This document shows, piece after piece, positions 1 through 64,000 of a stretch of 64,000 nucleotides of DNA. This DNA is from Flavobacterium sp. N502536 (lineage in GTDB: Bacteria; Bacteroidota; Bacteroidia; Flavobacteriales; Flavobacteriaceae), in NCBI RefSeq assembly GCF_025947345.1, contig NZ_CP110011.1:4650001-4714000 (forward strand), given 5' to 3'. The notes under the pieces were generated by a model. It searched no databases, was not told the DNA's origin, and worked only from the letters and a program-made list of their open reading frames with translations. Position numbers and translations under genes: made by a program. Every line of letters begins with the position of its first letter. Within the stretch, counting starts at the first letter, position 1.

Positions 1-560
1 TAGGCCGATTTTTGATCCAGTTTATAAACGCCTCTCACAATTAAGGCTTTTTTTCGCAAAACAACTTTTTTACCCAAAGCCGTTTCGTTTCCAAAAAGTT
101 TAAAAGCCAAATCTTCTGACAAGCAGATACTGTTTACATCCGGCAATGCTCCTTTTTGACTGCCTTCTGTAAACTCAAAAGGAAAATATTCAAAAAAGTT
201 TTTTTGAGCTATGGTAATCCTGTCCGACTGCACTTTTTTACCATTAAAATAAAGTATATCATCATCATAGTCTCCGCTCAAATAACAAAAAGATTCTATC
301 TCAGGACTTACAGTCTGTATCGCCGACCCTACCGCTGCCGAGCTTGAAGACCAGTAGGTTGTAGGATTCATTTTATTGGCTACTAAAAATATCTCGTCTT
401 TATTGGGATTCCACTGATCGTACGATTGCTCATCGTTCCAATACAAAATAGCAAAAATTAATCCTGCAATTCCAATGCTCAACCCCAAAACATTCAAAGC
501 TGTAAAAACTTTGTTGTTTTTGATGTGATAAATAAATATGTTGATCCAGTTCTTTAGCAT
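1..560 (-). CDS. ABC transporter permease, FtsX/MacB type (partial)
   Basis: The minus-strand frame starts at the ATG complement 558-560 and runs off the left edge, giving about 186 residues of the N-terminal part. The protein begins MLKNWINIFIYHIKNNKVF, followed by a hydrophobic segment (about residues 18-40) and an extracytoplasmic region with the EYFPFEF / ALPDVNSICLSEDLA pattern. This is the MacB periplasmic-core (MacB_PCD) layout of FtsX-like permeases, which export or act on substrates at the inner membrane without a classical import path. It lies 3 bases after the stop of the ATPase gene, so the two form one operon. The C-terminal FtsX membrane domain is outside the window. The substrate is unknown. 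Confidence 0.85.
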   Translation of the reverse strand, partial: MLKNWINIFIYHIKNNKVFTALNVLGLSIGIAGLIFAILYWNDEQSYDQWNPNKDEIFLVANKMNPTTYWSSSSAAVGSAIQTVSPEIESFCYLSGDYDDDILYFNGKKVQSDRITIAQKNFFEYFPFEFTEGSQKGALPDVNSICLSEDLAFKLFGNETALGKKVVLRKKALIVRGVYKLDQKSA

Positions 561-563
561 GAT

Positions 564-1277
564 TTAGTTGATTGAATTGTTTACTAAAACATCTACATTT
601 CTATGATTCATTTTCTCAGAAAGAATCACTCCGTCTTTCATCACAATTGTTTTTTGCGAAAACGAAGCATCATAATCCGAATGTGTTACCATCAAAATTG
701 TAGCACCGCTCGCATGAAGATCCGTCAATAACTCCATTACTTCGTTACCATTTTTACTGTCCAGATTTCCCGTAGGCTCATCGGCCAAAATAATTTTCGG
801 GTCGTTAATTAAGGCTCTTGCAACGGCCACACGCTGCTGCTGTCCTCCCGAAAGTTGTTGCGGATAATGTTTCAAACGATGTGCAATGCCCAATATAGTG
901 GCAATTTCCTGTACTTTTTTCTTTCGCTCTGCCGAAGGAACATTATTATAAATCAGTGGCAATTCGATATTGTCAAAAACGGATAATTCATCAATTAAAT
1001 TAAAATTCTGAAAAATGAATCCGATATTTTCTTTTCTGGCTTTCGATTTAAATTTCTCTTTCAGCCCAATCATTTCCTGTCCTAACAATTCGTAACTTCC
1101 GCCGGAAGCGCTGTCTAATAATCCGATAATGTTCAATAACGTTGATTTTCCGCTTCCGGATGGTCCCATGATCGACACAAAATCGCCTTCGTTAATGGTT
1201 AATGAAATTTCGCTTAAAGCTTTTGTCTCTACTTCTTCGGTTCTGAAAATTTTTGAAAGCTCTTTAATCCTGATCAT
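564..1277 (-). CDS. ABC transporter ATP-binding protein, LolD/MacB type
   Basis: The 237-residue ATPase has Walker [10 protein letters not shown] at residues 38-46, signature LSGGQQQR near 142, and Walker B IILADEPT near 160, with the TGNLDS D-loop region typical of the LolD/MacB/FtsE clade. This clade powers mechanotransmission by FtsX-like permeases rather than solute import. It is followed after 3 bases by such a permease and is transcribed away from a sigma-54-type regulator. That regulator-kinase-exporter arrangement suggests an envelope-stress or antimicrobial-efflux operon. The exact substrate cannot be read from the sequence. Confidence 0.93.
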
Positions 1278-1441
1278 AATAATTTCTTTTTGATGTTTGT
1301 TTTTCTCTCTGAGAATTTTATTGCCGAAGTAAAAAACAGATCCTAAATTAAGATAATAGATAACATAATCTATAAATATCTATTTTTGTTACATTTACCA
1401 GCAATAATGATTCTACTATTTGATGATTTGTTAATGGTAAT

Positions 1442-1456
1442 GTGATTTTCATGCCA
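1442..1456 (-). promoter_or_regulatory. Candidate sigma-54 (-24/-12) promoter of the ABC operon
   Basis: On the minus strand the sequence TGGCATGAAAATCAC has the -24 core TGGCA. Eleven bases on it has a weak -12 element, TCAC where TTGC is the consensus. It lies about 165 bases before the ATPase start and downstream of the inverted repeat at 1518-1533. The adjacent regulator has a sigma-54-activator architecture, which is the main reason to propose it. The -12 match is poor, so confidence is low. Confidence 0.3.
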
Positions 1457-1517
1457 AAAACTTAAAATTTGTAACTGCCTAATTTTAAATTTTTTATTAT
1501 TTAAAAGAATTCAAAAG

Positions 1518-1533
1518 TGTCCAATAATGGACA
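1518..1533. promoter_or_regulatory. Inverted repeat TGTCCA-N4-TGGACA, candidate activator site
   Basis: This is a perfect 6-base inverted repeat with a 4-base spacer, followed at 1540-1546 by another half site (GTCCA). It sits 25 bases before the response-regulator start and about 65-75 bases upstream (minus orientation) of the candidate -24 element of the ABC operon. That distance is right for an upstream activator site bound by a Fis-type HTH dimer. It could serve both autoregulation and activation of the exporter. Confidence 0.5.
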
Positions 1534-1557
1534 GCTTTCGTCCAAAACCGAACAAAA

Positions 1558-2907
1558 ATGAAAAAGACAAATGCTGCAATATTAATCATAGACGATCAGG
1601 AAGACATCCTTTTTGCGTCGAAAGTGTTCCTCAAAAAGTATTTTGAAGACATTTATACGCTCAATAATCCGAAAAAAATTGTCGAATTATTGGCAAAAAA
1701 CAGCATTGATGTGGTCTTATTGGATATGAATTACAGAATAGGTTTTGAAGACGGAAAAGAAGGTTTGTATTTATTGAAGGAAATTAAAACGCTTTCACCA
1801 AAAACCGTTGTGATTTTGATGACTGCTTTTGGCAAAGTCGAAACCGCTGTTGAAGGCTTAAAATCAGGTGCTTTTGATTATATCTTAAAACCCTGGGAAA
1901 ATAAAAAACTGCTGGAATCTGTCAAACAGGCTGTCGACAAATCCCGAAAAGAACAAAAGAAAACCAGAAATATCGAAGTTGAAAATGACTTTTTTATAGG
2001 TACTTCCGAAATCATCAAAAAATCTTATTCTCTGGCCGACAAAGTGGCGAAAACGGATGCCAACGTGCTTATTTTAGGTGAAAACGGAACCGGTAAATTT
2101 GTTTTGGCGCACCACATTTTTAGCCAGTCTGAAAGGAAAAACAATCCTTTTGTAGCGGTTGACCTCGGAGCCTTAAACGCGAACATTTTTGAAAGCGAAC
2201 TGTTTGGTTATGCCAAAGGTGCTTTTACAGATGCTAAAACGGATACACCCGGACGTTTTGAAATGGCTCAGAACGGAACTATATTTTTGGACGAAATTGG
2301 AAATGTACCCTTGCATTTACAATCGAAATTGCTGCAGGTGATTCAAACAAAAACGGTGACAAGGCTGGGAGAAACCAAAGCACGTCCTTTAAATGTGCGC
2401 ATCATCACAGCAACCAATCTCAACCTGAAGCTGGAAGTTGCCGATAAAAACTTTAGAGAAGATTTGTACTATCGTATCAATACGATGGAAATCGTTCTGC
2501 CTCCTTTGCGGGAACGCAACGAAGATAAAATTCCGCTGGCCCATTACCTGCTCGATAAAATGATTGCCAAATACGACCGAACAGCCATTCAGTTTGATAA
2601 AAAAGTACTCGAACAAATTGAAAAGCACGCCTGGAATGGAAATATCAGGGAAATGGAGAATAAAATTGAACGTGCCGTTATTCTGTGTGAAAACAATAAA
2701 ATAACTACGTCCGATTTAGATTTAGAGATCATAACCCCATACGATGAAAATCCAGACGATATTCAGCTTTCTTCCGTCGAAAAAGCTGCAGTCGAAAAAG
2801 CTCTACTCAAAAACAACAATAATATCAGCAAAACGGCCGAAGAATTGGGCTTGTCCAGAGGTTCTTTGTACCGTCGTTTAGAAAAGTACAACATCAATAT
2901 CAACTAA
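1558..2907 (+). CDS. Sigma-54-dependent response regulator (NtrC family)
   Basis: 449 residues in three domains. The receiver domain has acidic pocket DD at 12-13 and phospho-acceptor D56 in LLDMNY. The AAA+ sigma-54-interaction domain has Walker A GENGTGKF near 179, FLDEIG Walker B, and a GAFTDA loop where GAFTGA is usual. The C-terminal Fis-type HTH is KTAEELGLSRGSLYRRLEKY. Such proteins bind an upstream site and use ATP to open sigma-54 promoters. The gene is one base from the following histidine kinase and divergent from the ABC exporter, so the three units are probably one signalling module. The GAFTGA loop substitution (G to D) is visible and may alter sigma-54 contact. Confidence 0.93.
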   Translation: MKKTNAAILIIDDQEDILFASKVFLKKYFEDIYTLNNPKKIVELLAKNSIDVVLLDMNYRIGFEDGKEGLYLLKEIKTLSPKTVVILMTAFGKVETAVEGLKSGAFDYILKPWENKKLLESVKQAVDKSRKEQKKTRNIEVENDFFIGTSEIIKKSYSLADKVAKTDANVLILGENGTGKFVLAHHIFSQSERKNNPFVAVDLGALNANIFESELFGYAKGAFTDAKTDTPGRFEMAQNGTIFLDEIGNVPLHLQSKLLQVIQTKTVTRLGETKARPLNVRIITATNLNLKLEVADKNFREDLYYRINTMEIVLPPLRERNEDKIPLAHYLLDKMIAKYDRTAIQFDKKVLEQIEKHAWNGNIREMENKIERAVILCENNKITTSDLDLEIITPYDENPDDIQLSSVEKAAVEKALLKNNNNISKTAEELGLSRGSLYRRLEKYNININ

Positions 2908-2908
2908 T

Positions 2909-4240
2909 ATGTTTAGAACCTTCCAAACCTATAAACTGCTGTTTTTAAGATTGATTCTGATTGTTGCCATGATCGAAATCTCTCTGTATTTTTTTAAGAA
3001 AGAGTTGCTCTTTACGGGAATATTTGGTCTTTTTGTTGTCTTTCTGCTCGTCCGCGAAATGTACTTTTATGTTCGTAATTTTGTTTTGCTCTACAACAGA
3101 ACGATCTCTTCTATACTACAAAATGATTTCGGATCAGACTTTTCGCAGCATAAGTACAATAAAAACTACCACGAATTATTTCTCTTGTACGATACCTTAA
3201 AAAGCAAACAGAATGAGCAGATTTCCAAAGACATTGTCTATCGTTCGATCTTAAACAATATTGAAACCGGGATTGTAATTCTGCAAAAAGAAGAAAAGGA
3301 ATGGGATATTTTTTTGATGAACGATTATTTTTCTTCCCATTTTAGCGTTCCAAAAGTGTCCAAATGGAAATACCTCAAAGATCAGCTACCCTCGTTGTGC
3401 GAGATTATTGAAGCAGATGATTTTCAGGAAATCAAAACTTCCTTAGAAATTCGAGTAAGAGAACAAAACATGCAGACCTTTGTTTTACAGGCTTCGCGAA
3501 CAGAAATTTTCGGGAAAGATTATTTTATCGTTTTACTGGATTCGATTCAGAATGTTGTAGAGAAAAAAGAGAAAGATGCCTGGGTCAATTTAATGAAAGT
3601 CATTTCGCATGAGCTTCTAAATTCGATCACGCCAATTCGCTCGATCTGCCAAAACTTACAAGATCTGGTCGATCAGGATACCATGTCGGCGGAAGATTTA
3701 GAAGATGTCAAAAATAGCGTTGAAACCATGCTCAGACGAAGCGATCATCTGCAAAAGTTTGTTGAAGGCTATCGAAAACTGGCGATGCTGCCAAGCCCCA
3801 AAAAAGAGAAAGCTGATTTACAACTTCTGATGTACAATTGTCTTCAAATTATGGCTCCTCTGTTCAAAGAAAAAGACATTGAAGTGGTCAACACCATTAC
3901 TTCCAAACACTGGATTACGATCGATTCGCAACAAATCGAACAGGTTTTTATTAACCTTTTGACCAACTGTATCTATGCTCTAAAAGATGCCACAAAAAAG
4001 ACCGTAGCTGTGTCAGCAGAAATCAAAGAAAACAGAGTCTTCATTAAAATTACCGATACCGGAAACGGAATTGAAAAAGAGATTGAAAACAAAGTATTCC
4101 TTCCTTTTTTCACCACCCGAACTGAAGGCGCCGGCATTGGTTTAACGCTCTCCAAAAACATCATTGAGGCACATGGCGGCTATATCACCCATCGGAACGA
4201 AAATGGCAAAACTACTTTTGAAATTTGTTTGCTTGAATAA
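2909..4240 (+). CDS. Sensor histidine kinase
   Basis: 443 residues. Two N-terminal membrane segments lie at about residues 10-25 and 32-58 with almost no periplasmic loop, so sensing is likely within the membrane or cytoplasm. A PAS-like stretch follows. The H-box is VISHELLNSITPIRSI (phospho-acceptor His near 232), the N-box is FINLLTNCIYAL, the G1 box is DTGNGI, and the G2 box is GAGIGLTLSKNIIEAHGG. The start codon follows the regulator stop by one base, which suggests translational coupling. It should phosphorylate the preceding NtrC-type regulator. The signal is unknown. Confidence 0.93.
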   Translation: MFRTFQTYKLLFLRLILIVAMIEISLYFFKKELLFTGIFGLFVVFLLVREMYFYVRNFVLLYNRTISSILQNDFGSDFSQHKYNKNYHELFLLYDTLKSKQNEQISKDIVYRSILNNIETGIVILQKEEKEWDIFLMNDYFSSHFSVPKVSKWKYLKDQLPSLCEIIEADDFQEIKTSLEIRVREQNMQTFVLQASRTEIFGKDYFIVLLDSIQNVVEKKEKDAWVNLMKVISHELLNSITPIRSICQNLQDLVDQDTMSAEDLEDVKNSVETMLRRSDHLQKFVEGYRKLAMLPSPKKEKADLQLLMYNCLQIMAPLFKEKDIEVVNTITSKHWITIDSQQIEQVFINLLTNCIYALKDATKKTVAVSAEIKENRVFIKITDTGNGIEKEIENKVFLPFFTTRTEGAGIGLTLSKNIIEAHGGYITHRNENGKTTFEICLLE

Positions 4241-4331
4241 CAATTCAATAGTTAAAAAGGGAAAGTCTTTAACTATCATCATCAACTCCGGAGCACTAAC
4301 CTATCCTTGTAAGCCAAAAGCATATGGAATT

Positions 4332-5048
4332 TTAATGTTTTATTACTAAATCAATTAATGTTCCAACAATCATAATGGCCAATGAAAATGTTATCATCCC
4401 TAAAATGTAGGCAAAAAAGGCTTTAATATAAGAAGATGCTTTTCCTCTGTCATAAAAATTTCCAATAGCCCAAGTGAAGTAAATAAATGCCGCAATTCCG
4501 GCAAATTGCATTATATTTAAATGTGTCAGACCATAAACAAGACCAAAAATGGCGTAAATTAACATCCCTATTCCCATTACGAAACATAGAAGAATTAATA
4601 TTTCAAATATGTTATAATCTCGTTTTTTGAAAAATAGTTTTGTCCACAATGCGATGAATATCCCCATCATTATATTGGAATAACCTAAATTCACCTGAAC
4701 CCATTTTAAAATAGTACTTGTTGTCGTTTTCTGACTGTCAAGGTAATTCATATAACCATCCTGGAAATGAAAAAAATGATTACTTACGGAATAAATTAAG
4801 GAAGTAACAATAATAAAAATGATAGGCTTAACCAATCGGCTTCTGTTTTCAGTAAGATAATTTCTGATATTTTGCCCCGGGTTTATTATAAGTTCTTTAA
4901 TGGTATATAATATTCCACGTTCAAAATGCAAAACGTGTTCAATTTCGTGAACGATATAGTGTCCGTTGATCCTTTTGAGTGTTTTGGGCTGTCCACAATC
5001 TGGACAAAAATTAGAATTTAATTCGGTGTTACAGTTTAGGCAGTTCAT
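4332..5048 (-). CDS. DUF3667 membrane protein with N-terminal zinc ribbon
   Basis: 238 residues. The N terminus has two CxxC pairs (CLNC at 3-6, CPDC at 16-19), a zinc-ribbon shape. A conserved HFERGILYTIKELIINPG block follows, then RSRLVKPIIF and about five hydrophobic membrane segments. This matches the DUF3667 family, common in Bacteroidota and of unknown function. It stands alone, convergent with the kinase gene 91 bases away, with no obvious partner. The start at the ATG complement 5046-5048 puts the zinc ribbon at the very N terminus. Confidence 0.85.
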   Translation of the reverse strand: MNCLNCNTELNSNFCPDCGQPKTLKRINGHYIVHEIEHVLHFERGILYTIKELIINPGQNIRNYLTENRSRLVKPIIFIIVTSLIYSVSNHFFHFQDGYMNYLDSQKTTTSTILKWVQVNLGYSNIMMGIFIALWTKLFFKKRDYNIFEILILLCFVMGIGMLIYAIFGLVYGLTHLNIMQFAGIAAFIYFTWAIGNFYDRGKASSYIKAFFAYILGMITFSLAIMIVGTLIDLVIKH

Positions 5049-5190
5049 TTTTTTGGTTAAATATTTTGGTCTTTTTTTTATTTGTAGTCAGTTCGATAAA
5101 ATTGTCACTAACTAGTTTATCCCCCTTATAAAATGTCATCAATACAACTAAATAGGGTTGTATTTTCGCAATTGATATGAGTGTTTGCTT

Positions 5191-5300
5191 TTATACAAGG
5201 CTAAAATACAAAAAAAGCCAATACTCATAACATTGACATTTGTTGATTACTTTATCGGTTTTAGCATTGCGAAACAAAAGACTATTTGGGTATTAAATTC
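5191..5300. repeat. Left boundary of duplicated unit, copy A
   Basis: About 110 bases match 17386-17495 without indels (constant offset 12195) and with only a handful of substitutions, for example the shared block AGCCAATACTCATAACATTG. The match stops sharply at the shared ...GGGTATTAAATTC. It marks the left end of each tandem unit and shows that the duplicated segment began here. Confidence 0.9.
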
Positions 5301-5375
5301 TAGATATTACATTTTTTTTCATTGTCTCATTTGATTCGTCAAGATATAGCAGAAATATTTTAAGCTTATTAGGAA

Positions 5376-5420
5376 TAAAAAAAAGAAGAGACGACCAACA
5401 TGTCGTCTCTTCTTTTTTTT
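5376..5420. terminator. Hairpin terminator
   Basis: The stem AAGAAGAGACGAC / GTCGTCTCTTCTT has a 6-base loop and is flanked by A-run and T-run, so it would work in both directions. No gene ends next to it. It may be the trailer of a lost gene at the end of the duplicated cassette. Confidence 0.75.
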
Positions 5421-5601
5421 AAAATTTACAATTTCATATCCTTTTTTAAGTGGTTGTATCTCTATTTTGTAAAAACACCTAAATAAGAAACAATACCAAT
5501 CTGGTACATTATCAATTCTTCAAGACATTTCTAAAGAATTAACAATAACAATCCTATACAAATTATAACACATGTGATATAGCGATTCTGCAGTTTATAT
5601 C

Positions 5602-5620
5602 TTCAGTTTCATAAACTGAA
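5602..5620. promoter_or_regulatory. Candidate operator TTCAGTTT-CAT-AAACTGAA
   Basis: This is a perfect 8-base inverted repeat with a 3-base centre. It ends 5 bases before the ATG at 5626 that would start the full-length HTH gene. The position and symmetry suggest an autoregulatory site for the XRE-type regulator that follows. Confidence 0.45.
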
Positions 5621-5666
5621 AAAAGATGAAACTAAATCCAGAAAATTAATCTTCGACCTAAAAGGT

Positions 5667-5888
5667 TTGGAGTTGCTTGCAAAACGACTAAAAGAAATAC
5701 ACTCTGAAAAGGATATATCTCAGGAAGAACTGGCTTATCGTTCTGAAATAACGTTATCTCAAATTGCTAGAATTGAGACTGTCAAAATAAATCCAACTGT
5801 TAGTACAATATTAAAAATCGCCAGAGCCTTAGAAGTTCAACCTAGCGAATTATTTAATTTTGAATTACCTCCAGTCAAAAATGAATAA
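5667..5888 (+). CDS. XRE-family helix-turn-helix regulator
   Basis: A 73-residue protein that is almost all HTH domain: RLKEIHSEKDISQEELAYRSEI, then LSQIARIETVKINPTVSTILKIARAL. The frame as given starts at a TTG with no ribosome site. An ATG at 5626 (MKLNPE...) would read into this frame if the A-run at 5642-5645 had one more base, giving about 87 residues and a start just after the palindrome at 5602-5620. I consider that start more natural, but it needs the sequence corrected. It is a DNA-binding protein of the small Cro/CI type, convergent with the toxin cassette. Whether it regulates the cassette is not known. Confidence 0.8.
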   Translation: MELLAKRLKEIHSEKDISQEELAYRSEITLSQIARIETVKINPTVSTILKIARALEVQPSELFNFELPPVKNE

Positions 5889-5907
5889 GTAAAAAAATAT
5901 TAAAACT

Positions 5908-5937
5908 AAAAAGCCATTCATAAAGAATGGCTTTTTC
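5908..5937. terminator. Bidirectional hairpin terminator
   Basis: The stem AAAAAGCCATTC / GAATGGCTTTTT with loop ATAAA lies between the convergent HTH gene and the lipoprotein at the end of cassette A. Its A-run and T-run allow termination on both strands. Confidence 0.85.
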
Positions 5938-5986
5938 AATCATTTTGTAATTAAAAATATAAAAAAGTTCAAAATACTTTTAAAAT

Positions 5987-6480
5987 TTATATTCCTTGAA
6001 TTATTTTAAAATCATCAATCTCAATTTTATTAGATTCAGGGTCAAACATTTTAACTTTAATACTACGATTTTTTAAAATTAAATAATTATCATATTCCTT
6101 TACAAATTTATTATCATTGTTTTTTTTATGGTATTTGATTGAAATCACCGCTAATCCATAACCTTCACTGTCCAATTTAATATTTTTGTCTGTTATTAAA
6201 CTTTGCCATAGCATAGATTTATTTGTGTGTCTCAAAACAAGCCCATTTTCAATGTTAAATTTGTTAATATCTGTAAAATCAATTTTACTATTTTCAATTG
6301 ATAAAGGATAAAATTCCAAATATCTTATAGAGCCTGTTGAATTAGGAGTAAATCGAATAATTCCATACCCCTCATAGATCTCTAGTAAGTCTATTAAGTT
6401 AATGACTTCTTTTGAATCTTTTTTATTCGAACATCCTATCAGTAACATACTGATTGTTATAAAAAAATAGCTAGTCTCAT
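5987..6480 (-). CDS. Small lipoprotein, candidate immunity protein of cassette A
   Basis: From the ATG complement 6478-6480 the frame reads MRLAIFF. If the A-run at 6461-6467 had one more base it would continue ITISMLLIGCSNKKDS, an ideal lipoprotein signal with lipobox LIGC. The rest runs without a break to the stop at 5987, about 164 residues, with no family I recognise. In the sequence as given this part is fused to the toxin frame, which I take to be an artefact of the shortened run. It starts inside the toxin's 3' end, and this tight overlap is typical of toxin-immunity pairs. Immunity is an inference from position. Confidence 0.6.
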
Positions 6481-9214
6481 AATCCTGTTTTAATTTCCTA
6501 TCTGCCTGTAAAGTTCCTATCACTCTATCAGTACTAGGTTTAGCTCTTGTAAGTGCATGTTGCAACCATGCTCTATATTGAGTTTTATTAAGATTCGTAT
6601 AACTTGCATCTCCCATTACATTCTTTTCGTATCCCTTATGAGGGAAAGTTATTTGATTCTCAGAAAGTACTCTGTGGTCTCCTCTATAATCAGTATATCT
6701 ATCACTCAAGCCCAGAAGGTGCAATGTTTCATGAAATACCGTATTATTATCTTTACCACTATCAAATACTGTCCCAGTGTTACCAGCTAAAAACATATAA
6801 CGTCCAGCTTTATTTCTTTGTTCGCCAGCATTAACATGAGAAATATTATCATCATCTTCTGGAGCAGAATCAAAGCTTAAAATATTTTCACCGCTTTTCA
6901 AATTCTTCTCGTTTTTACTTTCATCATATTTATATGTCATGGTAACTCCAATAGTTATACCGTCAACAATTTTAGATTGTAAATTTTTCTTAGCAAATGA
7001 ATTTAACTCTCCCGCTCTTTTTTTATTTGCACCTTGTCCTTGAATATAAATAGTCCCACTAATATTTATTCCTGTAATATTTCCTTTTTTATCTCTAACA
7101 ATATCTATAAGATAGTCCTTTCCATCAAAATCGGCATATCCCATTGGGTCGTTATTAACATAGGCATATGGTGATTCACTAATAAACTTTTCAGCCAATG
7201 GGTCAATGTTCATCCAGCGACCAAGTGCCGGGTCATAATTTCTCGCTCCATAATCATACATGTTAAGCCCCAGCTCGTCTTGAAGCTCCTTTCCGTTGTA
7301 CTTATAATTATTACTATTATCTACATAATCATTATATCCCTTGTGTTTCAATCCAAAAGGATAATAATTATTTTCTTCAATAATTTCAAGAACCTGAGTC
7401 ACCGAATTTTTAGCATAACTCAATCTTATGTTCCCCAAATGGTCTTTGTATTGGTACACATATTTTTGATGTATGTTATCATAATAGCCTTCTGCTGTAG
7501 GGAAAAATTGCAACGTTGGTTGTGATGGAACCTGCTGACTTGCCAACGCACTACTACGACTATTCTCCACTGGCGGATCGGTTGGAGCAGGATCCTCACC
7601 ATCAACAGGAGGGTCCGTATCTCCCGGATCATCCGGTACATGACCGTCACTAATAACATAACTGTACTGAAAACCTCCCAAATAATCCGTATGAGTAGTA
7701 CCGCTTGCCTCTTTTACAATTTTCCCCAGTTTCTGCCCCGTTGCATTGTAAATATACTCAATCGTCTCACTTGTTCCAAATGTAATTATCTTGGGTAAAT
7801 TCAGCTGATTGTACAATATTTCAGTAATATTTTTGTTTTCGTCTTTAATTAAATTTCCATTTAAATCGTAGGCATAATCATCTGCCGAATCATTATAACC
7901 GTTACTATCGTCTTTAAATCCCTGCGGTTGGTTAGAGGTATCTGTTACTTTCATCAATCGATTGGAATTAGCAGTGTAAAAATATCCCAGATTATCCATA
8001 TCTCCAACATAAGGATTGGTTAGTACACCAGCCATATGTTGTCGCTGTAGTCTAATAATATTTCCATTTTTATCATAATCCATATTTTCACCAAAGTAAT
8101 TTTTATTATCGGCTAAATCTGGAGTCTGATAAGTCGCCTCCGACAAACGATTCAATTGATCGTATTGATAACCATATGAACGCTTGGCCGGATCAGCATT
8201 AGTTTTCCAATAGGTTTCTGAAATATTTCCATTATAAAGTGCTTTTGCATAGTTAGCATTTGCTTCCACTTTGTCATAATTAATCTTAAAGGCAAACAGA
8301 TCTATCGGGTCTGTATTTTGCTGTAAACTTGCAACATTGTTGATTCCGGTCAACCAGCCTCTGATGTTGTAACTATAGTGTACTTTCTGCAAAGGGTTTG
8401 ATGAGTTGTTACCCACTAGTTTAGTACTCAATTGTCCGAGATCATCATAGGTATTGTAGGCCAGAACCTCTACTAGTCCACCATTGACCTGATGGGTATG
8501 GGCCAGCAAACGATCCTGGGGTGAATAGGTATATCCCTCACTTATGATCAGTTCTGAATCTCCGGACGTGCGTTTGTGCATGGTGTCTGTATAAAGCGAT
8601 TTTCCGGTAAAATCTAAACTACTGTCGGTGTTGGTATAACCGCCTAAATAATTTTGTAGTCGTGTACTCACTGCTCTGGCTCTGCTATCGTAAAAGGTAC
8701 TGGTGATTTCTCCAAATGTTTCGGATGCCATAGTCAGCGCTCTTGTCCAGCTTCCGGTAAGCAAACCTTTAACATTGTCTAAAACCAACTGCCCCCCGGC
8801 AACTGTAGGTTTGACAGCTGCACCGGGATAATTATAATCGTCATAATAGGTAACAGTTAAAAGTTTAAAATTTATGGGAGCAATAGTGTTGCTATAGTAT
8901 ACTGGGATATTGTCTATCGTTCCAGAGGTTTGTTTGGTTTCAAACAAAACAGTAGCGCTATTTTGTTCGTCCTGCAATGTTTTTCTTATGGTTGAACCTA
9001 CGGGTTGACCATTCCATCCGGTATAAATGGGTCTGCTAAAGGCATCGTATTTAGTAATGTGCCAACCTTCGGTCGTTTCGTCTTTAAAAGGCGAAAAAAC
9101 CGGTCCGGTAGCTACTACCCGATCGAGTTTATCGTAGACAATAAATTCCATTGTTTCCCAGGCAGCTTTTTCTCGACCAAACGATTGCGCTGGTCGTATT
9201 TGTACTGGTAACAT
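5987..9214 (-). CDS. Rhs/YD-core protein with C-terminal zinc-metalloprotease tip (copy A, main part)
   Basis: Contains Rhs YD repeats (YDQLNRLSEATY, YDKNGNIIRL, YDLNGNLIKDENKN), a proline-rich linker, and the Rhs core YQYKDHLGNIRLSY...NPALGRW-like DPALGRWMNIDPLAEKF. The tip has HETLHLLGLSDRY (HExxHxxGxxD zinc site) and NVMGDA (Met-turn), so it is probably a secreted metalloprotease effector. It belongs with 9426-10067: a base missing near 9148-9149 (TGGAA versus TGGGAA in copy B) and another near 9468 break the frame. Another shortened run at 6461-6467 fuses the following lipoprotein. After correction the gene would be 10067-6423, about 1215 residues. The first residues of the listed frame, up to about 9150, are out of frame and not real. 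Confidence 0.8.
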   Translation of the reverse strand: MLPVQIRPAQSFGREKAAWETMEFIVYDKLDRVVATGPVFSPFKDETTEGWHITKYDAFSRPIYTGWNGQPVGSTIRKTLQDEQNSATVLFETKQTSGTIDNIPVYYSNTIAPINFKLLTVTYYDDYNYPGAAVKPTVAGGQLVLDNVKGLLTGSWTRALTMASETFGEITSTFYDSRARAVSTRLQNYLGGYTNTDSSLDFTGKSLYTDTMHKRTSGDSELIISEGYTYSPQDRLLAHTHQVNGGLVEVLAYNTYDDLGQLSTKLVGNNSSNPLQKVHYSYNIRGWLTGINNVASLQQNTDPIDLFAFKINYDKVEANANYAKALYNGNISETYWKTNADPAKRSYGYQYDQLNRLSEATYQTPDLADNKNYFGENMDYDKNGNIIRLQRQHMAGVLTNPYVGDMDNLGYFYTANSNRLMKVTDTSNQPQGFKDDSNGYNDSADDYAYDLNGNLIKDENKNITEILYNQLNLPKIITFGTSETIEYIYNATGQKLGKIVKEASGTTHTDYLGGFQYSYVISDGHVPDDPGDTDPPVDGEDPAPTDPPVENSRSSALASQQVPSQPTLQFFPTAEGYYDNIHQKYVYQYKDHLGNIRLSYAKNSVTQVLEIIEENNYYPFGLKHKGYNDYVDNSNNYKYNGKELQDELGLNMYDYGARNYDPALGRWMNIDPLAEKFISESPYAYVNNDPMGYADFDGKDYLIDIVRDKKGNITGINISGTIYIQGQGANKKRAGELNSFAKKNLQSKIVDGITIGVTMTYKYDESKNEKNLKSGENILSFDSAPEDDDNISHVNAGEQRNKAGRYMFLAGNTGTVFDSGKDNNTVFHETLHLLGLSDRYTDYRGDHRVLSENQITFPHKGYEKNVMGDASYTNLNKTQYRAWLQHALTRAKPSTDRVIGTLQADRKLKQDYETSYFFITISMLLIGCSNKKDSKEVINLIDLLEIYEGYGIIRFTPNSTGSIRYLEFYPLSIENSKIDFTDINKFNIENGLVLRHTNKSMLWQSLITDKNIKLDSEGYGLAVISIKYHKKNNDNKFVKEYDNYLILKNRSIKVKMFDPESNKIEIDDFKIIQGI

Positions 9215-9425
9215 AAACCGTTTAAAATCTCATCATTAATCGTACCTGTAACTTTTGGCGGCAGTACATAGCTCAGATTACCGTATAAATCATAAACGTA
9301 ATAGGTATCATGTCGCTCTCCGGAATCGTAGGCTCTTTTGAGGACAACCTGTCCTTCTTTGTTTTTAAATTCTACTGTAGAACCGTTACTTTCGCTTGGG
9401 TTTCCACCCGAATTCTCATCGTAGG

Positions 9426-10067
9426 TTACCGTTTTGTATAGCTTTCCTTCAGCATAACTTCCGGCTCTGGAAGACTGGTATTATACAGTCCTAAACCTGC
9501 CTGCCAATTGGCATCGGCCTTATACAATTTTACCGCATCGGCATCCGTATTGGTCTGATACTCGATTTTAATTTCATGACCACTATTCATCTTCCAGGAA
9601 ACTCCAGGAGCTGCTTGTTTTAAAACACGGTTCAAAGGCGATTGTTCAAATGCTTTTTCGGAGAAAGGATTTGGAGTATTGTCATACTTTACAGCACTAT
9701 AAACCCCTATTGCGGCAGTTATGGCCGTATTTGGGTCAATTCTGGGATAACTATTACTTCCATTGGCAGCTGGATAAGGTAGATATTCTATGGCTTGTCG
9801 GCCAAAGCCATCATACTCCATAGGAGTTATAACATCCTGTCCCGTTCCTCCCTGACCAATGGCAATGGATTGTATCGGACGCCCCAATCCGTCGAAATAA
9901 GTTATATTCTGACTCATTTCGTCTTTGGTTAAAGTATTAAAATTAGCTGCCTTAACCTTTATTTTGGGTGCCGTAGTGTATACAAAGTTATCATCACTGA
10001 AGGTTTGGGCTTTTAAGCCCAAACCTGCAAATGCGAATAAAATTATTAAAAGAATATATTTTTTCAT
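9426..10067 (-). CDS. N-terminal part of DUF6443/Rhs-core protein (copy A)
   Basis: Starts with signal peptide MKKYILLIILFAFAGLGLKAQ, then DUF6443 (MSQNITYFDGLGRPIQSIAIGQ, VITPMEYDGFGRQ). This block begins the Rhs-type proteins of Bacteroidota. The frame ends at 9426 only because one base seems to be missing at 9461-9475. The other frame continues YAEGKLYKTVTYDEN down to about 9148 exactly as in copy B, then passes by a second one-base shift into the 5987-9214 frame. It lies 57 bases after the YD/DUF5977 gene, in the same operon. The protein should be exported by Sec; how it crosses the outer membrane is not evident, as no T9SS sorting domain is seen. Confidence 0.82.
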   Translation of the reverse strand: MKKYILLIILFAFAGLGLKAQTFSDDNFVYTTAPKIKVKAANFNTLTKDEMSQNITYFDGLGRPIQSIAIGQGGTGQDVITPMEYDGFGRQAIEYLPYPAANGSNSYPRIDPNTAITAAIGVYSAVKYDNTPNPFSEKAFEQSPLNRVLKQAAPGVSWKMNSGHEIKIEYQTNTDADAVKLYKADANWQAGLGLYNTSLPEPEVMLKESYTKR

Positions 10068-10124
10068 AACGTATTGAGTATTACAAAATGACTTTTATGG
10101 TCCTTTCTTTATTTTTTTACTGTT

Positions 10125-11864
10125 TTAATTCTCTTCTTCTCCCGGGTTCAAACAATATCCCTCACTATTAGCATAATTTTGTCCATTTGCTCCCGAATCC
10201 ATCACAGCCTTGTTTGTTGCATCAGCCTCTGAAATAAAGGATTTGTATGTTCCATATGGTATATGATAATAAACTGTGGATCCTCTCATACCAGGAGGGC
10301 AATTGTTTTTATAATATATATCATTAATCTCCAAACTATAAAAAGTGCATTTTCCGGCTGAATTAGCATAATTCTGTCCATATCTATTAATTTCATCAAG
10401 AGCCCGATCATCAGCTGTCCCTTGAGAAGTATTGGAATTGTATGTTCCCGCGGAAACAGTATACCAAACACTTTCAGGAGTACCACCAGCAGCACAGTTG
10501 TTACGGGCGATTAATCTACTTTGGGCAGAATTCCAAAAAATACATTTTGCATTATTATTGTCGTTTGCATAGGCCTGACCATTGGCAGTGATATCATTTT
10601 GCGCCTTTATATCTGCTGCTTCCTGCGACACATCAGAACTATAACGTCCTGCAGGAACACTATAAGTTACACTTTCCGGAGTTCCTCCGGCAGCACAGTT
10701 GTTTCTGGTAAACACAGCACTTTTTGCAGTATTGGCAAAAATGCATTTTGCATTATTATTATCATTTGCATAGGCCTGACCATTGCTATTAAATAAAGCT
10801 AGTCCTTTTGAATCAGCATCAGCTTGTGAATCCGTTGAAGTCTTGGCTCCTGCAACCTGACTAAAGAAAACAATTGATCCAACACCACCAGAAGCACAAT
10901 TATTTCTTGTAAACCAACCACTAAGGGCAACACTATTAAAAGTACAAGAGCCATTAGTATTAGCATAGACCTCCCCCCTTGTATTGAATAAGCGAAGTCC
11001 TTCTGAATCAGCATCTGCCTGCGAAATTATTGAAGTCTTCGCTCCTGCTACCTGACTAAAAGGCACACTCGAACCAACACCACCAGCAGGACAATTATTT
11101 TTAGTAAATGAACCATTTAGAGCAATACTCTTGAAAGTACATTTACCATTAGCATTGGCATTAGCCAGTCCATTAGCATTGACTTCATCTCGCGCCAGAT
11201 TGTCTGCAGCAGCCTGAGAACTATAAGAATCATACCTTCCTGCAGGAACTGTATACACAACAGCCTCAGGAATTCCGCCTACAGCACAGTTGCTTCTTGT
11301 AAATGACCCACTTTGGGCTGTATTCCAAAATCTACATCTACCATTAGCATTGGCATTAACCAGTCCATTGGCGTTGACTTCATCTCGCGCCAGATTGTCT
11401 GCAGCAGCCTGAGAACTATAAGAATCATACCTTCCTGCGGGAACTGTATACACAACAGTCTCAGGTACTCCGCCTACAGCACAGTTGCTTCTTGTAAATG
11501 ACCCGCTTTGGGCTGTATTCCAAAATCTACATCTACCATTAGCATTGGCATAGGCATATCCGTTTATATTGACATCATTCTGGGCCTGAGTATCAGCTTC
11601 AGCCTGAGAATTATCAGAACTGTAAATTCCTGCTGCAACAGTATACAAAACACTTTCGGGTGTTCCACCGGCAGCACAATTATTTCTCGTAAACAAACCA
11701 CTTTTGGCAGTATTTTTAAAAACACACTTAACAGCAGCGTTATTGTCTGCATAAGCCTGTCCATCTGTATTGAATTTAGCAAGTCCCAAATCGTCTGCAT
11801 CTGCCTGTGAAATGGTCGAGGTATAGGCTCCCGCCGGCTGACTGTAACTTACACTTTGTCCCAT
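10125..11864 (-). CDS. DUF5977-repeat region of YD protein (copy A, C-terminal part)
   Basis: 579 residues made of nine tandem repeats of about 65 residues. Each carries a SQADADxxAxxxxNxxGQxYAN block and a C-x(n)-SGSFTRNNCAAGG block, with two conserved cysteines per repeat. This is the DUF5977 module. The frame is the continuation of the 11849-15283 gene. The run of five C at 11865-11869 needs a sixth to join ...NCPAGG to MGQSVSYSQPAGAY, as in copy B. The listed ATG is therefore probably internal. Cysteine-rich repeats suggest an extracellular stalk, which is inference. The whole gene would be 15283-10125, about 1719 residues. Confidence 0.82.
   Translation of the reverse strand: MGQSVSYSQPAGAYTSTISQADADDLGLAKFNTDGQAYADNNAAVKCVFKNTAKSGLFTRNNCAAGGTPESVLYTVAAGIYSSDNSQAEADTQAQNDVNINGYAYANANGRCRFWNTAQSGSFTRSNCAVGGVPETVVYTVPAGRYDSYSSQAAADNLARDEVNANGLVNANANGRCRFWNTAQSGSFTRSNCAVGGIPEAVVYTVPAGRYDSYSSQAAADNLARDEVNANGLANANANGKCTFKSIALNGSFTKNNCPAGGVGSSVPFSQVAGAKTSIISQADADSEGLRLFNTRGEVYANTNGSCTFNSVALSGWFTRNNCASGGVGSIVFFSQVAGAKTSTDSQADADSKGLALFNSNGQAYANDNNNAKCIFANTAKSAVFTRNNCAAGGTPESVTYSVPAGRYSSDVSQEAADIKAQNDITANGQAYANDNNNAKCIFWNSAQSRLIARNNCAAGGTPESVWYTVSAGTYNSNTSQGTADDRALDEINRYGQNYANSAGKCTFYSLEINDIYYKNNCPPGMRGSTVYYHIPYGTYKSFISEADATNKAVMDSGANGQNYANSEGYCLNPGEEEN
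10140..11850. repeat. DUF5977 repeat array, about 195 bp units, copy A
   Basis: Nine units. The two neighbouring units covering about 11140-11530 are almost identical in DNA (for example TCGCGCCAGATTGTCTGCAG occurs in both). This indicates recent unit duplication or conversion within the gene. The units alternate between two flavours, ...TVPAGRYDSYSSQ and ...SQVAGAKTSTDSQ. Confidence 0.85.
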
Positions 11865-14800
11865 CCCCCGGCAGGACAGTTCTTTTTAGTAAACGACCCG
11901 CTTCTTGCTGCACTTTTATAGATGTACTCACTAGTTGAAGTATTATTACTGCAATCGGTCTGCTGTCCCTTATAATTATAACAGTATTTTTGAAGTACAT
12001 TTAATTCATAATCCTTTACAAATTTTAACCTGCCAGAGGAATCATATTCATAATAAGAAGGTACTCCTTTTGGATCTGTTATACTTGTTACACCAACTAA
12101 GGGATTATAAGTATAAGTGGTAATAAAAGCATTTGGAAATGCAGCTCGAAATGCATTTAAATCATTTCTTAGTAATTGTTCCGTACAATTTCCTGACATA
12201 CAGTTATCATTGTCGGCATTTGAAAGACTCTGCAAGTTTGCAATGGTTCCTACCGGAATTGCGTTGTAAGCAACATTTTCAATTTTAGCAATAGGCAATG
12301 TTTTATTGTACCCCCAGATGATCGAAACGGGAATTCCGTTTTCGACCGTATACTGTAAAACGTTACCTTTTTCATCGTATTGGTTATAGGTAATTTTCTT
12401 TTCGAGATTCCCTATATTGCTCAATGAAGGTAACGAATTGGGAAATTTTGCCCCATAAATTTCTTTAGGCTGCAGCAAATTACCCGTTAAGGCATCCTTC
12501 GCAAATACTATTTTATCTTTTGAAAAAAGCGTTCCTGATTTGTACTTCTCCGTAATTATTGGTGTACTGATTCTGTTAGCTGTTTTTAATTCAGCCATAA
12601 AGGGCTCACTCAATAAATCATCAGGATAAAAGTATTTTGTTTCTATGGTTTCTTCATTAGAGTTTTTAGTGATCTGCGAGGTCAATTGTGCACTTCCCGG
12701 ATTGTCATACTTAAATTCTTCTTCTGTTTTTAAAACCTTTCCATTAAAATATTCCTCCGTCGTTTTTTTATCCATATAATACCAGGCCGATATAAGTCTC
12801 GAGTTGGTGTACTGGTATAGGTTATAAAAATTTGGACTGCGTCTAAAGACACTTAGAGCGATACTCCTTTTATAAAACTCGTTTGGAGCTGTAGCATTTA
12901 CTAAAGGAAAACCAGGATCATTAACGGAACTTTTATTCCCGGGAGCTGTTTCGCTAAAATGATACGAAAAAGTCGTTTTTCTGGCGATATCGTTTTTATT
13001 ATATTCATTAATAAGCAAAGGCAAACCTCGTTTCCAATTGTATGAAATTTTAGAAAAATGCGAATCTTCACCATACCTCAGGTCATCATAAAAAGTAAAG
13101 TACTTTTCAACTTTAATCGCTTTGGAAATATCATTATTATCTATATTCTTTTCAGTTACTTTCTGATAGAAAACATGATAACCGTTAAATCCAAATATAT
13201 CTGAGGGAATTCTGGAATACTGAACAGCAAATTCCTGCACGCCTTTATTAATATTATTATCTTCCGGATTCGTAATTTCTGCAAAATAAGAATAGGTTCC
13301 GTAATAATAGGGTACTTCATACAATATACCTGAAGACTTGCCATCGATACTGTAATCAAAAAAACGACGAGTAGCCACATTTCCCGACTCTTTTGTCTCT
13401 ATGCTTTTAATTCGTAACCCTCCCACTGAAGTGATCGGTTCCTGAACTGTGGTGCCCATTAGATAACTAATTGTTATAAATTTGTTCGAATTTTCCATGG
13501 TATCATAGCATTTTAAACTAAGTATATACGTTTTACCTCTCTGCAAAGGCTCTCCAACATAGGGTTTAAAATTTATTCCTACTGTACCTATGGCTTCAAA
13601 ATTCATAAGACGCGCTTGCCCGTTACTCAATTCATGCAATTCTGCTATTGCATAATTTGAAGTTGTAGCTTCCCCTGGGCTAATTAAATCAAACTGAACA
13701 TAGGGTATACCTGTCATTCTTTCCGAAATTGTGATTGTATCAGTCACTGTGATCCATTCGCCGGTGGGCACCTTCTCAGAGTTAGCAAATGCTTTTAAGA
13801 CAGGTTCCCAATTATAGGTTGTATAAGAAAGATCACTGTCAGAACAGGTATTAAGTTCATAACTAAAATCTACTTCTCCTTTCGTTGGAAGAACGATATT
13901 TTTTAAAATATTGGTCTGGGTGTATGCTAAACTTGGAGCCTTGGAGCCTCCTAAGTCATTAAAAAGGGTATTCATGGTGTATCTTGAGCAGTTACCACTA
14001 AAATATCCCCAATGGTCCAAGCATGATGAATTTCTATCTAAGGCCATTTCGTTGTTATAAGAAAAAACATATGGATTCTCCCCCGTCTTTTGAAAACTTT
14101 TTAATTTCAGTCGGTATGTTGTATTTTCATTTGAAATGATAGATTCAAAAAGATCCGGATTGTACTGATTATCAGGAGTACCAAAATAGCCATAATCAAA
14201 CTGGTAGGTTTCTATTTCATTTTTATAATTAACTGTAATTTTATCGAGTGTCTTAGGAGCCGTAGCCTGAGCTTTACCTTTTATATCTTTTCGATATTTA
14301 CTGTATAAAAAATTGATTTCGTAATCCTGATTGACTTTGATTTTGGTTAAAACTTTAGTAGTGATTTCTGAATAGTAAGAGGTAATTTTTTCTCCTCCTC
14401 CAAAAATCCAATGATAATATCTGGTATAGTCTTTATCGTTCTCCAGATTGTATTGGACTGTATCATAAACAAAATCTACTGTTTCATTATTAGGTGTTAT
14501 AATCTGAACTAAATAATAGGTATAAGAATTACTTCGTGAAGTTCCGGCTAGGGCCTGAAATGCGTAACAAATACTACTTACGAGATTTAAATTTTCTGTT
14601 CTTATATTGTAAATGTACCTCACACCATCTGTATCTGTAATTTCAAAATTATTGGTACTGCTGTTAAAAGCTATTTTTTCTTTCCCAAAAGGAATCTGTT
14701 TGGTTTCGAAATTGTTCCCAAAGAAAAATTTACCAGACTTATTGGGTATTGAATAGTAAAATACATCGGGTTGTGTTTCTAAATTGTATGCATCTATATT

Positions 14801-15283
14801 ACTAAACAAAGTATAGTCTGTTCCTGCTCCATGTATACTGTCTAATTGACTTGGACTATAGGGTCCTGAACCTGGGACAAAACTATTAGATGGCAATGGG
14901 AGTTTGAAATCTCTGTTATTAGGTAAATTCCATGCAGGATTTGCCGGTCCCGGAACATCAATATCATTTTGGCCAACCACATTTTGTGTGATCTTTCCTC
15001 CTGCATTTAATTCCCAACCCAAACCAGTATTTCCCGCTACTTCTGAAGGTTTTAATCCCGAAGACTGATAGGTTAAAGTAATCGGAATTGTCAGGTTCTT
15101 TAATTTTATAGTGTGCACCGGGATCGAATAATTGGTAACCCCAGTTGAATAATTAACCGGAACATCTACATATTTGATTAGTGAATTTGCCTCAGGTGCT
15201 ACCGGAAAAAAATTGTCCTTAGCATTTTGAGACAGTAACCATACACAATTCAATAAGCATAGTATCAAAAATTTACTTTTCAT
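11849..15283 (-). CDS. YD-repeat cell-surface protein, N-terminal part (copy A)
   Basis: 1144 residues as read. Signal peptide MKSKFLILCLLNCVWLLSQN, then the Bacteroidota Rhs-type N-terminal region (SLIKYVDVPVNYSTGVTNYSIPVHTIKL, GLGWELNAGGKITQ), a long beta-rich region, and YD-type motifs (YDEKGNVLQYTVENGIPVSIIWGYNK, YEYDSSGRLKFVKDYELNVLQKYCYNY). It ends within the first DUF5977 repeat (SGSFTKKNCPAGG), where a one-base deletion in the 11865-11869 C-run causes the stop. It begins 10 bases after the propeller gene. The last 330 residues are close to copy B, but the first half is very different, so the N-terminal portion has diverged or been exchanged. The role is probably an extracellular shell or stalk for the following Rhs protein. 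Confidence 0.82.
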   Translation of the reverse strand: MKSKFLILCLLNCVWLLSQNAKDNFFPVAPEANSLIKYVDVPVNYSTGVTNYSIPVHTIKLKNLTIPITLTYQSSGLKPSEVAGNTGLGWELNAGGKITQNVVGQNDIDVPGPANPAWNLPNNRDFKLPLPSNSFVPGSGPYSPSQLDSIHGAGTDYTLFSNIDAYNLETQPDVFYYSIPNKSGKFFFGNNFETKQIPFGKEKIAFNSSTNNFEITDTDGVRYIYNIRTENLNLVSSICYAFQALAGTSRSNSYTYYLVQIITPNNETVDFVYDTVQYNLENDKDYTRYYHWIFGGGEKITSYYSEITTKVLTKIKVNQDYEINFLYSKYRKDIKGKAQATAPKTLDKITVNYKNEIETYQFDYGYFGTPDNQYNPDLFESIISNENTTYRLKLKSFQKTGENPYVFSYNNEMALDRNSSCLDHWGYFSGNCSRYTMNTLFNDLGGSKAPSLAYTQTNILKNIVLPTKGEVDFSYELNTCSDSDLSYTTYNWEPVLKAFANSEKVPTGEWITVTDTITISERMTGIPYVQFDLISPGEATTSNYAIAELHELSNGQARLMNFEAIGTVGINFKPYVGEPLQRGKTYILSLKCYDTMENSNKFITISYLMGTTVQEPITSVGGLRIKSIETKESGNVATRRFFDYSIDGKSSGILYEVPYYYGTYSYFAEITNPEDNNINKGVQEFAVQYSRIPSDIFGFNGYHVFYQKVTEKNIDNNDISKAIKVEKYFTFYDDLRYGEDSHFSKISYNWKRGLPLLINEYNKNDIARKTTFSYHFSETAPGNKSSVNDPGFPLVNATAPNEFYKRSIALSVFRRSPNFYNLYQYTNSRLISAWYYMDKKTTEEYFNGKVLKTEEEFKYDNPGSAQLTSQITKNSNEETIETKYFYPDDLLSEPFMAELKTANRISTPIITEKYKSGTLFSKDKIVFAKDALTGNLLQPKEIYGAKFPNSLPSLSNIGNLEKKITYNQYDEKGNVLQYTVENGIPVSIIWGYNKTLPIAKIENVAYNAIPVGTIANLQSLSNADNDNCMSGNCTEQLLRNDLNAFRAAFPNAFITTYTYNPLVGVTSITDPKGVPSYYEYDSSGRLKFVKDYELNVLQKYCYNYKGQQTDCSNNTSTSEYIYKSAARSGSFTKKNCPAGGWDKV

Positions 15284-15293
15284 CTTCCTAAAT

Positions 15294-16958
15294 TTATTTA
15301 ACAGATTTAATCACTTTTATAGACTCAGTTTTGACATCTGTTCTGATTTTAACGATGTAGATTCCTTCGGAATAACTACTCAGATTAACCGGTACAGTCC
15401 TGTTGTTGATGTCAAATTCCTGTAAAGTACGTCCGCTGATGTCTATCAAAGAGGCGGTACCTTCTTTAAAATCATAACCAATAATGATGTTGGTGTAAGT
15501 TGATGCAGGATTAGGAATGGCTTCGATACTGGATTTTACTTTTTCAACCTTTGTTTTGTCTTTTAGTTTCACTACCCAAAAATCATTACCTCCAATGCTG
15601 CCATTTTTATCTCTTGATGCAGCCGAGTTGGAAGTTCCTGCCATCAGATAGCCTCCATCTCTGGTCTCGATTAACTTTCTGAGAATATCTTCTCCGGCAC
15701 TGCCTACAATTTTGTTCCAGATTTCTTCTCCTTTGTCGTCTATTTTCATGGCGATATAGTCGTTGATGCCTTCTTTTTCTTTACTGACGGAGTTAAGCGC
15801 TTTGGCCGCGATCCCTTCGCGCGGGCGTCTGCTTTCACTTTGTGCGTAACCGCCAATGAGGTAACTTTGATCTTTGTTTTCTACCAAAGAGGTTAGGATG
15901 TCAACTTTTCCAAAATCATAGGTTTTACTCCATAAAACACCTCCGTCCTTATCCAGTTTAAGAATCCAGTAATCAGTTCCATTGCCAACAATCCCTCCCA
16001 TAGTGGTCAGGGCGTTTTTACTGTTGGAATTTCCTCCTGCAATATAACCGCCATCGATCGTTTGGTGGATGACATAAGGCTGATCGTCTCCCTCACCGCC
16101 ATAAGTACTTTGCCATTGAATTTCACCGGTATCCGTTATTTTGATAATCCAAAAATCTCCTACTCCTTTATTGTTCTCTGTTTTATCACCTGAAACCGGA
16201 GAGTTAGAATAACCCGCCAAAATATAGCCATTGTCTGAGGTTTGTTCCATACTTCTCAGTACATCAGCATAAGTTCCTCCATAGGTCTTTTGCCATTCCA
16301 CATCACCTTGTTTGTCCAGTTTGACAATCCAATAGTCCATGTTGCCATGGCTTTTTTCTGATTTGTTAAACTGATCTGCTTTTGTGGTTGGCTTGGAGAT
16401 TCCGTTTGCTGCTGCAAGTGCATTACCCGAAGGATCTGAGCTCGATGAGCCTCCTAACATATAACCTCCGTCTTTGGTTTGAAAAGCACATAAGAGTTCG
16501 TCCTTCCCTGCACCTCCAATCGTTCTTTGCCATTGTTCAGTACCTGAAGCATCTAATTTGATCACCCAAAAATCAGTGATTCCTTTGCAATTTTCCTTTT
16601 TTTGGAAGCCTCTTCCTGAACTTGAAGTTCCTGCAAGAATAAATCCGCCATCTCTGGTGTTTTTAATACTCTGAAGCAAATCAAACCCCCTTCCTCCAAT
16701 GCTTTTCTGCCAGACCAGATCTCCTTTCTCACTCATTTTCCAGATCCAGTAATCGAGATCACCATGATTGTCGTCGTCTTTGTTTCCGGTTTTGTTAGAC
16801 AAGGAACTCCCCGCCAGAATAAAGCCGTAATCGGCCGTTGGCTGCGCGTCAAACAAATAATCAGCATGCTGTCCGCCATATGATTTTTCCCAGAGAATGT
16901 CCTGGGAATAGGCAAAAATGGGCAATAGAAATAAAAATAACAGGTAGTTTTTTTTCAT
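15294..16958 (-). CDS. Secreted seven-repeat propeller protein with T9SS type A sorting domain (copy A)
   Basis: 554 residues. Signal peptide MKKNYLLFLFLLPIFAYSQ, then seven repeats of the form (L/V/E)W(E/Q)K(S/T)(Y/I)GG ... GG(F/Y)(I/M)LAG(T/S)S, which fits a seven-bladed beta-propeller (similar repeats are called SBBP or delta-60). The last about 75 residues (IEAIPNPASTYTNIIIGY ... GRTLQEFDI ... GIYIVKI) form a type A T9SS C-terminal sorting domain. It is the first gene of the cassette and the only one with a visible T9SS signal. It may anchor or chaperone the YD proteins at the surface. Copy B is nearly identical in both protein and DNA. Confidence 0.92.
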   Translation of the reverse strand: MKKNYLLFLFLLPIFAYSQDILWEKSYGGQHADYLFDAQPTADYGFILAGSSLSNKTGNKDDDNHGDLDYWIWKMSEKGDLVWQKSIGGRGFDLLQSIKNTRDGGFILAGTSSSGRGFQKKENCKGITDFWVIKLDASGTEQWQRTIGGAGKDELLCAFQTKDGGYMLGGSSSSDPSGNALAAANGISKPTTKADQFNKSEKSHGNMDYWIVKLDKQGDVEWQKTYGGTYADVLRSMEQTSDNGYILAGYSNSPVSGDKTENNKGVGDFWIIKITDTGEIQWQSTYGGEGDDQPYVIHQTIDGGYIAGGNSNSKNALTTMGGIVGNGTDYWILKLDKDGGVLWSKTYDFGKVDILTSLVENKDQSYLIGGYAQSESRRPREGIAAKALNSVSKEKEGINDYIAMKIDDKGEEIWNKIVGSAGEDILRKLIETRDGGYLMAGTSNSAASRDKNGSIGGNDFWVVKLKDKTKVEKVKSSIEAIPNPASTYTNIIIGYDFKEGTASLIDISGRTLQEFDINNRTVPVNLSSYSEGIYIVKIRTDVKTESIKVIKSVK

Positions 16959-17001
16959 AAAATATTCTGTTTTAATCTTTTGACGAATTAAATTATGAGG
17001 C

Positions 17002-17009
17002 CAAAACTA
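17002..17009 (-). promoter_or_regulatory. -7 element TAGTTTTG of cassette A
   Basis: On the minus strand TAGTTTTG fits the Bacteroidota -7 consensus TAnnTTTG. It lies about 45 bases before the propeller gene start. The same element and distance are kept in copy B (28426-28433). No clear -33 element was found. Confidence 0.5.
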
Positions 17010-17217
17010 ATACACTATTTTCTATTTCTTTTACGGCTTCCCACATTTGACTAAACTTTAATTAAAAATTTAACAATTAAAATAAACAACCAACACAAAA
17101 AACAATAATTACATTAGTAAATTACAAATACACCCCTAGTAAAAATAAGCTCTACCAGAGGATTGAGTTCTGAATGACTACGAAAAGCAAAAACTCCTTT
17201 ACTAAAATCTTAATCCA

Positions 17218-17256
17218 AAAAAAAAATGCACAACGATTCTTGATCATTGCGCATTA
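17218..17256 (-). terminator. Decayed copy of the metQ terminator
   Basis: Corresponds to 28641-28676. The right arm GATCATTGCGCATT is intact, but the left arm reads ATGCACAACGATTC, so the stem has extra mismatches. It follows the metQ relic and came along in the duplication. Confidence 0.6.
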
Positions 17257-17293
17257 TTAAACTTTTACCCTATTTCGGGTTTAAAGAAAGTAA

Positions 17294-17386
17294 CTACCAG
17301 CCCTTCACCGCTCCGCCTTTAAATTCACGAACAGCGGCCTGTTCTACTGCAGCAGATTGGAAAGCCTGTACAAATTGTTTTATTTT
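17294..17386 (-). pseudogene. metQ C-terminal relic at the duplication junction
   Basis: The minus strand encodes KIKQFVQAFQSAAVEQAAVR and then EFKGGAVKGW followed by TAG. That is the last 30 residues of the complete metQ at 28715-29533, with E to A as the only protein change I see. It has no start, no promoter and no N terminus. On its upstream side the match ends in a T-run at 17381-17387 and turns directly into the left-boundary repeat. It shows that the duplication end point lay inside metQ. Confidence 0.93.
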
Positions 17387-17495
17387 TACACAAGGTTAAA
17401 ATACAAAAAAAGCCAATACTCATAACATTGACATTTGTTGATTATTTTATAGGTTTTAGCACTACAAAACAAAAGACTATTTGGGTATTAAATTC
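17386..17495. repeat. Left boundary of duplicated unit, copy B
   Basis: Matches 5191-5300 base for base in length with few substitutions. It directly abuts the metQ relic. Past 17495 the two copies have unrelated sequence. Confidence 0.9.
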
Positions 17496-17544
17496 CCCAC
17501 TCTGCTAAGTGTTCTCAATTATGCAAGAACTCTGTTCACGCTGT

Positions 17545-17685
17545 GCAAATGTCTCTGACTTTAAATCAATTTTGAAACAAGTCTTATAACTAATTACCTC
17601 AAGAAGGATAATTAAAAAAGTCAGGGACTTTCAAGACACCTACAATTTCTAAAAACAAAAAAAGCGCAAAGTCAGAGACATTTGC
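17545..17685. repeat. Inverted-repeat element with 18-bp arms
   Basis: GCAAATGTCTCTGACTTT (17545-17562) and its exact reverse complement (17668-17685) enclose about 105 AT-rich bases. The right arm also lies in a short palindrome GCGCAAA-N10-TTTGCGC (17664-17687). It has no reading frame and could be a small non-autonomous mobile element or a structured 3' region of the cassette. It is found only in copy B. Confidence 0.6.
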
Positions 17686-17761
17686 GCAACTTTTCAATTG
17701 AACTCTTCGGAGAGCGGAGGGTTTTAAAATCTAAATAATCATTATTTAAAACTCTAAAATA

Positions 17762-18340
17762 TTAATCATCTGGCAAGCATTCGTATTTTCTTAATTTCAA
17801 AATCTCGTTACTAATTTTTTTTATCCATTGATTTTGATTGATATTATTCCCAAATACCTCATTATCATACAGTTTATTTAAATCATGACTTTTCACAATA
17901 TTAGAGTTATATATTGAAGTATAATTTTCCTCGTTATAATTTTTTCTCATTCTTAAACTGTCAAAAGATTTCCTAATTTTCCTAGCATACAGTTCTGTAA
18001 TATCAAAATGCAATTGCTCATGAGCTAAAAGCTGAATGCTATTTGTTATAGTCCACGATTTACTTTTTATGAAAATAGATTGTAATTTATAATTAGTAAT
18101 CATATTTTTTGTAGTGCTATACTCGAATTTTATTGTTGAAGTAGTTCCTGCTACAGTTAATGAGTCAGTTCGGTCAGGAATCCCTTTAAAATCTTCCCAA
18201 GTCAGCTTTCTGTTTTTAGACCATAAAATTTCATCCTTTTCGTCATTAAACTTTTTGCCTACAGAAAAGCTTGTCATTGAACAACAGACAATAATAATCA
18301 ACGGCACTATTAATATTATTCTTTTTATTTTTACTTCCAT
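17762..18340 (-). CDS. Exported DUF922-like (Zn-protease-like) protein, last gene of cassette B
   Basis: 192 residues. A hydrophobic N terminus (MEVKIKRIILIVPLIIIVCC) is a signal or membrane anchor. LTWEDFKGIPD and LLAHEQLHFDITELYARKIR resemble DUF922, predicted secreted zinc-dependent proteases, with HExxH (HEQLH) visible. It begins 11 bases after the Rhs gene stop and holds the place where copy A has its lipoprotein. By position it could be an immunity or accessory protein; by sequence it could itself be a protease. I cannot decide between these. Confidence 0.72.
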   Translation of the reverse strand: MEVKIKRIILIVPLIIIVCCSMTSFSVGKKFNDEKDEILWSKNRKLTWEDFKGIPDRTDSLTVAGTTSTIKFEYSTTKNMITNYKLQSIFIKSKSWTITNSIQLLAHEQLHFDITELYARKIRKSFDSLRMRKNYNEENYTSIYNSNIVKSHDLNKLYDNEVFGNNINQNQWIKKISNEILKLRKYECLPDD

Positions 18341-18351
18341 TTTTAAATCTT

Positions 18352-21300
18352 TTAACGGCTTACAGCACTTGCACTTTTAGTATCTTTCCCTAATACACCC
18401 GCCCCAACTGACAACCTATTTGGGTCTATTCCTCTTTTAACCAAAAATTGTTTTATCGCTTTGGCTCTCAATAATTGTAAATCTCGTACAGTTCCTCGAC
18501 CACCATTTATTGCTATATCTGTATCTGATTTCCAGTCTGGGTTATTTGCGATACTTACATTACCTTTTATTAATAACAAAATTTGAGGGTAATCGGTCAA
18601 AGTCTTTAATAAATCATTCAATGTTTTGTCTGATGCACTTGAATTTAATATTGATGAATTAGGATTAAAACGAACGTTTATATTAATAATTTTACCCGCT
18701 TTATACAAAGGTGGTGTCACACTTTTTGTAAAACTCGGAACTGGAGGAGTAGGAATATCAAATTCTGAGGTTTTTGGTTCAGGATTATCTCCTATAACTA
18801 ATCCAGTAGAGCCTAATGTCAACTCAGGTATTTTACCTGGAGTTTCTCTTGATTCTTCAGTTTTTTTTACGTAAACTGGTTTACTTCTGCCACCTCCACT
18901 GCTTGGAAAATCAGGGTCTATCCATGACTTATATAATGAATCTTCCTTAACTACGCAACTGCAATCTTTACCATTTATTACTTGTTTGATTCCATTACCT
19001 ATTCTTCTAAATATATTTCCTAGTACATTTAAAATTCCTAAACCATATTCATCAACATTGTATATTGGATTATTATCACTTACTACATACGGAGATTGAT
19101 AATTTACAAAATCAGCCATTGGGTCTATAACTGAAAATCTTCCTAAATCTGGCATATACATACGAGCTCCAAAGTCATACATATTAAGCCCTAGCTCGTC
19201 TTGTAGCTCTTTTTCGTTGAACTTGAATTTATTACTATTATCTACATAATCATTATATCCCTTGTGTTTCAATCCAAAAGGATAATAATTATTTTCTTCA
19301 ATAATTTCAAGAACTTGGGTAACAGGATTTTTAGCATAACTCAATCTAATGTTACCCAAATGATCTTTGTATTGGTACACATATTTTTGATTTATAGCAT
19401 CATAATACCCTTCTGCTGTAGGGAAAAATTGCAAAGTTGGTCGCGATGGAACCTGCTGACTTGTCAATTGCATTCCTACCAGATTCGAACGATTCGCCTC
19501 TACCGGTGGATCTTTTGGAGCGGGATCCTCACCATCAATAGGAGGATCCGTATTTCCCGGATCATCCGGCGCCGGACCATCATTAACAACATAACTATAC
19601 TGGAAACCTCCCAGATAATCTGTATGAGTTGTACCGTTTGCCTCTTTTACAATTTTCTCCAGTTTCTGCCCCGTTGCGTTGTAAATATACTCAATTGACC
19701 CCGTTGTTCCAAATGTAATTTTCTTAGGTAAATTCAGCTGATTGTACAGTATTTCAGTAATGTTTTTGTTTTCGTCTCTGATTAAATTTCCATTTAAATC
19801 ATAGGCATAATCATCTGCCGAATCATTATAACCGTTACTATCATCTTTAAATCCTTGCGGTTGGTTAGAGGTATCTGTTACTTTCATCAATTGATTGGAA
19901 TTAGCTGTGTAGAAATACCCCAGATTATCCATATCTCCAACATATGGACTGGTTAGTACACCAGCCATATATTGTCGCTGTAGTCTAATTATATTTCCGT
20001 TTTTATCATAATCCATATTTTCGCCAAAGTAATTTTTATTATCGGCTAAATTTGGAGTCTGATAAGTCGCCTCCGACAAACGATTCAATTGATCATATCG
20101 ATATCCATAAGAACGCTTGGCCGGATCGGTATTAGTTTTCCAATAGGTTTCTGAAATATTTCCATTATATAGTGCTTTTGCATAGTTAGCATTTGCTTCT
20201 ACTTTGTCATAATTAATCTTAAAGGCAAACAGATCTACAGGGTCTGTATCTTGCTGCAGATTTTCAACATTGTTGATTCCAGTCAACCAGCCTCTGATGT
20301 TGTAACTGTAATTGATCTTCTGCAAAGGAGCCCCTGTGCTGTTCCCTATACTTTTAGTGCTCAATTGTCCCAGATCATCATACGTATTATTTGTAAAAAA
20401 AAAATCTAGATTAATCCCATTGATCATATGAATATAGTTCAGCAAACGATCTTGTGGCGAATAACCGTATTGCTCATTTACGCCTAATTCAGTATCTCCC
20501 GAAGTACGTTTGTGCCAGATCTTTGTTTGAAGTGTTTTTCCTATAAAATCAAATTCGGTATTGGTATGAGTATATCCTCCTAAATGATTTTGGGTTTGGG
20601 TACTCACAACACGGAACCTGTTATCATAAAAGATACTAGTGGTTTCTCCCAATTTGGCTGATGCGGTACTCACAGCTCTTATCCAGCTTCCAGTAACCAA
20701 ACCTTTGGCCTTGTTTAAAACGATCTGTGTCATAATGACAAAGGGGTTGGTCGCTGCATTGGGATAATTATAATCATCATAATAGGTAACGGTTAAGAGT
20801 TTAAAATTTATTGGAGCAATCGTATTGCTATAGTATACCGGGATATTGTCTATCGTTCCAGAGGTTTGTTTGGTTTCAAACAAAACAGTAGCGCTATTTT
20901 GTTCGTCCTGCAATGTTTTTCTTATAGTTAAACCTACGGGTTGAGCATTCCATCCGGTATAAATGGGTCTACTAAAGGCATCGTATTTGGTAATGAGCCA
21001 GCCTTCGGTCGTTTCGTCATTAAAAGGCGAAAAAGCAGGTCCTGTTGCCACAGGACGATCAAGTTTGTCATAGACAATAAATTCCCATTGTTTTCCGGGC
21101 AGTTTTTTCTCCACCAGACGATTGCGGTTGTCGTATTTATACTGGTAACACAAACCGTTTAAAACCAAGTCACTAACTGTACCCGATACTTTTGGTGGCA
21201 ATACATAAGTCAGATTACCGTACAGGTCGTAAACGTAGTAAGTATCGTGTCGGCTTCCTGACTCGTAGGTTCTTTTTAAAACGACTTGTCCTTCTTTGTT

Positions 21301-21855
21301 TTTAAATTCAACGGTTGATCCGGAAGATTCACTTAGATTTGCAGTCGTATTCTCGTCGTAAGTTATCGTTTTGTACAACTCCTTCTCAGGATAGGTTCCT
21401 AAGTCTGAAAAACCGATTTCGTATAAACCCTGACTGGCTTCCCAAGTTGCGGTAGCTTTGTATGATTTTACAGCATCCGCAGAAATATTGGTTCCATAAT
21501 CCAATTTTATTTCATGGCCGCTCCCTAAAGCCCAGGAAGCTCCCGGCGCGGCTTGTTTGACCACGCGGTTCAAAGGTGAGCGTTCAAACGACTTTTCAGA
21601 AAAAGGATTTGTAGTATTGTCGTATTTGCTGGTACCGTAAACTCCATTTAAAGTTGTTATGGCCGTACTTGGGTCAATTCTCTGATAACTGCTGCTTGCA
21701 TTGGCAGCTGGATAAGGCAGGTATTCTTTGGCTTGTCTCCCAAAACCATCATATTCCATAGGGGTTATGATATCTTTTCCGCCTTCTCCCTGACCAATGG
21801 CAATAGTTTGTATGGGGCGCCCCAAACCATCAAAATAAGTCACATTCTGGCTCAT
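18352..21855 (-). CDS. DUF6443/Rhs-core protein with OmpA-like C-terminal tip (copy B)
   Basis: 1167 residues as read, starting within DUF6443 (MSQNVTYFDGLGRPIQTIAIGQ). The real start is probably the ATG complement at 22003-22005, giving signal peptide MKKYITLLILLFFTVSGVRAQ. A T-run at 21896-21902 is one base short and breaks the frame there. The YD repeats, the DP-rich linker and the core (YVYQYKDHLGNIRLSY, MYMPDLGRFSVIDPMADF) closely match copy A. The tip is different: a spacer rich in P and T, then an OmpA/MotB-like domain (LLKTLTDYPQILLLIKGNVS, LLRAKAIKQFLVKRGIDPNRLSVGAG) that in other proteins binds peptidoglycan. No toxin active site is obvious. Confidence 0.85.
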   Translation of the reverse strand: MSQNVTYFDGLGRPIQTIAIGQGEGGKDIITPMEYDGFGRQAKEYLPYPAANASSSYQRIDPSTAITTLNGVYGTSKYDNTTNPFSEKSFERSPLNRVVKQAAPGASWALGSGHEIKLDYGTNISADAVKSYKATATWEASQGLYEIGFSDLGTYPEKELYKTITYDENTTANLSESSGSTVEFKNKEGQVVLKRTYESGSRHDTYYVYDLYGNLTYVLPPKVSGTVSDLVLNGLCYQYKYDNRNRLVEKKLPGKQWEFIVYDKLDRPVATGPAFSPFNDETTEGWLITKYDAFSRPIYTGWNAQPVGLTIRKTLQDEQNSATVLFETKQTSGTIDNIPVYYSNTIAPINFKLLTVTYYDDYNYPNAATNPFVIMTQIVLNKAKGLVTGSWIRAVSTASAKLGETTSIFYDNRFRVVSTQTQNHLGGYTHTNTEFDFIGKTLQTKIWHKRTSGDTELGVNEQYGYSPQDRLLNYIHMINGINLDFFFTNNTYDDLGQLSTKSIGNSTGAPLQKINYSYNIRGWLTGINNVENLQQDTDPVDLFAFKINYDKVEANANYAKALYNGNISETYWKTNTDPAKRSYGYRYDQLNRLSEATYQTPNLADNKNYFGENMDYDKNGNIIRLQRQYMAGVLTSPYVGDMDNLGYFYTANSNQLMKVTDTSNQPQGFKDDSNGYNDSADDYAYDLNGNLIRDENKNITEILYNQLNLPKKITFGTTGSIEYIYNATGQKLEKIVKEANGTTHTDYLGGFQYSYVVNDGPAPDDPGNTDPPIDGEDPAPKDPPVEANRSNLVGMQLTSQQVPSRPTLQFFPTAEGYYDAINQKYVYQYKDHLGNIRLSYAKNPVTQVLEIIEENNYYPFGLKHKGYNDYVDNSNKFKFNEKELQDELGLNMYDFGARMYMPDLGRFSVIDPMADFVNYQSPYVVSDNNPIYNVDEYGLGILNVLGNIFRRIGNGIKQVINGKDCSCVVKEDSLYKSWIDPDFPSSGGGRSKPVYVKKTEESRETPGKIPELTLGSTGLVIGDNPEPKTSEFDIPTPPVPSFTKSVTPPLYKAGKIININVRFNPNSSILNSSASDKTLNDLLKTLTDYPQILLLIKGNVSIANNPDWKSDTDIAINGGRGTVRDLQLLRAKAIKQFLVKRGIDPNRLSVGAGVLGKDTKSASAVSR

Positions 21856-22053
21856 TTCCTCTTTAGTCAGGGTATTAAAATTAGCCGCCTTAACCTTTTT
21901 TTGGGTGCAACTGTATATACAAAGTTATCATCGCTAAAAGTCTGAGCTCTTACGCCCGAGACTGTAAAGAACAATAAAATTAATAATGTTATATATTTTT
22001 TCATTACGTTATTCTTACTGATTAAAAAATAGATCTAAATATTCACTTTAATA

Positions 22054-24975
22054 TTAGCGATTGTCATGCGTACAGGTTCCATGAGTATTGGCGTAATTTT
22101 TTCCATTTTGTCTTAAATCATTAAATGCCTTAAGATTAGCATCCTTTTGACTAATTGTAGAAAAATATATATGAGCGGGAACCGTATACGTCTCAGTTGA
22201 TCCAATAAATCCAATTCCGCAATTGTCTCTGGTAAAATCTTCACTTGTTTGTGCATTGTAAAATCCGCATTCCCCTCTTGCATTGGCGTAATTCTGCCCG
22301 TTTTGAGCAACATCCTCCTGGGCTTTTATATCGGCTTCAGCCTGTGATGATTCTGACCAATGAATACCGGCAGCAACAGTATACGTTACAGGAGCGCCCC
22401 ATTGACCCGCAGGGCAATTATTTTTTGTAAAAATGCCGCTTTTGGCTGTATTGTAAAAACGACAGGCCCCACTAGTATTGACATTGATTCGACCCAATAC
22501 ATCACACTTTTTAGCTGCCCGATCATCTGCATCAAATTGTGACTCCCTCGACGTAACTTCTCTCGCTGGTATTGTATAATCTAAAGAAGTCCCTACACTG
22601 CCTGAAGGGCAATTATTTTTAGTATAGGATCTGGTAATCGCTACATTCCAAAATGTACAATAGCCCTTTGAATTAGCATTTTCCAGACCGTTATTATTAA
22701 CATCTCTTTGCGCCAAATCATCTGCAGCCACTTGCGACTCTCTTGAGAAATGACTTCCAGCGGGAACGGTATAGACTTCCGTTGAACCTACTCCACCCGG
22801 TGCACAATTATTTTTAGTAAACGAACCACTTTTTTCAGTATTGGTGAAAGTACAATACCCTTCTGTATTTGCATTGGCCCTACCATTTGAATTAAATAAA
22901 GCCAATCCTTTTGAATCAGCATCAGCCTGTGAATCTTTTGAGGTTTCGGCACCTGCAACCTGACTAAAGAATTCGTCTGAACCAACACCACCAACAGGAC
23001 AATTATTTTTGGTAAATGAACCACTTAGAGCGATACTGCTATAGGTACACTCTCCTTTACTATTGGCATTGGCCTGACCATTTGTATTGAATAAAGTCAG
23101 TCCTTTTGAATCTGCATGAGCCTGTGAATCATTTGAAGTCTCGGCACCTGCAACCTGATTAAAAGGGACACTTGATCCTACTCCTCCAGCAGCGCAATTA
23201 TTTTTGGCAAATGAACCACTTAGGGCTATGCTTTTGAATGTACAATACCCATTAGCATCGGCATTGATCTGACCGTTTGTGTTGAATAAGGCCAATCCTT
23301 TTGAATCGGCATCAGCCTGCGAAATGGTCGAAGTATAGGCCCCTGCCACCTGACTATAAGTAAAACTCTGACCTGTTCCTCCGGCAGGACAATTACTTTT
23401 GGTAAACAATCCGCTTCTTGCTGCACTTTTATAGATGTACTCACTGGTTGAAGTATTATCGCTACAATCAGTCTGTTTCCCCTTATAATTATAACAGTAT
23501 TTTTGAAGTACATTTAATTCATAATCCTTTACAAATTTTAATCTGCCAAAGGAGTCATATTCATAGTAAGAAGGTATTCCTTTTGGATCTGTTACACTTG
23601 TTACGCCAATCAATGGATTATAAGTATAGGAAGAAATAAAAGCGTTTGGCAATGAACTTCTAAATGTCCTTAGACCTTCTCTCAGTTTTTGTTCTGTACA
23701 ATTATCTGACAAACAATTATCGATATCAGCGTTAGAGAGTGTTTGTAAATTTGTTATTGTTGCTGACGGAATCAGGTTATACACAACATTTTCGATTTTG
23801 GCAATAGGCTGTGTTTTATTATATCCCCAAATAATAGATACCGGTATACCACTCTCTAAAGTATATTGTAAAATATTTCCTTTGTCATCATACTGATCAT
23901 ACGTCATTTTTTTATCTAGACTTAAATCAATAGAAGATCCTCCTTTATTTGCGTAAACAGATCTTGGCAACAATAAATTACCTGTCGCTGCACTTTTGTC
24001 ATAAACTGTCTTTTGTTCTGATAATTTAACCCCTTGTTTAAAAACTTGTGTATCCAAAACTTTTCCAATCATATTCTTAGCCATTAACTCATTTCTAAAT
24101 GGTTCTGATGCCATATCAGAGTCTGAAGGATAAAAGTATTTGGTCTCAATAGTGGCCTTGGTATCTGTTACCTCTTGTTTAGAAATTGTAACGGTTTGTG
24201 AACTTAATTTTAAATGAGACGGATTGTTGTACTTATAGGTCGTTATTGTAGTTACAGGATTTGAACCCTGTACATCATATTGAGTGTTTGATTCAGATTC
24301 CAGATAAAACCAGTACGAATTGGTCGTATACTTATTGATATTCAAATGTTCAATATTTCTATAGTTTGGACTAGTGAAATGATATAATGCATTGTATTTG
24401 ATCTCAGTAGCCACTCCAGGAATTTTGCGCGTATATTGATCCTCCAGTTTATATTGGTTTTCAACTATGTTTAAATTATCTAAATTCTTATTGAAAATCC
24501 TTTTTATATGTAACAAACCATTTTTCCAGCTCAGATTGGTCCAGGGAGCAGAGGTCAGATAACTGTCAAGGCACAGATAAGGAGGGATATCCGCAGAGAT
24601 ATAGTACTGAAATTCTTCACCTCCATTTTCAAAATTTGTCCCTCCATGACTCACCGTTACATATTCATAAGTGGTGGAATTGTTTCCCATTGATCGGTAC
24701 AAAGGATAAATACTGTTGGCATTAATATTCATGAATGTAGCCCGTGTCTCTACATTCCAATAATTTGGAAGGCCTGTATTTTTGTCACAAAATGCCCTCT
24801 GTTCAGTAAAGTTTATCAAGTTTATCGGAATTCCTTCTACACCGGTTGACGTAAAACGACTTTCTTTTTTACCATAATAATAGTGTTTAACATCAGTACT
24901 GTTAGATGCAGTATCGAAACTGGTAATTTTTGCAATTCTTAATCCTGCCACAGGAATGTTAGCTTTAGATTCCAC
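22054..24975 (-). CDS. YD/DUF5977-repeat protein, C-terminal part (copy B)
   Basis: 973 residues as read. It continues the 25179-26705 frame after a one-base loss near 25281-25292; the real coding sequence upstream of the listed ATG reads EQKTEEFVFESKADHETE through to VESKANIPVAGLRIAK. It contains YD-type motifs (YDQYDDKGNILQYTLESGIPVSIIWGYNK, YEYDSFGRLKFVKDYELN) and seven DUF5977 repeats with paired cysteines, ending CTHDNR. It has no T9SS sorting domain. The region from about 23440 to 23900 closely matches copy A, while the earlier part is only distantly related. The full gene would be 26705-22054, about 1550 residues. Confidence 0.82.
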   Translation of the reverse strand: MESKANIPVAGLRIAKITSFDTASNSTDVKHYYYGKKESRFTSTGVEGIPINLINFTEQRAFCDKNTGLPNYWNVETRATFMNINANSIYPLYRSMGNNSTTYEYVTVSHGGTNFENGGEEFQYYISADIPPYLCLDSYLTSAPWTNLSWKNGLLHIKRIFNKNLDNLNIVENQYKLEDQYTRKIPGVATEIKYNALYHFTSPNYRNIEHLNINKYTTNSYWFYLESESNTQYDVQGSNPVTTITTYKYNNPSHLKLSSQTVTISKQEVTDTKATIETKYFYPSDSDMASEPFRNELMAKNMIGKVLDTQVFKQGVKLSEQKTVYDKSAATGNLLLPRSVYANKGGSSIDLSLDKKMTYDQYDDKGNILQYTLESGIPVSIIWGYNKTQPIAKIENVVYNLIPSATITNLQTLSNADIDNCLSDNCTEQKLREGLRTFRSSLPNAFISSYTYNPLIGVTSVTDPKGIPSYYEYDSFGRLKFVKDYELNVLQKYCYNYKGKQTDCSDNTSTSEYIYKSAARSGLFTKSNCPAGGTGQSFTYSQVAGAYTSTISQADADSKGLALFNTNGQINADANGYCTFKSIALSGSFAKNNCAAGGVGSSVPFNQVAGAETSNDSQAHADSKGLTLFNTNGQANANSKGECTYSSIALSGSFTKNNCPVGGVGSDEFFSQVAGAETSKDSQADADSKGLALFNSNGRANANTEGYCTFTNTEKSGSFTKNNCAPGGVGSTEVYTVPAGSHFSRESQVAADDLAQRDVNNNGLENANSKGYCTFWNVAITRSYTKNNCPSGSVGTSLDYTIPAREVTSRESQFDADDRAAKKCDVLGRINVNTSGACRFYNTAKSGIFTKNNCPAGQWGAPVTYTVAAGIHWSESSQAEADIKAQEDVAQNGQNYANARGECGFYNAQTSEDFTRDNCGIGFIGSTETYTVPAHIYFSTISQKDANLKAFNDLRQNGKNYANTHGTCTHDNR
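22060..23400. repeat. DUF5977 repeat array, copy B
   Basis: Seven units of about 195 bases. Three neighbouring units of the SQVAGAETSxDSQADADSKG type are very alike in DNA, and the terminal units are more diverged. Unit number (seven versus nine) and order differ from copy A. Confidence 0.82.
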
Positions 24976-25178
24976 TCCGCCGCCTTTACAATAAGTAAAA
25001 TTTACATTTCCTGTGGTTTTAGCATCAGGAGAGAATGTAACAGATATTTTATAACTATTGTTTTTAAGAAACGTATAGGGTATTTTTTTAGGTTTATTGT
25101 GCTCATCAGCAGTAATAGGAAAAGAACTAAGCAGTGGGTTTGTTAAATTTTCAACTTTAAAAGTAAGCCATAATTCTC

Positions 25179-26705
25179 CTACCGGAAATGTACCCTCTGT
25201 GAATTCATAATCATTATAGAAAACTCTTGCCAGTATTTCGGTCTCGTGATCTGCTTTACTTTCAAAGACAAATTCTTCAGTTTTTTGCTCCCGATTATAA
25301 TCCGGTTATAAAACGGGATATTTTTCGGTTCAATTTCACAGGAACTTATGACAGTTCCCCATACAGAATTAGCTTCGTATTCAAAATCATTGTAGCCTTT
25401 AGTAGGGTATACGACTCTTTTTAATATTCCCTTTTTAGCAAAGTCCATATAAGGGCGTTTATCTCCATATGATCTCCCACTAAGCCCATTTTTTACAAGA
25501 TCAGTTTGTGGATAAAGACTTTTATGAATAACAGCATCAGGATAAGTACCTGGCTTACCGTTATAGTATCCCCACAAGTCTCTCTGATCAGATAAGCGGG
25601 CAACCAGACCTTTAGGATCTTCATATTCAAAACCATACTTCTTTGAAGCATCCTTAAAAATACATTCTGTTAGAAAAATCCTTTTATCGGCTGTAAAAAG
25701 ATACTTAAAATCAGCTTTTTCAATTACATTTAGTTGTCCTGCATCAAAGACCTGAATCCCTTCTATTAAAAAGTTCCCCGTCACGTTCGGATTTCCCGTC
25801 AGTTGAAAAGACACGCTGCCATACTGAGATTCAGTACTACTGATGCTTTCTATTATTTTCCCCATAACATTTAAGTGGTTTTCACTACGATTTGTTCGAC
25901 CTCGAAAAGGATTGCTTAAACAATTTAGCTCTTCACTCATCTTTATTTCAAATGACTCACTAATATTAGAAATAAAACTATAGTTTGAATCTTTATAAGT
26001 AAAATTAACTATATCTCCTTCGGGATGAATGATCTTAGTCAGATACCATCCCGTAGCAACAGTCTGTGGAGCTTCTACATTTCCCCAGGTACTATACTCG
26101 GTATTGGTAAATTGATACTCAACTCCATCCTCCGTTGTTATCTTAAAACCGGATATAACACTGGTTCCCAGTTTTTCAATTTTTAAATTATTCTGCGAAA
26201 CTAATACTGCTTTACCACTATTGTCAAAAACAAACTGTCCGGATTGTCCCTGAAAATTATAGGAATACATATCGGGCTGTGTATCACTAAACTGGTTATT
26301 CTCTATGTAGGTAAAGAAACTGTCTGTACAATGCATATCTTCAGAAATGGGAACTATTCGTTCATCATCATCCTTCCCCCTCACTATTCGATTGATAATT
26401 CCTCCGGTATTCAGATTCCATCCTAATCCAACATTCGTTTCCATTTGATCTACCTGTATACCGTTTGAATTATAGTTCAAACTAATAGGAATTGCTATAT
26501 TTTTAGTTTTATAAGTATATATAGGCACACTTATATTTGGAGTCCCTGTAAAAGTTCCAACATCGGCCTGTCCGTATCTACCCAATTCATAAGCTGTAGG
26601 CGAGGGTGGTATAATTTGTGGCACTGACTGAGCATTACCTTGTGCAAACACTTCGAGTGAAAAGAGCAAAAAAAACAGACCGCTTTTTATTTTTAAATTG
26701 TACAT
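25179..26705 (-). CDS. YD-repeat cell-surface protein, N-terminal part (copy B)
   Basis: 508 residues as read. Signal peptide MYNLKIKSGLFFLLFSLEVFAQG, then IIPPSPTAYELGRYGQADVGTFTGTP, ISVPIYTYKTKNIAIPISLNYNSNGIQVDQMETNVGLGWNLN and GGIINRIVRGKDDD. These are the N-terminal features of Bacteroidota YD/Rhs surface proteins, but of a different subtype from copy A. It stops early because one base is missing in the T-run 25281-25286 or the C-run 25290-25292; the next frame continues without a stop. It starts 12 bases after the propeller gene, so the operon order equals that in copy A. Confidence 0.82.
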   Translation of the reverse strand: MYNLKIKSGLFFLLFSLEVFAQGNAQSVPQIIPPSPTAYELGRYGQADVGTFTGTPNISVPIYTYKTKNIAIPISLNYNSNGIQVDQMETNVGLGWNLNTGGIINRIVRGKDDDERIVPISEDMHCTDSFFTYIENNQFSDTQPDMYSYNFQGQSGQFVFDNSGKAVLVSQNNLKIEKLGTSVISGFKITTEDGVEYQFTNTEYSTWGNVEAPQTVATGWYLTKIIHPEGDIVNFTYKDSNYSFISNISESFEIKMSEELNCLSNPFRGRTNRSENHLNVMGKIIESISSTESQYGSVSFQLTGNPNVTGNFLIEGIQVFDAGQLNVIEKADFKYLFTADKRIFLTECIFKDASKKYGFEYEDPKGLVARLSDQRDLWGYYNGKPGTYPDAVIHKSLYPQTDLVKNGLSGRSYGDKRPYMDFAKKGILKRVVYPTKGYNDFEYEANSVWGTVISSCEIEPKNIPFYNRIIIGSKKLKNLSLKVKQITRPKYWQEFSIMIMNSQRVHFR

Positions 26706-26717
26706 TTTTACTTTAAC

Positions 26718-28382
26718 TTATTTTATTGATTTAATCACTTTTACTGACTCGGTTTTGACATCTGTTCTGATTTTAATGATATAGATTCCTTCAGAATAGT
26801 TGCTCAGATTAACCAGTACAGTTCTGTTGTTGATATCAAACTCTTGTAAAGTACGTCCGCTGATGTCTATCAAAGAGGCGGTACCTTCTTTAAAATCATA
26901 ACCAATAATGATGTTGGTGTAAGTTGATGCAGGATTTGGAATGGCTTCGATACTGGCTTTTACTTTTTCAACCTTTGTTTTGTCTTTTAATTTTACTACC
27001 CAAAAATCATTGCCTCCAATGCTGCCGTTTCGGTCTCTTGATGCAGCTGAGTTCGAGGTTCCTGCCATCAGATAGCCTCCATCTCTGGTCTCGATTAACT
27101 TTCTGAGAATATCTTCTCCGGCGCTGCCTACAGTTTTGTTCCAGATTTCTTCTCCTTTGTCATCTATTTTCATGGCGATGTAGTCATTGATACCTTCTTT
27201 TTCTTTGCTGACGGAGTTAAGTGCTTTGGCTACGATCCCTTCACGCGGGCGTCTGCTTTCACTTTGTGCATAACCGCCAATGAGGTAACTTTGATCTTTG
27301 TTTTCTACCAGAGAAGTCAGGATGTCAACCTTTCCAAAATCATAGGTTTTACTCCATAAAACACCACCGTCCTTATCCAGTTTAAGAATCCAGTAGTCAG
27401 TTCCATTGCCTACAATTCCTCCCATAGTTGTCAAAGCATTTTTACTATTGGAATTTCCTCCTGCAATATAACCACCATCGATGGTTTGGTGGATAACATA
27501 AGGTTGATCGTCACCCTCAGCACCATAGGTACTTTGCCATTGAATTTCACCGGTATCCGTTATTTTGATGATCCAAAAATCTCCTACTCCTTTATTGTTC
27601 TCTGTTTTATCCCCTGAAACCGGAGAGTTAGAATAACCCGCCAAAATATAGCCATTGTCTGAGGTTTGTTCCATGCTTCTCAGTACGTCCGCATAAGCTC
27701 CTCCATAAGTCTTTTGCCACTCGACATCGCCTTGTTTGTCCAGTTTGACAATCCAATAGTCCATATTACCACGGCTTTTTTCTGATTTGTTAAACTGATC
27801 TGCTTTTGTGGTTGGTTTGGAAATTCCGTTTGGTACAGCAAGTGCATTACCCGAAGGATCTGAACTCGATGAGCCTCCTAACATATAACCTCCGTCTTTG
27901 GTTTGAAAAGCACATAAAAGTTCGTCCTTCCCTGCACCTCCAATCGTTCTTTGCCATTGTTCACTGCCTGAAGCATCTAATTTTATCACCCAAAAATCAG
28001 TGATTCCTTTGCAATTTTCCTTTTTTTGAAAGCCTCTCCCTGAACTTGAAGTTCCTGCAAGAATAAATCCGCCATCTCTGGTATTTTTAATACTCTGAAG
28101 CAAATCAAACCCCCTTCCTCCAATGCTTTTCTGCCAGACCAGATCTCCTTTTTCACTCATTTTCCAGATCCAGTAATCGAGATCCCCATGATTATCGTCG
28201 TCTTTGTTTCCGGTTTTGTTAGACAAGGAACTGCCCGCCAGAATAAAGCCATAATCGGCCGTGGGTTGGGCGTCAAACAGGTAATCGGCATGCTGTCCAC
28301 CATATGATTTTTCCCAGAGAATGTCCTGGGAATAGGTAAAAATGGGTAACAATAATAAAAGTAACAGGTAATTTTTTTTCAT
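26718..28382 (-). CDS. Secreted seven-repeat propeller protein with T9SS type A sorting domain (copy B)
   Basis: 554 residues, the same length as copy A and differing by about a dozen residues (for example AVPNG for AAANG, TYGAEG for TYGGEG). Signal peptide MKKNYLLLLLLLPIFTYSQ, seven W(E/Q)KxxGG...GGxxLAGxS repeats and a C-terminal sorting domain (NPASTYTNIIIGYDF...GIYIIKI). The near identity contrasts with the divergence of the next gene, pointing to conversion or purifying selection on this gene. It is the first gene downstream of metNIQ and has its own promoter. Confidence 0.92.
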   Translation of the reverse strand: MKKNYLLLLLLLPIFTYSQDILWEKSYGGQHADYLFDAQPTADYGFILAGSSLSNKTGNKDDDNHGDLDYWIWKMSEKGDLVWQKSIGGRGFDLLQSIKNTRDGGFILAGTSSSGRGFQKKENCKGITDFWVIKLDASGSEQWQRTIGGAGKDELLCAFQTKDGGYMLGGSSSSDPSGNALAVPNGISKPTTKADQFNKSEKSRGNMDYWIVKLDKQGDVEWQKTYGGAYADVLRSMEQTSDNGYILAGYSNSPVSGDKTENNKGVGDFWIIKITDTGEIQWQSTYGAEGDDQPYVIHQTIDGGYIAGGNSNSKNALTTMGGIVGNGTDYWILKLDKDGGVLWSKTYDFGKVDILTSLVENKDQSYLIGGYAQSESRRPREGIVAKALNSVSKEKEGINDYIAMKIDDKGEEIWNKTVGSAGEDILRKLIETRDGGYLMAGTSNSAASRDRNGSIGGNDFWVVKLKDKTKVEKVKASIEAIPNPASTYTNIIIGYDFKEGTASLIDISGRTLQEFDINNRTVLVNLSNYSEGIYIIKIRTDVKTESVKVIKSIK

Positions 28383-28425
28383 AAAATATTCTGGTTTAAT
28401 CTCTTGAGGAATTAAATTATGAGGC

Positions 28426-28433
28426 CAAAACTA
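28426..28433 (-). promoter_or_regulatory. -7 element TAGTTTTG of cassette B
   Basis: On the minus strand it fits TAnnTTTG and lies about 44 bases before the propeller gene, as in copy A. The 332-base gap 28383-28714 otherwise holds only this and the metQ terminator. Confidence 0.5.
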
Positions 28434-28640
28434 ATACACTATCTTCTATTTCTTTTACGGCTTTCCACAATAGACCAACTTTTAGTCAAAAATTTAACAA
28501 TTAAAATAAAAAACCAACAGAAAAACCGATATAAGACTAAAAAACACGGATATATTCCTAATAAAAATAAGCTTTACCAGAAGATTGACTTTTGAATAAA
28601 TACGAAAAGCAAAAACTCCTTTACTAAAATTCTTAATCCA

Positions 28641-28676
28641 AAAAAAATGCGCAACGATCCTTGATCATTGCGCATT
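28641..28676 (-). terminator. Terminator of metNIQ
   Basis: On the minus strand the stem AATGCGCAATGATC / GATCGTTGCGCATT has one wobble pair and is followed by seven T. It lies 39 bases after the metQ stop and separates the met operon from the cassette. Confidence 0.85.
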
Positions 28677-28714
28677 ATAAAACTTCTACCCTATGTCGGA
28701 TTTAAAGAAAGTAA

Positions 28715-29533
28715 CTACCAGCCCTTTACCGCTCCGCCTTTAAACTCGCGAACAGCGGCCTGTTCTACTTCAGCAGATTGGAAAGCCTGTACAAATTGTT
28801 TTATTTTTTCTTCTTTTTTATTGTCATCACGGCTTACGATTAAGTTGACGTAAGGAGAATCTTTATCTTCTACAAATAGGGCATCACGAGCCGGAACCAA
28901 TCCTGCCTGCGAAGCAAAAGTATTATTGATAATCGCAATGGCAACATTCTGATCGTCTAAAGCACGTGGCAATTGTGGCGCTTCCAATTCTAATATTTTC
29001 AGGTTCTTCGGATTCTCCGTGATATCCGTCACTTTAGGCAATAAACCTACATTCGGACGAAGTTTCAATAATCCGTTTTTCTCCAAAAGCAACAAAGAAC
29101 GACCTCCGTTTGTCGGGTCATTCGGAATAATAATGGTGCTTTCATTTTTCAATTCCGCAAGACTTTTGATCTTTTTAGAATAAGCCGCAATTGGATAAAT
29201 AAAGGTCTTTGCAATAATGGCCAGTTTGTATCCGCGTTGTTTCGATTGCTCGTCCAGATAAGGTTTGTGCTGAAAAGCATTAACATCAATATCTCCCTGA
29301 CTCAAAGCTTCATTTGGAATCACATAATCGTTAAAAGAAACCAGTTCTACTTCAAGACCGTATTTGTCTTTGGCAACTTTTTGGGCAGCTTGTGCTACCA
29401 CATATTCCGGACCGGCCGCTACACCAACTTTAATATGGTGTGGGTCGTTAGTTTTACTTTTTCCGCAATTGGTCACAACAATTGATAATGCCACAATTCC
29501 GGCTGTTTTTAAAAAATTTATCTTCGTAATCAT
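28715..29533 (-). CDS. metQ: Methionine ABC transporter substrate-binding lipoprotein
   Basis: 272 residues. Signal peptide with lipobox VVTNC (Cys near residue 23) so it is tethered to the outer face of the inner membrane. NlpA/MetQ motifs include HIKVGVAAGPEYVV, NAFQHKPYLD, TIIIPNDPTNGGRSLLLLEKNGLL and SPYVNLIVSRDDN. It binds methionine and delivers it to MetI. It is the last gene of metN-metI-metQ, 80 bases after metI. Its last 30 codons are repeated at 17294-17386. Confidence 0.95.
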   Translation of the reverse strand: MITKINFLKTAGIVALSIVVTNCGKSKTNDPHHIKVGVAAGPEYVVAQAAQKVAKDKYGLEVELVSFNDYVIPNEALSQGDIDVNAFQHKPYLDEQSKQRGYKLAIIAKTFIYPIAAYSKKIKSLAELKNESTIIIPNDPTNGGRSLLLLEKNGLLKLRPNVGLLPKVTDITENPKNLKILELEAPQLPRALDDQNVAIAIINNTFASQAGLVPARDALFVEDKDSPYVNLIVSRDDNKKEEKIKQFVQAFQSAEVEQAAVREFKGGAVKGW

Positions 29534-29613
29534 TCTTTTTATTTTTTACTATTTACTATTTATTTTTCACATTTAATATCTCACATCAAACATCTCACTT
29601 TTCACTCCATTCA

Positions 29614-30267
29614 TTACCTATGATCAAATCGCTTAGACAATGCATCACCTGCAAACTGAATCAGGAATACCAGAACCACCAGTAAAGCCAAAACCGAGTT
29701 CATTGTTACAGCATCATAACCAATATAACCGTACTGATATCCCACCTGTCCTAATCCTCCTGCTCCAACAGCCCCACCCATTGCAGAATATCCTACAAGT
29801 GTGATTAAAGTAATCGATGCCGCATTAATTAAGGAAGGCAAAGCTTCCGGAAGCAATACTTTAAATACAATTTGCAAAGGCGTAGCCCCCAAGGCACGTG
29901 CTGCTTCAATTAATCCTGAAGGAAGTCCCAAAAGACTATTCTCTACCAATCGTGCAATAAAAGGAGCCGCTCCAATACTAAGCGGAACCAATGCCGCACT
30001 TACACCTATAGAAGTTCCTACTAACCCACGGGTAAACGGAATCATCCATACAATTAAAATGATAAACGGAATCGAACGAAAAACATTCACCAAAACCGAT
30101 AAAAAGCGATTCAATACCGGCTGTTCTAAAATTTGATTTTTTCGTGTCAAAAAAAGCAAAACACCCGTTGGAAGTCCCAACAGAAAGCCAAAAAAACCGG
30201 ATACAAAAGTCATCACTATCGTTTCCCAGGTACCTTTCAATAATAATTCAATAATGGATTCAGACAT
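29614..30267 (-). CDS. metI: Methionine ABC transporter permease
   Basis: 217 residues with five to six membrane segments and the ABC-permease coupling loop [24 protein letters not shown] (EAA motif). [23 protein letters not shown] at the N terminus and [22 protein letters not shown] are characteristic of MetI. It overlaps metN by 8 bases, which suggests translational coupling. Confidence 0.96.
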
Positions 30268-31291
30268 AACCTATGATTTCTGTTTTAATATGTTTTGAAA
30301 TAAAATACTGGATCGCAGCATCGTAATTTTCACGTTTACCCGACAATTCAATCAGCATCACACCAAAATTAACTTCTCCTGCCTGATCCATTTGCGCGCT
30401 GACAATCTTAAAATTCGTATCAAACAAACGCGAAACCTCAGAAATAACAGGCTCATTAACCGATTTCCCCGTCATTTCAAGTCTAAGTAACGGATTCAAC
30501 CCCTCACCATCTTCCTTTTGCAGTCTTTCCTGATAGACCTGCGGAACATCAAGATGCAACGACGAAGCAATAAATTCTTTTGTCAGTTCGTGCTTCGGAT
30601 CTGCAAAAATTTCCCCGACACTTCCCTGCTCTATTAATTTTCCATGACTGATTACCGCTACTTCATCACAAATCGATTTTACTACTTCCATTTGGTGTGT
30701 AATGAGCAGAACCGTAATGTTCAAACGTCGATTAATATCTTTCAGCAAGTTTAAAATTGATCTTGTTGTTGCGGGATCCAGCGCACTTGTCGCCTCATCG
30801 CATAACAGTACTTTCGGATTATTGGCCAGCGTTCGCGCAATCGCAACTCTTTGTTTCTGACCACCCGAAAGACTGGCGGGATAATCGTTTGCCTTTTCTT
30901 TTAAGCCTACCAATTCCAATAATTCTAAAACACGAACCTTTATTTCTGATTTTGAAGCACCCACAAGTTCCAGCGGAAAAGCTACATTTTCAAAAACCGT
31001 ACGCGATGAAAGTAAATTGAAATGTTGAAAAATCATTCCAATTTGCCTTCTTTCAATTGCCAGCTGGGCGTTTGATAATAACATTAGTGATTTTCCATCC
31101 ACAATAATTTCTCCCGAAGTGGGTCTTTCCAATAAATTCACACATCGAATTAAGGTGCTTTTTCCCGCTCCCGACGTTCCTATTACTCCAAAGATTTTCC
31201 CCGGTGGAACTCTAAGCGAAACATCTGACAAAGCCGAAACTACCCGGTCTTTCTGATGAAAATTCTTAGTGACATTTTTTAATTCAATCAT
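30260..31291 (-). CDS. metN: Methionine ABC transporter ATP-binding protein
   Basis: About 343 residues starting [13 protein letters not shown]. Walker [10 protein letters not shown], signature LSGGQKQR, Walker [12 protein letters not shown], and a C-terminal NIL domain ([23 protein letters not shown]) that in MetN homologs binds methionine and inhibits transport when it is abundant. The frame is open further up to 31315, but that ATG lies in the T-run of the attenuator hairpin, so the start at 31291 is chosen. Expression appears to be controlled by the upstream leader peptide and terminator. Confidence 0.95.
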
Positions 31292-31303
31292 TCCGTAATT
31301 CAA

Positions 31304-31346
31304 GTTTAAAAACAAAAAAGCCTCTCAAAAAAATCATGAAAGGCTT
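31304..31346 (-). terminator. Attenuator terminator of the met leader
   Basis: On the minus strand AAGCCTTTCA / TGAGAGGCTT (one G-T pair, loop of 9) is followed by TTTTGTTTTT. It lies between the leader peptide stop (31367) and metN (31291). Together with the Met-rich leader it forms a classical translation-coupled attenuator. Confidence 0.8.
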
Positions 31347-31366
31347 CTCAAATAAATAATATCATT

Positions 31367-31441
31367 TTATATACAAGCCAGATCAGTTAACCTCATAACA
31401 GCATCACAACACATCATCATGTTGCAGTTATCATAGTTCAT
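31367..31441 (-). CDS. Methionine leader peptide (24 residues)
   Basis: The minus strand from ATG at 31441 to TAA at 31367 encodes MNYDNCNMMMCC..., with Met at 1, 8, 9, 10 and 16 and four Cys in 24 residues. It is about 25 bases downstream of the TAnnTTTG promoter and 21 bases before the terminator hairpin. The RNA of the coding part can itself fold (ATAAC...GTTAT, GCA...TGC). Low charged Met-tRNA would stall the ribosome at the Met run and could prevent terminator folding, so the importer is made when methionine is scarce. Too short to be found by ordinary gene callers. The mechanism is inferred; the layout is directly visible. Confidence 0.75.
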   Translation of the reverse strand: MNYDNCNMMMCCDAVMRLTDLACI

Positions 31442-31470
31442 ATTCTGGTCTTTTTTTCTCATTGCTGCGG

Positions 31471-31478
31471 CAAATTTA
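31471..31478 (-). promoter_or_regulatory. -7 element TAAATTTG of the met operon
   Basis: On the minus strand it exactly fits TAnnTTTG, with a TTTA that could serve as -33 about 18 bases upstream. The expected start site is 10 or fewer bases downstream, giving a short 5' end before the leader ATG at 31441. The remaining 31501-31722 shows no gene. Confidence 0.65.
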
Positions 31479-31722
31479 ATGAGTTATTTTTAATTTTAAA
31501 GCATAAACACGTAAAACTTTTATTAACCTATCAAAATAATAGACTATAAACATGCTTGCCTGTGATTAACAAAATGATTAAACCCATAAAAACATCGATT
31601 TTAGGTATAAAAAGAGAACGAAAGAATGATTGTTGATTTCAGATCTACAAAACCTAAAAAAACAGATAATACTCAGTACTTACTAATACCAAATCAGAAA
31701 TCAAAAATCTGCAATCGTTAAT

Positions 31723-32196
31723 CTAAAATCTTAAGGCATCCAATAAGATCGCCAACTGAATACAAGGCAAATCCGAACGATTGCTCCAGGCATGATTTGT
31801 TCCTCTTTGCACCACTATATCCCCAGCCTGTAATAATGTTTCACCTTCATCAACAATCAGATAAATTTCTCCCGAAAGGATAACGATATAATCCAGCGTA
31901 TCCGTTTGATGCATTAAAGGATGTGGTTCACCTTCAGCTGCCACAATACCCAGAGAAGCATCCGGCGGAATCTGAACATAACGAAAGTAACTTCCGTTTT
32001 GAGGCGTATGAGGAAAAGCCGTATTCTCAATAACCTTCTCCTCATTTAAGCGAACAGGCATACTGTCCGTTGACCAGATATCTGATATGATAAGTCCCGG
32101 AAAATGTTCTGAAACATTAGACACCAGGGCATCCTTTTCTATTATCGATTTGCCATTTCGTATTCCTGTAACGATCCTCCTCGGAATTGTTTTCAT
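31723..32196 (-). CDS. Cupin-domain protein
   Basis: 157 residues with a C-terminal cupin: HPLMHQTDTLDYIVILSGEIYLIVDEGE and LQAGDIVVQRGTNHAWSNRSDLPC fit the two cupin motifs G(X)5HXH and G(X)5PXG(X)2H(X)3N loosely, with metal ligand His candidates at HQTD and NHAW. The first part (IPRRIVTGIRNGKSIIEKDALV) resembles cupins placed beside short-chain and MDR oxidoreductases. It overlaps the preceding dehydrogenase by 4 bases, so it is the second gene of an operon probably controlled by the HxlR regulator. The substrate is unknown. Confidence 0.82.
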   Translation of the reverse strand: MKTIPRRIVTGIRNGKSIIEKDALVSNVSEHFPGLIISDIWSTDSMPVRLNEEKVIENTAFPHTPQNGSYFRYVQIPPDASLGIVAAEGEPHPLMHQTDTLDYIVILSGEIYLIVDEGETLLQAGDIVVQRGTNHAWSNRSDLPCIQLAILLDALRF

Positions 32197-33191
32197 AGTG
32201 GGTTGATTTGCATGATTAATTTCTTTCCATTCGTTCTGTTTTCGCGAAGCACAGCGTGTGCTTTCAAAACTGTTGTAACTTCTAAATTGCCCATTACTTC
32301 AATATTTGGCGGTGCAATTAACTGCTGTTCCAACAGGGAAGCCAACTGCTCCAGTCCATTTTTATAATAATCATACCTTTTTTCAAGGCCGTAGGCATAG
32401 TTTGAAATATTGAGAATCGTTGCACCTTTATTAAAAAGCACTTCACGCGATTCCGAAGTCAAAAAATTCGTTACATCTGCATAAACGCCATTTGTTTTTA
32501 GCAGTCGGGCTGCTGTAAGAGCAATAGCATTTCCCACCAAATCAACTACAAAATCAAACTTCTGATTGTTATGGAGCATCAAAGCCGTTTCGTAGACATC
32601 CTCTTCTTTGTAATTAATGATTTGTTTTTTAGTCAAACCAATTGCCAGCAATGCTTCAACACTATTTTCATTTCCGGCCATAACAATAACATTTTGATAT
32701 CCCTTCGCCAAAAGCAGTTTTATAAACATTGCACCTACTCCGCCTGCTGCTCCGGTTACGAATATAAAATCTGTAGTTTGAGCTTTCATACGATTCAAAC
32801 ATTGTAGCGCAGTAAGTCCTGCCGAAGGAATTGCAGCAGCCTGTTCAAACGAAACATTCTTGGGTAAGTGCATCAAAATTTCCGAAGGAATACAAATAAA
32901 CTCGGCATAGGTACCATTTGATCCCATACTTCCCGAACCACAAAAAACGGCATCCCCAATTGCAAAATCTGTCACGTTCTTTCCAATTTCCGTTACGATC
33001 CCCGAAAACTCCCGTCCTAATACCGGCGAATGCACTAATTTACGTTCCATAACATTTTCGGTCATCTGATAATCGATTGGATTAAAACCCGCAGCGGCAA
33101 TTTTTACCTGAACCTGATTTTCGGATGGCTGTGGAGTACTGATTTCCTCCAACCGGAATTCTCCTTTTTGATCTAAAACAATTGCTTTCAT
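32193..33191 (-). CDS. Zinc-independent MDR oxidoreductase (quinone reductase-like)
   Basis: 332 residues. N-terminal GroES-like fold (VKIAAAGFNPIDYQM, LGREFSGIVTEIGKNVTDFAIGDAVF) and Rossmann fold with VTGAAGGVGAMFIKLLLAKG for NADPH. The zinc-ligand pattern of alcohol dehydrogenases is missing, so it belongs to the quinone oxidoreductase branch and likely reduces quinones or reactive enones. It is divergent from an HxlR regulator, an arrangement common for quinone-inducible detoxification. Confidence 0.88.
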   Translation of the reverse strand: MKAIVLDQKGEFRLEEISTPQPSENQVQVKIAAAGFNPIDYQMTENVMERKLVHSPVLGREFSGIVTEIGKNVTDFAIGDAVFCGSGSMGSNGTYAEFICIPSEILMHLPKNVSFEQAAAIPSAGLTALQCLNRMKAQTTDFIFVTGAAGGVGAMFIKLLLAKGYQNVIVMAGNENSVEALLAIGLTKKQIINYKEEDVYETALMLHNNQKFDFVVDLVGNAIALTAARLLKTNGVYADVTNFLTSESREVLFNKGATILNISNYAYGLEKRYDYYKNGLEQLASLLEQQLIAPPNIEVMGNLEVTTVLKAHAVLRENRTNGKKLIMQINPL

Positions 33192-33256
33192 TTTTATACA
33201 TTTATCCTACGAAATTAGTATACAAATGACTTATTTTTGCTACTAGTTAACTCCGG

Positions 33257-33268
33257 GTAACCGGTTAC
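33257..33268. promoter_or_regulatory. Palindrome GTAACCGGTTAC, candidate HxlR operator
   Basis: A perfect 12-base palindrome in the 92-base divergent gap, flanked on both sides by ACTAGT (33242-33247 and 33278-33283). It lies 16 bases before the regulator start, so binding could repress both directions. Confidence 0.5.
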
Positions 33269-33283
33269 TTAAGAGAAACTAGT

Positions 33284-33664
33284 ATGGCAAAAATTAAGGA
33301 TAACGGAACGCTTCGCGAAGCCAATTGCTCAGAAGAACTAATGGCAATGCGCGATAGTCTCGATGTACTGGGCGGAAAATGGAAACTGATGATTTTACGT
33401 TTTTTAACCAACCGTACCCATCAGATTATTCATTTTAAAAAAATGCAACGCGAAATTGAAGGTATCTCGGCCAAAATGTTAAGCAAAGAGCTAAAAGAGC
33501 TCGAAACCAATTTGCTTATTTCCAGAACTGAACAGCAAACCAAGCCCGCTATGGTCGTATACGCTGTTACAGAATATGGAAAATCTGTGCTGCCAGTTAC
33601 TGAAACTTTGGTGCAATGGGGTTTAAATCACCGTGAAAAAATAATTGAAACCATAAGTAAATAA
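33284..33664 (+). CDS. HxlR-family regulator
   Basis: 126 residues with the HxlR winged-helix signature: LDVLGGKWKLMILRFL, FKKMQREIEGISAKMLSKELKELE and the wing TEYGKSVLPV. A single early Cys (C15 in EANCSEELMAM) sits where the redox or quinone sensing Cys of YodB/QorR-type members lies. It is divergent from the MDR oxidoreductase, its probable target. Confidence 0.9.
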   Translation: MAKIKDNGTLREANCSEELMAMRDSLDVLGGKWKLMILRFLTNRTHQIIHFKKMQREIEGISAKMLSKELKELETNLLISRTEQQTKPAMVVYAVTEYGKSVLPVTETLVQWGLNHREKIIETISK

Positions 33665-33708
33665 AACCAACACCCTATTGGTAGCTTGTTTTAGGGAAAT
33701 TAAAAAAA

Positions 33709-33751
33709 AGCACATAGAAACATCGATACTGTATCTCTGTTTCTATGTGCT
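33709..33751. terminator. Hairpin terminator after the HxlR gene
   Basis: A perfect 14-base stem AGCACATAGAAACA / TGTTTCTATGTGCT with a 15-base loop. It is placed between the convergent HxlR gene and sugar dehydrogenase gene. The T-tract is short. Confidence 0.65.
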
Positions 33752-33826
33752 CATTCTATTTTATGAATCAGAATTACTACAGACTATCACAAGACAGCAC
33801 TTTCTTATTCCAATTCCAACTAAAGT

Positions 33827-35053
33827 TTATTTTTTATCAATTTTATACAGTCTACCGCCATCCGTAACCGCATACAAAGCACCATCATTTCCTTGGGTAA
33901 TATCTCTGAATCGCTGATTTTCTGATACTAATAGTCTTTCTTCACCCACAACCTTATTATTGTCTATGGCAAGACGAACAATATGCATACCGCTTAAAGC
34001 CCCAATAAAAAGATTATTCTGCCATTCAGGAACCCGATTCCCCGTGTAAAATGTCATACCACTTGGTGAAACTACCGGATCCCAATAATAAACCGGCTGT
34101 TCCATGCCGTCTTGCTGCTGGATTCCGGCTCCAATTTTATCTCCTCCATATTCAATTCCGTATGTAATGGTAGGCCATCCGTAATTTGCTCCAGCCTTTA
34201 AGCGGTTGATTTCGTCACCCCCACGTGGCCCGTGTTCCGACAGCCAAATTTCTCCACTAACCGGGTGTAGTGCCAGTCCCTGTGGATTTCTGTGTCCGTA
34301 GGAATACAATTCAGCTAGTGCTCCGGCCTGAGTAAATACAGGATTTCCGGATGCTGCCTGCCCCTCTTTTGTAATTCTCAGCACCTTACCAAGGCCTGAG
34401 GTAAGAGATTGCGCCAAAGGTCGTGTCTCTAAAACCGAACGTTCGCCGGTACTAACCACCAAATTACCTGTTTTATCAAATAAAATACGTCCACCGTAAT
34501 GAAGCGTGCTTGCATTGGCTGGTTTTGCTCTATAAATGACTGTCACCCCTTCGATTGTTTTTTCATTGGCAGATAATTTTCCTTTGGCTACCGCTGTGTT
34601 GTTTCCTCCTCCTGTTGCTTCCGAGAAAACCCAGTAAATCATTCGATTGGTTGCAAATTCAGGATCTAAACACAATCCTAGCAAACCTCCCTGCCCTCCG
34701 GCATTAACCGCAGGAATACCCGTAATCGGATCACTCACTACTCCCGCAGTAGTAACAATACGCATCGTACCTGTTTTTTGCGTGATCAGCAAACGGCCGT
34801 CCGGAAGACTTTTAACGCCCCACGGACTTGTAAGTGCACTCGTAATTACCTTTGCCTCATAAGGCGTGTTTGTTTGAACACCATTGGTACGGGTTTGTCC
34901 CGCAAAAGCAGGTTTATAAGTCGTATTGGCAGGATTCCCCTCGACAGGATTTGTAATAGTGCCCGGATCGGTTACAACTTCTTTGTCATTTGAACAGCTC
35001 AGAAAAGTGAACAAAAGTGCCGAAAGAACCGCAATAGATTTTGTATTTTTCAT
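33827..35053 (-). CDS. PQQ-dependent sugar dehydrogenase-like lipoprotein
   Basis: 408 residues. Lipoprotein signal (LSALLFTFLSCSNDKE), then a six-bladed propeller of the soluble aldose dehydrogenase / YliI family: SPWGVKSLPDGRLLITQKTG, GGLLGLCLDPEF, LHYGGRILFDKTGNLVVSTGER, ELYSYGHRNPQGLALHP and LSEHGPRGGDEINRLKAGANYGWP. Family members oxidise aldoses with PQQ in the periplasm or at the surface. It stands alone. Whether the organism makes PQQ is not visible here. Confidence 0.88.
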   Translation of the reverse strand: MKNTKSIAVLSALLFTFLSCSNDKEVVTDPGTITNPVEGNPANTTYKPAFAGQTRTNGVQTNTPYEAKVITSALTSPWGVKSLPDGRLLITQKTGTMRIVTTAGVVSDPITGIPAVNAGGQGGLLGLCLDPEFATNRMIYWVFSEATGGGNNTAVAKGKLSANEKTIEGVTVIYRAKPANASTLHYGGRILFDKTGNLVVSTGERSVLETRPLAQSLTSGLGKVLRITKEGQAASGNPVFTQAGALAELYSYGHRNPQGLALHPVSGEIWLSEHGPRGGDEINRLKAGANYGWPTITYGIEYGGDKIGAGIQQQDGMEQPVYYWDPVVSPSGMTFYTGNRVPEWQNNLFIGALSGMHIVRLAIDNNKVVGEERLLVSENQRFRDITQGNDGALYAVTDGGRLYKIDKK

Positions 35054-35314
35054 AAGAAATAGATTTAGTTAAAAAAGGTTTGGGGGTAATTGTATCAAAT
35101 ATCTACAATTCAAATCAAGAAACTTTATATAATTCACCCGAAAAGTTATACAATTATATTGTTAAAGCTTTCTAATTAAAATCGAACTACATCTCAACAT
35201 AATAAACTGAAAAGCAATACTTCACCCCCTGAAATCGCTTTGTTTTACCGGCATCAGCCCAACAATTAAATCTTAAAAAAGGGTTAATAATGGTCGATTC
35301 TACAATTATTCTTT

Positions 35315-35342
35315 TATTTTTGCAATCATCAGATGATGTGAT
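35315..35342 (+). promoter_or_regulatory. Promoter and operator of the FadR-type regulator
   Basis: -7 element TATTTTTG (35315-35322) is followed by AATCATCAGATGATGTGAT (35324-35342), 7 bases before the ATG. The same 18-19-base motif recurs before the MFS gene. The placement over the start site suggests repression. The preceding 35054-35314 is AT-rich with no gene. Confidence 0.6.
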
Positions 35343-35348
35343 ACATAC

Positions 35349-36014
35349 ATGAAAACTCTTATCCAAAAAAAATCGCTTGCAGAAGAAGTTGCTTCAAAAA
35401 TTCAGGAGCAAATTACCATGGGTCATTATAAAATTAATGAAAAATTACCCATTGAGGCTGAGTTGATGAAAAGTTTTGGTGTTGGTCGTTCGTCTATACG
35501 AGAAGCCATGAAAATCCTTGCCAACTCGGGCTTTTTGCGCATTCAGCAAGGTGTGGGTACTTTTGTAGAACAACTTACGAGCAATCGCGAACCAATGGAT
35601 CAGCGTATCATGCGCGCCAATGTTCAGGATCTTGATGAAGTGAGACAAATACTGGAAATGAAAATTGCTGAAAAAGCGGCCATTAACAGAACGAATGACG
35701 ATATCGCAGCCATGCAAGAACATTTACACAACAGATTGATTGCCGCTAAACAAGGTAATTTAGAAGAATGTGTTGAAGCCGACATCCAATTTCATATTGC
35801 CATCGCCAAAGCTTCAAAAAATGAAATTCTTGCCGACTTGTATAAATCAGCGTCCGTACATCTTAAAAAAGGTTTTTTACACCTTTATACCGACACCAAA
35901 ATATTCGAGGAAACGTCGGCTGTACACCATCAACTTTTAGAAAATATTATTGCACAGGATCCTAAAAAAGCCTGGAACACTGTTGCAAAAATTATCGGAC
36001 ATATCAATTACTAA
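35349..36014 (+). CDS. GntR/FadR-family regulator
   Basis: 221 residues. N-terminal winged helix (IQEQITMGHYKINEKLPIEAELMKSFGVGRSSIREAMKILANSGFLRIQQGVGTFV) and a C-terminal FCD all-helical ligand domain (EVRQILEMKIAEKAAINRT, DIQFHIAIAKASKNEILADLY, HHQLLENIIAQDPKKAW), where D/H residues often bind metal and an organic acid. It lies 43 bases before an MFS transporter and both have the same operator, so it likely controls itself and the transporter. Confidence 0.93.
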   Translation: MKTLIQKKSLAEEVASKIQEQITMGHYKINEKLPIEAELMKSFGVGRSSIREAMKILANSGFLRIQQGVGTFVEQLTSNREPMDQRIMRANVQDLDEVRQILEMKIAEKAAINRTNDDIAAMQEHLHNRLIAAKQGNLEECVEADIQFHIAIAKASKNEILADLYKSASVHLKKGFLHLYTDTKIFEETSAVHHQLLENIIAQDPKKAWNTVAKIIGHINY

Positions 36015-36026
36015 TTTTTTACTCAT

Positions 36027-36045
36027 AATCATCAGATGATCTGAT
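36027..36045 (+). promoter_or_regulatory. Second FadR-type operator
   Basis: AATCATCAGATGATCTGAT includes the perfect palindrome ATCAGAT-G-ATCTGAT and matches the site at 35324-35342 in all but one base. It is 12 bases before the MFS start. Confidence 0.6.
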
Positions 36046-36057
36046 CTATTATTCTTT

Positions 36058-37293
36058 ATGAAAACAGAAACTACTTTTACCAATACATTAGCCGGATCGA
36101 AGCAATTGGCCCAGCAAACCGTTTTCTCTATTTTATTTACCATCAGTTTTACGCATTTTATCAACGATATGCTTCAGGCTGTTATTCCTGCGGTATATCC
36201 TATTTTAAAAACCAAATTCAGTCTGACCTTTACCGAGGTGGGGCTTATCACGCTGACTTATCAGCTTACCGCCTCTATCCTACAGCCTTTTATTGGTTTT
36301 TATACCGACAAAAAACCACGCCCCTATTCCTTAGCAATTGGTATGGGGTTTACTCTTGTGGGTCTGGCAGCAGTAGCTGTGGCTTCAAGTTTTGTTAATA
36401 TTTTACTTGCCGTAAGTTTAATTGGTATCGGCTCTTCTATATTTCATCCTGAATCTTCACGTGTTGCCCATTTGGCTTCGGGAGGAAAAAAAGGTCTTGC
36501 CCAATCGATTTTTCAACTGGGAGGAAATGCCGGAAGTGCCATCGGACCTTTGCTGGCTGCTATAATCGTGGTTCCTTACGGGCAGTTTAACATTATCTGG
36601 TTTTGCTTAGCCGCGATTGTGGGTATTGTAATCCTTTCCGGTATTGCCAAATGGTATCAGGAACATTTGAATCTTAAAGCTTTAAACAAATCGGCTGTTA
36701 CAGAAGAAAAACCTCATTCGCTTTCCAAACAAAAAGTTATATTTTCTTTAGGGATTTTACTGGTTCTAATCTTTTCAAAGTACTTTTATATGGCCAGTAT
36801 GACAAGCTATTATACCTTTTATCTGATCGATAAATTTCACTTGTCTGTTCAGGAATCACAAATTTATCTTTTTGCTTTTCTTGGTGCAGTAGCTGCAGGA
36901 ACGCTGTTTGGCGGGGCATTAGGAGACCGTTTTGGGCGAAAATATATTATTTGGATTTCTATTTTAGGAGTTGCGCCTTTCACGCTATTATTGCCTTATG
37001 TTTCGCTTTTCTGGACTGGAATTTTATCGGTGATTATTGGTTTAATTATCTCATCCGCTTTCTCAGCCATTCTGGTTTACGCGACAGAACTTGTTCCGGG
37101 TAAAGTAGGTTTAATTGCCGGGCTTTTCTTTGGACTGGCCTTTGGTATGGGAGGATTAGGTTCTGCTGTACTGGGAAAATTAGCCGATACTACAAGCATT
37201 GAATATGTGTTTAAAATTTGTGCTTTTTTACCCCTGATAGGAGTTTTGACCAGTTTACTTCCTAACATCGAAGGAAAAAAAGGAAAACAGTAG
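36058..37293 (+). CDS. MFS exporter, Fsr (fosmidomycin-resistance)-like
   Basis: 411 residues with about 12 membrane segments. THFINDMLQAVIPAVYPILK at the N terminus, the loop GFYTDKKPRPYSL and GIGSSIFHPESSRVAHLASGGKKGLAQSIFQLGGNAGSAIGPLLAA match the Fsr branch of the major facilitator superfamily. Family members export toxic small molecules. The co-located FadR regulator suggests induction by an organic acid or drug. Confidence 0.88.
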   Translation: MKTETTFTNTLAGSKQLAQQTVFSILFTISFTHFINDMLQAVIPAVYPILKTKFSLTFTEVGLITLTYQLTASILQPFIGFYTDKKPRPYSLAIGMGFTLVGLAAVAVASSFVNILLAVSLIGIGSSIFHPESSRVAHLASGGKKGLAQSIFQLGGNAGSAIGPLLAAIIVVPYGQFNIIWFCLAAIVGIVILSGIAKWYQEHLNLKALNKSAVTEEKPHSLSKQKVIFSLGILLVLIFSKYFYMASMTSYYTFYLIDKFHLSVQESQIYLFAFLGAVAAGTLFGGALGDRFGRKYIIWISILGVAPFTLLLPYVSLFWTGILSVIIGLIISSAFSAILVYATELVPGKVGLIAGLFFGLAFGMGGLGSAVLGKLADTTSIEYVFKICAFLPLIGVLTSLLPNIEGKKGKQ

Positions 37294-37344
37294 TTTATTG
37301 GCGATAAGTCACTAAGAACGTGCTCAACTTTACAGTTATTTTTT

Positions 37345-37415
37345 ACCACAGCTTAAAAGGATTTGATGGATTTTTTATAATCTTCAAAATCGTTTAAGCT
37401 GTGGTTTTCTTTTTG
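37345..37415. terminator. Long hairpin with T-run
   Basis: ACCACAGCTTAAA (37345-37357) and TTTAAGCTGTGGT (37393-37405) form a perfect 13-base stem with a 35-base loop, followed by TTTTCTTTTT. It can end the MFS transcript. A related hairpin at 39750-39800 shares ACCACAG. Confidence 0.6.
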
Positions 37416-37477
37416 TGAAAAATCCGGTTCTCAATCCTTAAAAAAAGATTAAAATTGGAGTTTCTTCAGCAAATACA

Positions 37478-37531
37478 TTGCTTTACTAATATTAATTTTT
37501 ACATTTGTGTTATTTTTAACTATTCTAAATA
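37478..37531 (+). promoter_or_regulatory. Promoter with Fur-like box for the flavin-transfer operon
   Basis: TTG at 37478-37480, 19 bases, and TACATTTG (37500-37507) fit the Bacteroidota -33/-7 pattern. Just downstream TTATTTTTAACTATTCTAAATA (22 bases, 37510-37531; halves TTATTT and ATTCTAAATA) resembles an iron-regulator box at the transcription start. This agrees with the iron-linked gene content but is inferred from similarity. Confidence 0.5.
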
Positions 37532-37605
37532 GATTGTTCTTCGCAAGCTGTTTTAGTAGTATACCAAAACTAACTTATTTTAGAAAAAATAGTAAATCTT
37601 TAAAT

Positions 37606-39099
37606 ATGAAAAAGAATTTCTTTATCTCTTTCGCATTGGTCACTTCCTTATTTGTAAGTGCTCAGCAAAAAAACATATTATTAGAGCAATCTTTTTGGAA
37701 AACGGCACCGGATGTCAATGCGGTTAAAGCTGAAATTGCAAAAGGGAACAGTCCCGTAGCACCCAATGCCAATGCTTTTGACGCTACGGTTATTGCAATC
37801 AACAACGATGCTCCTATAGCCAGTATAAAATTCTTATTGGACCAACCTGGTAATACAGTAACTAAATTGACTCACGACAACCGTATTTACCTGCACTGGG
37901 CTGCTTATAGAGGAAATCTTGAATTGGTAAATTACCTTATTGCTAAAGGGTCAGACATTAACCTTGAAGACAGCCACGCTACTACTCCAATTGCTTTTGC
38001 TGCTTCAAACGGTCAGACCAATACTGCTTTATACGATGCTTTTTTCAAAGCCGGAATTGATCCGAAGAAAAAATATGCTGATGGTTCCAACCTGTTGCTA
38101 ATGGCTGTTGCAGCTGATAAAGATCTTGTTTTAACAGATTATTTAGTAGCTAAAGGATTGTCTCTAAAAGATGTTGACGCTAATGGAAGTACTGCTTTTG
38201 ACTATGCGGCAAGAACAGGAAACATTGCGCTTTTGAAAAAACTTTTAGACCGAAAAGTAAAACCTACTGATAATGCGCTTCTAATCGCAGCGCAGGGATC
38301 ACGCAGAGAAACTAATACGCTTGAAACGTATAAATATTTAGTGGAAGAAGTAAAGTTAAAAGCTACTGCTACCGGTAAATCTGGAGAAAATGTATTGCAT
38401 TTATTGGCAAACAAACCAAATCAGGGTGAAATAATCGCTTACTTCTTAGCCAAAGGTGTTGATGCCAACAAAATCGACAAAGACGGAAATACTCCGTTAA
38501 TGATCGCTGCCGGAGCAAGAGAAACTGTTGCCTTAGACAAATTATTACCGGTATCAAAAAACATCAACTTACAAAATACAAAAGGTGAATCGGCATTGAC
38601 ATTTGCAGTAAAATCAGGAGCTCCTGAAGCAGTTGCAACCTTATTAAACAAAGGTGCCAATGTAAATGTAAAAGATAAAGACGGAAACAATCTGGGTGTT
38701 TACTTAGTACAATCTTACCGTCCGGCAGGCCGTGAAGCCAATGCTGCTCAGGATCCATTCGAAGCAAAAGCAAAATTACTTCAGGAAAAAGGACTTAATT
38801 TAGCTGCAGCTCAAAAAGACGGAAGTACGTTGTATCACTCTGCTATTGCAAAAAATGACCTGACTTTAGTAAAAAAATTAGCTTCTTTAAACATTGATAT
38901 TAATGCTAAAAATAAAGATGGTTTAACAGCTTTACACAAAGCAGCGATGGTTGCAAAAGACGATTCAATCTTAAAATACCTTCTTTCAATTGGTGCCAAA
39001 AAAGACATCAACACTGAATTTGACGAAACTGCTTATGCTTTAGCAAAAGAAAACGAATCTTTAACTAAAAACAACATCTCAGTTGATTTTTTAAAATAA
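37606..39099 (+). CDS. Secreted ankyrin-repeat protein
   Basis: About 498 residues starting MKKNFFISFALVTSLFVSAQ, a signal peptide. The upstream extension to 37507 is not credible because it lies before and across the promoter box. The rest is about twelve ankyrin repeats (HWAAYRGNLELVNYLIAKGSDINLED; TPLMIAAGARETVALDKLL; TALHKAAMVAKDDSILKYLLSIGA). Ankyrin repeats bind proteins, so it may hold the DUF2271/PepSY partners or a surface receptor. It is the first gene of a four-gene operon. Such ankyrin proteins recur beside PepSY/ApbE genes in this group. Confidence 0.85.
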   Translation: MKKNFFISFALVTSLFVSAQQKNILLEQSFWKTAPDVNAVKAEIAKGNSPVAPNANAFDATVIAINNDAPIASIKFLLDQPGNTVTKLTHDNRIYLHWAAYRGNLELVNYLIAKGSDINLEDSHATTPIAFAASNGQTNTALYDAFFKAGIDPKKKYADGSNLLLMAVAADKDLVLTDYLVAKGLSLKDVDANGSTAFDYAARTGNIALLKKLLDRKVKPTDNALLIAAQGSRRETNTLETYKYLVEEVKLKATATGKSGENVLHLLANKPNQGEIIAYFLAKGVDANKIDKDGNTPLMIAAGARETVALDKLLPVSKNINLQNTKGESALTFAVKSGAPEAVATLLNKGANVNVKDKDGNNLGVYLVQSYRPAGREANAAQDPFEAKAKLLQEKGLNLAAAQKDGSTLYHSAIAKNDLTLVKKLASLNIDINAKNKDGLTALHKAAMVAKDDSILKYLLSIGAKKDINTEFDETAYALAKENESLTKNNISVDFLK

Positions 39100-39184
39100 T
39101 CGCTAGAAAGATCGAAATTCCAAATTTCAAATTCCAAATTCCAAAAATATAAAGATCTAAGATCTGAAAAAAGTAATAATTCAT

Positions 39185-39664
39185 ATGAAATCAATATTTA
39201 AAATAGCGCTTACAGCTGCGTTAATCTGCTTAATCTCTTTCCAATCTACAGCACAAAGCAAATACAAATGTATGCTTCAAATGGCTAATTATATGGGAGA
39301 AGGTGCTTACATCGTTGTTTCGCTTATCAATCCAAAAGGAGAATACGAGAAAACCCTTTATGTAATGGGTGACGATAAAAAATGGTACAAATCATTGAAA
39401 GAGTGGAATAAGTTTCAAACTGCAAAACCTGCTGATATCAGTGCTAAAACCGGAGCTTCTGTTACCGGTGGAGACCGCAGCATTACCACAATTGAAATCG
39501 AAGATTCTAAAATAAACAAAGGATATAAACTAAGATTTGAATCGGCAGTAGAAGATCAGAAGTACTATGTAAGCGATTTAGAAATTCCGCTTACTACTGA
39601 AGGATTGGCTGACAAAACTGAAGGAAAAGGTTATATCAGATATGTGAGATTAAACAAAATTTAA
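39185..39664 (+). CDS. DUF2271 protein, putative flavinylated periplasmic carrier
   Basis: 159 residues. Signal peptide MKSIFKIALTAALICLISFQ..AQ and a DUF2271 domain (YVMGDDKKWYKSLKEWNKF, KLRFESAVEDQKYYVSD). ISAKTGASVTGG holds T89-G-A-S92-V-T94, which resembles the (S/T)GA(S/T) motif to which ApbE joins FMN. ApbE is encoded two genes later. It would then shuttle electrons between the membrane reductase and an extracytoplasmic acceptor. Flavinylation is inferred from the motif and neighbours. Confidence 0.8.
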   Translation: MKSIFKIALTAALICLISFQSTAQSKYKCMLQMANYMGEGAYIVVSLINPKGEYEKTLYVMGDDKKWYKSLKEWNKFQTAKPADISAKTGASVTGGDRSITTIEIEDSKINKGYKLRFESAVEDQKYYVSDLEIPLTTEGLADKTEGKGYIRYVRLNKI

Positions 39665-39749
39665 TTGTAGCAGTCACAAATCGGGCGAAAGCAAACAGGC
39701 GAAGCAATCGCACGAACTAACTCTAATTAAATTCTTTGAAAAAAAGATA

Positions 39750-39800
39750 ACCACAGATTCAAAAGGTCTAAACAAATTAAAATTCCTTTTAATCTGTGGT
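39750..39800. repeat. Inverted repeat inside the operon
   Basis: ACCACAGATT ... AATCTGTGGT with inner AAAAGG / CCTTTT gives a long stem. It lies between two co-directional genes, followed by A rather than T on the plus strand, so it is more likely a REP-like element or RNA-stability hairpin than a terminator. Confidence 0.55.
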
Positions 39801-39843
39801 AAAAAAAACGCTTACATTTGATTATACTATAGATTACACCTCC

Positions 39844-42036
39844 ATGACTCTTTCTTTTTGGCGTTACGCACACCTGGCTCTTGCTTTATGCTCTTCTTTA
39901 TTTTTGATCCTCGCTTCGGCAACAGGTATTGTTCTGGCTGTTGATGCAATGCAGGAAAAAACACTTCCGTACCGTGCCGAAAATTTTGATGCTATAACAC
40001 TCGAAGAAGCCTTAACCGTTCTCAAAAAGAATTATTCTGAAATCACAACCGTCAGTATTGATCACAATCAGTTTGTAACCGTGCAGGCTATTGATGAAGA
40101 CGGCAATGACATTAATGCTTATATTGATCCTAAAACCGGTAAACAACTAGGAACACCTCTGAAAAAAAGCGAATTTATTCAATGGGTAACCGGATTCCAT
40201 CGTTCTTTGTTTCTTCATGAAACGGGACGATTTTTTGTTGGTATTATTTCCTTTTTACTCGTTTTAATTGCAATCTCAGGTTTTGCTTTGGTACTAAACC
40301 GACAAAGAGGCATCCGTAACTTTTTCTCTAAAGTAGTCAAGGAATATTTCGCACAATATTACCACGTAGTTTTAGGAAGACTGGCTTTAATCCCTATTCT
40401 GATTATTGCGCTTACCGGAACTTATTTATCGCTCGAAAAATTTAATTTTTTCATGAATAAAAAAGATTCCGAAAAGGTTAAAATGGTCAAAGCTGATATT
40501 ACCAAAGAAGAAAAAGAAACCTCCGTTTTCAAAAAGACGCTTTTAGCGGATGTCAACAAAATTGAATTTCCTTTTACAGACGATCCTGAGGAATATTACA
40601 TCATCGATTTAAAAGACCGCGAAATCGAAGTCAATCAGGTTACAGGGGCTATTGTCACAAAAAAACTATCTCCCGTGACCGCTCAATTGTCTGATTTAAG
40701 TCTTGATCTGCATACCGGAAGGGCTAATGGAATCTGGGCTTTTGTACTTGCGATTGCCAGTATCAACATTCTCTTTTTCATCTATTCAGGTTTTGCTATT
40801 ACCTTAAAAAGAAGGTCCAGCCGAATTAAAAACAAATACAAAGCCGCCGAAAGTGAATTTATACTTTTGGTTGGTTCAGAAAACGGAAGTTCTTTGCGAT
40901 TTGCCAATGCCGTTCTCAAACAATTGATCGATCAGGGCAAAAAAGCGTTTGTTACTGAACTGAACAGTTATACGATTTTTCCAAAGGCAGAACATCTTAT
41001 CGTCTTCTCCTCCACTCACGGATTAGGTGATGCACCTTCTAACGCAAATAAATTTATATCGCTTGTAAAAAAGCATCCTCAGCAGCAAAAAATCACATAT
41101 TCAGTCGTTGGATTCGGTTCAAAAGCCTATCCTGATTTTTGTGGTTTTGCTTTTGAAATAGACAAACAGCTCGAAAATCAAAATTGGACGGAACGTTTTC
41201 TGGAAGTTCAGACGGTTAATGATAAATCGGCAGTTGAATTTGTAAACTGGATCAGATTGTGGGGTGCTAAAATGGGAATTCCGTTGTCGACCACACCTTC
41301 TTTGTACAATCACGTACCAAAAGGATTGCAAAAGTTGATGGTTTTAGACAAAACGCTTATTTCCGAAACCGAGCAAACTTTCCTGATTACATTACGTGTC
41401 AATAGCAGAGTTAAATTTACTTCGGGAGACTTACTGGCTATTTACCCGGCCAACGACAGCAGGGAGCGCCTCTACTCGATCGGAAGTCATTCCGGAAACA
41501 TCCAATTAGTGGTAAAATTACATGCACACGGATTAGGCTCTGGTTTTCTAAATGCGCTGGTTCCCGGAAATGTAATCAAAGCCAGAATCATCAACAATAA
41601 AGCTTTTCATTTTCCTAAAAAAGCACCTCAGGTTGCCCTTATTTCAAACGGAACGGGTATTGCCCCTTTCCTAGGAATGATCGAACAAAACAAAACGAAG
41701 ACAGCAACACGCCTGTACTCAGGATTCCGAATGGAAACCGAAACCGTTTCAGGATATAAAAAATTTACGGCTGAAATGATTCAGAAGCAAAAACTGCAAA
41801 GTTTTCATCTCGCATTGTCCCGCGAAAATGAACATTTTTATGTAATGGATCTGATCAAACGCGATGCCGATTTTTTCATTAATTTACTGCAGCAAGGCGG
41901 TGTAATTATGATTTGCGGCTCACTTGCCATGCAACAGGATGTAGAATCGATTCTGGACCAATTGTGTCTGGAAAGAAATGTAAAGAATCTTTCAGAATAC
42001 AAGAAAAATGGTCAGTTACTAAGCGATTGTTACTAG
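39844..42036 (+). CDS. PepSY membrane / flavodoxin / NADPH-reductase fusion
   Basis: About 730 residues starting MTLSFWRYAHLALALCSS; the upstream extension to 39796 crosses the inverted repeat and was rejected. Order: PepSY_TM domain (residues 1-350, four membrane segments at about 8-31, 125-150, 175-200, 290-320); flavodoxin domain (LLVGSENGSSLRFANAVLKQL, FSSTHGLGDAPSNA) about 355-470; FAD/NAD(P)H reductase of the sulfite-reductase/CPR type (RLYSIGS for FAD, ISNGTGIAPFLGMI for NADPH, ICGSLAMQQDVESIL) about 500-730. It should move electrons from cytosolic NADPH through FAD/FMN across the inner membrane. Electron transfer to iron or a flavoprotein outside is likely. Confidence 0.9.
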   Translation: MTLSFWRYAHLALALCSSLFLILASATGIVLAVDAMQEKTLPYRAENFDAITLEEALTVLKKNYSEITTVSIDHNQFVTVQAIDEDGNDINAYIDPKTGKQLGTPLKKSEFIQWVTGFHRSLFLHETGRFFVGIISFLLVLIAISGFALVLNRQRGIRNFFSKVVKEYFAQYYHVVLGRLALIPILIIALTGTYLSLEKFNFFMNKKDSEKVKMVKADITKEEKETSVFKKTLLADVNKIEFPFTDDPEEYYIIDLKDREIEVNQVTGAIVTKKLSPVTAQLSDLSLDLHTGRANGIWAFVLAIASINILFFIYSGFAITLKRRSSRIKNKYKAAESEFILLVGSENGSSLRFANAVLKQLIDQGKKAFVTELNSYTIFPKAEHLIVFSSTHGLGDAPSNANKFISLVKKHPQQQKITYSVVGFGSKAYPDFCGFAFEIDKQLENQNWTERFLEVQTVNDKSAVEFVNWIRLWGAKMGIPLSTTPSLYNHVPKGLQKLMVLDKTLISETEQTFLITLRVNSRVKFTSGDLLAIYPANDSRERLYSIGSHSGNIQLVVKLHAHGLGSGFLNALVPGNVIKARIINNKAFHFPKKAPQVALISNGTGIAPFLGMIEQNKTKTATRLYSGFRMETETVSGYKKFTAEMIQKQKLQSFHLALSRENEHFYVMDLIKRDADFFINLLQQGGVIMICGSLAMQQDVESILDQLCLERNVKNLSEYKKNGQLLSDCY

Positions 42037-42106
42037 TGAAATACTACTTTTAATTCATCGCTAGATTAATTTTATGCTGCTGTAAAAACATAAAAAATAA
42101 ACTTCA

Positions 42107-43120
42107 ATGTCTATCAAAAAAGTAATCCGTACTTCCTGTTTACTCCTACTGGTACTGTTTTGCAGCCTAAGCACTACTGCTCAGGTGTTGCGAAAAAGAA
42201 CCACACTGCTTATGGGAGGACGTTTTGACATTTCGATTGTGGCTAAAGATTCGCTTACAGCAGAACAGAATATCGATGCGGTAATTGCAGAAATTACACG
42301 AATAGAAAATCTTATATCCGACTGGAAGCCCGATTCTCAGGTTTCTCAAGTCAATCAAAATGCAGGAATCCGACCTGTAAAAGTAGATCGTGAAGTTTTT
42401 GAACTCACACAAAGAGCCATACAATTTTCGGAAGCGACCCGAGGCGGTTTTGATGTAAGTTTTGCCGCTATGGACAGAATCTGGAAGTTTGACGGATCAA
42501 TGACTGAAATGCCTTCACCCGAAGCCATCAAAAAATCAGTAGAAAAAGTAGGCTACAAAAACATTATTCTCGACAGCGTTCAATCGACCATATTCCTGAA
42601 ATTAAAAGGAATGAAAATTGGTTTTGGTGCGTTGGGCGAAGGTTATGCAACCGATAAATGCCGAAATATGATGCTCGAAAAAGGCATTAAAGCCGGAATT
42701 GTAAACGGCTCAGGCGACATGACTGCCTGGGGAAGACAACCCAACGGTAAAGACTGGAACATCGGAATGACCAATCCTTTTCACCCTGATACACTGTTTG
42801 CAGTGGTTCCGTTAAATAATGGCGCTGTGACCACTTCCGGAAGCTATGAGAAGTTTGTAGTTTTTGATGGCAAGCGTTATTCTCATATCATTAATCCCGC
42901 AACCGGATATCCTGCTACCGGTTTATGTAGTGTTTCCGTTTTTGGACCTAATGCCGAAACCGCAAATGGTTTAAGCACTTCGCTTATGGTTTTAGGACAA
43001 AAAGAAGGTCTGCTTTTATTAAAAAAATACCCCGACTACAGCTGTGTGATGATTACAGATAACGGTAAACTGGTCAAATCCAAAAACTTTAAAATCAAAA
43101 AATTCAGGGCTAAACTTTAA
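42107..43120 (+). CDS. apbE: FAD:protein FMN transferase
   Basis: 337 residues. Signal peptide (LLLLVLFCSLSTTAQ), then ApbE motifs: MGGRFDISIVAKD, DVSFAAMDRIWKFDG, GFGALGEGYATDKCRNMM (Mg/FAD region), VNGSGDMTAWG and YSHIINPATGYPA. It transfers FMN from FAD to Thr or Ser of extracytoplasmic proteins. DUF2271 two genes upstream is the likely substrate. It ends the operon. Confidence 0.94.
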   Translation: MSIKKVIRTSCLLLLVLFCSLSTTAQVLRKRTTLLMGGRFDISIVAKDSLTAEQNIDAVIAEITRIENLISDWKPDSQVSQVNQNAGIRPVKVDREVFELTQRAIQFSEATRGGFDVSFAAMDRIWKFDGSMTEMPSPEAIKKSVEKVGYKNIILDSVQSTIFLKLKGMKIGFGALGEGYATDKCRNMMLEKGIKAGIVNGSGDMTAWGRQPNGKDWNIGMTNPFHPDTLFAVVPLNNGAVTTSGSYEKFVVFDGKRYSHIINPATGYPATGLCSVSVFGPNAETANGLSTSLMVLGQKEGLLLLKKYPDYSCVMITDNGKLVKSKNFKIKKFRAKL

Positions 43121-43157
43121 TCTGTTGCGAGTTTTTTTTCACGCAGATTTTTGTTTC

Positions 43158-43231
43158 TCGCAAAGTCGCTAAGACGCTAAGATTTTTCTCTGTAAAGCTT
43201 TTAAAACTTTGCGCCTTTGCGTCTCTGCGAG
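43158..43231. repeat. REP-like inverted repeat between convergent genes
   Basis: CTCGCAAAGTCGCTAAGACGC and its approximate reverse complement GCGCCTTTGCGTCTCTGCGAG enclose a loop of about 25 bases. This type of palindrome is scattered in Flavobacterium intergenic regions. With the T-run before and after it, it may act as a terminator for apbE and the TetX-like gene. Confidence 0.65.
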
Positions 43232-43239
43232 AGTTTTTA

Positions 43240-44367
43240 TTACTCATAAAATTTCAGGAAAGAAAAATCAGGACTTAGCATCGCTATTTCGTTAACCGCC
43301 GTCTCGAGTTGTGCTTGTGTGGCATAAACAAACATCTGTTGTTCGTAATCGCTGATAGCGTCTTCAATTGTTTCAAATGCTCCATTGGTCAGATTATCTG
43401 ATAAAATTAAGGCGTCTAATAATCCAATATTTGCTCCCTGGCCCGCAAATGGCGGCATGATATGCGCGGCATCTCCGATGAGTGTTATGGGTAAAGGGCG
43501 ATCTTTTTTCCAATCACAATCCAAGGCTATTTTTCGCGTGGTCCATAAAATAAAAGAAGATGAGGCTTGAAATAACTCCTTGTAAGATTCATCCCATTCC
43601 GAAAATCGGGTTAAGAGGTATTTGCGAATTTCATCCGTACTCTGAAATGCTTTCTCTATTTTGACAGCTCCTTCAGGGCTTTTAAAAATAACATTATAAC
43701 TCAAAACTTTACCGTTTTTGGGGTTCGCCACCAACAAGCCTTCTTTTCCCGCAGTCATGAGTATGGTACCATTGCAGAGCTGACTAAACTTTTTGCAAGT
43801 CGTTTCAGGACAAAGCACCTCGCCTTGTATCATAAGTGTGCCGGTATATTCAATTTTGGCTGCGGTAATAAATTCTCTGGCACCAGACATTCCGCCATTT
43901 GCTCCAATTACAAAATCGGCAATAGCACTTGTTTCATTCTCAAATTCCAAAAGCCATTTTCCGTTAACTACTTTAAGATTTGTAAACTTGCTGTCCCAGA
44001 CTACAGTATCTTTTTTCAGACTATTAAGCAGCAGCAGCCTTAAATCGTTTCTGTTAATTTCAGGATTATCATAACGTTCTTCTGGCGCTATTGTTTTAGA
44101 GAACAAAATATTACCTTGTCGATCTGCTACAGTTCTCCCCATTGGTATAGCCAAATCAAAATAACGATCCAGTAATCCTGCCTTTTTTAAGGCTTCCTGT
44201 CCCGAACCTTTATGCAAATCAAGCGTCCCGCCCGAAATTCTGGTCTGCGCATTTTCATCTCTTTCATAAACCGTAACTTCAACACCGTTTTGCTGTAATA
44301 ATTTTGCCATGGTAAGACCAACTGGCCCCGCACCTATAATGGTTACTTTTTTATCTTTCAATAACAT
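43240..44367 (-). CDS. TetX-like FAD-dependent monooxygenase
   Basis: 375 residues. IIGAGPVGLTMAKLLQQNGVEVTVYERD (FAD Rossmann), GGTLDLHKGSGQEALKKAGLLDRYFDLAIPMG, NPEINRNDLRLLLLNSL and LIGDAAHIMPPFAGQGANIGLLDALILSDNLTNG are very close to the TetX tetracycline monooxygenase as I remember it. By eye the substrate-side residues differ: TetX Gln192 is kept (MIQGE), but Arg213 and His234 correspond to Ile and Ser here. So it probably oxidises some aromatic compound, and tetracycline activity is uncertain. It follows an AraC regulator by 48 bases on the same strand. Confidence 0.85.
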   Translation of the reverse strand: MLLKDKKVTIIGAGPVGLTMAKLLQQNGVEVTVYERDENAQTRISGGTLDLHKGSGQEALKKAGLLDRYFDLAIPMGRTVADRQGNILFSKTIAPEERYDNPEINRNDLRLLLLNSLKKDTVVWDSKFTNLKVVNGKWLLEFENETSAIADFVIGANGGMSGAREFITAAKIEYTGTLMIQGEVLCPETTCKKFSQLCNGTILMTAGKEGLLVANPKNGKVLSYNVIFKSPEGAVKIEKAFQSTDEIRKYLLTRFSEWDESYKELFQASSSFILWTTRKIALDCDWKKDRPLPITLIGDAAHIMPPFAGQGANIGLLDALILSDNLTNGAFETIEDAISDYEQQMFVYATQAQLETAVNEIAMLSPDFSFLKFYE

Positions 44368-44415
44368 AATTTTACATTCTAAATTAGAAAGACAAAATTC
44401 CGCAATACGACAGTT

Positions 44416-44724
44416 TCAGGATTGTATAAATGCGACAAAATCATTGTTTATCGTCTGTTGCTTTGCTTTTCGCGCAAATACAGCGGGTGTAGTACCACTG
44501 TAACGTTTAAATTCCCGACTAAGATGCGACTGATCAGTGTAACCCAGTTCCTGAGCCAAACCTGCAATATTTAAATTCGGTTCATGCCATAATCGATTGC
44601 GTACCTGTTCAAAACGCATTAAACCTGAAACATCTTTAACCGTGTAACCAGATGATTGTTTAAAATTTCTTTCCAAAGTACGAACTGTAGTATGAGACGT
44701 AGCTGCTATCCGGCTTACGGGCAT
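44416..44724 (-). CDS. AraC-family regulator, C-terminal HTH part
   Basis: 102 residues. Two HTH motifs of the AraC/XylS domain: MPVSRIAATSHTTVRTLERNFKQSSGYTVKDVSGLMRFEQVRN and LNIAGLAQELGYTDQSHLSREFKRYSGTTPAVFAR. Complete proteins of this type have an N-terminal sensor domain, which is present in the overlapping frame 44715-45248. A C-run of four at 44732-44735 appears one base short; one more base reads TAGGGNMPVSRIAA through the junction. The joined gene would be 45248-44416, about 277 residues. Confidence 0.85.
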   Translation of the reverse strand: MPVSRIAATSHTTVRTLERNFKQSSGYTVKDVSGLMRFEQVRNRLWHEPNLNIAGLAQELGYTDQSHLSREFKRYSGTTPAVFARKAKQQTINNDFVAFIQS

Positions 44725-45248
44725 ATTTCCTCCCCGGCTGTCATTGCAGTTCCGGCTTTAAACAATAAACTATCTTCACTACTTTGCGATTGCATTTTCA
44801 AAAAATAATCTTCGACTTTGGCAATTGCCTCTTCTATTTTATGCAAACGAATCAGATCACACAAAGCAGACTGAAGTTCGGCAATAGGATGGGCAAAAAC
44901 CTGTACTCCATTCTTTCCTTTTGCAGCAGATAATTCAAGCATATCAAAAATCGTCCACGGATAACACCTTATACCAATAATTTCAAATGAATCGATCGAA
45001 TTGAAAACAGCAGGCTGATTGAGTAGTCCCATTATAAAAGGCGACGGCAAAACTTTCAAACTATCCTGATAAGAAATACTAAGTTCACTCCCAAAATAAA
45101 AAATAATTTCAGCATAACCATCCGGTACTACTTCAAAACCGGATTGCTCTTTTTTGCACTCGATCTTGTCATACCAAAAGCATTTTATATTTCGCTGTAA
45201 TTCTTCGGAAGGAACAAATTCCTGATGGTTGGTTTGAAATGAAAGCAT
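44715..45248 (-). CDS. AraC-family regulator, N-terminal sensor part (DUF6597-like)
   Basis: 177 residues: FVPSEELQRNIKCFWYDKIE, FEVVPDGYAEIIFYFGSEL and VFNSIDSFEIIGIRCYPWTIFDML. This is the N-terminal domain common to a large group of Bacteroidota AraC regulators. It breaks at TAGEEICP by the frameshift at 44732-44735 and should continue into 44416-44724. It lies upstream of the TetX-like gene, which it may control. Confidence 0.82.
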   Translation of the reverse strand: MLSFQTNHQEFVPSEELQRNIKCFWYDKIECKKEQSGFEVVPDGYAEIIFYFGSELSISYQDSLKVLPSPFIMGLLNQPAVFNSIDSFEIIGIRCYPWTIFDMLELSAAKGKNGVQVFAHPIAELQSALCDLIRLHKIEEAIAKVEDYFLKMQSQSSEDSLLFKAGTAMTAGEEICP

Positions 45249-45514
45249 AATTTAGAAGAAATTAGAGACAAGCGATTATTCCACTAACAAAAATCATCTC
45301 GCAGAACTGACCTTGTTTCGGATAGTAATCACTTTCAAAATTAAGCAATTATCAGACACCATTTTAGTATCTCATAAAAAACTACCTATCAACACTATAC
45401 TACAAACCACCATAGCTCAACACTATTTTACTTTGTTCAGTCTCGGGTAATTTAAAAAGTATTATAGTACAAAAAACGTTGTATTCTCTCTCTTCAGATT
45501 TCAAATTAATCTCA

Positions 45515-45544
45515 ACATTAGAATTTCTAATGTAATTCTAATGA
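45515..45544. promoter_or_regulatory. Palindrome ACATTAGAA-T-TTCTAATGT with extra half sites
   Basis: A perfect 9-base inverted repeat (45515-45533), followed by further TTCTAAT half sites near 45537-45543 and 45548-45553. It lies 70-100 bases before the TonB receptor start, upstream of the -33 region. The regulator is unknown; it is a position for an activator. The rest of 45249-45514 shows no gene. Confidence 0.6.
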
Positions 45545-45556
45545 TCTTCTAATTCC

Positions 45557-45593
45557 TTTATTTAGATTAAATATAAACAATGATTTAAGTTTG
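45557..45593 (+). promoter_or_regulatory. Promoter and Fur-like box of the TonB receptor gene
   Basis: TTTATTTAGATTAAATATAA (45557-45576, arms ATTTA-GAT-TAAAT) resembles an iron box and overlaps the expected -33. The -7 element TAAGTTTG is at 45586-45593. The start codon is at 45621. Confidence 0.5.
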
Positions 45594-45620
45594 CATTCCT
45601 ATTTAAGAAGTACATAAATC

Positions 45621-46217
45621 ATGAGATTTTTATTGTTATTGTTGACGTTCATTCATTTTTCAGGTTGGTCCCAAAATGGAAATATTAAAGGAAAGGTTAC
45701 TTTTGGAAACGCTGAATCTGCATTTGGTGCATCGGTTACCATAACCGGAACTCAAAAGTTTGCCCTAGTAGGTAATGACGGTCAATTTGAAATTAAAAAC
45801 GTTGCGTACGGGAATTATACCCTTGAAATAACTTCACTTGAAGCGAAAACAAAAACAATAAAAGTTGTTGTAAATAGCCCTTCTGTTCCCGTAAACATCT
45901 TATTGGAAAAATCAAATGATCCAAAAGCCTTAAAAGAGGTTGTGATCAAAAAGAACTCGGTAAAAAAAGAGATCATGAACAAAGGTTTCTCCGTAAATGT
46001 CATCGAAACTAAAGAAGCCGCTACCAGAAATCTGCAAACAAACGAATTGCTTGACCGCTCTGCCGGTGTAAGAATCAGACAAAACGGAGGATTAGGATCG
46101 AGCGTTAATTATAACCTGAATGGAATGTCAGGAAACGCTATCCGAATTTTTATTGACGGAATTCCATTAGATACATACGGCTCTTCTTTTAGTCTTAACA
46201 GTATCCCCCTGCCTTAA
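45621..46217 (+). CDS. TonB-dependent receptor, N-terminal part
   Basis: 198 residues. Signal peptide (MRFLLLLLTFIHFSGWSQ), a CarboxypepD_reg-like beta domain (NGNIKGKVTFGNAESAFGASVTITGT, LEITSLEAKTKTI), then the plug domain (SVNVIETKEAATRNLQTNELLDRSAGVRIRQNGGLGSSVNYNLNGMSGNAIRIFIDGIPLD). It ends at LNSIPLP because the C-run at 46205-46209 is one base short. With a sixth C it reads SIPPALIERIEVYKGVTPAELADDALGGAINVIL into the next frame. The intact receptor would be 45621-48028, about 802 residues. Confidence 0.9.
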   Translation: MRFLLLLLTFIHFSGWSQNGNIKGKVTFGNAESAFGASVTITGTQKFALVGNDGQFEIKNVAYGNYTLEITSLEAKTKTIKVVVNSPSVPVNILLEKSNDPKALKEVVIKKNSVKKEIMNKGFSVNVIETKEAATRNLQTNELLDRSAGVRIRQNGGLGSSVNYNLNGMSGNAIRIFIDGIPLDTYGSSFSLNSIPLP

Positions 46218-46273
46218 TCGAGCGCATCGAAGTTTACAAAGGAGTCACTCCTGCGGAACTGGCCGATGATGCC

Positions 46274-48028
46274 TTGGGCGGAGCTATAAATGTGATTCTA
46301 AAAAAAGGAGCTAAAAACACGCTGAATGCTTCCCTTTCTTATGGTTCTTTTAATACCATTCAATCTAACTTTAGCACTACCTATCGTGCAAAATCAGGTT
46401 TTACGGTAAAAGGATCGGGCTTTTATAATTATTCTGACAACGATTATGAAGTATGGGGAAGATTTATTTACAACATAGCACCGGACGGAACTCGTGAACC
46501 TGTAAGAGTTAAACGTTTTGAGAACCGATACCGATCTTATGGAGGAAGATTTGAGGCCGGTTTTACCAATGTTAAATGGGCAGACAACTTCTTAATCGGT
46601 CTGAATGTCTCTGAAGATCACAATCAGATTCAGCATGGTCAATACATGACAAAACCTTATAAGGGGCGTTTTTCCGAAGCTGATGCTAGCGTAATAAGTC
46701 TGAATTACTCCAAAAAAGATTTTCTATTTAAAAAACTTGATTTTTCAACCAATACTGTTTTTAGTAATAAACATGAAGTGGTAAACGATACTGTCAAATG
46801 GACTTACAACTGGTTTGGTGAAAAAGTAATTGATTTAAGGACTGGCAAACCCCTTTTATCATACACAGGAGCACAACAAGGCGCACCAACAATCAATACC
46901 ATCTCAGAGAATATACTTAGCTCCCGAAGCGTATTTACTTATAATCTAAATGAAAAAAACAGATTTATATTCAGTAATTTATTCTATACACTGGATAGAA
47001 ATGAGGACGATTTAATCAAACCTGAATTTCAAAGAGATTTTGAAGCAACATTTGATTTGCAAAAAACAGTTACTTCCCTAGCCTATGAAATGCAGGCTTT
47101 TGAATCACGTCTGAGAACCAATATCTTCGGTAAATTTTATGAACAAAAAGTAAATCACAGAAAACCGGAATTGGTCACACAAAACGGACAAACTACGGTA
47201 GTGGAAAGGATTACTAAAAGTTCAACTCCATTATTTGGATACGGACTGGCCGCTTCCTACTTTGTTACTCCTGAATTAATGATTACGGCATCGGCAGAAA
47301 AAGCCGTCAGATTAGCAACTGCAAATGAAATGTTTGGAAGACCTAGTGAAAATGTACTGGCAAATCCAAATCTAAAACCAGAACAAAGTAACAATTTCAA
47401 TGTTGGATTACAGTTTGGCCCTTACGCCATAAACACACACAAAATTTCGGTTGCGGCAACAGGTTTTTCAAGAAATACTAAAGATCGAATAGTTCGTGTC
47501 TCCAATGACAGGGTAAATGATGCTATACAAGTTTTACCATTTGACAATCTGGGACGTGCGCAATCCATTGGCTATGAAGCATCGTTTAATTATAGTTTTA
47601 AAGACCGATTGTTTGTATCGATGAACATGTCAAAATTTAACTCTTTGTACAAAAAGAAATACGATGATAATGGGAAGGAACTAGATATTTACAACAGACA
47701 AATCCCAAATGAACCTTTCTTTACGGTAAATGGAAATATTCAATACAACTTTAAAGAACTGATCCAAAAAAATTCACAGCTGAATTTGTACTACAACTTT
47801 GGTTATGTAGATCCTTTTCCAACAATTTGGAATGACCTGCCAGACTACAGAACACCGGCACAATTTGCACAGGATTTAGGCTTGAGTTATGTTTTTCCAA
47901 ATAAACAATTTGTATTAAGTCTTGACGCCAAAAACATATTTGACAAACAAGTTTTCGATAATTATGCTGTTCAAAAACCCGGACGTGCCTTTTATCTGAA
48001 ACTGAATTATACCCTAAATAACTTTTAA
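46274..48028 (+). CDS. TonB-dependent receptor, beta-barrel part
   Basis: 584 residues of the outer-membrane barrel (NPNLKPEQSNNFNVGLQF, GYEASFNYSFKDRLFVSMNMSKF) and a final strand ending AFYLKLNYTLNNF, an aromatic C terminus. The listed ATG is internal; the real frame joins 45621-46217 at the shortened C-run. It is the outer-membrane import gate, driven by TonB. The neighbouring DUF4374 lipoprotein, the iron box and the PepSY/ApbE operon suggest a siderophore or haem substrate. Confidence 0.9.
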   Translation: MGGAINVILKKGAKNTLNASLSYGSFNTIQSNFSTTYRAKSGFTVKGSGFYNYSDNDYEVWGRFIYNIAPDGTREPVRVKRFENRYRSYGGRFEAGFTNVKWADNFLIGLNVSEDHNQIQHGQYMTKPYKGRFSEADASVISLNYSKKDFLFKKLDFSTNTVFSNKHEVVNDTVKWTYNWFGEKVIDLRTGKPLLSYTGAQQGAPTINTISENILSSRSVFTYNLNEKNRFIFSNLFYTLDRNEDDLIKPEFQRDFEATFDLQKTVTSLAYEMQAFESRLRTNIFGKFYEQKVNHRKPELVTQNGQTTVVERITKSSTPLFGYGLAASYFVTPELMITASAEKAVRLATANEMFGRPSENVLANPNLKPEQSNNFNVGLQFGPYAINTHKISVAATGFSRNTKDRIVRVSNDRVNDAIQVLPFDNLGRAQSIGYEASFNYSFKDRLFVSMNMSKFNSLYKKKYDDNGKELDIYNRQIPNEPFFTVNGNIQYNFKELIQKNSQLNLYYNFGYVDPFPTIWNDLPDYRTPAQFAQDLGLSYVFPNKQFVLSLDAKNIFDKQVFDNYAVQKPGRAFYLKLNYTLNNF

Positions 48029-48047
48029 TATCTAATTTTTTAAAACA

Positions 48048-49385
48048 ATGAATATGAGAAAAAATATGTTCAAACTATTTGCATTTGGTTTAGTTTTAGG
48101 CGGATTGTCATTGACTACAAGCTGCAGCAGCAATGATGAGAAAGCTGCAGATCCGATAAATCCGGAAACAACTGATCGTTGGATCACCGTTTCAGGAGCA
48201 TTAATGCAGGAAAACCCGGGTGACGGAAACGGAGGAACTATGGTTTATGCCGTTACGAAAAAAAACGCCAAAGATCCAAACTATTCAATTAATGTTTACG
48301 CAGACGGAATGCCGGTACAATCGAACAGAACGGCTCGTTTACAATCCTCTGTAGACGGAAAAACTCTTTTCAACATTACCTACACAGGAGCTAACGGAGG
48401 AGAGTTTATGACCTATACCGTAAATGGAGCTAAAAACTTCACACAATCAGGTACAACTGTAAACATTTCTCAATATGCCGGAACATCTCCAAGATGGAAC
48501 AAACTTTTTGACGGAGATAAAACCGGTGTAGCTGTAAATGTAACTACTCCCGTAATTAAAACAAATCCGGACAAAACTTACATGCATACAAGAGGTACTG
48601 CTACTGTCCTTGCTTTAGACCTTAAAGGCATTCGTATTTCAAAATACGATCAGTATGAACTTCCATTAAGCCCTCAGGAAGAAGCTCAGGGACACCATAT
48701 TTTCCGTTTAGATGCTCCTACGATCAACAAAGCAGGAAATAAAGTAATTATCGGAACATGGTTGCGTAAAACGAATCCAACTACAGGACAAATCGAAACA
48801 ACATATGACCGTTTAGGTGCTAAATCTGTTGTAGTCGATTATCCATCATTAGCGAATCCACAAGTCATTACTTCTAAAGTTGGTTTTGGAGATACAAGCG
48901 GTTTCCGTAGCTTCAATAGTTTCTTAGGAACTGATGGTAACATCTATCAGGCAACTCAAAGAGATACAAACAAAGGTTCATTTATTGTAAGAATCAACCA
49001 AAATAATCAATATGATGACTCATTTGTTATCAGTCTTGATGCTGCATTAGGCATAAAAGGATCTTATATTGATGCGTGGAGATATGCAGGAAACGGAATT
49101 GCATATGTACTTTACACGCAAACTGCAACCGGTAAACAGGGATTTGTTGCCAGAGTAGATTTGAATGCCAAAACGGCTAAAAAAGTTGAAGGTATTGCTT
49201 ACGATACTGCTATAGATTTTGGGCAATACCAAGGTTTTGTTGTTGACGGTAACGAACTTTACCTTGCTGTTACACCAGTTGGAAAAGACGGAAACATTTA
49301 TGTTATCGATATTCCAACAGGAGCCGTAACCAAAGGAGCAAAACTGGTTAACAAACCAGGAAACCATTATATTGGAGTATTCTAA
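48048..49385 (+). CDS. DUF4374 lipoprotein
   Basis: 445 residues. Lipoprotein signal MFKLFAFGLVLGGLSLTTSCSS and a beta-propeller-like body (ITVSGALMQENPGDGNGGTMVYAV, GFGDTSGFRSFNSFLG, IDAWRYAGNGIAYVLYTQ). DUF4374 proteins are surface or periplasmic lipoproteins found next to TonB receptors and PepSY proteins in Bacteroidota. It starts 19 bases after the receptor stop. Binding of the receptor's ligand is likely but not proven. Confidence 0.88.
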   Translation: MNMRKNMFKLFAFGLVLGGLSLTTSCSSNDEKAADPINPETTDRWITVSGALMQENPGDGNGGTMVYAVTKKNAKDPNYSINVYADGMPVQSNRTARLQSSVDGKTLFNITYTGANGGEFMTYTVNGAKNFTQSGTTVNISQYAGTSPRWNKLFDGDKTGVAVNVTTPVIKTNPDKTYMHTRGTATVLALDLKGIRISKYDQYELPLSPQEEAQGHHIFRLDAPTINKAGNKVIIGTWLRKTNPTTGQIETTYDRLGAKSVVVDYPSLANPQVITSKVGFGDTSGFRSFNSFLGTDGNIYQATQRDTNKGSFIVRINQNNQYDDSFVISLDAALGIKGSYIDAWRYAGNGIAYVLYTQTATGKQGFVARVDLNAKTAKKVEGIAYDTAIDFGQYQGFVVDGNELYLAVTPVGKDGNIYVIDIPTGAVTKGAKLVNKPGNHYIGVF

Positions 49386-49450
49386 AAAAAGCTGCAAAAG
49401 CAGTAAAAGCACTCATAACAATTGTTATTACTTGAGTTTTTTTTTAATTA

Positions 49451-49492
49451 AAACATTCCGTTTCAGATTTCTGGAACGGAATGTTTGTTTTT
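49451..49492 (+). terminator. Terminator of the TonB/DUF4374 operon
   Basis: The perfect 12-base stem AAACATTCCGTT / AACGGAATGTTT with a 12-base loop is followed by GTTTTT. It is 65 bases after the DUF4374 stop. Confidence 0.9.
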
Positions 49493-49613
49493 AGGACTAA
49501 TTTTTATTCCTTATTTGGAAATATAAAAGCAAACTACAGCAATCCAATTCATCACTTTTAACTTTTATTTTCCGTAAACGATTCGGTAACTACTTTTTAT
49601 AAAATATTTTTCA

Positions 49614-49635
49614 TAGATTTGTGTAATCGATTACA
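49614..49635 (+). promoter_or_regulatory. Promoter TAGATTTG with overlapping LacI-type operator
   Basis: -7 element TAGATTTG (49614-49621) runs directly into the 14-base palindrome TGTAATCGATTACA (49622-49635), with the central CG typical of LacI-family operators. This covers the transcription start of the GH28 gene (ATG 49758) and suggests repression until pectin products arrive. The rest of 49493-49757 shows no gene. Confidence 0.6.
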
Positions 49636-49757
49636 TTTAAATTTTACCATTTATTGAAATTACTTTTTAAAGTTTTCGAAAAAAGCACTAACGAATAAGG
49701 TGATTTTGTAACAATAGATCCTAATTTATAATTAAATTTCAAACCAAATTCATACCC

Positions 49758-51446
49758 ATGAATACTAACCCAAACCAACTTTTGCGTATTGCTCTGATAC
49801 TTGTGATCCTCTGTTTCTTTCCGGAGAGTTTTGCTCAGGGTAACAAGCCCTATGACACCTATAAAAACATAGAGTTTAAAATGGTAAAAGTCAGCGAGCC
49901 GCTAATCCCTCAAAATACCGTAAATCTGAAAGATTTTGGTGCGGTCAATGGCGGATATGTTTTAAATACTAAAGCTTTTTCCGATGCCATAGATGCAGTA
50001 TCCAAAAAAGGAGGCGGAAAAGTAATTATCCCTCCGGGAATCTGGCTTACAGGTCCAATTATTTTAAAAAGTAATCTTGAACTTCATGCCGAAGCCGGGG
50101 CCCTGATTAAATTCTCTACTGATAAAAGTTTATATCCAATTATCGAAACCAGCTTTGAAGGCCTTAACACTTGGCGCTGCCTCTCTCCTATTTATGGTAA
50201 GAACCTTGTCAATGTAGCATTTACCGGAAAAGGGGTCTGGGATGGCTCGGGAGAAGCCTGGAGACAGGTTAAAAAAAACAAACTCACAGACGAACAATGG
50301 AAGAAATTTGTAGCTTCCGGTGGTGTTTTAAACGAGAAGAAGGACAGTTGGTATCCTTCTGAGCAATATCTAAAAGGGGCTAAAGGTGCGAATCAAAATG
50401 TGCGTCACGATCTAAAAACCAAGGAAGAATTTGAAGCCATTCACGATTTTCTACGTCCGGTTTTGGTAAGCATTCAAAATAGTAAAAGAGTAATGTTTGA
50501 TGGTCCTGTATTTCAAAACTCTCCTGCCTGGAACCTGCATCCATTTATGGTTGAAGATTTAATTGTTAGAAATATAACTGTTCGCAATCCGTGGTTTTCT
50601 CAAAATGGCGACGGTCTTGATGTGGAATCCTGCAAAAATGTAATCATCGAAAATTCAAGTTTTGATGTGGGCGACGACGCAATCTGCATCAAATCCGGGA
50701 AAGACAAAGACGGTCGTGATCGTGCTGTTGCCTGTGAAAATATTATCGTTAAAAACAACATCGTTTATCACGGACACGGCGGTGTAACGGTAGGAAGTGA
50801 AATGTCGGGTGGTGTAAAAAATTTGCATGTCTCTAATTGTACTTTTATGGGAACCGATGTCGGGCTACGCTTTAAAAGCACTCGCGGACGAGGAGGAATT
50901 GTTGAAAACATTTACATCTCGGATATTTTCATGACCGATATTCCGTCACAGGCCATCTCATTTGATTTGTACTATGGAGGAAAATCAATTGCTGAAACTT
51001 TGGCTGAAGGAGGAAACACCTTAACTACAAAAGCTGTCCCCGTAAACGAAGAAACACCACAGTTTAAAAACATTTCGATCAAAAATATCACGATTAGAGG
51101 TGCGTCACAGGCGGTATTTCTTCAAGGTTTACCCGAGATGAACCTCCAAAACATCGAAATCTCTAATTTGATCGCCAAAGCAGAAAAGGGCTTTACAATC
51201 ATTGATGCCAACGGAATCAAAATCAACAATGCAACATTAGACATCGAAAATAGTACCGTACTTGAAATCTACAATACCCAAAATATGTCTTTAAAAAATG
51301 TTGAATTTAATTCGGCCTCGACAAAAGCAATTTCTGTAAACGGAGAAGCGTGCCAGAATATCGAATTGGTTTCCTCTCAAAAATTAGATTTATCTAAAAG
51401 AACTACTCTGGGAGAAAAAGTTTCTAAAGGTGCTGTAAAGTTTTAA
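49758..51446 (+). CDS. Glycoside hydrolase family 28 (polygalacturonase-like)
   Basis: 562 residues. Signal peptide (ALILVILCFFPESFAQG), N-terminal NLKDFGAVNGGYVLNTKAFSDAI, and a right-handed beta-helix. GH28 catalytic motifs appear in order: NGDGLDVESC, GDDAICIKSGKD, GHGGVTVGSEMSGG and LRFKSTRGRGG. It probably hydrolyses galacturonan or rhamnogalacturonan outside the cytoplasm. It is a single gene with a LacI-type operator at its start. Confidence 0.92.
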   Translation: MNTNPNQLLRIALILVILCFFPESFAQGNKPYDTYKNIEFKMVKVSEPLIPQNTVNLKDFGAVNGGYVLNTKAFSDAIDAVSKKGGGKVIIPPGIWLTGPIILKSNLELHAEAGALIKFSTDKSLYPIIETSFEGLNTWRCLSPIYGKNLVNVAFTGKGVWDGSGEAWRQVKKNKLTDEQWKKFVASGGVLNEKKDSWYPSEQYLKGAKGANQNVRHDLKTKEEFEAIHDFLRPVLVSIQNSKRVMFDGPVFQNSPAWNLHPFMVEDLIVRNITVRNPWFSQNGDGLDVESCKNVIIENSSFDVGDDAICIKSGKDKDGRDRAVACENIIVKNNIVYHGHGGVTVGSEMSGGVKNLHVSNCTFMGTDVGLRFKSTRGRGGIVENIYISDIFMTDIPSQAISFDLYYGGKSIAETLAEGGNTLTTKAVPVNEETPQFKNISIKNITIRGASQAVFLQGLPEMNLQNIEISNLIAKAEKGFTIIDANGIKINNATLDIENSTVLEIYNTQNMSLKNVEFNSASTKAISVNGEACQNIELVSSQKLDLSKRTTLGEKVSKGAVKF

Positions 51447-51493
51447 GATTGTAACCAAAAAAAATAGTTTAGAAAAATCCAGTCATCATAAAA

Positions 51494-51522
51494 AAAAGCG
51501 CCTCATCAACTGAGGCGCTTTT
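51494..51522. terminator. Bidirectional terminator
   Basis: The stem AAAAGCGCCTCA / TGAGGCGCTTTT with loop TCAAC lies between convergent GH28 and outer-membrane factor genes, with A-run and T-run on the two sides. Confidence 0.92.
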
Positions 51523-51557
51523 CGTTTCAAAATTTAAAATAATAGGAGCCGCGAAGA

Positions 51558-52964
51558 CTATTTCCATCCGCCACCTAAAGCGCGATACAAATCGACCACT
51601 GCTTGCAATTTTTGCAGGTTATCAGTGATTCCGCTTAATTGGGCGGCCAAGAGGTTTTGCTCGGAAGTTAGTACATCGGTATAATTGGTAGCCGAGCTAT
51701 ATTCTAGAAGCTGTTGTGTAAAATCAACTGATTTTTCCAGGGCTTTAATTTGTTTTTCTCTTGAATCTTCTTTTTCAACTGCCATTTCATAAGCATATAA
51801 AGCGTTCGAGACTTCCTGTCCTGCTTTTAAAAGACTTTGCTGAAAGTTATTCAGTGCCTGCACTTGTTTGGATTGTGCTGTTGTAAGTCTTGCTTTATTC
51901 AGTCCCTGATTGAAAATAGGCTGTGTCAACCCTCCTATCAAAGAGTAAAAAACAGAATTAGTAAAGAAATCTGTCAATTGCAGGTTCGAGAATCCGCCAC
52001 TTGCGGTAAGAGTCAAACTTGGATAAAAATACGTCTTAGCCATATTGGTTGTTTCGAACGCTGTTCTGAAATCAAACTCGGCCTGACGAACATCAGGACG
52101 GTTCTCCAGCAATTGTGCAGGTAAACCCACGGCCAGATTTTCGGGAACCGTCTGATTTCCCAATGTACCTCTTTCGATTGCTCCTGGGCCTTGTCCCAAC
52201 AAAATATTAAGTGCATTCTCGGTTTCGCGAATACTTCTTTTTAAATCCGGAATTAAAACTTCAGCTGCATGCTGATTGGCTTCACTCTGTACTACTGCAG
52301 CCCCGGTTACGATGGCACCTTCTTTTAAAGCTTTAATCGTTTCCACATTTTTAATACGACTTTCTAAGGTTGCTTTGGTTATTTCTAATTGCTTGTCATA
52401 GGCCAGCAATAAAAAATAGTTGTTAGCAATATCGGCAACCAATTGTGTCTGAATGGCCTGTTTTGCCGCATCAGTAGAAAGATAGGTTGCCAAAGCCGCT
52501 CTTTTTGAACTGCTTAATTTCCCCCAAATATCGGCTTCCCAAGAGGTACTCAAACCTAATTTAGAAGTTGTTGTCAAAGTATTGATGTTAATTCCCGGCG
52601 GAAAGTTTAATCCGGCCTTTGATTGTTTGTTATGCGTTACATTGGCATCAATATTCAGCGTCGGATAATAGGCAAGTTTTGCCTGTTGCAAAGAGGCTCT
52701 GGACTGTACTATATTTTCGATCGCATTCTTTAAATTGAGGTTCTGATCCAATCCCTTCTGAATTAAAGCATTCAGCTTTTCATCTTTAAAAACGGTTTGC
52801 CAAGGCATACTCGCCATAGTGGTCGAATCGGCAGCAGCCTGATCCCGATACAACTTATCCGTCGAAATGGTCGATGGACGTTCGTATTTCTTAGTAATCG
52901 AGCACGCACTCAGCAGCGCGGCTGCCAGTACCACAAGAATATATTTATTTGAACTATGAGTCAT
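51558..52964 (-). CDS. RND efflux outer-membrane factor (OprM/NodT lipoprotein)
   Basis: 468 residues. Lipobox LLSACSITKKYERPS, then the two-fold OMF repeat (LNLKNAIENIVQSRASLQQAKLAYYPTL; RPDVRQAEFDFRTAFETTNMAKTYFYPSLTLTASGGF). It forms the trimeric exit duct. It is the last gene of the MFP-RND-OMF operon, 18 bases after the pump. Confidence 0.94.
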   Translation of the reverse strand: MTHSSNKYILVVLAAALLSACSITKKYERPSTISTDKLYRDQAAADSTTMASMPWQTVFKDEKLNALIQKGLDQNLNLKNAIENIVQSRASLQQAKLAYYPTLNIDANVTHNKQSKAGLNFPPGININTLTTTSKLGLSTSWEADIWGKLSSSKRAALATYLSTDAAKQAIQTQLVADIANNYFLLLAYDKQLEITKATLESRIKNVETIKALKEGAIVTGAAVVQSEANQHAAEVLIPDLKRSIRETENALNILLGQGPGAIERGTLGNQTVPENLAVGLPAQLLENRPDVRQAEFDFRTAFETTNMAKTYFYPSLTLTASGGFSNLQLTDFFTNSVFYSLIGGLTQPIFNQGLNKARLTTAQSKQVQALNNFQQSLLKAGQEVSNALYAYEMAVEKEDSREKQIKALEKSVDFTQQLLEYSSATNYTDVLTSEQNLLAAQLSGITDNLQKLQAVVDLYRALGGGWK

Positions 52965-52982
52965 TTTTTTTGAATTAAATTA

Positions 52983-55900
52983 TTACTCTTTATGAGTTTC
53001 TGCCAACTGTACTTCCTCGTCATCGTCACCTTCATCGTCATAATTTTCTTTTGGCGGACCACTCACACGCTCCTGTAAACTCTGGAAAATGATAAACAAT
53101 ACCGGAATAACAAATACTCCCAAAATGGTTCCGATTAACATCCCTCCTACGGCTCCTGTTCCAATGGATTTGTTTCCAACTGCACCGGCTCCCGAAGCAA
53201 ACATTAAAGGAACAAGTCCTAAAATAAAGGCGAAAGAGGTCATTAAAATCGGACGTAAACGTGCTACCGCTCCTTCAATGGCAGACTGAACAATCGGCAA
53301 TCCTTTTCGGCGTCTCTCGAGGGCAAACTCCACTATCAGAATACCGTTCTTCGCTAAAAGTCCAATTAACATAATCAGCGAAATCTGTAAATAAATGTTA
53401 CTGTTCAGTTTGAAAATAATCGAGAACAAATAAGCTCCTGCCAATCCAAACGGAATCGAAAACAATACGGCAAAAGGCAAGATATAGCTCTCGTACTGTG
53501 CACTTAACAAAAAGTAAACAAACACCAGACATAATATAAAAATAAAGACGGTCTCGCTTCCTGAAGCTAATTCTTCACGTGTTAAACCTGAAAATTCATA
53601 ACCATAACCCGCAGGCAAACTTTCGGCAGCCACTTCCTGAATGGCTTTAATGGCATCTCCGGAACTATAACCCGGTTTTGGTGCTCCCGTGATCGAGATA
53701 GACGTAAACAAGTTAAATCTTGAAATCGATTCTGGTCCAAATACTCTGGTCATTTTTACAAATTCAGTAATGGGTGCCATGGTTCCTGCGCTGTTGCGGA
53801 CAAATATTTTGTTCAATCCTTCGGTATTGGTTCTGAACTCCGGAGAAGCCTGAATCATTACACGATATTGTTTCCCGAATTTATTGAAATTGGAAGCATA
53901 CAATCCACCATAATACCCCTGCATGGTTGACAAAATGGTATTGACAGAAACTCCTGCATCTTTTGCTTTTGCCAGATTAATGTCCATCATATATTGAGGG
54001 AATCCCGGATTAAAAGGCGTCGTTGCATATTGTATTTCCGGACGTGCAGAAAGCTTGGCCAGAAATTCATTGTTTACTTTATAAAATTCAGCTGTACTGT
54101 GTCCTCCTTTGTCCTGTAACTGGAATTCAAATCCTCCACTTTGTCCGAATCCCTGAATGGTTGGCGGTGAAATAAAGAAGATATTGGCTTCGCGAATTCC
54201 ACTCGTTTTTGCAAACAGCTGTCCAATTACATCATCGACGCTCAGTTTGCGGTCTTCCCAGCTTTTCAGCCTCACAATTACCATACTGTAGGCACTACCC
54301 GCACCTGCTGTAAAGTTCTGACCAACGATACGAAGCGTGTTTTCAACTCCCGGAATGGTGTGCGCTATACTGTCTACTTTTTTCGCCACTACATCCGAAC
54401 GTTCCATAGAGGCTGAAGGCGGTAAGCTGATGTTTGCAAAAACTACTCCCTGATCTTCTGCCGGAACGAAGGCTGACGGCGTTGTTTTCATCATATAAAA
54501 CAAGGCTCCCGCAGCAATAAGTATAGAGGCTAGTACAATCCATTTTTTGATGGAAAGGAACTGAACGGAACGTTTGTATTTTTCGGTTACATTGTCAAAC
54601 GCAACGTTGAATGAGGTGTAAAAACGCTGAATAAAACTTTGATGTTTGTGATCGTCAGCATGTGGTTTTAAAAGCAAAGCACATAAAGCCGGACTCAAAG
54701 TAAGCGCATTTACTGCCGACAGTATAATCGCAACCGCCAGTGTAATACCAAACTGCTTGTAGAAAACCCCGGTCGAACCCGTAATAAAGGTTACCGGAAT
54801 AAATACCGCCGCCATTACCAGTGTGATCGAAATAATCGCTCCCGAAATCTCGTTCATGGCGTGAATCGTTGCTTTCTTAGAAGATTTATACCCATTGTCG
54901 AGTTTGGCATGTACCGCCTCGACGACTACAATCGCATCATCGACCACAATACCAATGGCCAGAACCATTGCAAATAGCGTCAGCAGGTTAATGGTAAACC
55001 CGAATAAATTCAGGAAGAAAAATGTTCCCACAATCGCAACCGGAACGGCAATCGCCGGAATTAAAGTCGATCGGAAATCCTGAAGGAAAATAAATACTAC
55101 GATGAAAACTAAAATAAAGGCTTCTACCAAAGTATGGATTACTTTTTCGATTGAGGCATCCAGATTCTCATTAACATTGATCAGAACCGTATATTTTACG
55201 CCTTTAGGGAAAGTTTTTACGGCTTCATCAATAAGCTTTTTAGAATTGTTAATTACGTCACGCGCATTCGAACCGGGCGTCTGGCTAATCGCAACCCCTA
55301 CAGACGGACGTCCGTTTGTTGTACTAGTAGAAGAATAACTTAGCGAACCCAATTCTACTTTTGCCACATCTCTTAATCGCAGCAATTGCCCGTTCCCAGC
55401 CGATTTGATGACGATATCTTCAAATTCTTTTGCACTTGTTAAACGGCCTTTGTATTTGATTACATATTGAAAAGCCTGATTTCCGTTTTCTCCAAATTTA
55501 CCGGGTGCGGCCTCAATGTTTTGTTCTGCCAAAGCTGCCGAAATATCACTCGGAATCAATTTGTACTGCTGCATCACATCCGGTTTCAGCCAGATACGCA
55601 TCGAATAATCTCTTGAACCAAAAACAGTAACATCTCCTACCCCTACTACACGCTGAATTTGTGGTACCAGGTTGATCTTGGCATAATTTTGGAGAAACGT
55701 TTGATCATAAGCTTTATCATCACTGTATAAAGAGAAGATCAATAAGTTACTGCTTTGGCTTTTGGTTACGGTTACCCCTGCCTGAGTTACCTCAACAGGC
55801 AATAAACTTGTAGCTCTGGAAACCCTGTTTTGTACGTTTACCGCAGCTAAATCAGGGTCTGTACCTACTTTAAAGAAAATTTTAATAGAGGCATTACCGT

Positions 55901-56153
55901 CGTTAGTCGCTGTAGAGGTCATGTAAGTCATGTTTTCTACACCGTTAATTTGTTCTTCAAGCGGAATTACGATACTTTTTAGTACCACATCTGCATTGGC
56001 TCCGGTATAACTTGCCGCCACATTTACGGTTGGCGGTGCAATGTCCGGATACTGCGCAATAGGAAGTGCTGCCAGTCCCAGTATACCCAGGATTACGATA
56101 ATAACCGATATTACCGTAGAAAGTACTGGTCGTTGTATGAATATTTTAAACAT
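52983..56153 (-). CDS. RND efflux pump, HAE1/AcrB type
   Basis: 1056 residues, the usual HAE1 length. MFKIFIQRPVLSTVISVIIVILGILG start, GVENMTYMTSTATNDG, VQNRVSRATSLLPVEV, membrane segment with the proton-relay DD (GIVVDDAIVVVEAVHAKL), FVPAEDQGVVFANISLPPSASMERSD and SIPFGLAGAYLFSI. Twelve membrane segments and two large periplasmic loops. It exports hydrophobic drugs using the proton gradient. Confidence 0.96.
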   Translation of the reverse strand: MFKIFIQRPVLSTVISVIIVILGILGLAALPIAQYPDIAPPTVNVAASYTGANADVVLKSIVIPLEEQINGVENMTYMTSTATNDGNASIKIFFKVGTDPDLAAVNVQNRVSRATSLLPVEVTQAGVTVTKSQSSNLLIFSLYSDDKAYDQTFLQNYAKINLVPQIQRVVGVGDVTVFGSRDYSMRIWLKPDVMQQYKLIPSDISAALAEQNIEAAPGKFGENGNQAFQYVIKYKGRLTSAKEFEDIVIKSAGNGQLLRLRDVAKVELGSLSYSSTSTTNGRPSVGVAISQTPGSNARDVINNSKKLIDEAVKTFPKGVKYTVLINVNENLDASIEKVIHTLVEAFILVFIVVFIFLQDFRSTLIPAIAVPVAIVGTFFFLNLFGFTINLLTLFAMVLAIGIVVDDAIVVVEAVHAKLDNGYKSSKKATIHAMNEISGAIISITLVMAAVFIPVTFITGSTGVFYKQFGITLAVAIILSAVNALTLSPALCALLLKPHADDHKHQSFIQRFYTSFNVAFDNVTEKYKRSVQFLSIKKWIVLASILIAAGALFYMMKTTPSAFVPAEDQGVVFANISLPPSASMERSDVVAKKVDSIAHTIPGVENTLRIVGQNFTAGAGSAYSMVIVRLKSWEDRKLSVDDVIGQLFAKTSGIREANIFFISPPTIQGFGQSGGFEFQLQDKGGHSTAEFYKVNNEFLAKLSARPEIQYATTPFNPGFPQYMMDINLAKAKDAGVSVNTILSTMQGYYGGLYASNFNKFGKQYRVMIQASPEFRTNTEGLNKIFVRNSAGTMAPITEFVKMTRVFGPESISRFNLFTSISITGAPKPGYSSGDAIKAIQEVAAESLPAGYGYEFSGLTREELASGSETVFIFILCLVFVYFLLSAQYESYILPFAVLFSIPFGLAGAYLFSIIFKLNSNIYLQISLIMLIGLLAKNGILIVEFALERRRKGLPIVQSAIEGAVARLRPILMTSFAFILGLVPLMFASGAGAVGNKSIGTGAVGGMLIGTILGVFVIPVLFIIFQSLQERVSGPPKENYDDEGDDDEEVQLAETHKE

Positions 56154-56159
56154 TTGTTT

Positions 56160-57323
56160 TTATTTTAAGTCCGCGTAAACAGTTTCTGCATTTTGGTTCT
56201 GAGCTTTAATCGTTGTTCCGTCTTTAAGTGCTGCCACTCCTTCCAGAACAATCTGATCTCCGGTTTGCAAACCGCTTTTTACGACATAATAATTTCCTGC
56301 GGTATTTTCTAAAACTGTAATATTTGCATTTTTTGTTTTCCCGTCTTTTCCAACCACTACAGCAAACAATTTATCCTGAAGTTCGAAAGTAGCACTCTGA
56401 GGAACGATTATCGCTTCGTTAACTTCATTCGGGATTCTGACAGTAGTACTGTTCCCGCTTCTGATGATGCTTTTCGGATTGGGAAAACGTGCTCTGAAAG
56501 TAACCGAACCCGTTTCCGTATTGATTAATCCGTTTACCGTTTCGATATGTCCTTTATCGCCATAAGCGGTACCGTCAGAAAGAAGTAATGAAACCGCAGG
56601 CATTTTTTTGATTTTAGCTGCCAGTGAAATTCCCGGATCTGTGTTTTGTGTAAAATTTAAAAGCTTTTTTTCATTCACCGCAAAATACGCATACACGTTT
56701 CCGATACTTGAAACAGTGGTCAAAGGATCTGCTGTATTGGAACTCACTAAACTTCCCAGACGAAACGGAATGGAACCCACAACGCCATCAACTGGACTGG
56801 TTACTGTGGTGTACCCTAAATTGGTTTTCGCATTTACCAGACTGGCATTCGCCTGCGCCAGTGTTGCCAAAGCCGATTCATAGGTGTATTGTGCCGATTC
56901 TAAATCGTACTTGCTGATGATTCCTTTTTCAACCAAAGGCTTTACTTTATTGACCGCTAGTTTTGCTGCGCTTAAATTTGCCTGCGCGCTTTTAATACTT
57001 GCAGCCGCTGTGCGAACTTCCTGCTCGTACTCGGGAGCACTAATTTTAAACAAAGGCTGTCCGGCCCGAACCACAGCACCTTCATCAACAAAAATCTTAT
57101 CAATGTACCCTTCAACGCGAGGGCGAATTTCTATATTTTGCTGTCCCTGAATGCTGGCAGGATAATCTGTATATAAAGTCGCCGATTTAGGTTCTAAAGT
57201 CAGCGTTTTATATTCTTTAACTTGTGGTGCACCTCCGGCCTGAGCGGTTTTATCATTTTTGTTTCCACACGAAGTGATGATAATAGATGCTGCTAGAATA
57301 CTTAAAAAAGATTGCTTGTTCAT
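56160..57323 (-). CDS. RND efflux membrane-fusion protein (AcrA type)
   Basis: 387 residues. Lipoprotein signal (ASIIITSCGNKNDK), lipoyl halves YPASIQGQQNIEIRPRVEGYIDKIFVDEGAVVRAGQPLF and TVTSPVDGVVGSIPFRLGSLVS, alpha-hairpin between, and a C-terminal membrane-proximal domain (IVPQSATFELQDKLFAVVV). It joins the pump to the outer-membrane factor. It is the first gene of the operon, 6 bases before the pump gene. Confidence 0.95.
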   Translation of the reverse strand: MNKQSFLSILAASIIITSCGNKNDKTAQAGGAPQVKEYKTLTLEPKSATLYTDYPASIQGQQNIEIRPRVEGYIDKIFVDEGAVVRAGQPLFKISAPEYEQEVRTAAASIKSAQANLSAAKLAVNKVKPLVEKGIISKYDLESAQYTYESALATLAQANASLVNAKTNLGYTTVTSPVDGVVGSIPFRLGSLVSSNTADPLTTVSSIGNVYAYFAVNEKKLLNFTQNTDPGISLAAKIKKMPAVSLLLSDGTAYGDKGHIETVNGLINTETGSVTFRARFPNPKSIIRSGNSTTVRIPNEVNEAIIVPQSATFELQDKLFAVVVGKDGKTKNANITVLENTAGNYYVVKSGLQTGDQIVLEGVAALKDGTTIKAQNQNAETVYADLK

Positions 57324-57590
57324 TTTTATCGAATGTATGATTATCTATTTATTAAGGAACAAAAGAACTGAAATAGTACATGCAAAAATTTTACAATAGA
57401 CGAAAAGCCTGCTGCAATCGATAAAGATTAGATGAGAGCCGATGGAAGATGTTCCCTCATAAATAAGTATTTTTGTAATAGTCTCGTCGGCTCTAAAATG
57501 GTTTTTACGGATTGTGAATCTGTTTTGGGCGATTGGTTTTATAAACTGTTCAAATAAAATGTAATATTGTCCTTAAAATCAAAACTTATA
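57324..57590. other. Divergent control region of the efflux operon and LytS/LytTR genes
   Basis: No gene. It carries the 8-base inverted repeat AGAGCCGA (57435-57442) / TCGGCTCT (57487-57494), about 60 bases apart centre to centre. That is a candidate pair of sites or a hairpin. No convincing -7/-33 pair was identified. Confidence 0.4.
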
Positions 57591-58640
57591 ATGGCAACCC
57601 ACTTTTTTAAACCCTTTATGTCTACCGGATTACACATCCTGGCCTGGATACTATTAGGTTACATTCAACTCTTTTATATACCCCTTACCTGGAATATCGT
57701 ACTTCCTTACATTTTTTGGTTGTGGCAAACTGTTGTCTTAGTTTTTATGATTGTGATTTTTTACTACAATGCCAAAATCATTGTTCCGAAAACAATCATT
57801 AAAGACAAAATAGGCCCGTTTTTATTGTGGATTCTCTGGATCATTTTTGCCATGCAGTTACTGTCTTATTTCTATAATTTAAATACCGATTTACATAATA
57901 AACTGGCTGCACTTATTGGATTTAAAAAATACAGGAATGATTATTTCGACAACTATATTTTTAGCTTAACCTTACTAGTTTTAGGAATCAGTACCAGTTA
58001 TGCCATGTTGCAACACTGGCAAAGAGCGGCACAGCACAAACAAAAACTGGAACAGGACAAAACAATGGCCGAGCTGGCAATGCTGAAAGCGCAAATCAAT
58101 CCGCACTTTTTCTTCAATTCACTTAACAGTATTTACTCGCTTACCTATACCAATATTGAAGATTCCCGCAGTGCATTACACACTTTGAGCCGAATGATGC
58201 GCTATCTGCTTTACAGTACCGAAGGCGAAAGAACGACCTTATTAAAAGAAGTCGAGTTCATGAAAGATTTCATTGCTTTGATGAAACTCCGTGCCAACAG
58301 TAAATTAACCGTTACAGCGGATATTCCGGAAAAAATTCACGATTACCCGATTGTTCCGATGCTGTTATTGCCTTTGGTCGAAAATGCCTTTAAACACGGC
58401 GTACATGCTACCGACAAAAGTGAAATTCATTTTGTACTGAGGCAAAAAGAAACCCATCTTGAATTTGAAGTCGAAAATACTTTTTTCGAAAAAACAGCCA
58501 CAACAGAACCGGGAGGAATTGGCTTAACCAATACCAAACGCCGCTTGCATCTGATCTATCCCAACAAACATACTTTGACCGCCGGTGTCGATCAAAACGG
58601 AAAATATAAAGTAAACCTGCAAATAACGTTAGAACAATGA
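57591..58640 (+). CDS. LytS-type sensor histidine kinase
   Basis: About 349 residues from the ATG at 57591; the open frame begins at an unlikely TTG 24 bases upstream. Four hydrophobic segments in the first 150 residues, then the His_kinase motif LKAQINPHFFFNSLNSIYSL with the phospho-acceptor His, and an ATPase domain (VPMLLLPLVENAFKHGV, GGIGLTNTKRRLHLIYP). It overlaps the LytTR regulator by 4 bases and is divergent from the RND operon, so it may control efflux. Confidence 0.92.
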   Translation: MATHFFKPFMSTGLHILAWILLGYIQLFYIPLTWNIVLPYIFWLWQTVVLVFMIVIFYYNAKIIVPKTIIKDKIGPFLLWILWIIFAMQLLSYFYNLNTDLHNKLAALIGFKKYRNDYFDNYIFSLTLLVLGISTSYAMLQHWQRAAQHKQKLEQDKTMAELAMLKAQINPHFFFNSLNSIYSLTYTNIEDSRSALHTLSRMMRYLLYSTEGERTTLLKEVEFMKDFIALMKLRANSKLTVTADIPEKIHDYPIVPMLLLPLVENAFKHGVHATDKSEIHFVLRQKETHLEFEVENTFFEKTATTEPGGIGLTNTKRRLHLIYPNKHTLTAGVDQNGKYKVNLQITLEQ

Positions 58641-59368
58641 TTGTATTAAAATGTATCGCAGTAGATGACGAACCGCTAGCTTTAAAACTGGTGGAGACCT
58701 TTATAGAACAAACTCCTTTTTTACAACTGGCCTGCAGCTGTGATAATGCCGTAGAAGCCATGAGCAAAATACGGGAACAGCAGCCGGACATTGTTTTTCT
58801 GGATATCAATATGCCGAATTTAACCGGTATGGAACTCGCCCGCCTTTTACAGGAACAGCCGGGGCCCTTACCCAAAATTATTTTCACGACAGCTTACAAT
58901 CATTATGCTATTGAAGGTTACCGTGTAAATGCTGTCGATTATCTTCTGAAGCCCTTTAGTTATGAAGAGTTTTTAAGGGCCACTAACAAAGTTTTACAAT
59001 TGTCAGAAGAAGCATCCAATCAATTTCAGTCGGTTACAGCCGACGATGAATTTATTTTCCTGAAAGTGGAATACCAGTGGGTTCGAATTTCATTAAAAGA
59101 CATCCTCTATATCGAAAGTCTGAAAGATTATGTAAAAGTACATCTTGAAGATTCTCAAAAAGGATTAATGTCTTTGATTTCCTTAAAAGCACTCGAAGAA
59201 AAATTACCTGCCTTAAAATTTATGCGAATCAATCGTTCTTTTATTGTTGCGCTGGATAAAATAAATGCAATAAGCAAGAATTCAATATTTATCAATAAAA
59301 ATGAAATAACGGTTGGCGAACAATACAAAGAAACCTTTAAAACCATCGTAGACAAATGGTTGAAGTAA
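58637..59368 (+). CDS. LytTR-family response regulator
   Basis: 243 residues. Receiver domain with DDEP at 10-13 and phospho-acceptor in DIVFLDINMPNLTG, K in PFSYEEF-preceding LLKPF, and a LytTR DNA-binding domain (FIFLKVEYQWVRISLKDILYIESLKDYVKVHLE, FMRINRSFIVALDKI). It is the partner of the overlapping LytS-type kinase. Confidence 0.95.
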   Translation: MIVLKCIAVDDEPLALKLVETFIEQTPFLQLACSCDNAVEAMSKIREQQPDIVFLDINMPNLTGMELARLLQEQPGPLPKIIFTTAYNHYAIEGYRVNAVDYLLKPFSYEEFLRATNKVLQLSEEASNQFQSVTADDEFIFLKVEYQWVRISLKDILYIESLKDYVKVHLEDSQKGLMSLISLKALEEKLPALKFMRINRSFIVALDKINAISKNSIFINKNEITVGEQYKETFKTIVDKWLK

Positions 59369-59386
59369 ATTAAAAAAAATAATATC

Positions 59387-59680
59387 ATGCAAAAAAGATC
59401 CAACAAATATTATCTGACTTTAAGCTTAAAAGAGTACGCAAACGGCGAAACAGCACCTGCAAAAGAACTGGGAATAGAATTTGACAATCACGATGAAATA
59501 TTTGGCATCATCGAAAAAATAAAAGAAAAAAACATATTTGAAAACCCATATGAAGCCACGCAATTTGCACTTGGTTTAAAACTATTCAGCGAGATCAAAC
59601 TGAAGCACCGCAACAATCCGCTCTTTGAAGAACTCAATGAAGTATTTCCGGTTTTTATGAAGAAACTAAAAAGCTTATAA
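59387..59680 (+). CDS. DUF3861 protein
   Basis: 97 residues: YYLTLSLKEYANGETAP, IEFDNHDEIFGIIEKIKEKNIF, EATQFALGLKLFSEIKLKHRNNPLFEEL and FPVFMKKLK. This matches the DUF3861 family of small proteins with unknown function. It is 18 bases after the LytTR gene and could be the third gene of that transcript. Confidence 0.85.
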   Translation: MQKRSNKYYLTLSLKEYANGETAPAKELGIEFDNHDEIFGIIEKIKEKNIFENPYEATQFALGLKLFSEIKLKHRNNPLFEELNEVFPVFMKKLKSL

Positions 59681-59712
59681 TCTTAAATTCATTTTAACAC
59701 ATAGAGCTATAA

Positions 59713-59748
59713 AAAAGGCTGAAACGTTATGGTTTCAGCCTTTTTTAT
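59713..59748. terminator. Bidirectional terminator
   Basis: The stem AAAAAAGGCTGAAAC / GTTTCAGCCTTTTTT with loop GTTATG lies between the convergent DUF3861 and DUF2024 genes. Confidence 0.93.
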
Positions 59749-59766
59749 ACAAAACTAAAGAATCCG

Positions 59767-60030
59767 TTAATTGCAATTCTCCATTTCGATAATCGAGAAC
59801 CCATCCTTAAGAATCTGACTTTCAACAGCAGCAGGAGCTTTATCAATATGACAAAATTTACATTCCTTCGAAGTCAGCGGCTGACCTTCCTGCGCTACTG
59901 TTTTAAGATACCTTTTGCCATATTCAAAAATCTGGCGCTCATCAACGGTAGCTTCGTCAACTAGTATATCAAAATGCATTACTGTTCCGTCTTTTCGGGT
60001 CACATAAGTATCCCACACCGCTATCTTCAT
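59767..60030 (-). CDS. DUF2024 protein
   Basis: 87 residues: VWDTYVTRKDGTVMHFDILVDEA, IFEYGKRYLK and KECKFCHIDKA with CxxC (KFCHI, Cys pair at about 57-60). DUF2024 proteins are small and uncharacterised. The CxxCH could bind metal or take part in thiol redox. It follows the small thioredoxin-like gene by 58 bases on the same strand. Confidence 0.85.
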   Translation of the reverse strand: MKIAVWDTYVTRKDGTVMHFDILVDEATVDERQIFEYGKRYLKTVAQEGQPLTSKECKFCHIDKAPAAVESQILKDGFSIIEMENCN

Positions 60031-60088
60031 ACTTTTTACATTTTACAGATCACATTTCACATTTTACAGCAAACATTTCACAATAAAC

Positions 60089-60322
60089 CTACCCAATTAC
60101 GTCTGCTATAGAAGCTCCAAAATTAATATGAAGCACATTTCCATTGGGTGTTACCAAAGCCGGAACCGATTGCAATCCCGCTTTTTGAGCTTCCGGAATT
60201 CTCAATTTATCAACCCCCAGATCGACAACTTCAACCTCCGAAGGGTTAATTAAACTTAAAAGATCCTGTTCTGCACTAATACAAACCGGACAACCGGCAT
60301 GATAAAAAATTGATTTACTCAT
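60089..60322 (-). CDS. Small thioredoxin/glutaredoxin-like protein
   Basis: 77 residues: MSKSIFYHAGCPVCISAEQDLL with a CPVC active site at residues 11-14, then VEVVDLGVDKLRIPEAQKAGLQSVPALVTPNG with the cis-Pro (VPAL). It is a compact cytoplasmic thiol oxidoreductase. It is divergent from the PLP protein gene, with shared repeated boxes between them. Confidence 0.88.
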   Translation of the reverse strand: MSKSIFYHAGCPVCISAEQDLLSLINPSEVEVVDLGVDKLRIPEAQKAGLQSVPALVTPNGNVLHINFGASIADVIG

Positions 60323-60357
60323 TTTAATTTGTTTTTAATTTGACTTTATTGTCTGTA

Positions 60358-60500
60358 CAAAATTAGTGCGATTCCAGGCCTGCTAAATAATCCAGTTTTT
60401 TCATTTATAGCGATAATCTGGTCCAGTTTAACCCGAAACTGGACTATTACTTATACTCAAAACTGGATCTTTTCAATCACCTTCCTTGCGATTACTTTTG
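60358..60500. promoter_or_regulatory. Divergent promoters with four AAACTGGA boxes (MocR-like site)
   Basis: -7 elements: TAATTTTG for the minus side (60358-60365) and TACTTTTG for the plus side (60493-60500). Between them are four AAACTGGA-type boxes: reverse at 60391-60399 and 60421-60429, forward at 60436-60444 and 60459-60467. The middle pair makes the perfect inverted repeat GTCCAGTTT-N6-AAACTGGAC (60421-60444). Repeated CTGGAC-type boxes are typical of MocR/GntR-aminotransferase regulators that respond to PLP. The plus-side mRNA would be nearly leaderless. Confidence 0.65.
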
Positions 60501-60505
60501 TCCTC

Positions 60506-61237
60506 ATGAAAGAAGAAGTCCTATTTAACTTGAAACAGGTACATCAGCGTATTGAAAATGCCTGTAAAAATTCCGGCAGAAATGTGTCGGATGTCAGGCT
60601 GTTACTGGCTACTAAAACCGTTACAGCCAATAACATTCAAATTGCAATCGAAGCAGGCGAAACGCTCATTGGCGAAAATAAGATGCAGGAATTGCGCGAT
60701 AAAAATCCGATATTAAAAGATTTGAAAGTAGAACGTCATTTTATTGGTCATCTTCAGACCAATAAAGTAAAAGACGTTCTTAAGTACGTCACTTGCATTC
60801 AGTCTCTTGACCGATTGAGTTTAGCCAATGAATTAGACAAACAATTGCAAAAAGAAGGGCGAACACTGGATGTTTTTATACAGGTAAACACCTCGTTTGA
60901 AGAAAGTAAATTTGGCTTGCCTCCAACGGAAGTGCTTTCATTTATTCAAAAAATAAAACGCTACGAAACGCTAAAAATCAAAGGACTCATGACGATCGGA
61001 TTGTTAGATGTGGAAAAGGAAAAAATGCGTCCGTCTTTGCGTTTACTCCGAAAAATCAGAGATGAAATTTATGCCGCTGAACCGGAAGGGATCCCTAATT
61101 TACAACTTTCAATGGGAATGTCACAGGATTTGGAACTGGCTATTGCCGAAGGTTCCAATTTAATACGGGTTGGAACTGCCATTTTCGGGAATCGCTTTTT
61201 AGGAAAAGAAATCTGGAACGAAAATATTGCAGAATAA
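60506..61237 (+). CDS. yggS: PLP-binding homeostasis protein (YggS/PROSC family)
   Basis: 243 residues. LLLATKTVTANNIQIAIEAGETLIGENKMQEL holds the PLP lysine (ATKT, near residue 35). RHFIGHLQTNKVKDVLKYVTCIQSLDR, VNTSFEESKFGLPPTEV, IKGLMTIG and SMGMSQDLELAIAEGSNLIRVGTAIFG are the usual motifs of the alanine-racemase-like barrel. It binds and balances pyridoxal phosphate. The operator region upstream may respond to PLP. Confidence 0.95.
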   Translation: MKEEVLFNLKQVHQRIENACKNSGRNVSDVRLLLATKTVTANNIQIAIEAGETLIGENKMQELRDKNPILKDLKVERHFIGHLQTNKVKDVLKYVTCIQSLDRLSLANELDKQLQKEGRTLDVFIQVNTSFEESKFGLPPTEVLSFIQKIKRYETLKIKGLMTIGLLDVEKEKMRPSLRLLRKIRDEIYAAEPEGIPNLQLSMGMSQDLELAIAEGSNLIRVGTAIFGNRFLGKEIWNENIAE

Positions 61238-61267
61238 AGTCTAATTTTGCACCAAACAAAATCTCAA

Positions 61268-61999
61268 ATGAATCTGTACGAACTTGTTGTAAACGATACT
61301 GAAAAGATAGCACTGGATGATTTACTTTTCAGCGCAGAGAATAAAGCTGCACTGCTTCAGACGATAAAGGAACATAAATATATTGAGGAGTTAAAAAAGT
61401 ACAAGCTGAAAGTAGATCATAAAATACTACTTCACGGGCATTCGGGCTGTGGGAAAACGACGACTGCAAAAGCCATAGCAAATGCTTTAAACAAGAACAT
61501 TGTTATTGTGAACCTTAGTACGATAATCGATGCCAAAATTGGCGAAACTTCCAAAAATGTAAAGGCCCTGTTTGATAAAGCCATTCGCGAAAAAGCGGTT
61601 TTATTTTTGGATGAATTTGATCAGATTGGCAAAAGCCGGGACAATCAGGACAAAGATGTTGCCGAAATGAAACGCCTCGTTAATACTATTATTCAACTGA
61701 TTGATTATTTCCCTTCAGACTGTTTACTCCTTTGTGCTACCAATTATTACAGCAGTATTGACACGGCTTTGCTTAGAAGATTTCAAATCAAACTACAATT
61801 TGAGATGCCAAATGAAAAAGAACTGGACCGCTATTATGATAAAGTATTGGCTGATTTTCCGGTTCATCTTCAGGAAATTCCACTGAAATACAACATATCC
61901 TATGCCGAAGCCAAAGACTATGTTCACACTACCATGAAAAAACAAATCATTGCCGAACTGGAGCTTCAGGAGCAACAAGAACTTATTAAAACACTCTGA
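61268..61999 (+). CDS. Small AAA ATPase
   Basis: About 244 residues starting MNLYELVVNDTEKIAL; the frame's TTG start 21 bases upstream is unlikely. Walker A GHSGCGKTT, Walker B AVLFLDEFDQIG, sensor 1 LLLCATNYYSSID and the RR of LLRRFQIKL as arginine finger / sensor region. It is a single AAA module without a clear partner domain. A TAATTTTG -7-like element at 61242-61249 may give it its own start. The function is unknown. It probably forms a hexamer acting on proteins. Confidence 0.88.
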   Translation: MNLYELVVNDTEKIALDDLLFSAENKAALLQTIKEHKYIEELKKYKLKVDHKILLHGHSGCGKTTTAKAIANALNKNIVIVNLSTIIDAKIGETSKNVKALFDKAIREKAVLFLDEFDQIGKSRDNQDKDVAEMKRLVNTIIQLIDYFPSDCLLLCATNYYSSIDTALLRRFQIKLQFEMPNEKELDRYYDKVLADFPVHLQEIPLKYNISYAEAKDYVHTTMKKQIIAELELQEQQELIKTL

Positions 62000-62007
62000 T
62001 AAAAAAG

Positions 62008-62040
62008 AGGCTGTCCGAAAAGTAAGGACAGCCTTGTTTT
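62008..62040 (+). terminator. Terminator of the AAA ATPase gene
   Basis: The stem AGGCTGTCC / GGACAGCCT with loop GAAAAGTAA is followed by TGTTTTT. It lies 9 bases after the stop codon. Its left arm is also the left end of the element below. Confidence 0.85.
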
Positions 62041-62309
62041 TATAAATAATTTAAATTGAATTATAATCCAAAAGTAGTTTATTTGGTCGGCAAAAATTAT
62101 ACGTCTTAATTCAACGCTGATTTGACAGATTCGCTATCGCGAAGACACTGATAAAAACGGATTCTAAAAATTAAAAAAACTTTTAAATGAGGAAAAAATC
62201 TGTTTTTATTCGCGTTTTTACGAAGTAAATCTGTTTTATCCGCGTCGAACTAAAGTAGAGATTTTAAACAATAACATAATAAGAGGAAGTTCATACTTTT
62301 CGGACAGCC
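62009..62309. repeat. MITE-like element with 16-bp terminal inverted repeats
   Basis: GGCTGTCCGAAAAGTA (62009-62024) occurs exactly inverted at 62294-62309. The 300 bases between have no gene and include a REP-like palindrome (AACGCTGATTTGACAGATTC to AAATCTGTTTTATCCGCGTC, about 62121-62246). Terminal GGCTGTCC resembles ends of some insertion sequences, so this may be a non-autonomous element. No target-site duplication is clear. Confidence 0.5.
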
Positions 62310-62338
62310 CCTTCTCTTTTACGATAGTTGCTTAAAAA

Positions 62339-62953
62339 TTAAGCTTTCACTTTTCTTTTTACCGTACAACCAATTTCTTTGGTTTGCGTGATTGCCGGCT
62401 TTTGATTGCTTTTTAATGCTGCAATTACATCTTCGGCATATTTTGTTTTTTCTGTTTTCGTTCCTTCCGGATCATTATCGATTGCTCCAACATACTCTAC
62501 CACATTTCCTTTGGCGGTTTTAGAAACAATGAAAAGATGTGGCGTGCGCTTTGCACCGTACTGGTCGGTAATTTTCTGTCCGTCATCAAACAAATAAGGA
62601 AATGGGTATTTTTTATCCTTCGCAAGCTCCTGCATTTTCTCAAAAGTATCCGCTTTAGAAGCTTCCGGATCATTCGGGTTAATTGCAATTACGGGATAAC
62701 CCTGTGCTTTGAATTTTTTATCCAATTCAATTATTCTTTGCTCATACGCCACTGCATAAGGGCACGTATTACAGGTAAAAACAACGATGTATCCTTTGGC
62801 TTTTGGAAAACTGGCAAAAGAAACTTCTTTTCCGTCTACATTCTTTAATTTGAAATCCGGAGCAGTCTCCCCGGCTTTAAGCGTTGTCGTCTGAGCCTGA
62901 GAAAGCAAAAGACTAAACAAAAACAAAGTTACAGTGATAATAAACTTATTCAT
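62339..62953 (-). CDS. Exported thioredoxin-fold redoxin
   Basis: 204 residues. Signal peptide MNKFIITVTLFLFSLLLSQAQ, AhpC/TSA-redoxin fold (GETAPDFKLKNVDGKEVSF), active site FTCNTCPYAVAYEQR and cis-Pro region AKRTPHLFIV. It is a periplasmic thiol redox protein. It is 3 bases after the TlpA-like gene on the same strand. Confidence 0.92.
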   Translation of the reverse strand: MNKFIITVTLFLFSLLLSQAQTTTLKAGETAPDFKLKNVDGKEVSFASFPKAKGYIVVFTCNTCPYAVAYEQRIIELDKKFKAQGYPVIAINPNDPEASKADTFEKMQELAKDKKYPFPYLFDDGQKITDQYGAKRTPHLFIVSKTAKGNVVEYVGAIDNDPEGTKTEKTKYAEDVIAALKSNQKPAITQTKEIGCTVKRKVKA

Positions 62954-62956
62954 AAT

Positions 62957-63436
62957 TTACAGTTTTTTATATTCAGTTAATAATTGGTCATAGGTAAACT
63001 CAGATTCTATAAATTTTCTTTTATCCTCTTTAATGAATAATGTTGCCGGAATACTTCCCGACCAGTTCGGATCAATGCGGTCAATATACTCCTGCGGGCT
63101 GCTCTCATTTAATAGAAAAACTTCATTTTTCAGGCCTTTCCTTTTGACAAACGGAACTACAGCCGACTTTAATTTCGATTTAAAATCGACACTTACCAGT
63201 AAAACAGCTAATTTATCTGACTTATAATCGGCCTTTAACTTCTCAAAATGAGGTAGTTCTTTAATGCAGGGTGCACACCAGGTAGCCCAGAAATTAACGA
63301 CATAAGTACTGTCTTTTCCATTCTTAATTCTTTCGTTTAGCTGATCTATATTTAACAGCTTTACGTTTTGACTGTAACCACTTACGGAGAAAGCAAATAA
63401 AACAAGAATTCTTAAGAAGTTGGTTTTCATATTCAT
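62957..63436 (-). CDS. TlpA-like thioredoxin
   Basis: 159 residues. Signal peptide (FLRILVLFAFSVSGYSQ), then FWATWCAPCIKELPHFEKLK with the WCAPC site near residue 52, and GSIPATLFIKEDKRKF (cis-Pro). It probably reduces disulfides outside the cytoplasm. It is the first gene of a pair with the redoxin at 62339. The start may be MNMKTN or the second Met. Confidence 0.92.
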   Translation of the reverse strand: MNMKTNFLRILVLFAFSVSGYSQNVKLLNIDQLNERIKNGKDSTYVVNFWATWCAPCIKELPHFEKLKADYKSDKLAVLLVSVDFKSKLKSAVVPFVKRKGLKNEVFLLNESSPQEYIDRIDPNWSGSIPATLFIKEDKRKFIESEFTYDQLLTEYKKL

Positions 63437-63601
63437 TAGTGCTGTTTACATTTTTGCCTTACAAATATAAACCAATGAGAATTTACTTTTTGTTAATAAA
63501 AGTTTAATGATTACAGCAAAATTTTATTTTGGTCAAATTTACAAAGCTGTAAATTGTAACAAAATACTGAAAATTTCGTCATACCAAAAAAACAAAATCC
63601 T

Positions 63602-64000
63602 ATGGATACCAATCAGAATACCAGTGATTTAAAAGATTTCGAAGTCAATATCAGAATAAAACTTGCCTTTCTTTGGGCGGCGGTAACGTTGTGTTATTTG
63701 TATGGTGATTATTTTGAATTGTACCTGCCCGGAAAAACAGCCGGACTTGTAAGTGGTGACAATCTATTAAACAGTCCAATGAAACTACTTTCTGCAGCTA
63801 TTCTACTCGCTCTGCCTCCTCTAATGGTACTGTTCTCTATTTTTTTAAAGCCAAAAATAAACAGATTGCTCCATATTTTGTTTGGGATATTTTTTACTCT
63901 AATCATGCTGCTCATTGCGATTGGCTCGCTAACAGTATGGAAAAGTTTTTATGTTTTTCTGGCGCTGTTCGAAAGTGTCATTACGACAATAATTGTAGTT
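63602..64000 (+). CDS. Membrane protein, DUF6326-like (partial)
   Basis: From ATG at 63602 the frame is open to the window end (133 codons). MDTNQNTSDLKDFEVNIRIKLAFLWAAVTLCYLYGDYFELYLPGK, then hydrophobic segments (LLSAAILLALPPLMVLFSIFL, FGIFFTLIMLLIAIGSL). It fits the small four-helix DUF6326 membrane family. The C terminus is outside the window. The function is unknown. Confidence 0.75.
   Translation, partial: MDTNQNTSDLKDFEVNIRIKLAFLWAAVTLCYLYGDYFELYLPGKTAGLVSGDNLLNSPMKLLSAAILLALPPLMVLFSIFLKPKINRLLHILFGIFFTLIMLLIAIGSLTVWKSFYVFLALFESVITTIIVV

What the first reader, a model, noticed from the sequence alone, without database searches (positions are those of the whole stretch)
5191..28807. 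Tandem duplication of a whole T9SS/YD-repeat cassette, dated by a metQ relic
The last 30 codons of metQ recur at 17294-17386 and run directly into a 110-base block that also lies at the outer left end (5191-5300). This fixes the unit as left block plus cassette plus metQ 3' end, repeated once in tandem. Seen directly: gene order and near-identical propeller genes. Inference: duplication through short homology in a T-run, followed by diversification of the internal parts. Tandem duplication of a complete multi-gene surface or toxin cassette gives two paralogous systems side by side.
Basis: seen in the sequence. Interest (0 to 1): 0.85.

Follow-up and report, generated by a model that had tools for sequence, protein, structure and literature searches.

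The report
Twin toxin cassettes with swapped parts
A Flavobacterium-type chromosome carries one predicted toxin-type surface gene cassette twice in a row beside metQ; the two copies share a conserved backbone but hold unrelated versions of two large interchangeable parts, which suggests that duplication gave the cell a second slot for a different weapon.

Summary
Confirmed: 5189-17387 and 17384-28808 are tandem copies of one cassette (T9SS-tagged beta-propeller; gene 2, TcB/SpvB-like with DUF5977 repeats; gene 3, DUF6443-Rhs with variable C-terminus), joined by a 94-base metQ relic running into a 112-base block with four Ts of overlap. In Flavobacterium tructae the site is empty, and most of the block belongs to that native spacer, so both chromosomal flanks were co-duplicated: duplication in place. 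But the inside did not simply diversify. Propellers A and B are sisters (98/92), whereas the gene-2 N-half of A groups with F. tructae and that of B with F. azizsancarii (one clade rejected, p-AU 1e-9): whole modules were exchanged. Across related cassettes, of 479 pairs with propellers at least 70% alike, 423 have gene-2 N-parts under 40% alike and 20 at least 60%. F. geliluteum has a second tandem pair with the same mosaic. Relic plus block differ less (11 of 206) than the propeller-metQ spacer (43 of 331), so the junction may be younger than the divergence inside. Genes 2 and 3 are frame-broken in both copies (five slips); assembly error is not excluded.

The parts
28715..29533 (-). metQ (intact frame); its last 94 bases (28715-28808) are the right border of the repeated unit
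   Evidence: 96% protein identity in G182, G397 and G419
17294..17387 (-). metQ 3'-end relic between the two cassettes
   Evidence: 4 of 94 differences from 28715-28808
17384..17495 (.). inner copy of the left block, joined to the relic with a 4-T overlap
   Evidence: 93.8% to 5189-5300; letters
5189..5300 (.). outer copy of the left block; up to 5284 it aligns with the native spacer of the empty site
   Evidence: L138 913-1250 against window 5284-4945, 82% over 345 columns, which include the start of the next gene
15294..16958 (-). copy A gene 1: SBBP-type beta-propeller with T9SS type A sorting domain
   Evidence: TIGR04183, PF18962
11849..15283 (-). copy A gene 2, N-terminal piece with YD hinge; frame lost near its 3' end
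   Evidence: 86% to the uninterrupted F. tructae gene
10125..11864 (-). copy A gene 2, C-terminal piece: DUF5977 repeats (9 stretches)
   Evidence: PF19404
9426..10067 (-). copy A gene 3, N-terminal piece with signal-peptide-like start (by eye) and DUF6443; a short middle stretch, about 9.16-9.43 kb, lies in a third frame
   Evidence: PF20041
5987..9214 (-). copy A gene 3, C-terminal piece: Rhs core, zincin-like C-terminal region running on into a lipoprotein-like segment
   Evidence: TIGR03696; motifs read by eye
26718..28382 (-). copy B gene 1: propeller with T9SS sorting domain, 97% protein identity to copy A
25179..26705 (-). copy B gene 2, N-terminal piece with SpvB domain; different type from copy A
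   Evidence: PF03534; 24% to copy A; type of F. azizsancarii
22054..24975 (-). copy B gene 2, C-terminal piece: YD hinge and DUF5977 repeats (7 stretches)
18352..21855 (-). copy B gene 3: DUF6443, Rhs core, weak OmpA-like C-terminus; cut off from its signal-peptide-like start by a frame break
17762..18340 (-). copy B neighbour gene, sub-threshold DUF922 match, HExxH by eye; candidate immunity or accessory gene
   Evidence: PF06037 at 20.9 bits, cut-off 27
12408..15268 (-). exchangeable module 1 in copy A (most of the gene-2 N-terminal piece)
   Evidence: no DNA match to copy B; incongruent trees
23921..26694 (-). exchangeable module 1 in copy B
   Evidence: no DNA match to copy A; collinear with L032 over 23298-28384 at 75.5%
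5301..7244 (.). exchangeable module 2 in copy A (Rhs C-terminus and downstream DNA with a small HTH-like frame at 5667-5888 +)
   Evidence: no match to copy B
17496..19165 (.). exchangeable module 2 in copy B (Rhs C-terminus, 192-aa gene, dispersed repeat at about 17615-17724)
   Evidence: no match to copy A

Best explanation
A three-gene polymorphic-toxin-type cassette sits between metQ and its native downstream spacer. The cassette, with the last 94 bases of metQ and about 110 bases of the spacer, was duplicated in tandem through a four-T junction (shown by sequence). Two long modules differ in origin between the copies: the N-half of gene 2 (shown by incongruent trees) and the Rhs C-terminus with the DNA downstream of it (shown as no match; donors unknown). 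They were exchanged as blocks, most likely by recombination in the conserved anchors: propeller end, gene-2 hinge, Rhs core (inferred). From the propeller through gene 2, copy A goes with the F. tructae cassette; copy B holds the foreign gene-2 N-half. Probable working (inferred): gene 1 is exported by the T9SS to the cell surface, genes 2 and 3 form a BC/Rhs-like shell with a toxic tip, and a duplicated locus lets one slot change its weapon while the other keeps its own tip and immunity, as modelled for rhs in Salmonella.
For: Diagonals and junction. Empty site in F. tructae L138, with the block belonging to that spacer. Propeller A+B sisters 98/92; gene-2 N as one clade rejected, lnL difference 617, p-AU 1e-9. 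Copy A collinear with F. tructae over 11138-17087 at 85%; copy B with F. azizsancarii over 23298-28384 at 75.5%. Gene-2 N-parts fall into discrete types: of 479 pairs, 423 under 40% and 20 at least 60% alike. A second tandem pair with the same mosaic in F. geliluteum. Same gene-2 type but different C-terminus in 7 of 7 usable pairs. Precedent: rhs duplication with recombination, PMC3967940 (passages).
Against: No single-copy state at this site was seen whole; the UGB4466 contig ends 1.1 kb into gene 2. All four genes 2 and 3 here are frame-broken, so present function is unproven. No immunity activity and no export of gene 3 is shown; no sorting domain was listed for gene 2 or 3. The C-terminal pieces found no relative in the held loci. 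The gene-2 tree carries long-branch warnings. The F. tructae spacer also resembles the metQ-side terminator of the window, so the exact insertion point is uncertain.
Confidence: 0.75

Rival explanations
1. Old duplication whose ends (propeller, spacer, relic, block) were kept alike by gene conversion between the copies, while the modules inside were replaced. It differs from the favoured reading in timing.
For: In UGB4466 the two propellers, at two sites, are closer to each other (dS 0.351) than its metQ-site propeller is to window copy B (0.965). G126 has two propellers with 100% identical protein 51 kb apart, with gene 2 at 88.9%.
Against: Relic and block (11 of 206) are less diverged than the spacer between metQ and propeller (43 of 331, Fisher p 0.005); conversion would have to favour the far ends.
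Confidence: 0.2
2. Two separate insertions of different cassettes at metQ, each carrying its own metQ end.
For: Cassettes sit at different sites in close relatives: site X in F. tructae and UGB4466, metQ in UGB4466 and the window.
Against: The repeated block is mostly native spacer of the metQ site, and propellers A and B are sisters. No integrase was listed among the ten cassette proteins and no tRNA in the window.
Confidence: 0.08
3. Pure duplication followed by mutation of the inner parts.
For: Gene order and shared ends.
Against: Gene-2 N-halves 24-25% alike beside 97% propellers, each with closer relatives in other species.
Confidence: 0.03
4. Assembly misjoin of two unlinked cassettes.
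For: Frame breaks in four of six cassette genes and in 2 of 28 mapped genes outside show that this assembly may hold indel errors.
Against: One-contig genome in which only these two propellers were matched; the copies are diverged enough to be told apart by an assembler (inference); F. geliluteum shows the same arrangement in another assembly.
Confidence: 0.05

Closest known systems
Rhs polymorphic toxins and rhs locus duplication in Salmonella (PMC3967940; passages seen)
   Same: Rhs core with exchangeable C-terminus; duplication proposed as the step that keeps old immunity while a new tip is taken
   Different: There the exchange concerns a tip and the duplication may revert; here the whole three-gene unit is present twice in an assembled genome, and a second large module, the gene-2 N-half, differs too
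TcdB/TcaC-type (SpvB) route of polymorphic toxins (PMC3482391; passages seen)
   Same: SpvB-domain and Rhs proteins, listed for Bacteroidetes
   Different: Here the propeller is a separate gene with a T9SS sorting domain, and gene 2 ends in DUF5977 repeats
TANFOR polymorphic toxins of Bacteroidetes (PMC7073777; passages seen)
   Same: Toxin genes beside T9SS substrates in Flavobacterium and others
   Different: No TANFOR family was listed for the ten cassette proteins (E up to 0.01)
Recombination between tandem T7SS immunity paralogues (PMC9484751; abstract and outline seen)
   Same: Conserved blocks in tandem paralogues serve as recombination anchors
   Different: Immunity genes in Firmicutes, not whole toxin cassettes
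Rhs gene with SpvB and TcdB signatures and displaced tips in Ornithobacterium hominis (PMC6421346; passages seen)
   Same: Same protein classes in a related family member, variable C-termini
   Different: No tandem copy of a whole cassette and no separate propeller gene mentioned in the passages seen

Membership tests
Tandem duplication | two parallel diagonals in the same orientation | tested here: met
Tandem duplication | a junction joining the right end of one unit to the left end of the next | tested here: met
Tandem duplication | single-copy or empty state in relatives | tested here: inconclusive
   empty state seen in F. tructae; single-copy state only in part, because the UGB4466 contig ends
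Rhs polymorphic toxin | Rhs-associated core | tested here: met
   TIGR03696 above cut-off in gene 3 of both copies
Rhs polymorphic toxin | conserved core with variable C-terminus | tested here: met
   C-terminus under 35% in 171 of 173 measured pairs, core median 58%
Rhs polymorphic toxin | cognate immunity gene next to the toxin | tested here: inconclusive
   candidates only: 17762-18340 and the lipoprotein-like tail of 5987-9214
T9SS cargo | C-terminal sorting domain | tested here: met
   met for both propellers; none listed for the gene 2 and gene 3 pieces
Tc toxin B/C pair | SpvB-type B subunit with Rhs-type C subunit | tested here: inconclusive
   SpvB over cut-off in copy B and in 1 of 6 relatives' gene 2 (L032), not in copy A; profile of 36 gene-2 N-parts matches only YenB, E 0.007; gene 3 of copy B finds no solved structure
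Tc toxin B/C pair | A subunit partner | not tested
   none listed among the ten cassette proteins; the genome was not searched for one

The most novel reading that the evidence does not exclude
These Flavobacterium cassettes have two separately exchanging specificity modules, the C-terminal tip of gene 3 and the roughly 800-residue N-half of gene 2, which circulate as discrete allelic types over the genus on a conserved propeller/hinge/core frame; tandem duplication then holds two complete combinations in one genome.
Probability: 0.5. Interest if true: 0.7.

Novelty: new variant of a known kind. Interest (0 to 1): 0.5.

Why it matters
Polymorphic toxins are known for swapping their C-terminal tips. 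A second, front-end module exchanged in the same way would mean that delivery or targeting is under diversifying exchange as well. A tandem pair with a readable junction shows how a cell can hold two such combinations, and the order of steps (duplication first, exchange second) can be tested with strains of this species.

Tried and rejected
Single-copy state at metQ: I looked downstream of metQ in the 20 best-matching genomes after the own one (of 99 with any match among 398; stretches up to 19.9 kb, two cut short by contig ends). Only UGB4466 (G397) has a propeller there. In six of the 20 other genes fill the interval. tRNA genes or Rfam families in the window: none. Relatives of the A and B C-terminal pieces, the lipoprotein-like tail and the 192-aa gene: no tblastn match at E 1e-4 in the held loci, seven loci of the window's own stretch left out. 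Meaning of the frame breaks: not decided. Five slips in four genes of the cassette stand against 2 split genes of 28 mapped outside (G182 reading frames of 150 aa or more with matches over 60%), while 51 of 55 relatives' cassettes in which both genes were found have gene 2 of at least 900 and gene 3 of at least 950 residues. My own note counted one slip per gene; on re-reading, copy A gene 3 has two. Tandem frequency: one search scored at most three candidates per genome and cut its list, so copy numbers are lower bounds. Module counts used 65 cassettes, the two window copies and 63 of the 78 loci; the rest were dropped for a short propeller (500 aa or less), no propeller frame or no gene 2 of at least 440 aa. 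Core and C-terminus values exist for 173 of the 479 pairs. The pairs are not independent. In one search the core end was found in 35 of 59 gene 3 proteins, 33 cassettes were usable, and the script stopped with an error after the G126 identities; the missing DNA comparison ran. Whether UGB4466 has the same metQ-propeller spacer as the window is unclear (188 of 316 aligned identical).
Full report
What is there. The window lies at 4650001-4714000 of a 5.05 Mb one-contig genome whose same-genus relatives are, by inference from contig lengths, Flavobacterium. Self-comparison of the first 34 kb shows the claimed tandem: propeller, spacer and metQ end (15269-17387 to 26695-28808, 92.3%), Rhs core and DUF6443 region (7245-10075 to 19166-22013, 82.6%), gene-2 hinge (11794-12407 to 23306-23920, 79.8%) and the left block (5189-5300 to 17384-17495, 93.8%). 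Relic and block meet with four shared Ts at 17384-17387. Two long stretches have no DNA match in that search: 12408-15268 against 23921-26694, and 5301-7244 against 17496-19165. In the DUF5977 part only repeat units match.

The cassette. In reading order, gene 1 is a 554-residue SBBP-type propeller with a T9SS type A sorting domain. Gene 2 has a TcB/SpvB-like N-half, a YD hinge and DUF5977 repeats. Gene 3 is a DUF6443 protein with an Rhs core and a variable C-terminus. Copy A's C-terminus has a zincin-like HExxH motif, read by eye, and its frame runs on into a lipoprotein-like segment. Copy B's matches OmpA below the cut-off and is followed by a 192-residue HExxH protein with a sub-threshold DUF922 match. 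The SpvB family passes its cut-off in copy B and in F. azizsancarii, but not in copy A nor in five other gene-2 proteins. A profile of 36 gene-2 N-parts finds only YenB, a Tc B subunit, at E 0.007. In F. tructae gene 2 is one reading frame of 1715 and gene 3 of 1219 residues. In the window both genes are frame-broken in both copies: gene 2 by one slip each, gene 3 by two in copy A and one in copy B. Since 2 of 28 mapped genes outside are split too, assembly error cannot be excluded; the breaks were only described.

Empty site. In F. tructae (G182, L138) metQ is followed after 0.27 kb by the ortholog of window 4332-5048, and then by those of 2909-4240 and 1558-2907. That spacer and the start of the next gene align with window 5284-4945 at 82%. 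So the repeated left block is mostly native DNA of the metQ site, and the duplicated unit holds chromosomal flank on both sides. That argues for duplication in place rather than two insertions. The same spacer also resembles the terminator-like DNA beside metQ (28685-28635, 78% over 51 columns), so the exact insertion point is uncertain. UGB4466 (G397, L139) has metQ followed by a propeller, but its contig ends 1.1 kb into gene 2. Its second propeller is at another site, X, which F. tructae also uses. In the window genome site X holds about 7 kb of other DNA; in G419 the flanks are 0.75 kb apart. Cassettes thus occupy different sites in close relatives.

Exchange, not drift. The propeller tree puts A and B together (98/92). 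The gene-2 N tree puts A with F. tructae (100/100) and B with F. azizsancarii (100/97), and rejects A+B as one clade (lnL difference 617, p-AU 1e-9; the tree warns of long branches among other rows). DNA comparison agrees: copy A is collinear with F. tructae over 11138-17087 at 85%, copy B with F. azizsancarii over 23298-28384 at 75.5%. Over 65 cassettes, 479 pairs have propellers at least 70% alike. Their first 450 gene-2 residues are under 40% alike in 423, at least 60% in 20 and between in 36. The last 600 residues of the Rhs core are 58% alike at the median, and C-termini are under 35% in 171 of 173 measured pairs. Where the gene-2 type is the same, the C-terminus differs in 7 of 7 usable pairs; one of 521 different-type pairs has a C-terminus at least 50% alike (L034 and L053, 63%). 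The two modules therefore seem to move separately; this rests on 33 usable cassettes, and five of those seven pairs share two loci (L037, L038).

A second case. F. geliluteum carries two cassettes 13 kb apart with the same mosaic: propeller 94.8%, start of gene 3 91.2%, no match in the gene-2 N-part, C-termini 29% alike. G126 has two cassettes 51 kb apart with identical propeller proteins, gene 2 at 88.9% and gene 3 at 84.4%; their DNA match stops before the end of gene 3. Of 398 genomes searched in the genus, 112 hold the propeller at E 1e-100 or better. In the matches listed, whole same-strand copies within 20 kb appear only in the window genome and in F. geliluteum; the list was cut, at most three candidates per genome were scored, and many assemblies are drafts.

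Age. The relic differs from metQ at 4 of 94 sites and the block copies at 7 of 112, together 11 of 206. The spacer between metQ and propeller differs at 43 of 331 (Fisher p 0.005). Propeller dS between copies is 0.307, against 0.54-0.78 for window to F. tructae in three flanking genes and 0.18-0.29 for F. tructae to UGB4466. The junction may thus be younger than the divergence inside, as expected if one copy received foreign DNA after duplication. Old duplication with converted ends remains a rival. The relic is short and the block may be constrained as a terminator, so this is suggestive only.

Known ground. In Salmonella, rhs recombination with a duplication model has been reported (PMC3967940, passages). 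SpvB/TcdB-type polymorphic toxins are listed for Bacteroidetes (PMC3482391, passages); T9SS-linked polymorphic toxins are described there too (PMC7073777, passages), and an rhs gene with SpvB and TcdB signatures in Ornithobacterium hominis (PMC6421346, passages). A search for DUF6443 found 0 papers and one for DUF5977 found one, which names it among adhesin stalk domains. I saw no description of exchanged gene-2 N-halves in the listings; that is no proof of absence.

Noticed in passing
17615-17724 (inverted arms 17542-17562 and 17668-17688): A dispersed intergenic repeat, matched more than once in each of the 11 genomes searched (list cut). In G312, 15 of the 20 listed non-metQ matches lie in 1.017-1.099 Mb, which also holds two DUF6443 genes; in L188-L193 copies lie among small genes that look like immunity genes by position.
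   Followed up: partly
44419-45248 and 45621-48025: Two genes outside the cassette are split between frames compared with orthologs in G182 and G397, hinting at indel errors in the assembly or at decay.
   Followed up: partly
L201 (G000:C1:4547000-4562000): Site X, where F. tructae and UGB4466 carry a cassette, holds an unrelated insert of about 7 kb in the window genome; one frame looks caspase-like by eye, from recall.
   Followed up: no
L188, L189 (G126): Two cassettes 51 kb apart with identical propeller proteins and diverged genes 2 and 3, suggesting homogenisation of gene 1 within a genome.
   Followed up: partly
5667-5888: Small plus-strand frame (TTG start), helix-turn-helix-like by eye, inside module 2 of copy A.
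   Followed up: no
L137, L138, L150, L151, L153: The interval from metQ to the ortholog of window 2909-4240 is about 1.1, 3.9, 15.3, 14.7 and 16.7 kb in L138, L137, L150, L151 and L153 and 24.5 kb in the window, with different contents: a variable region.
   Followed up: partly
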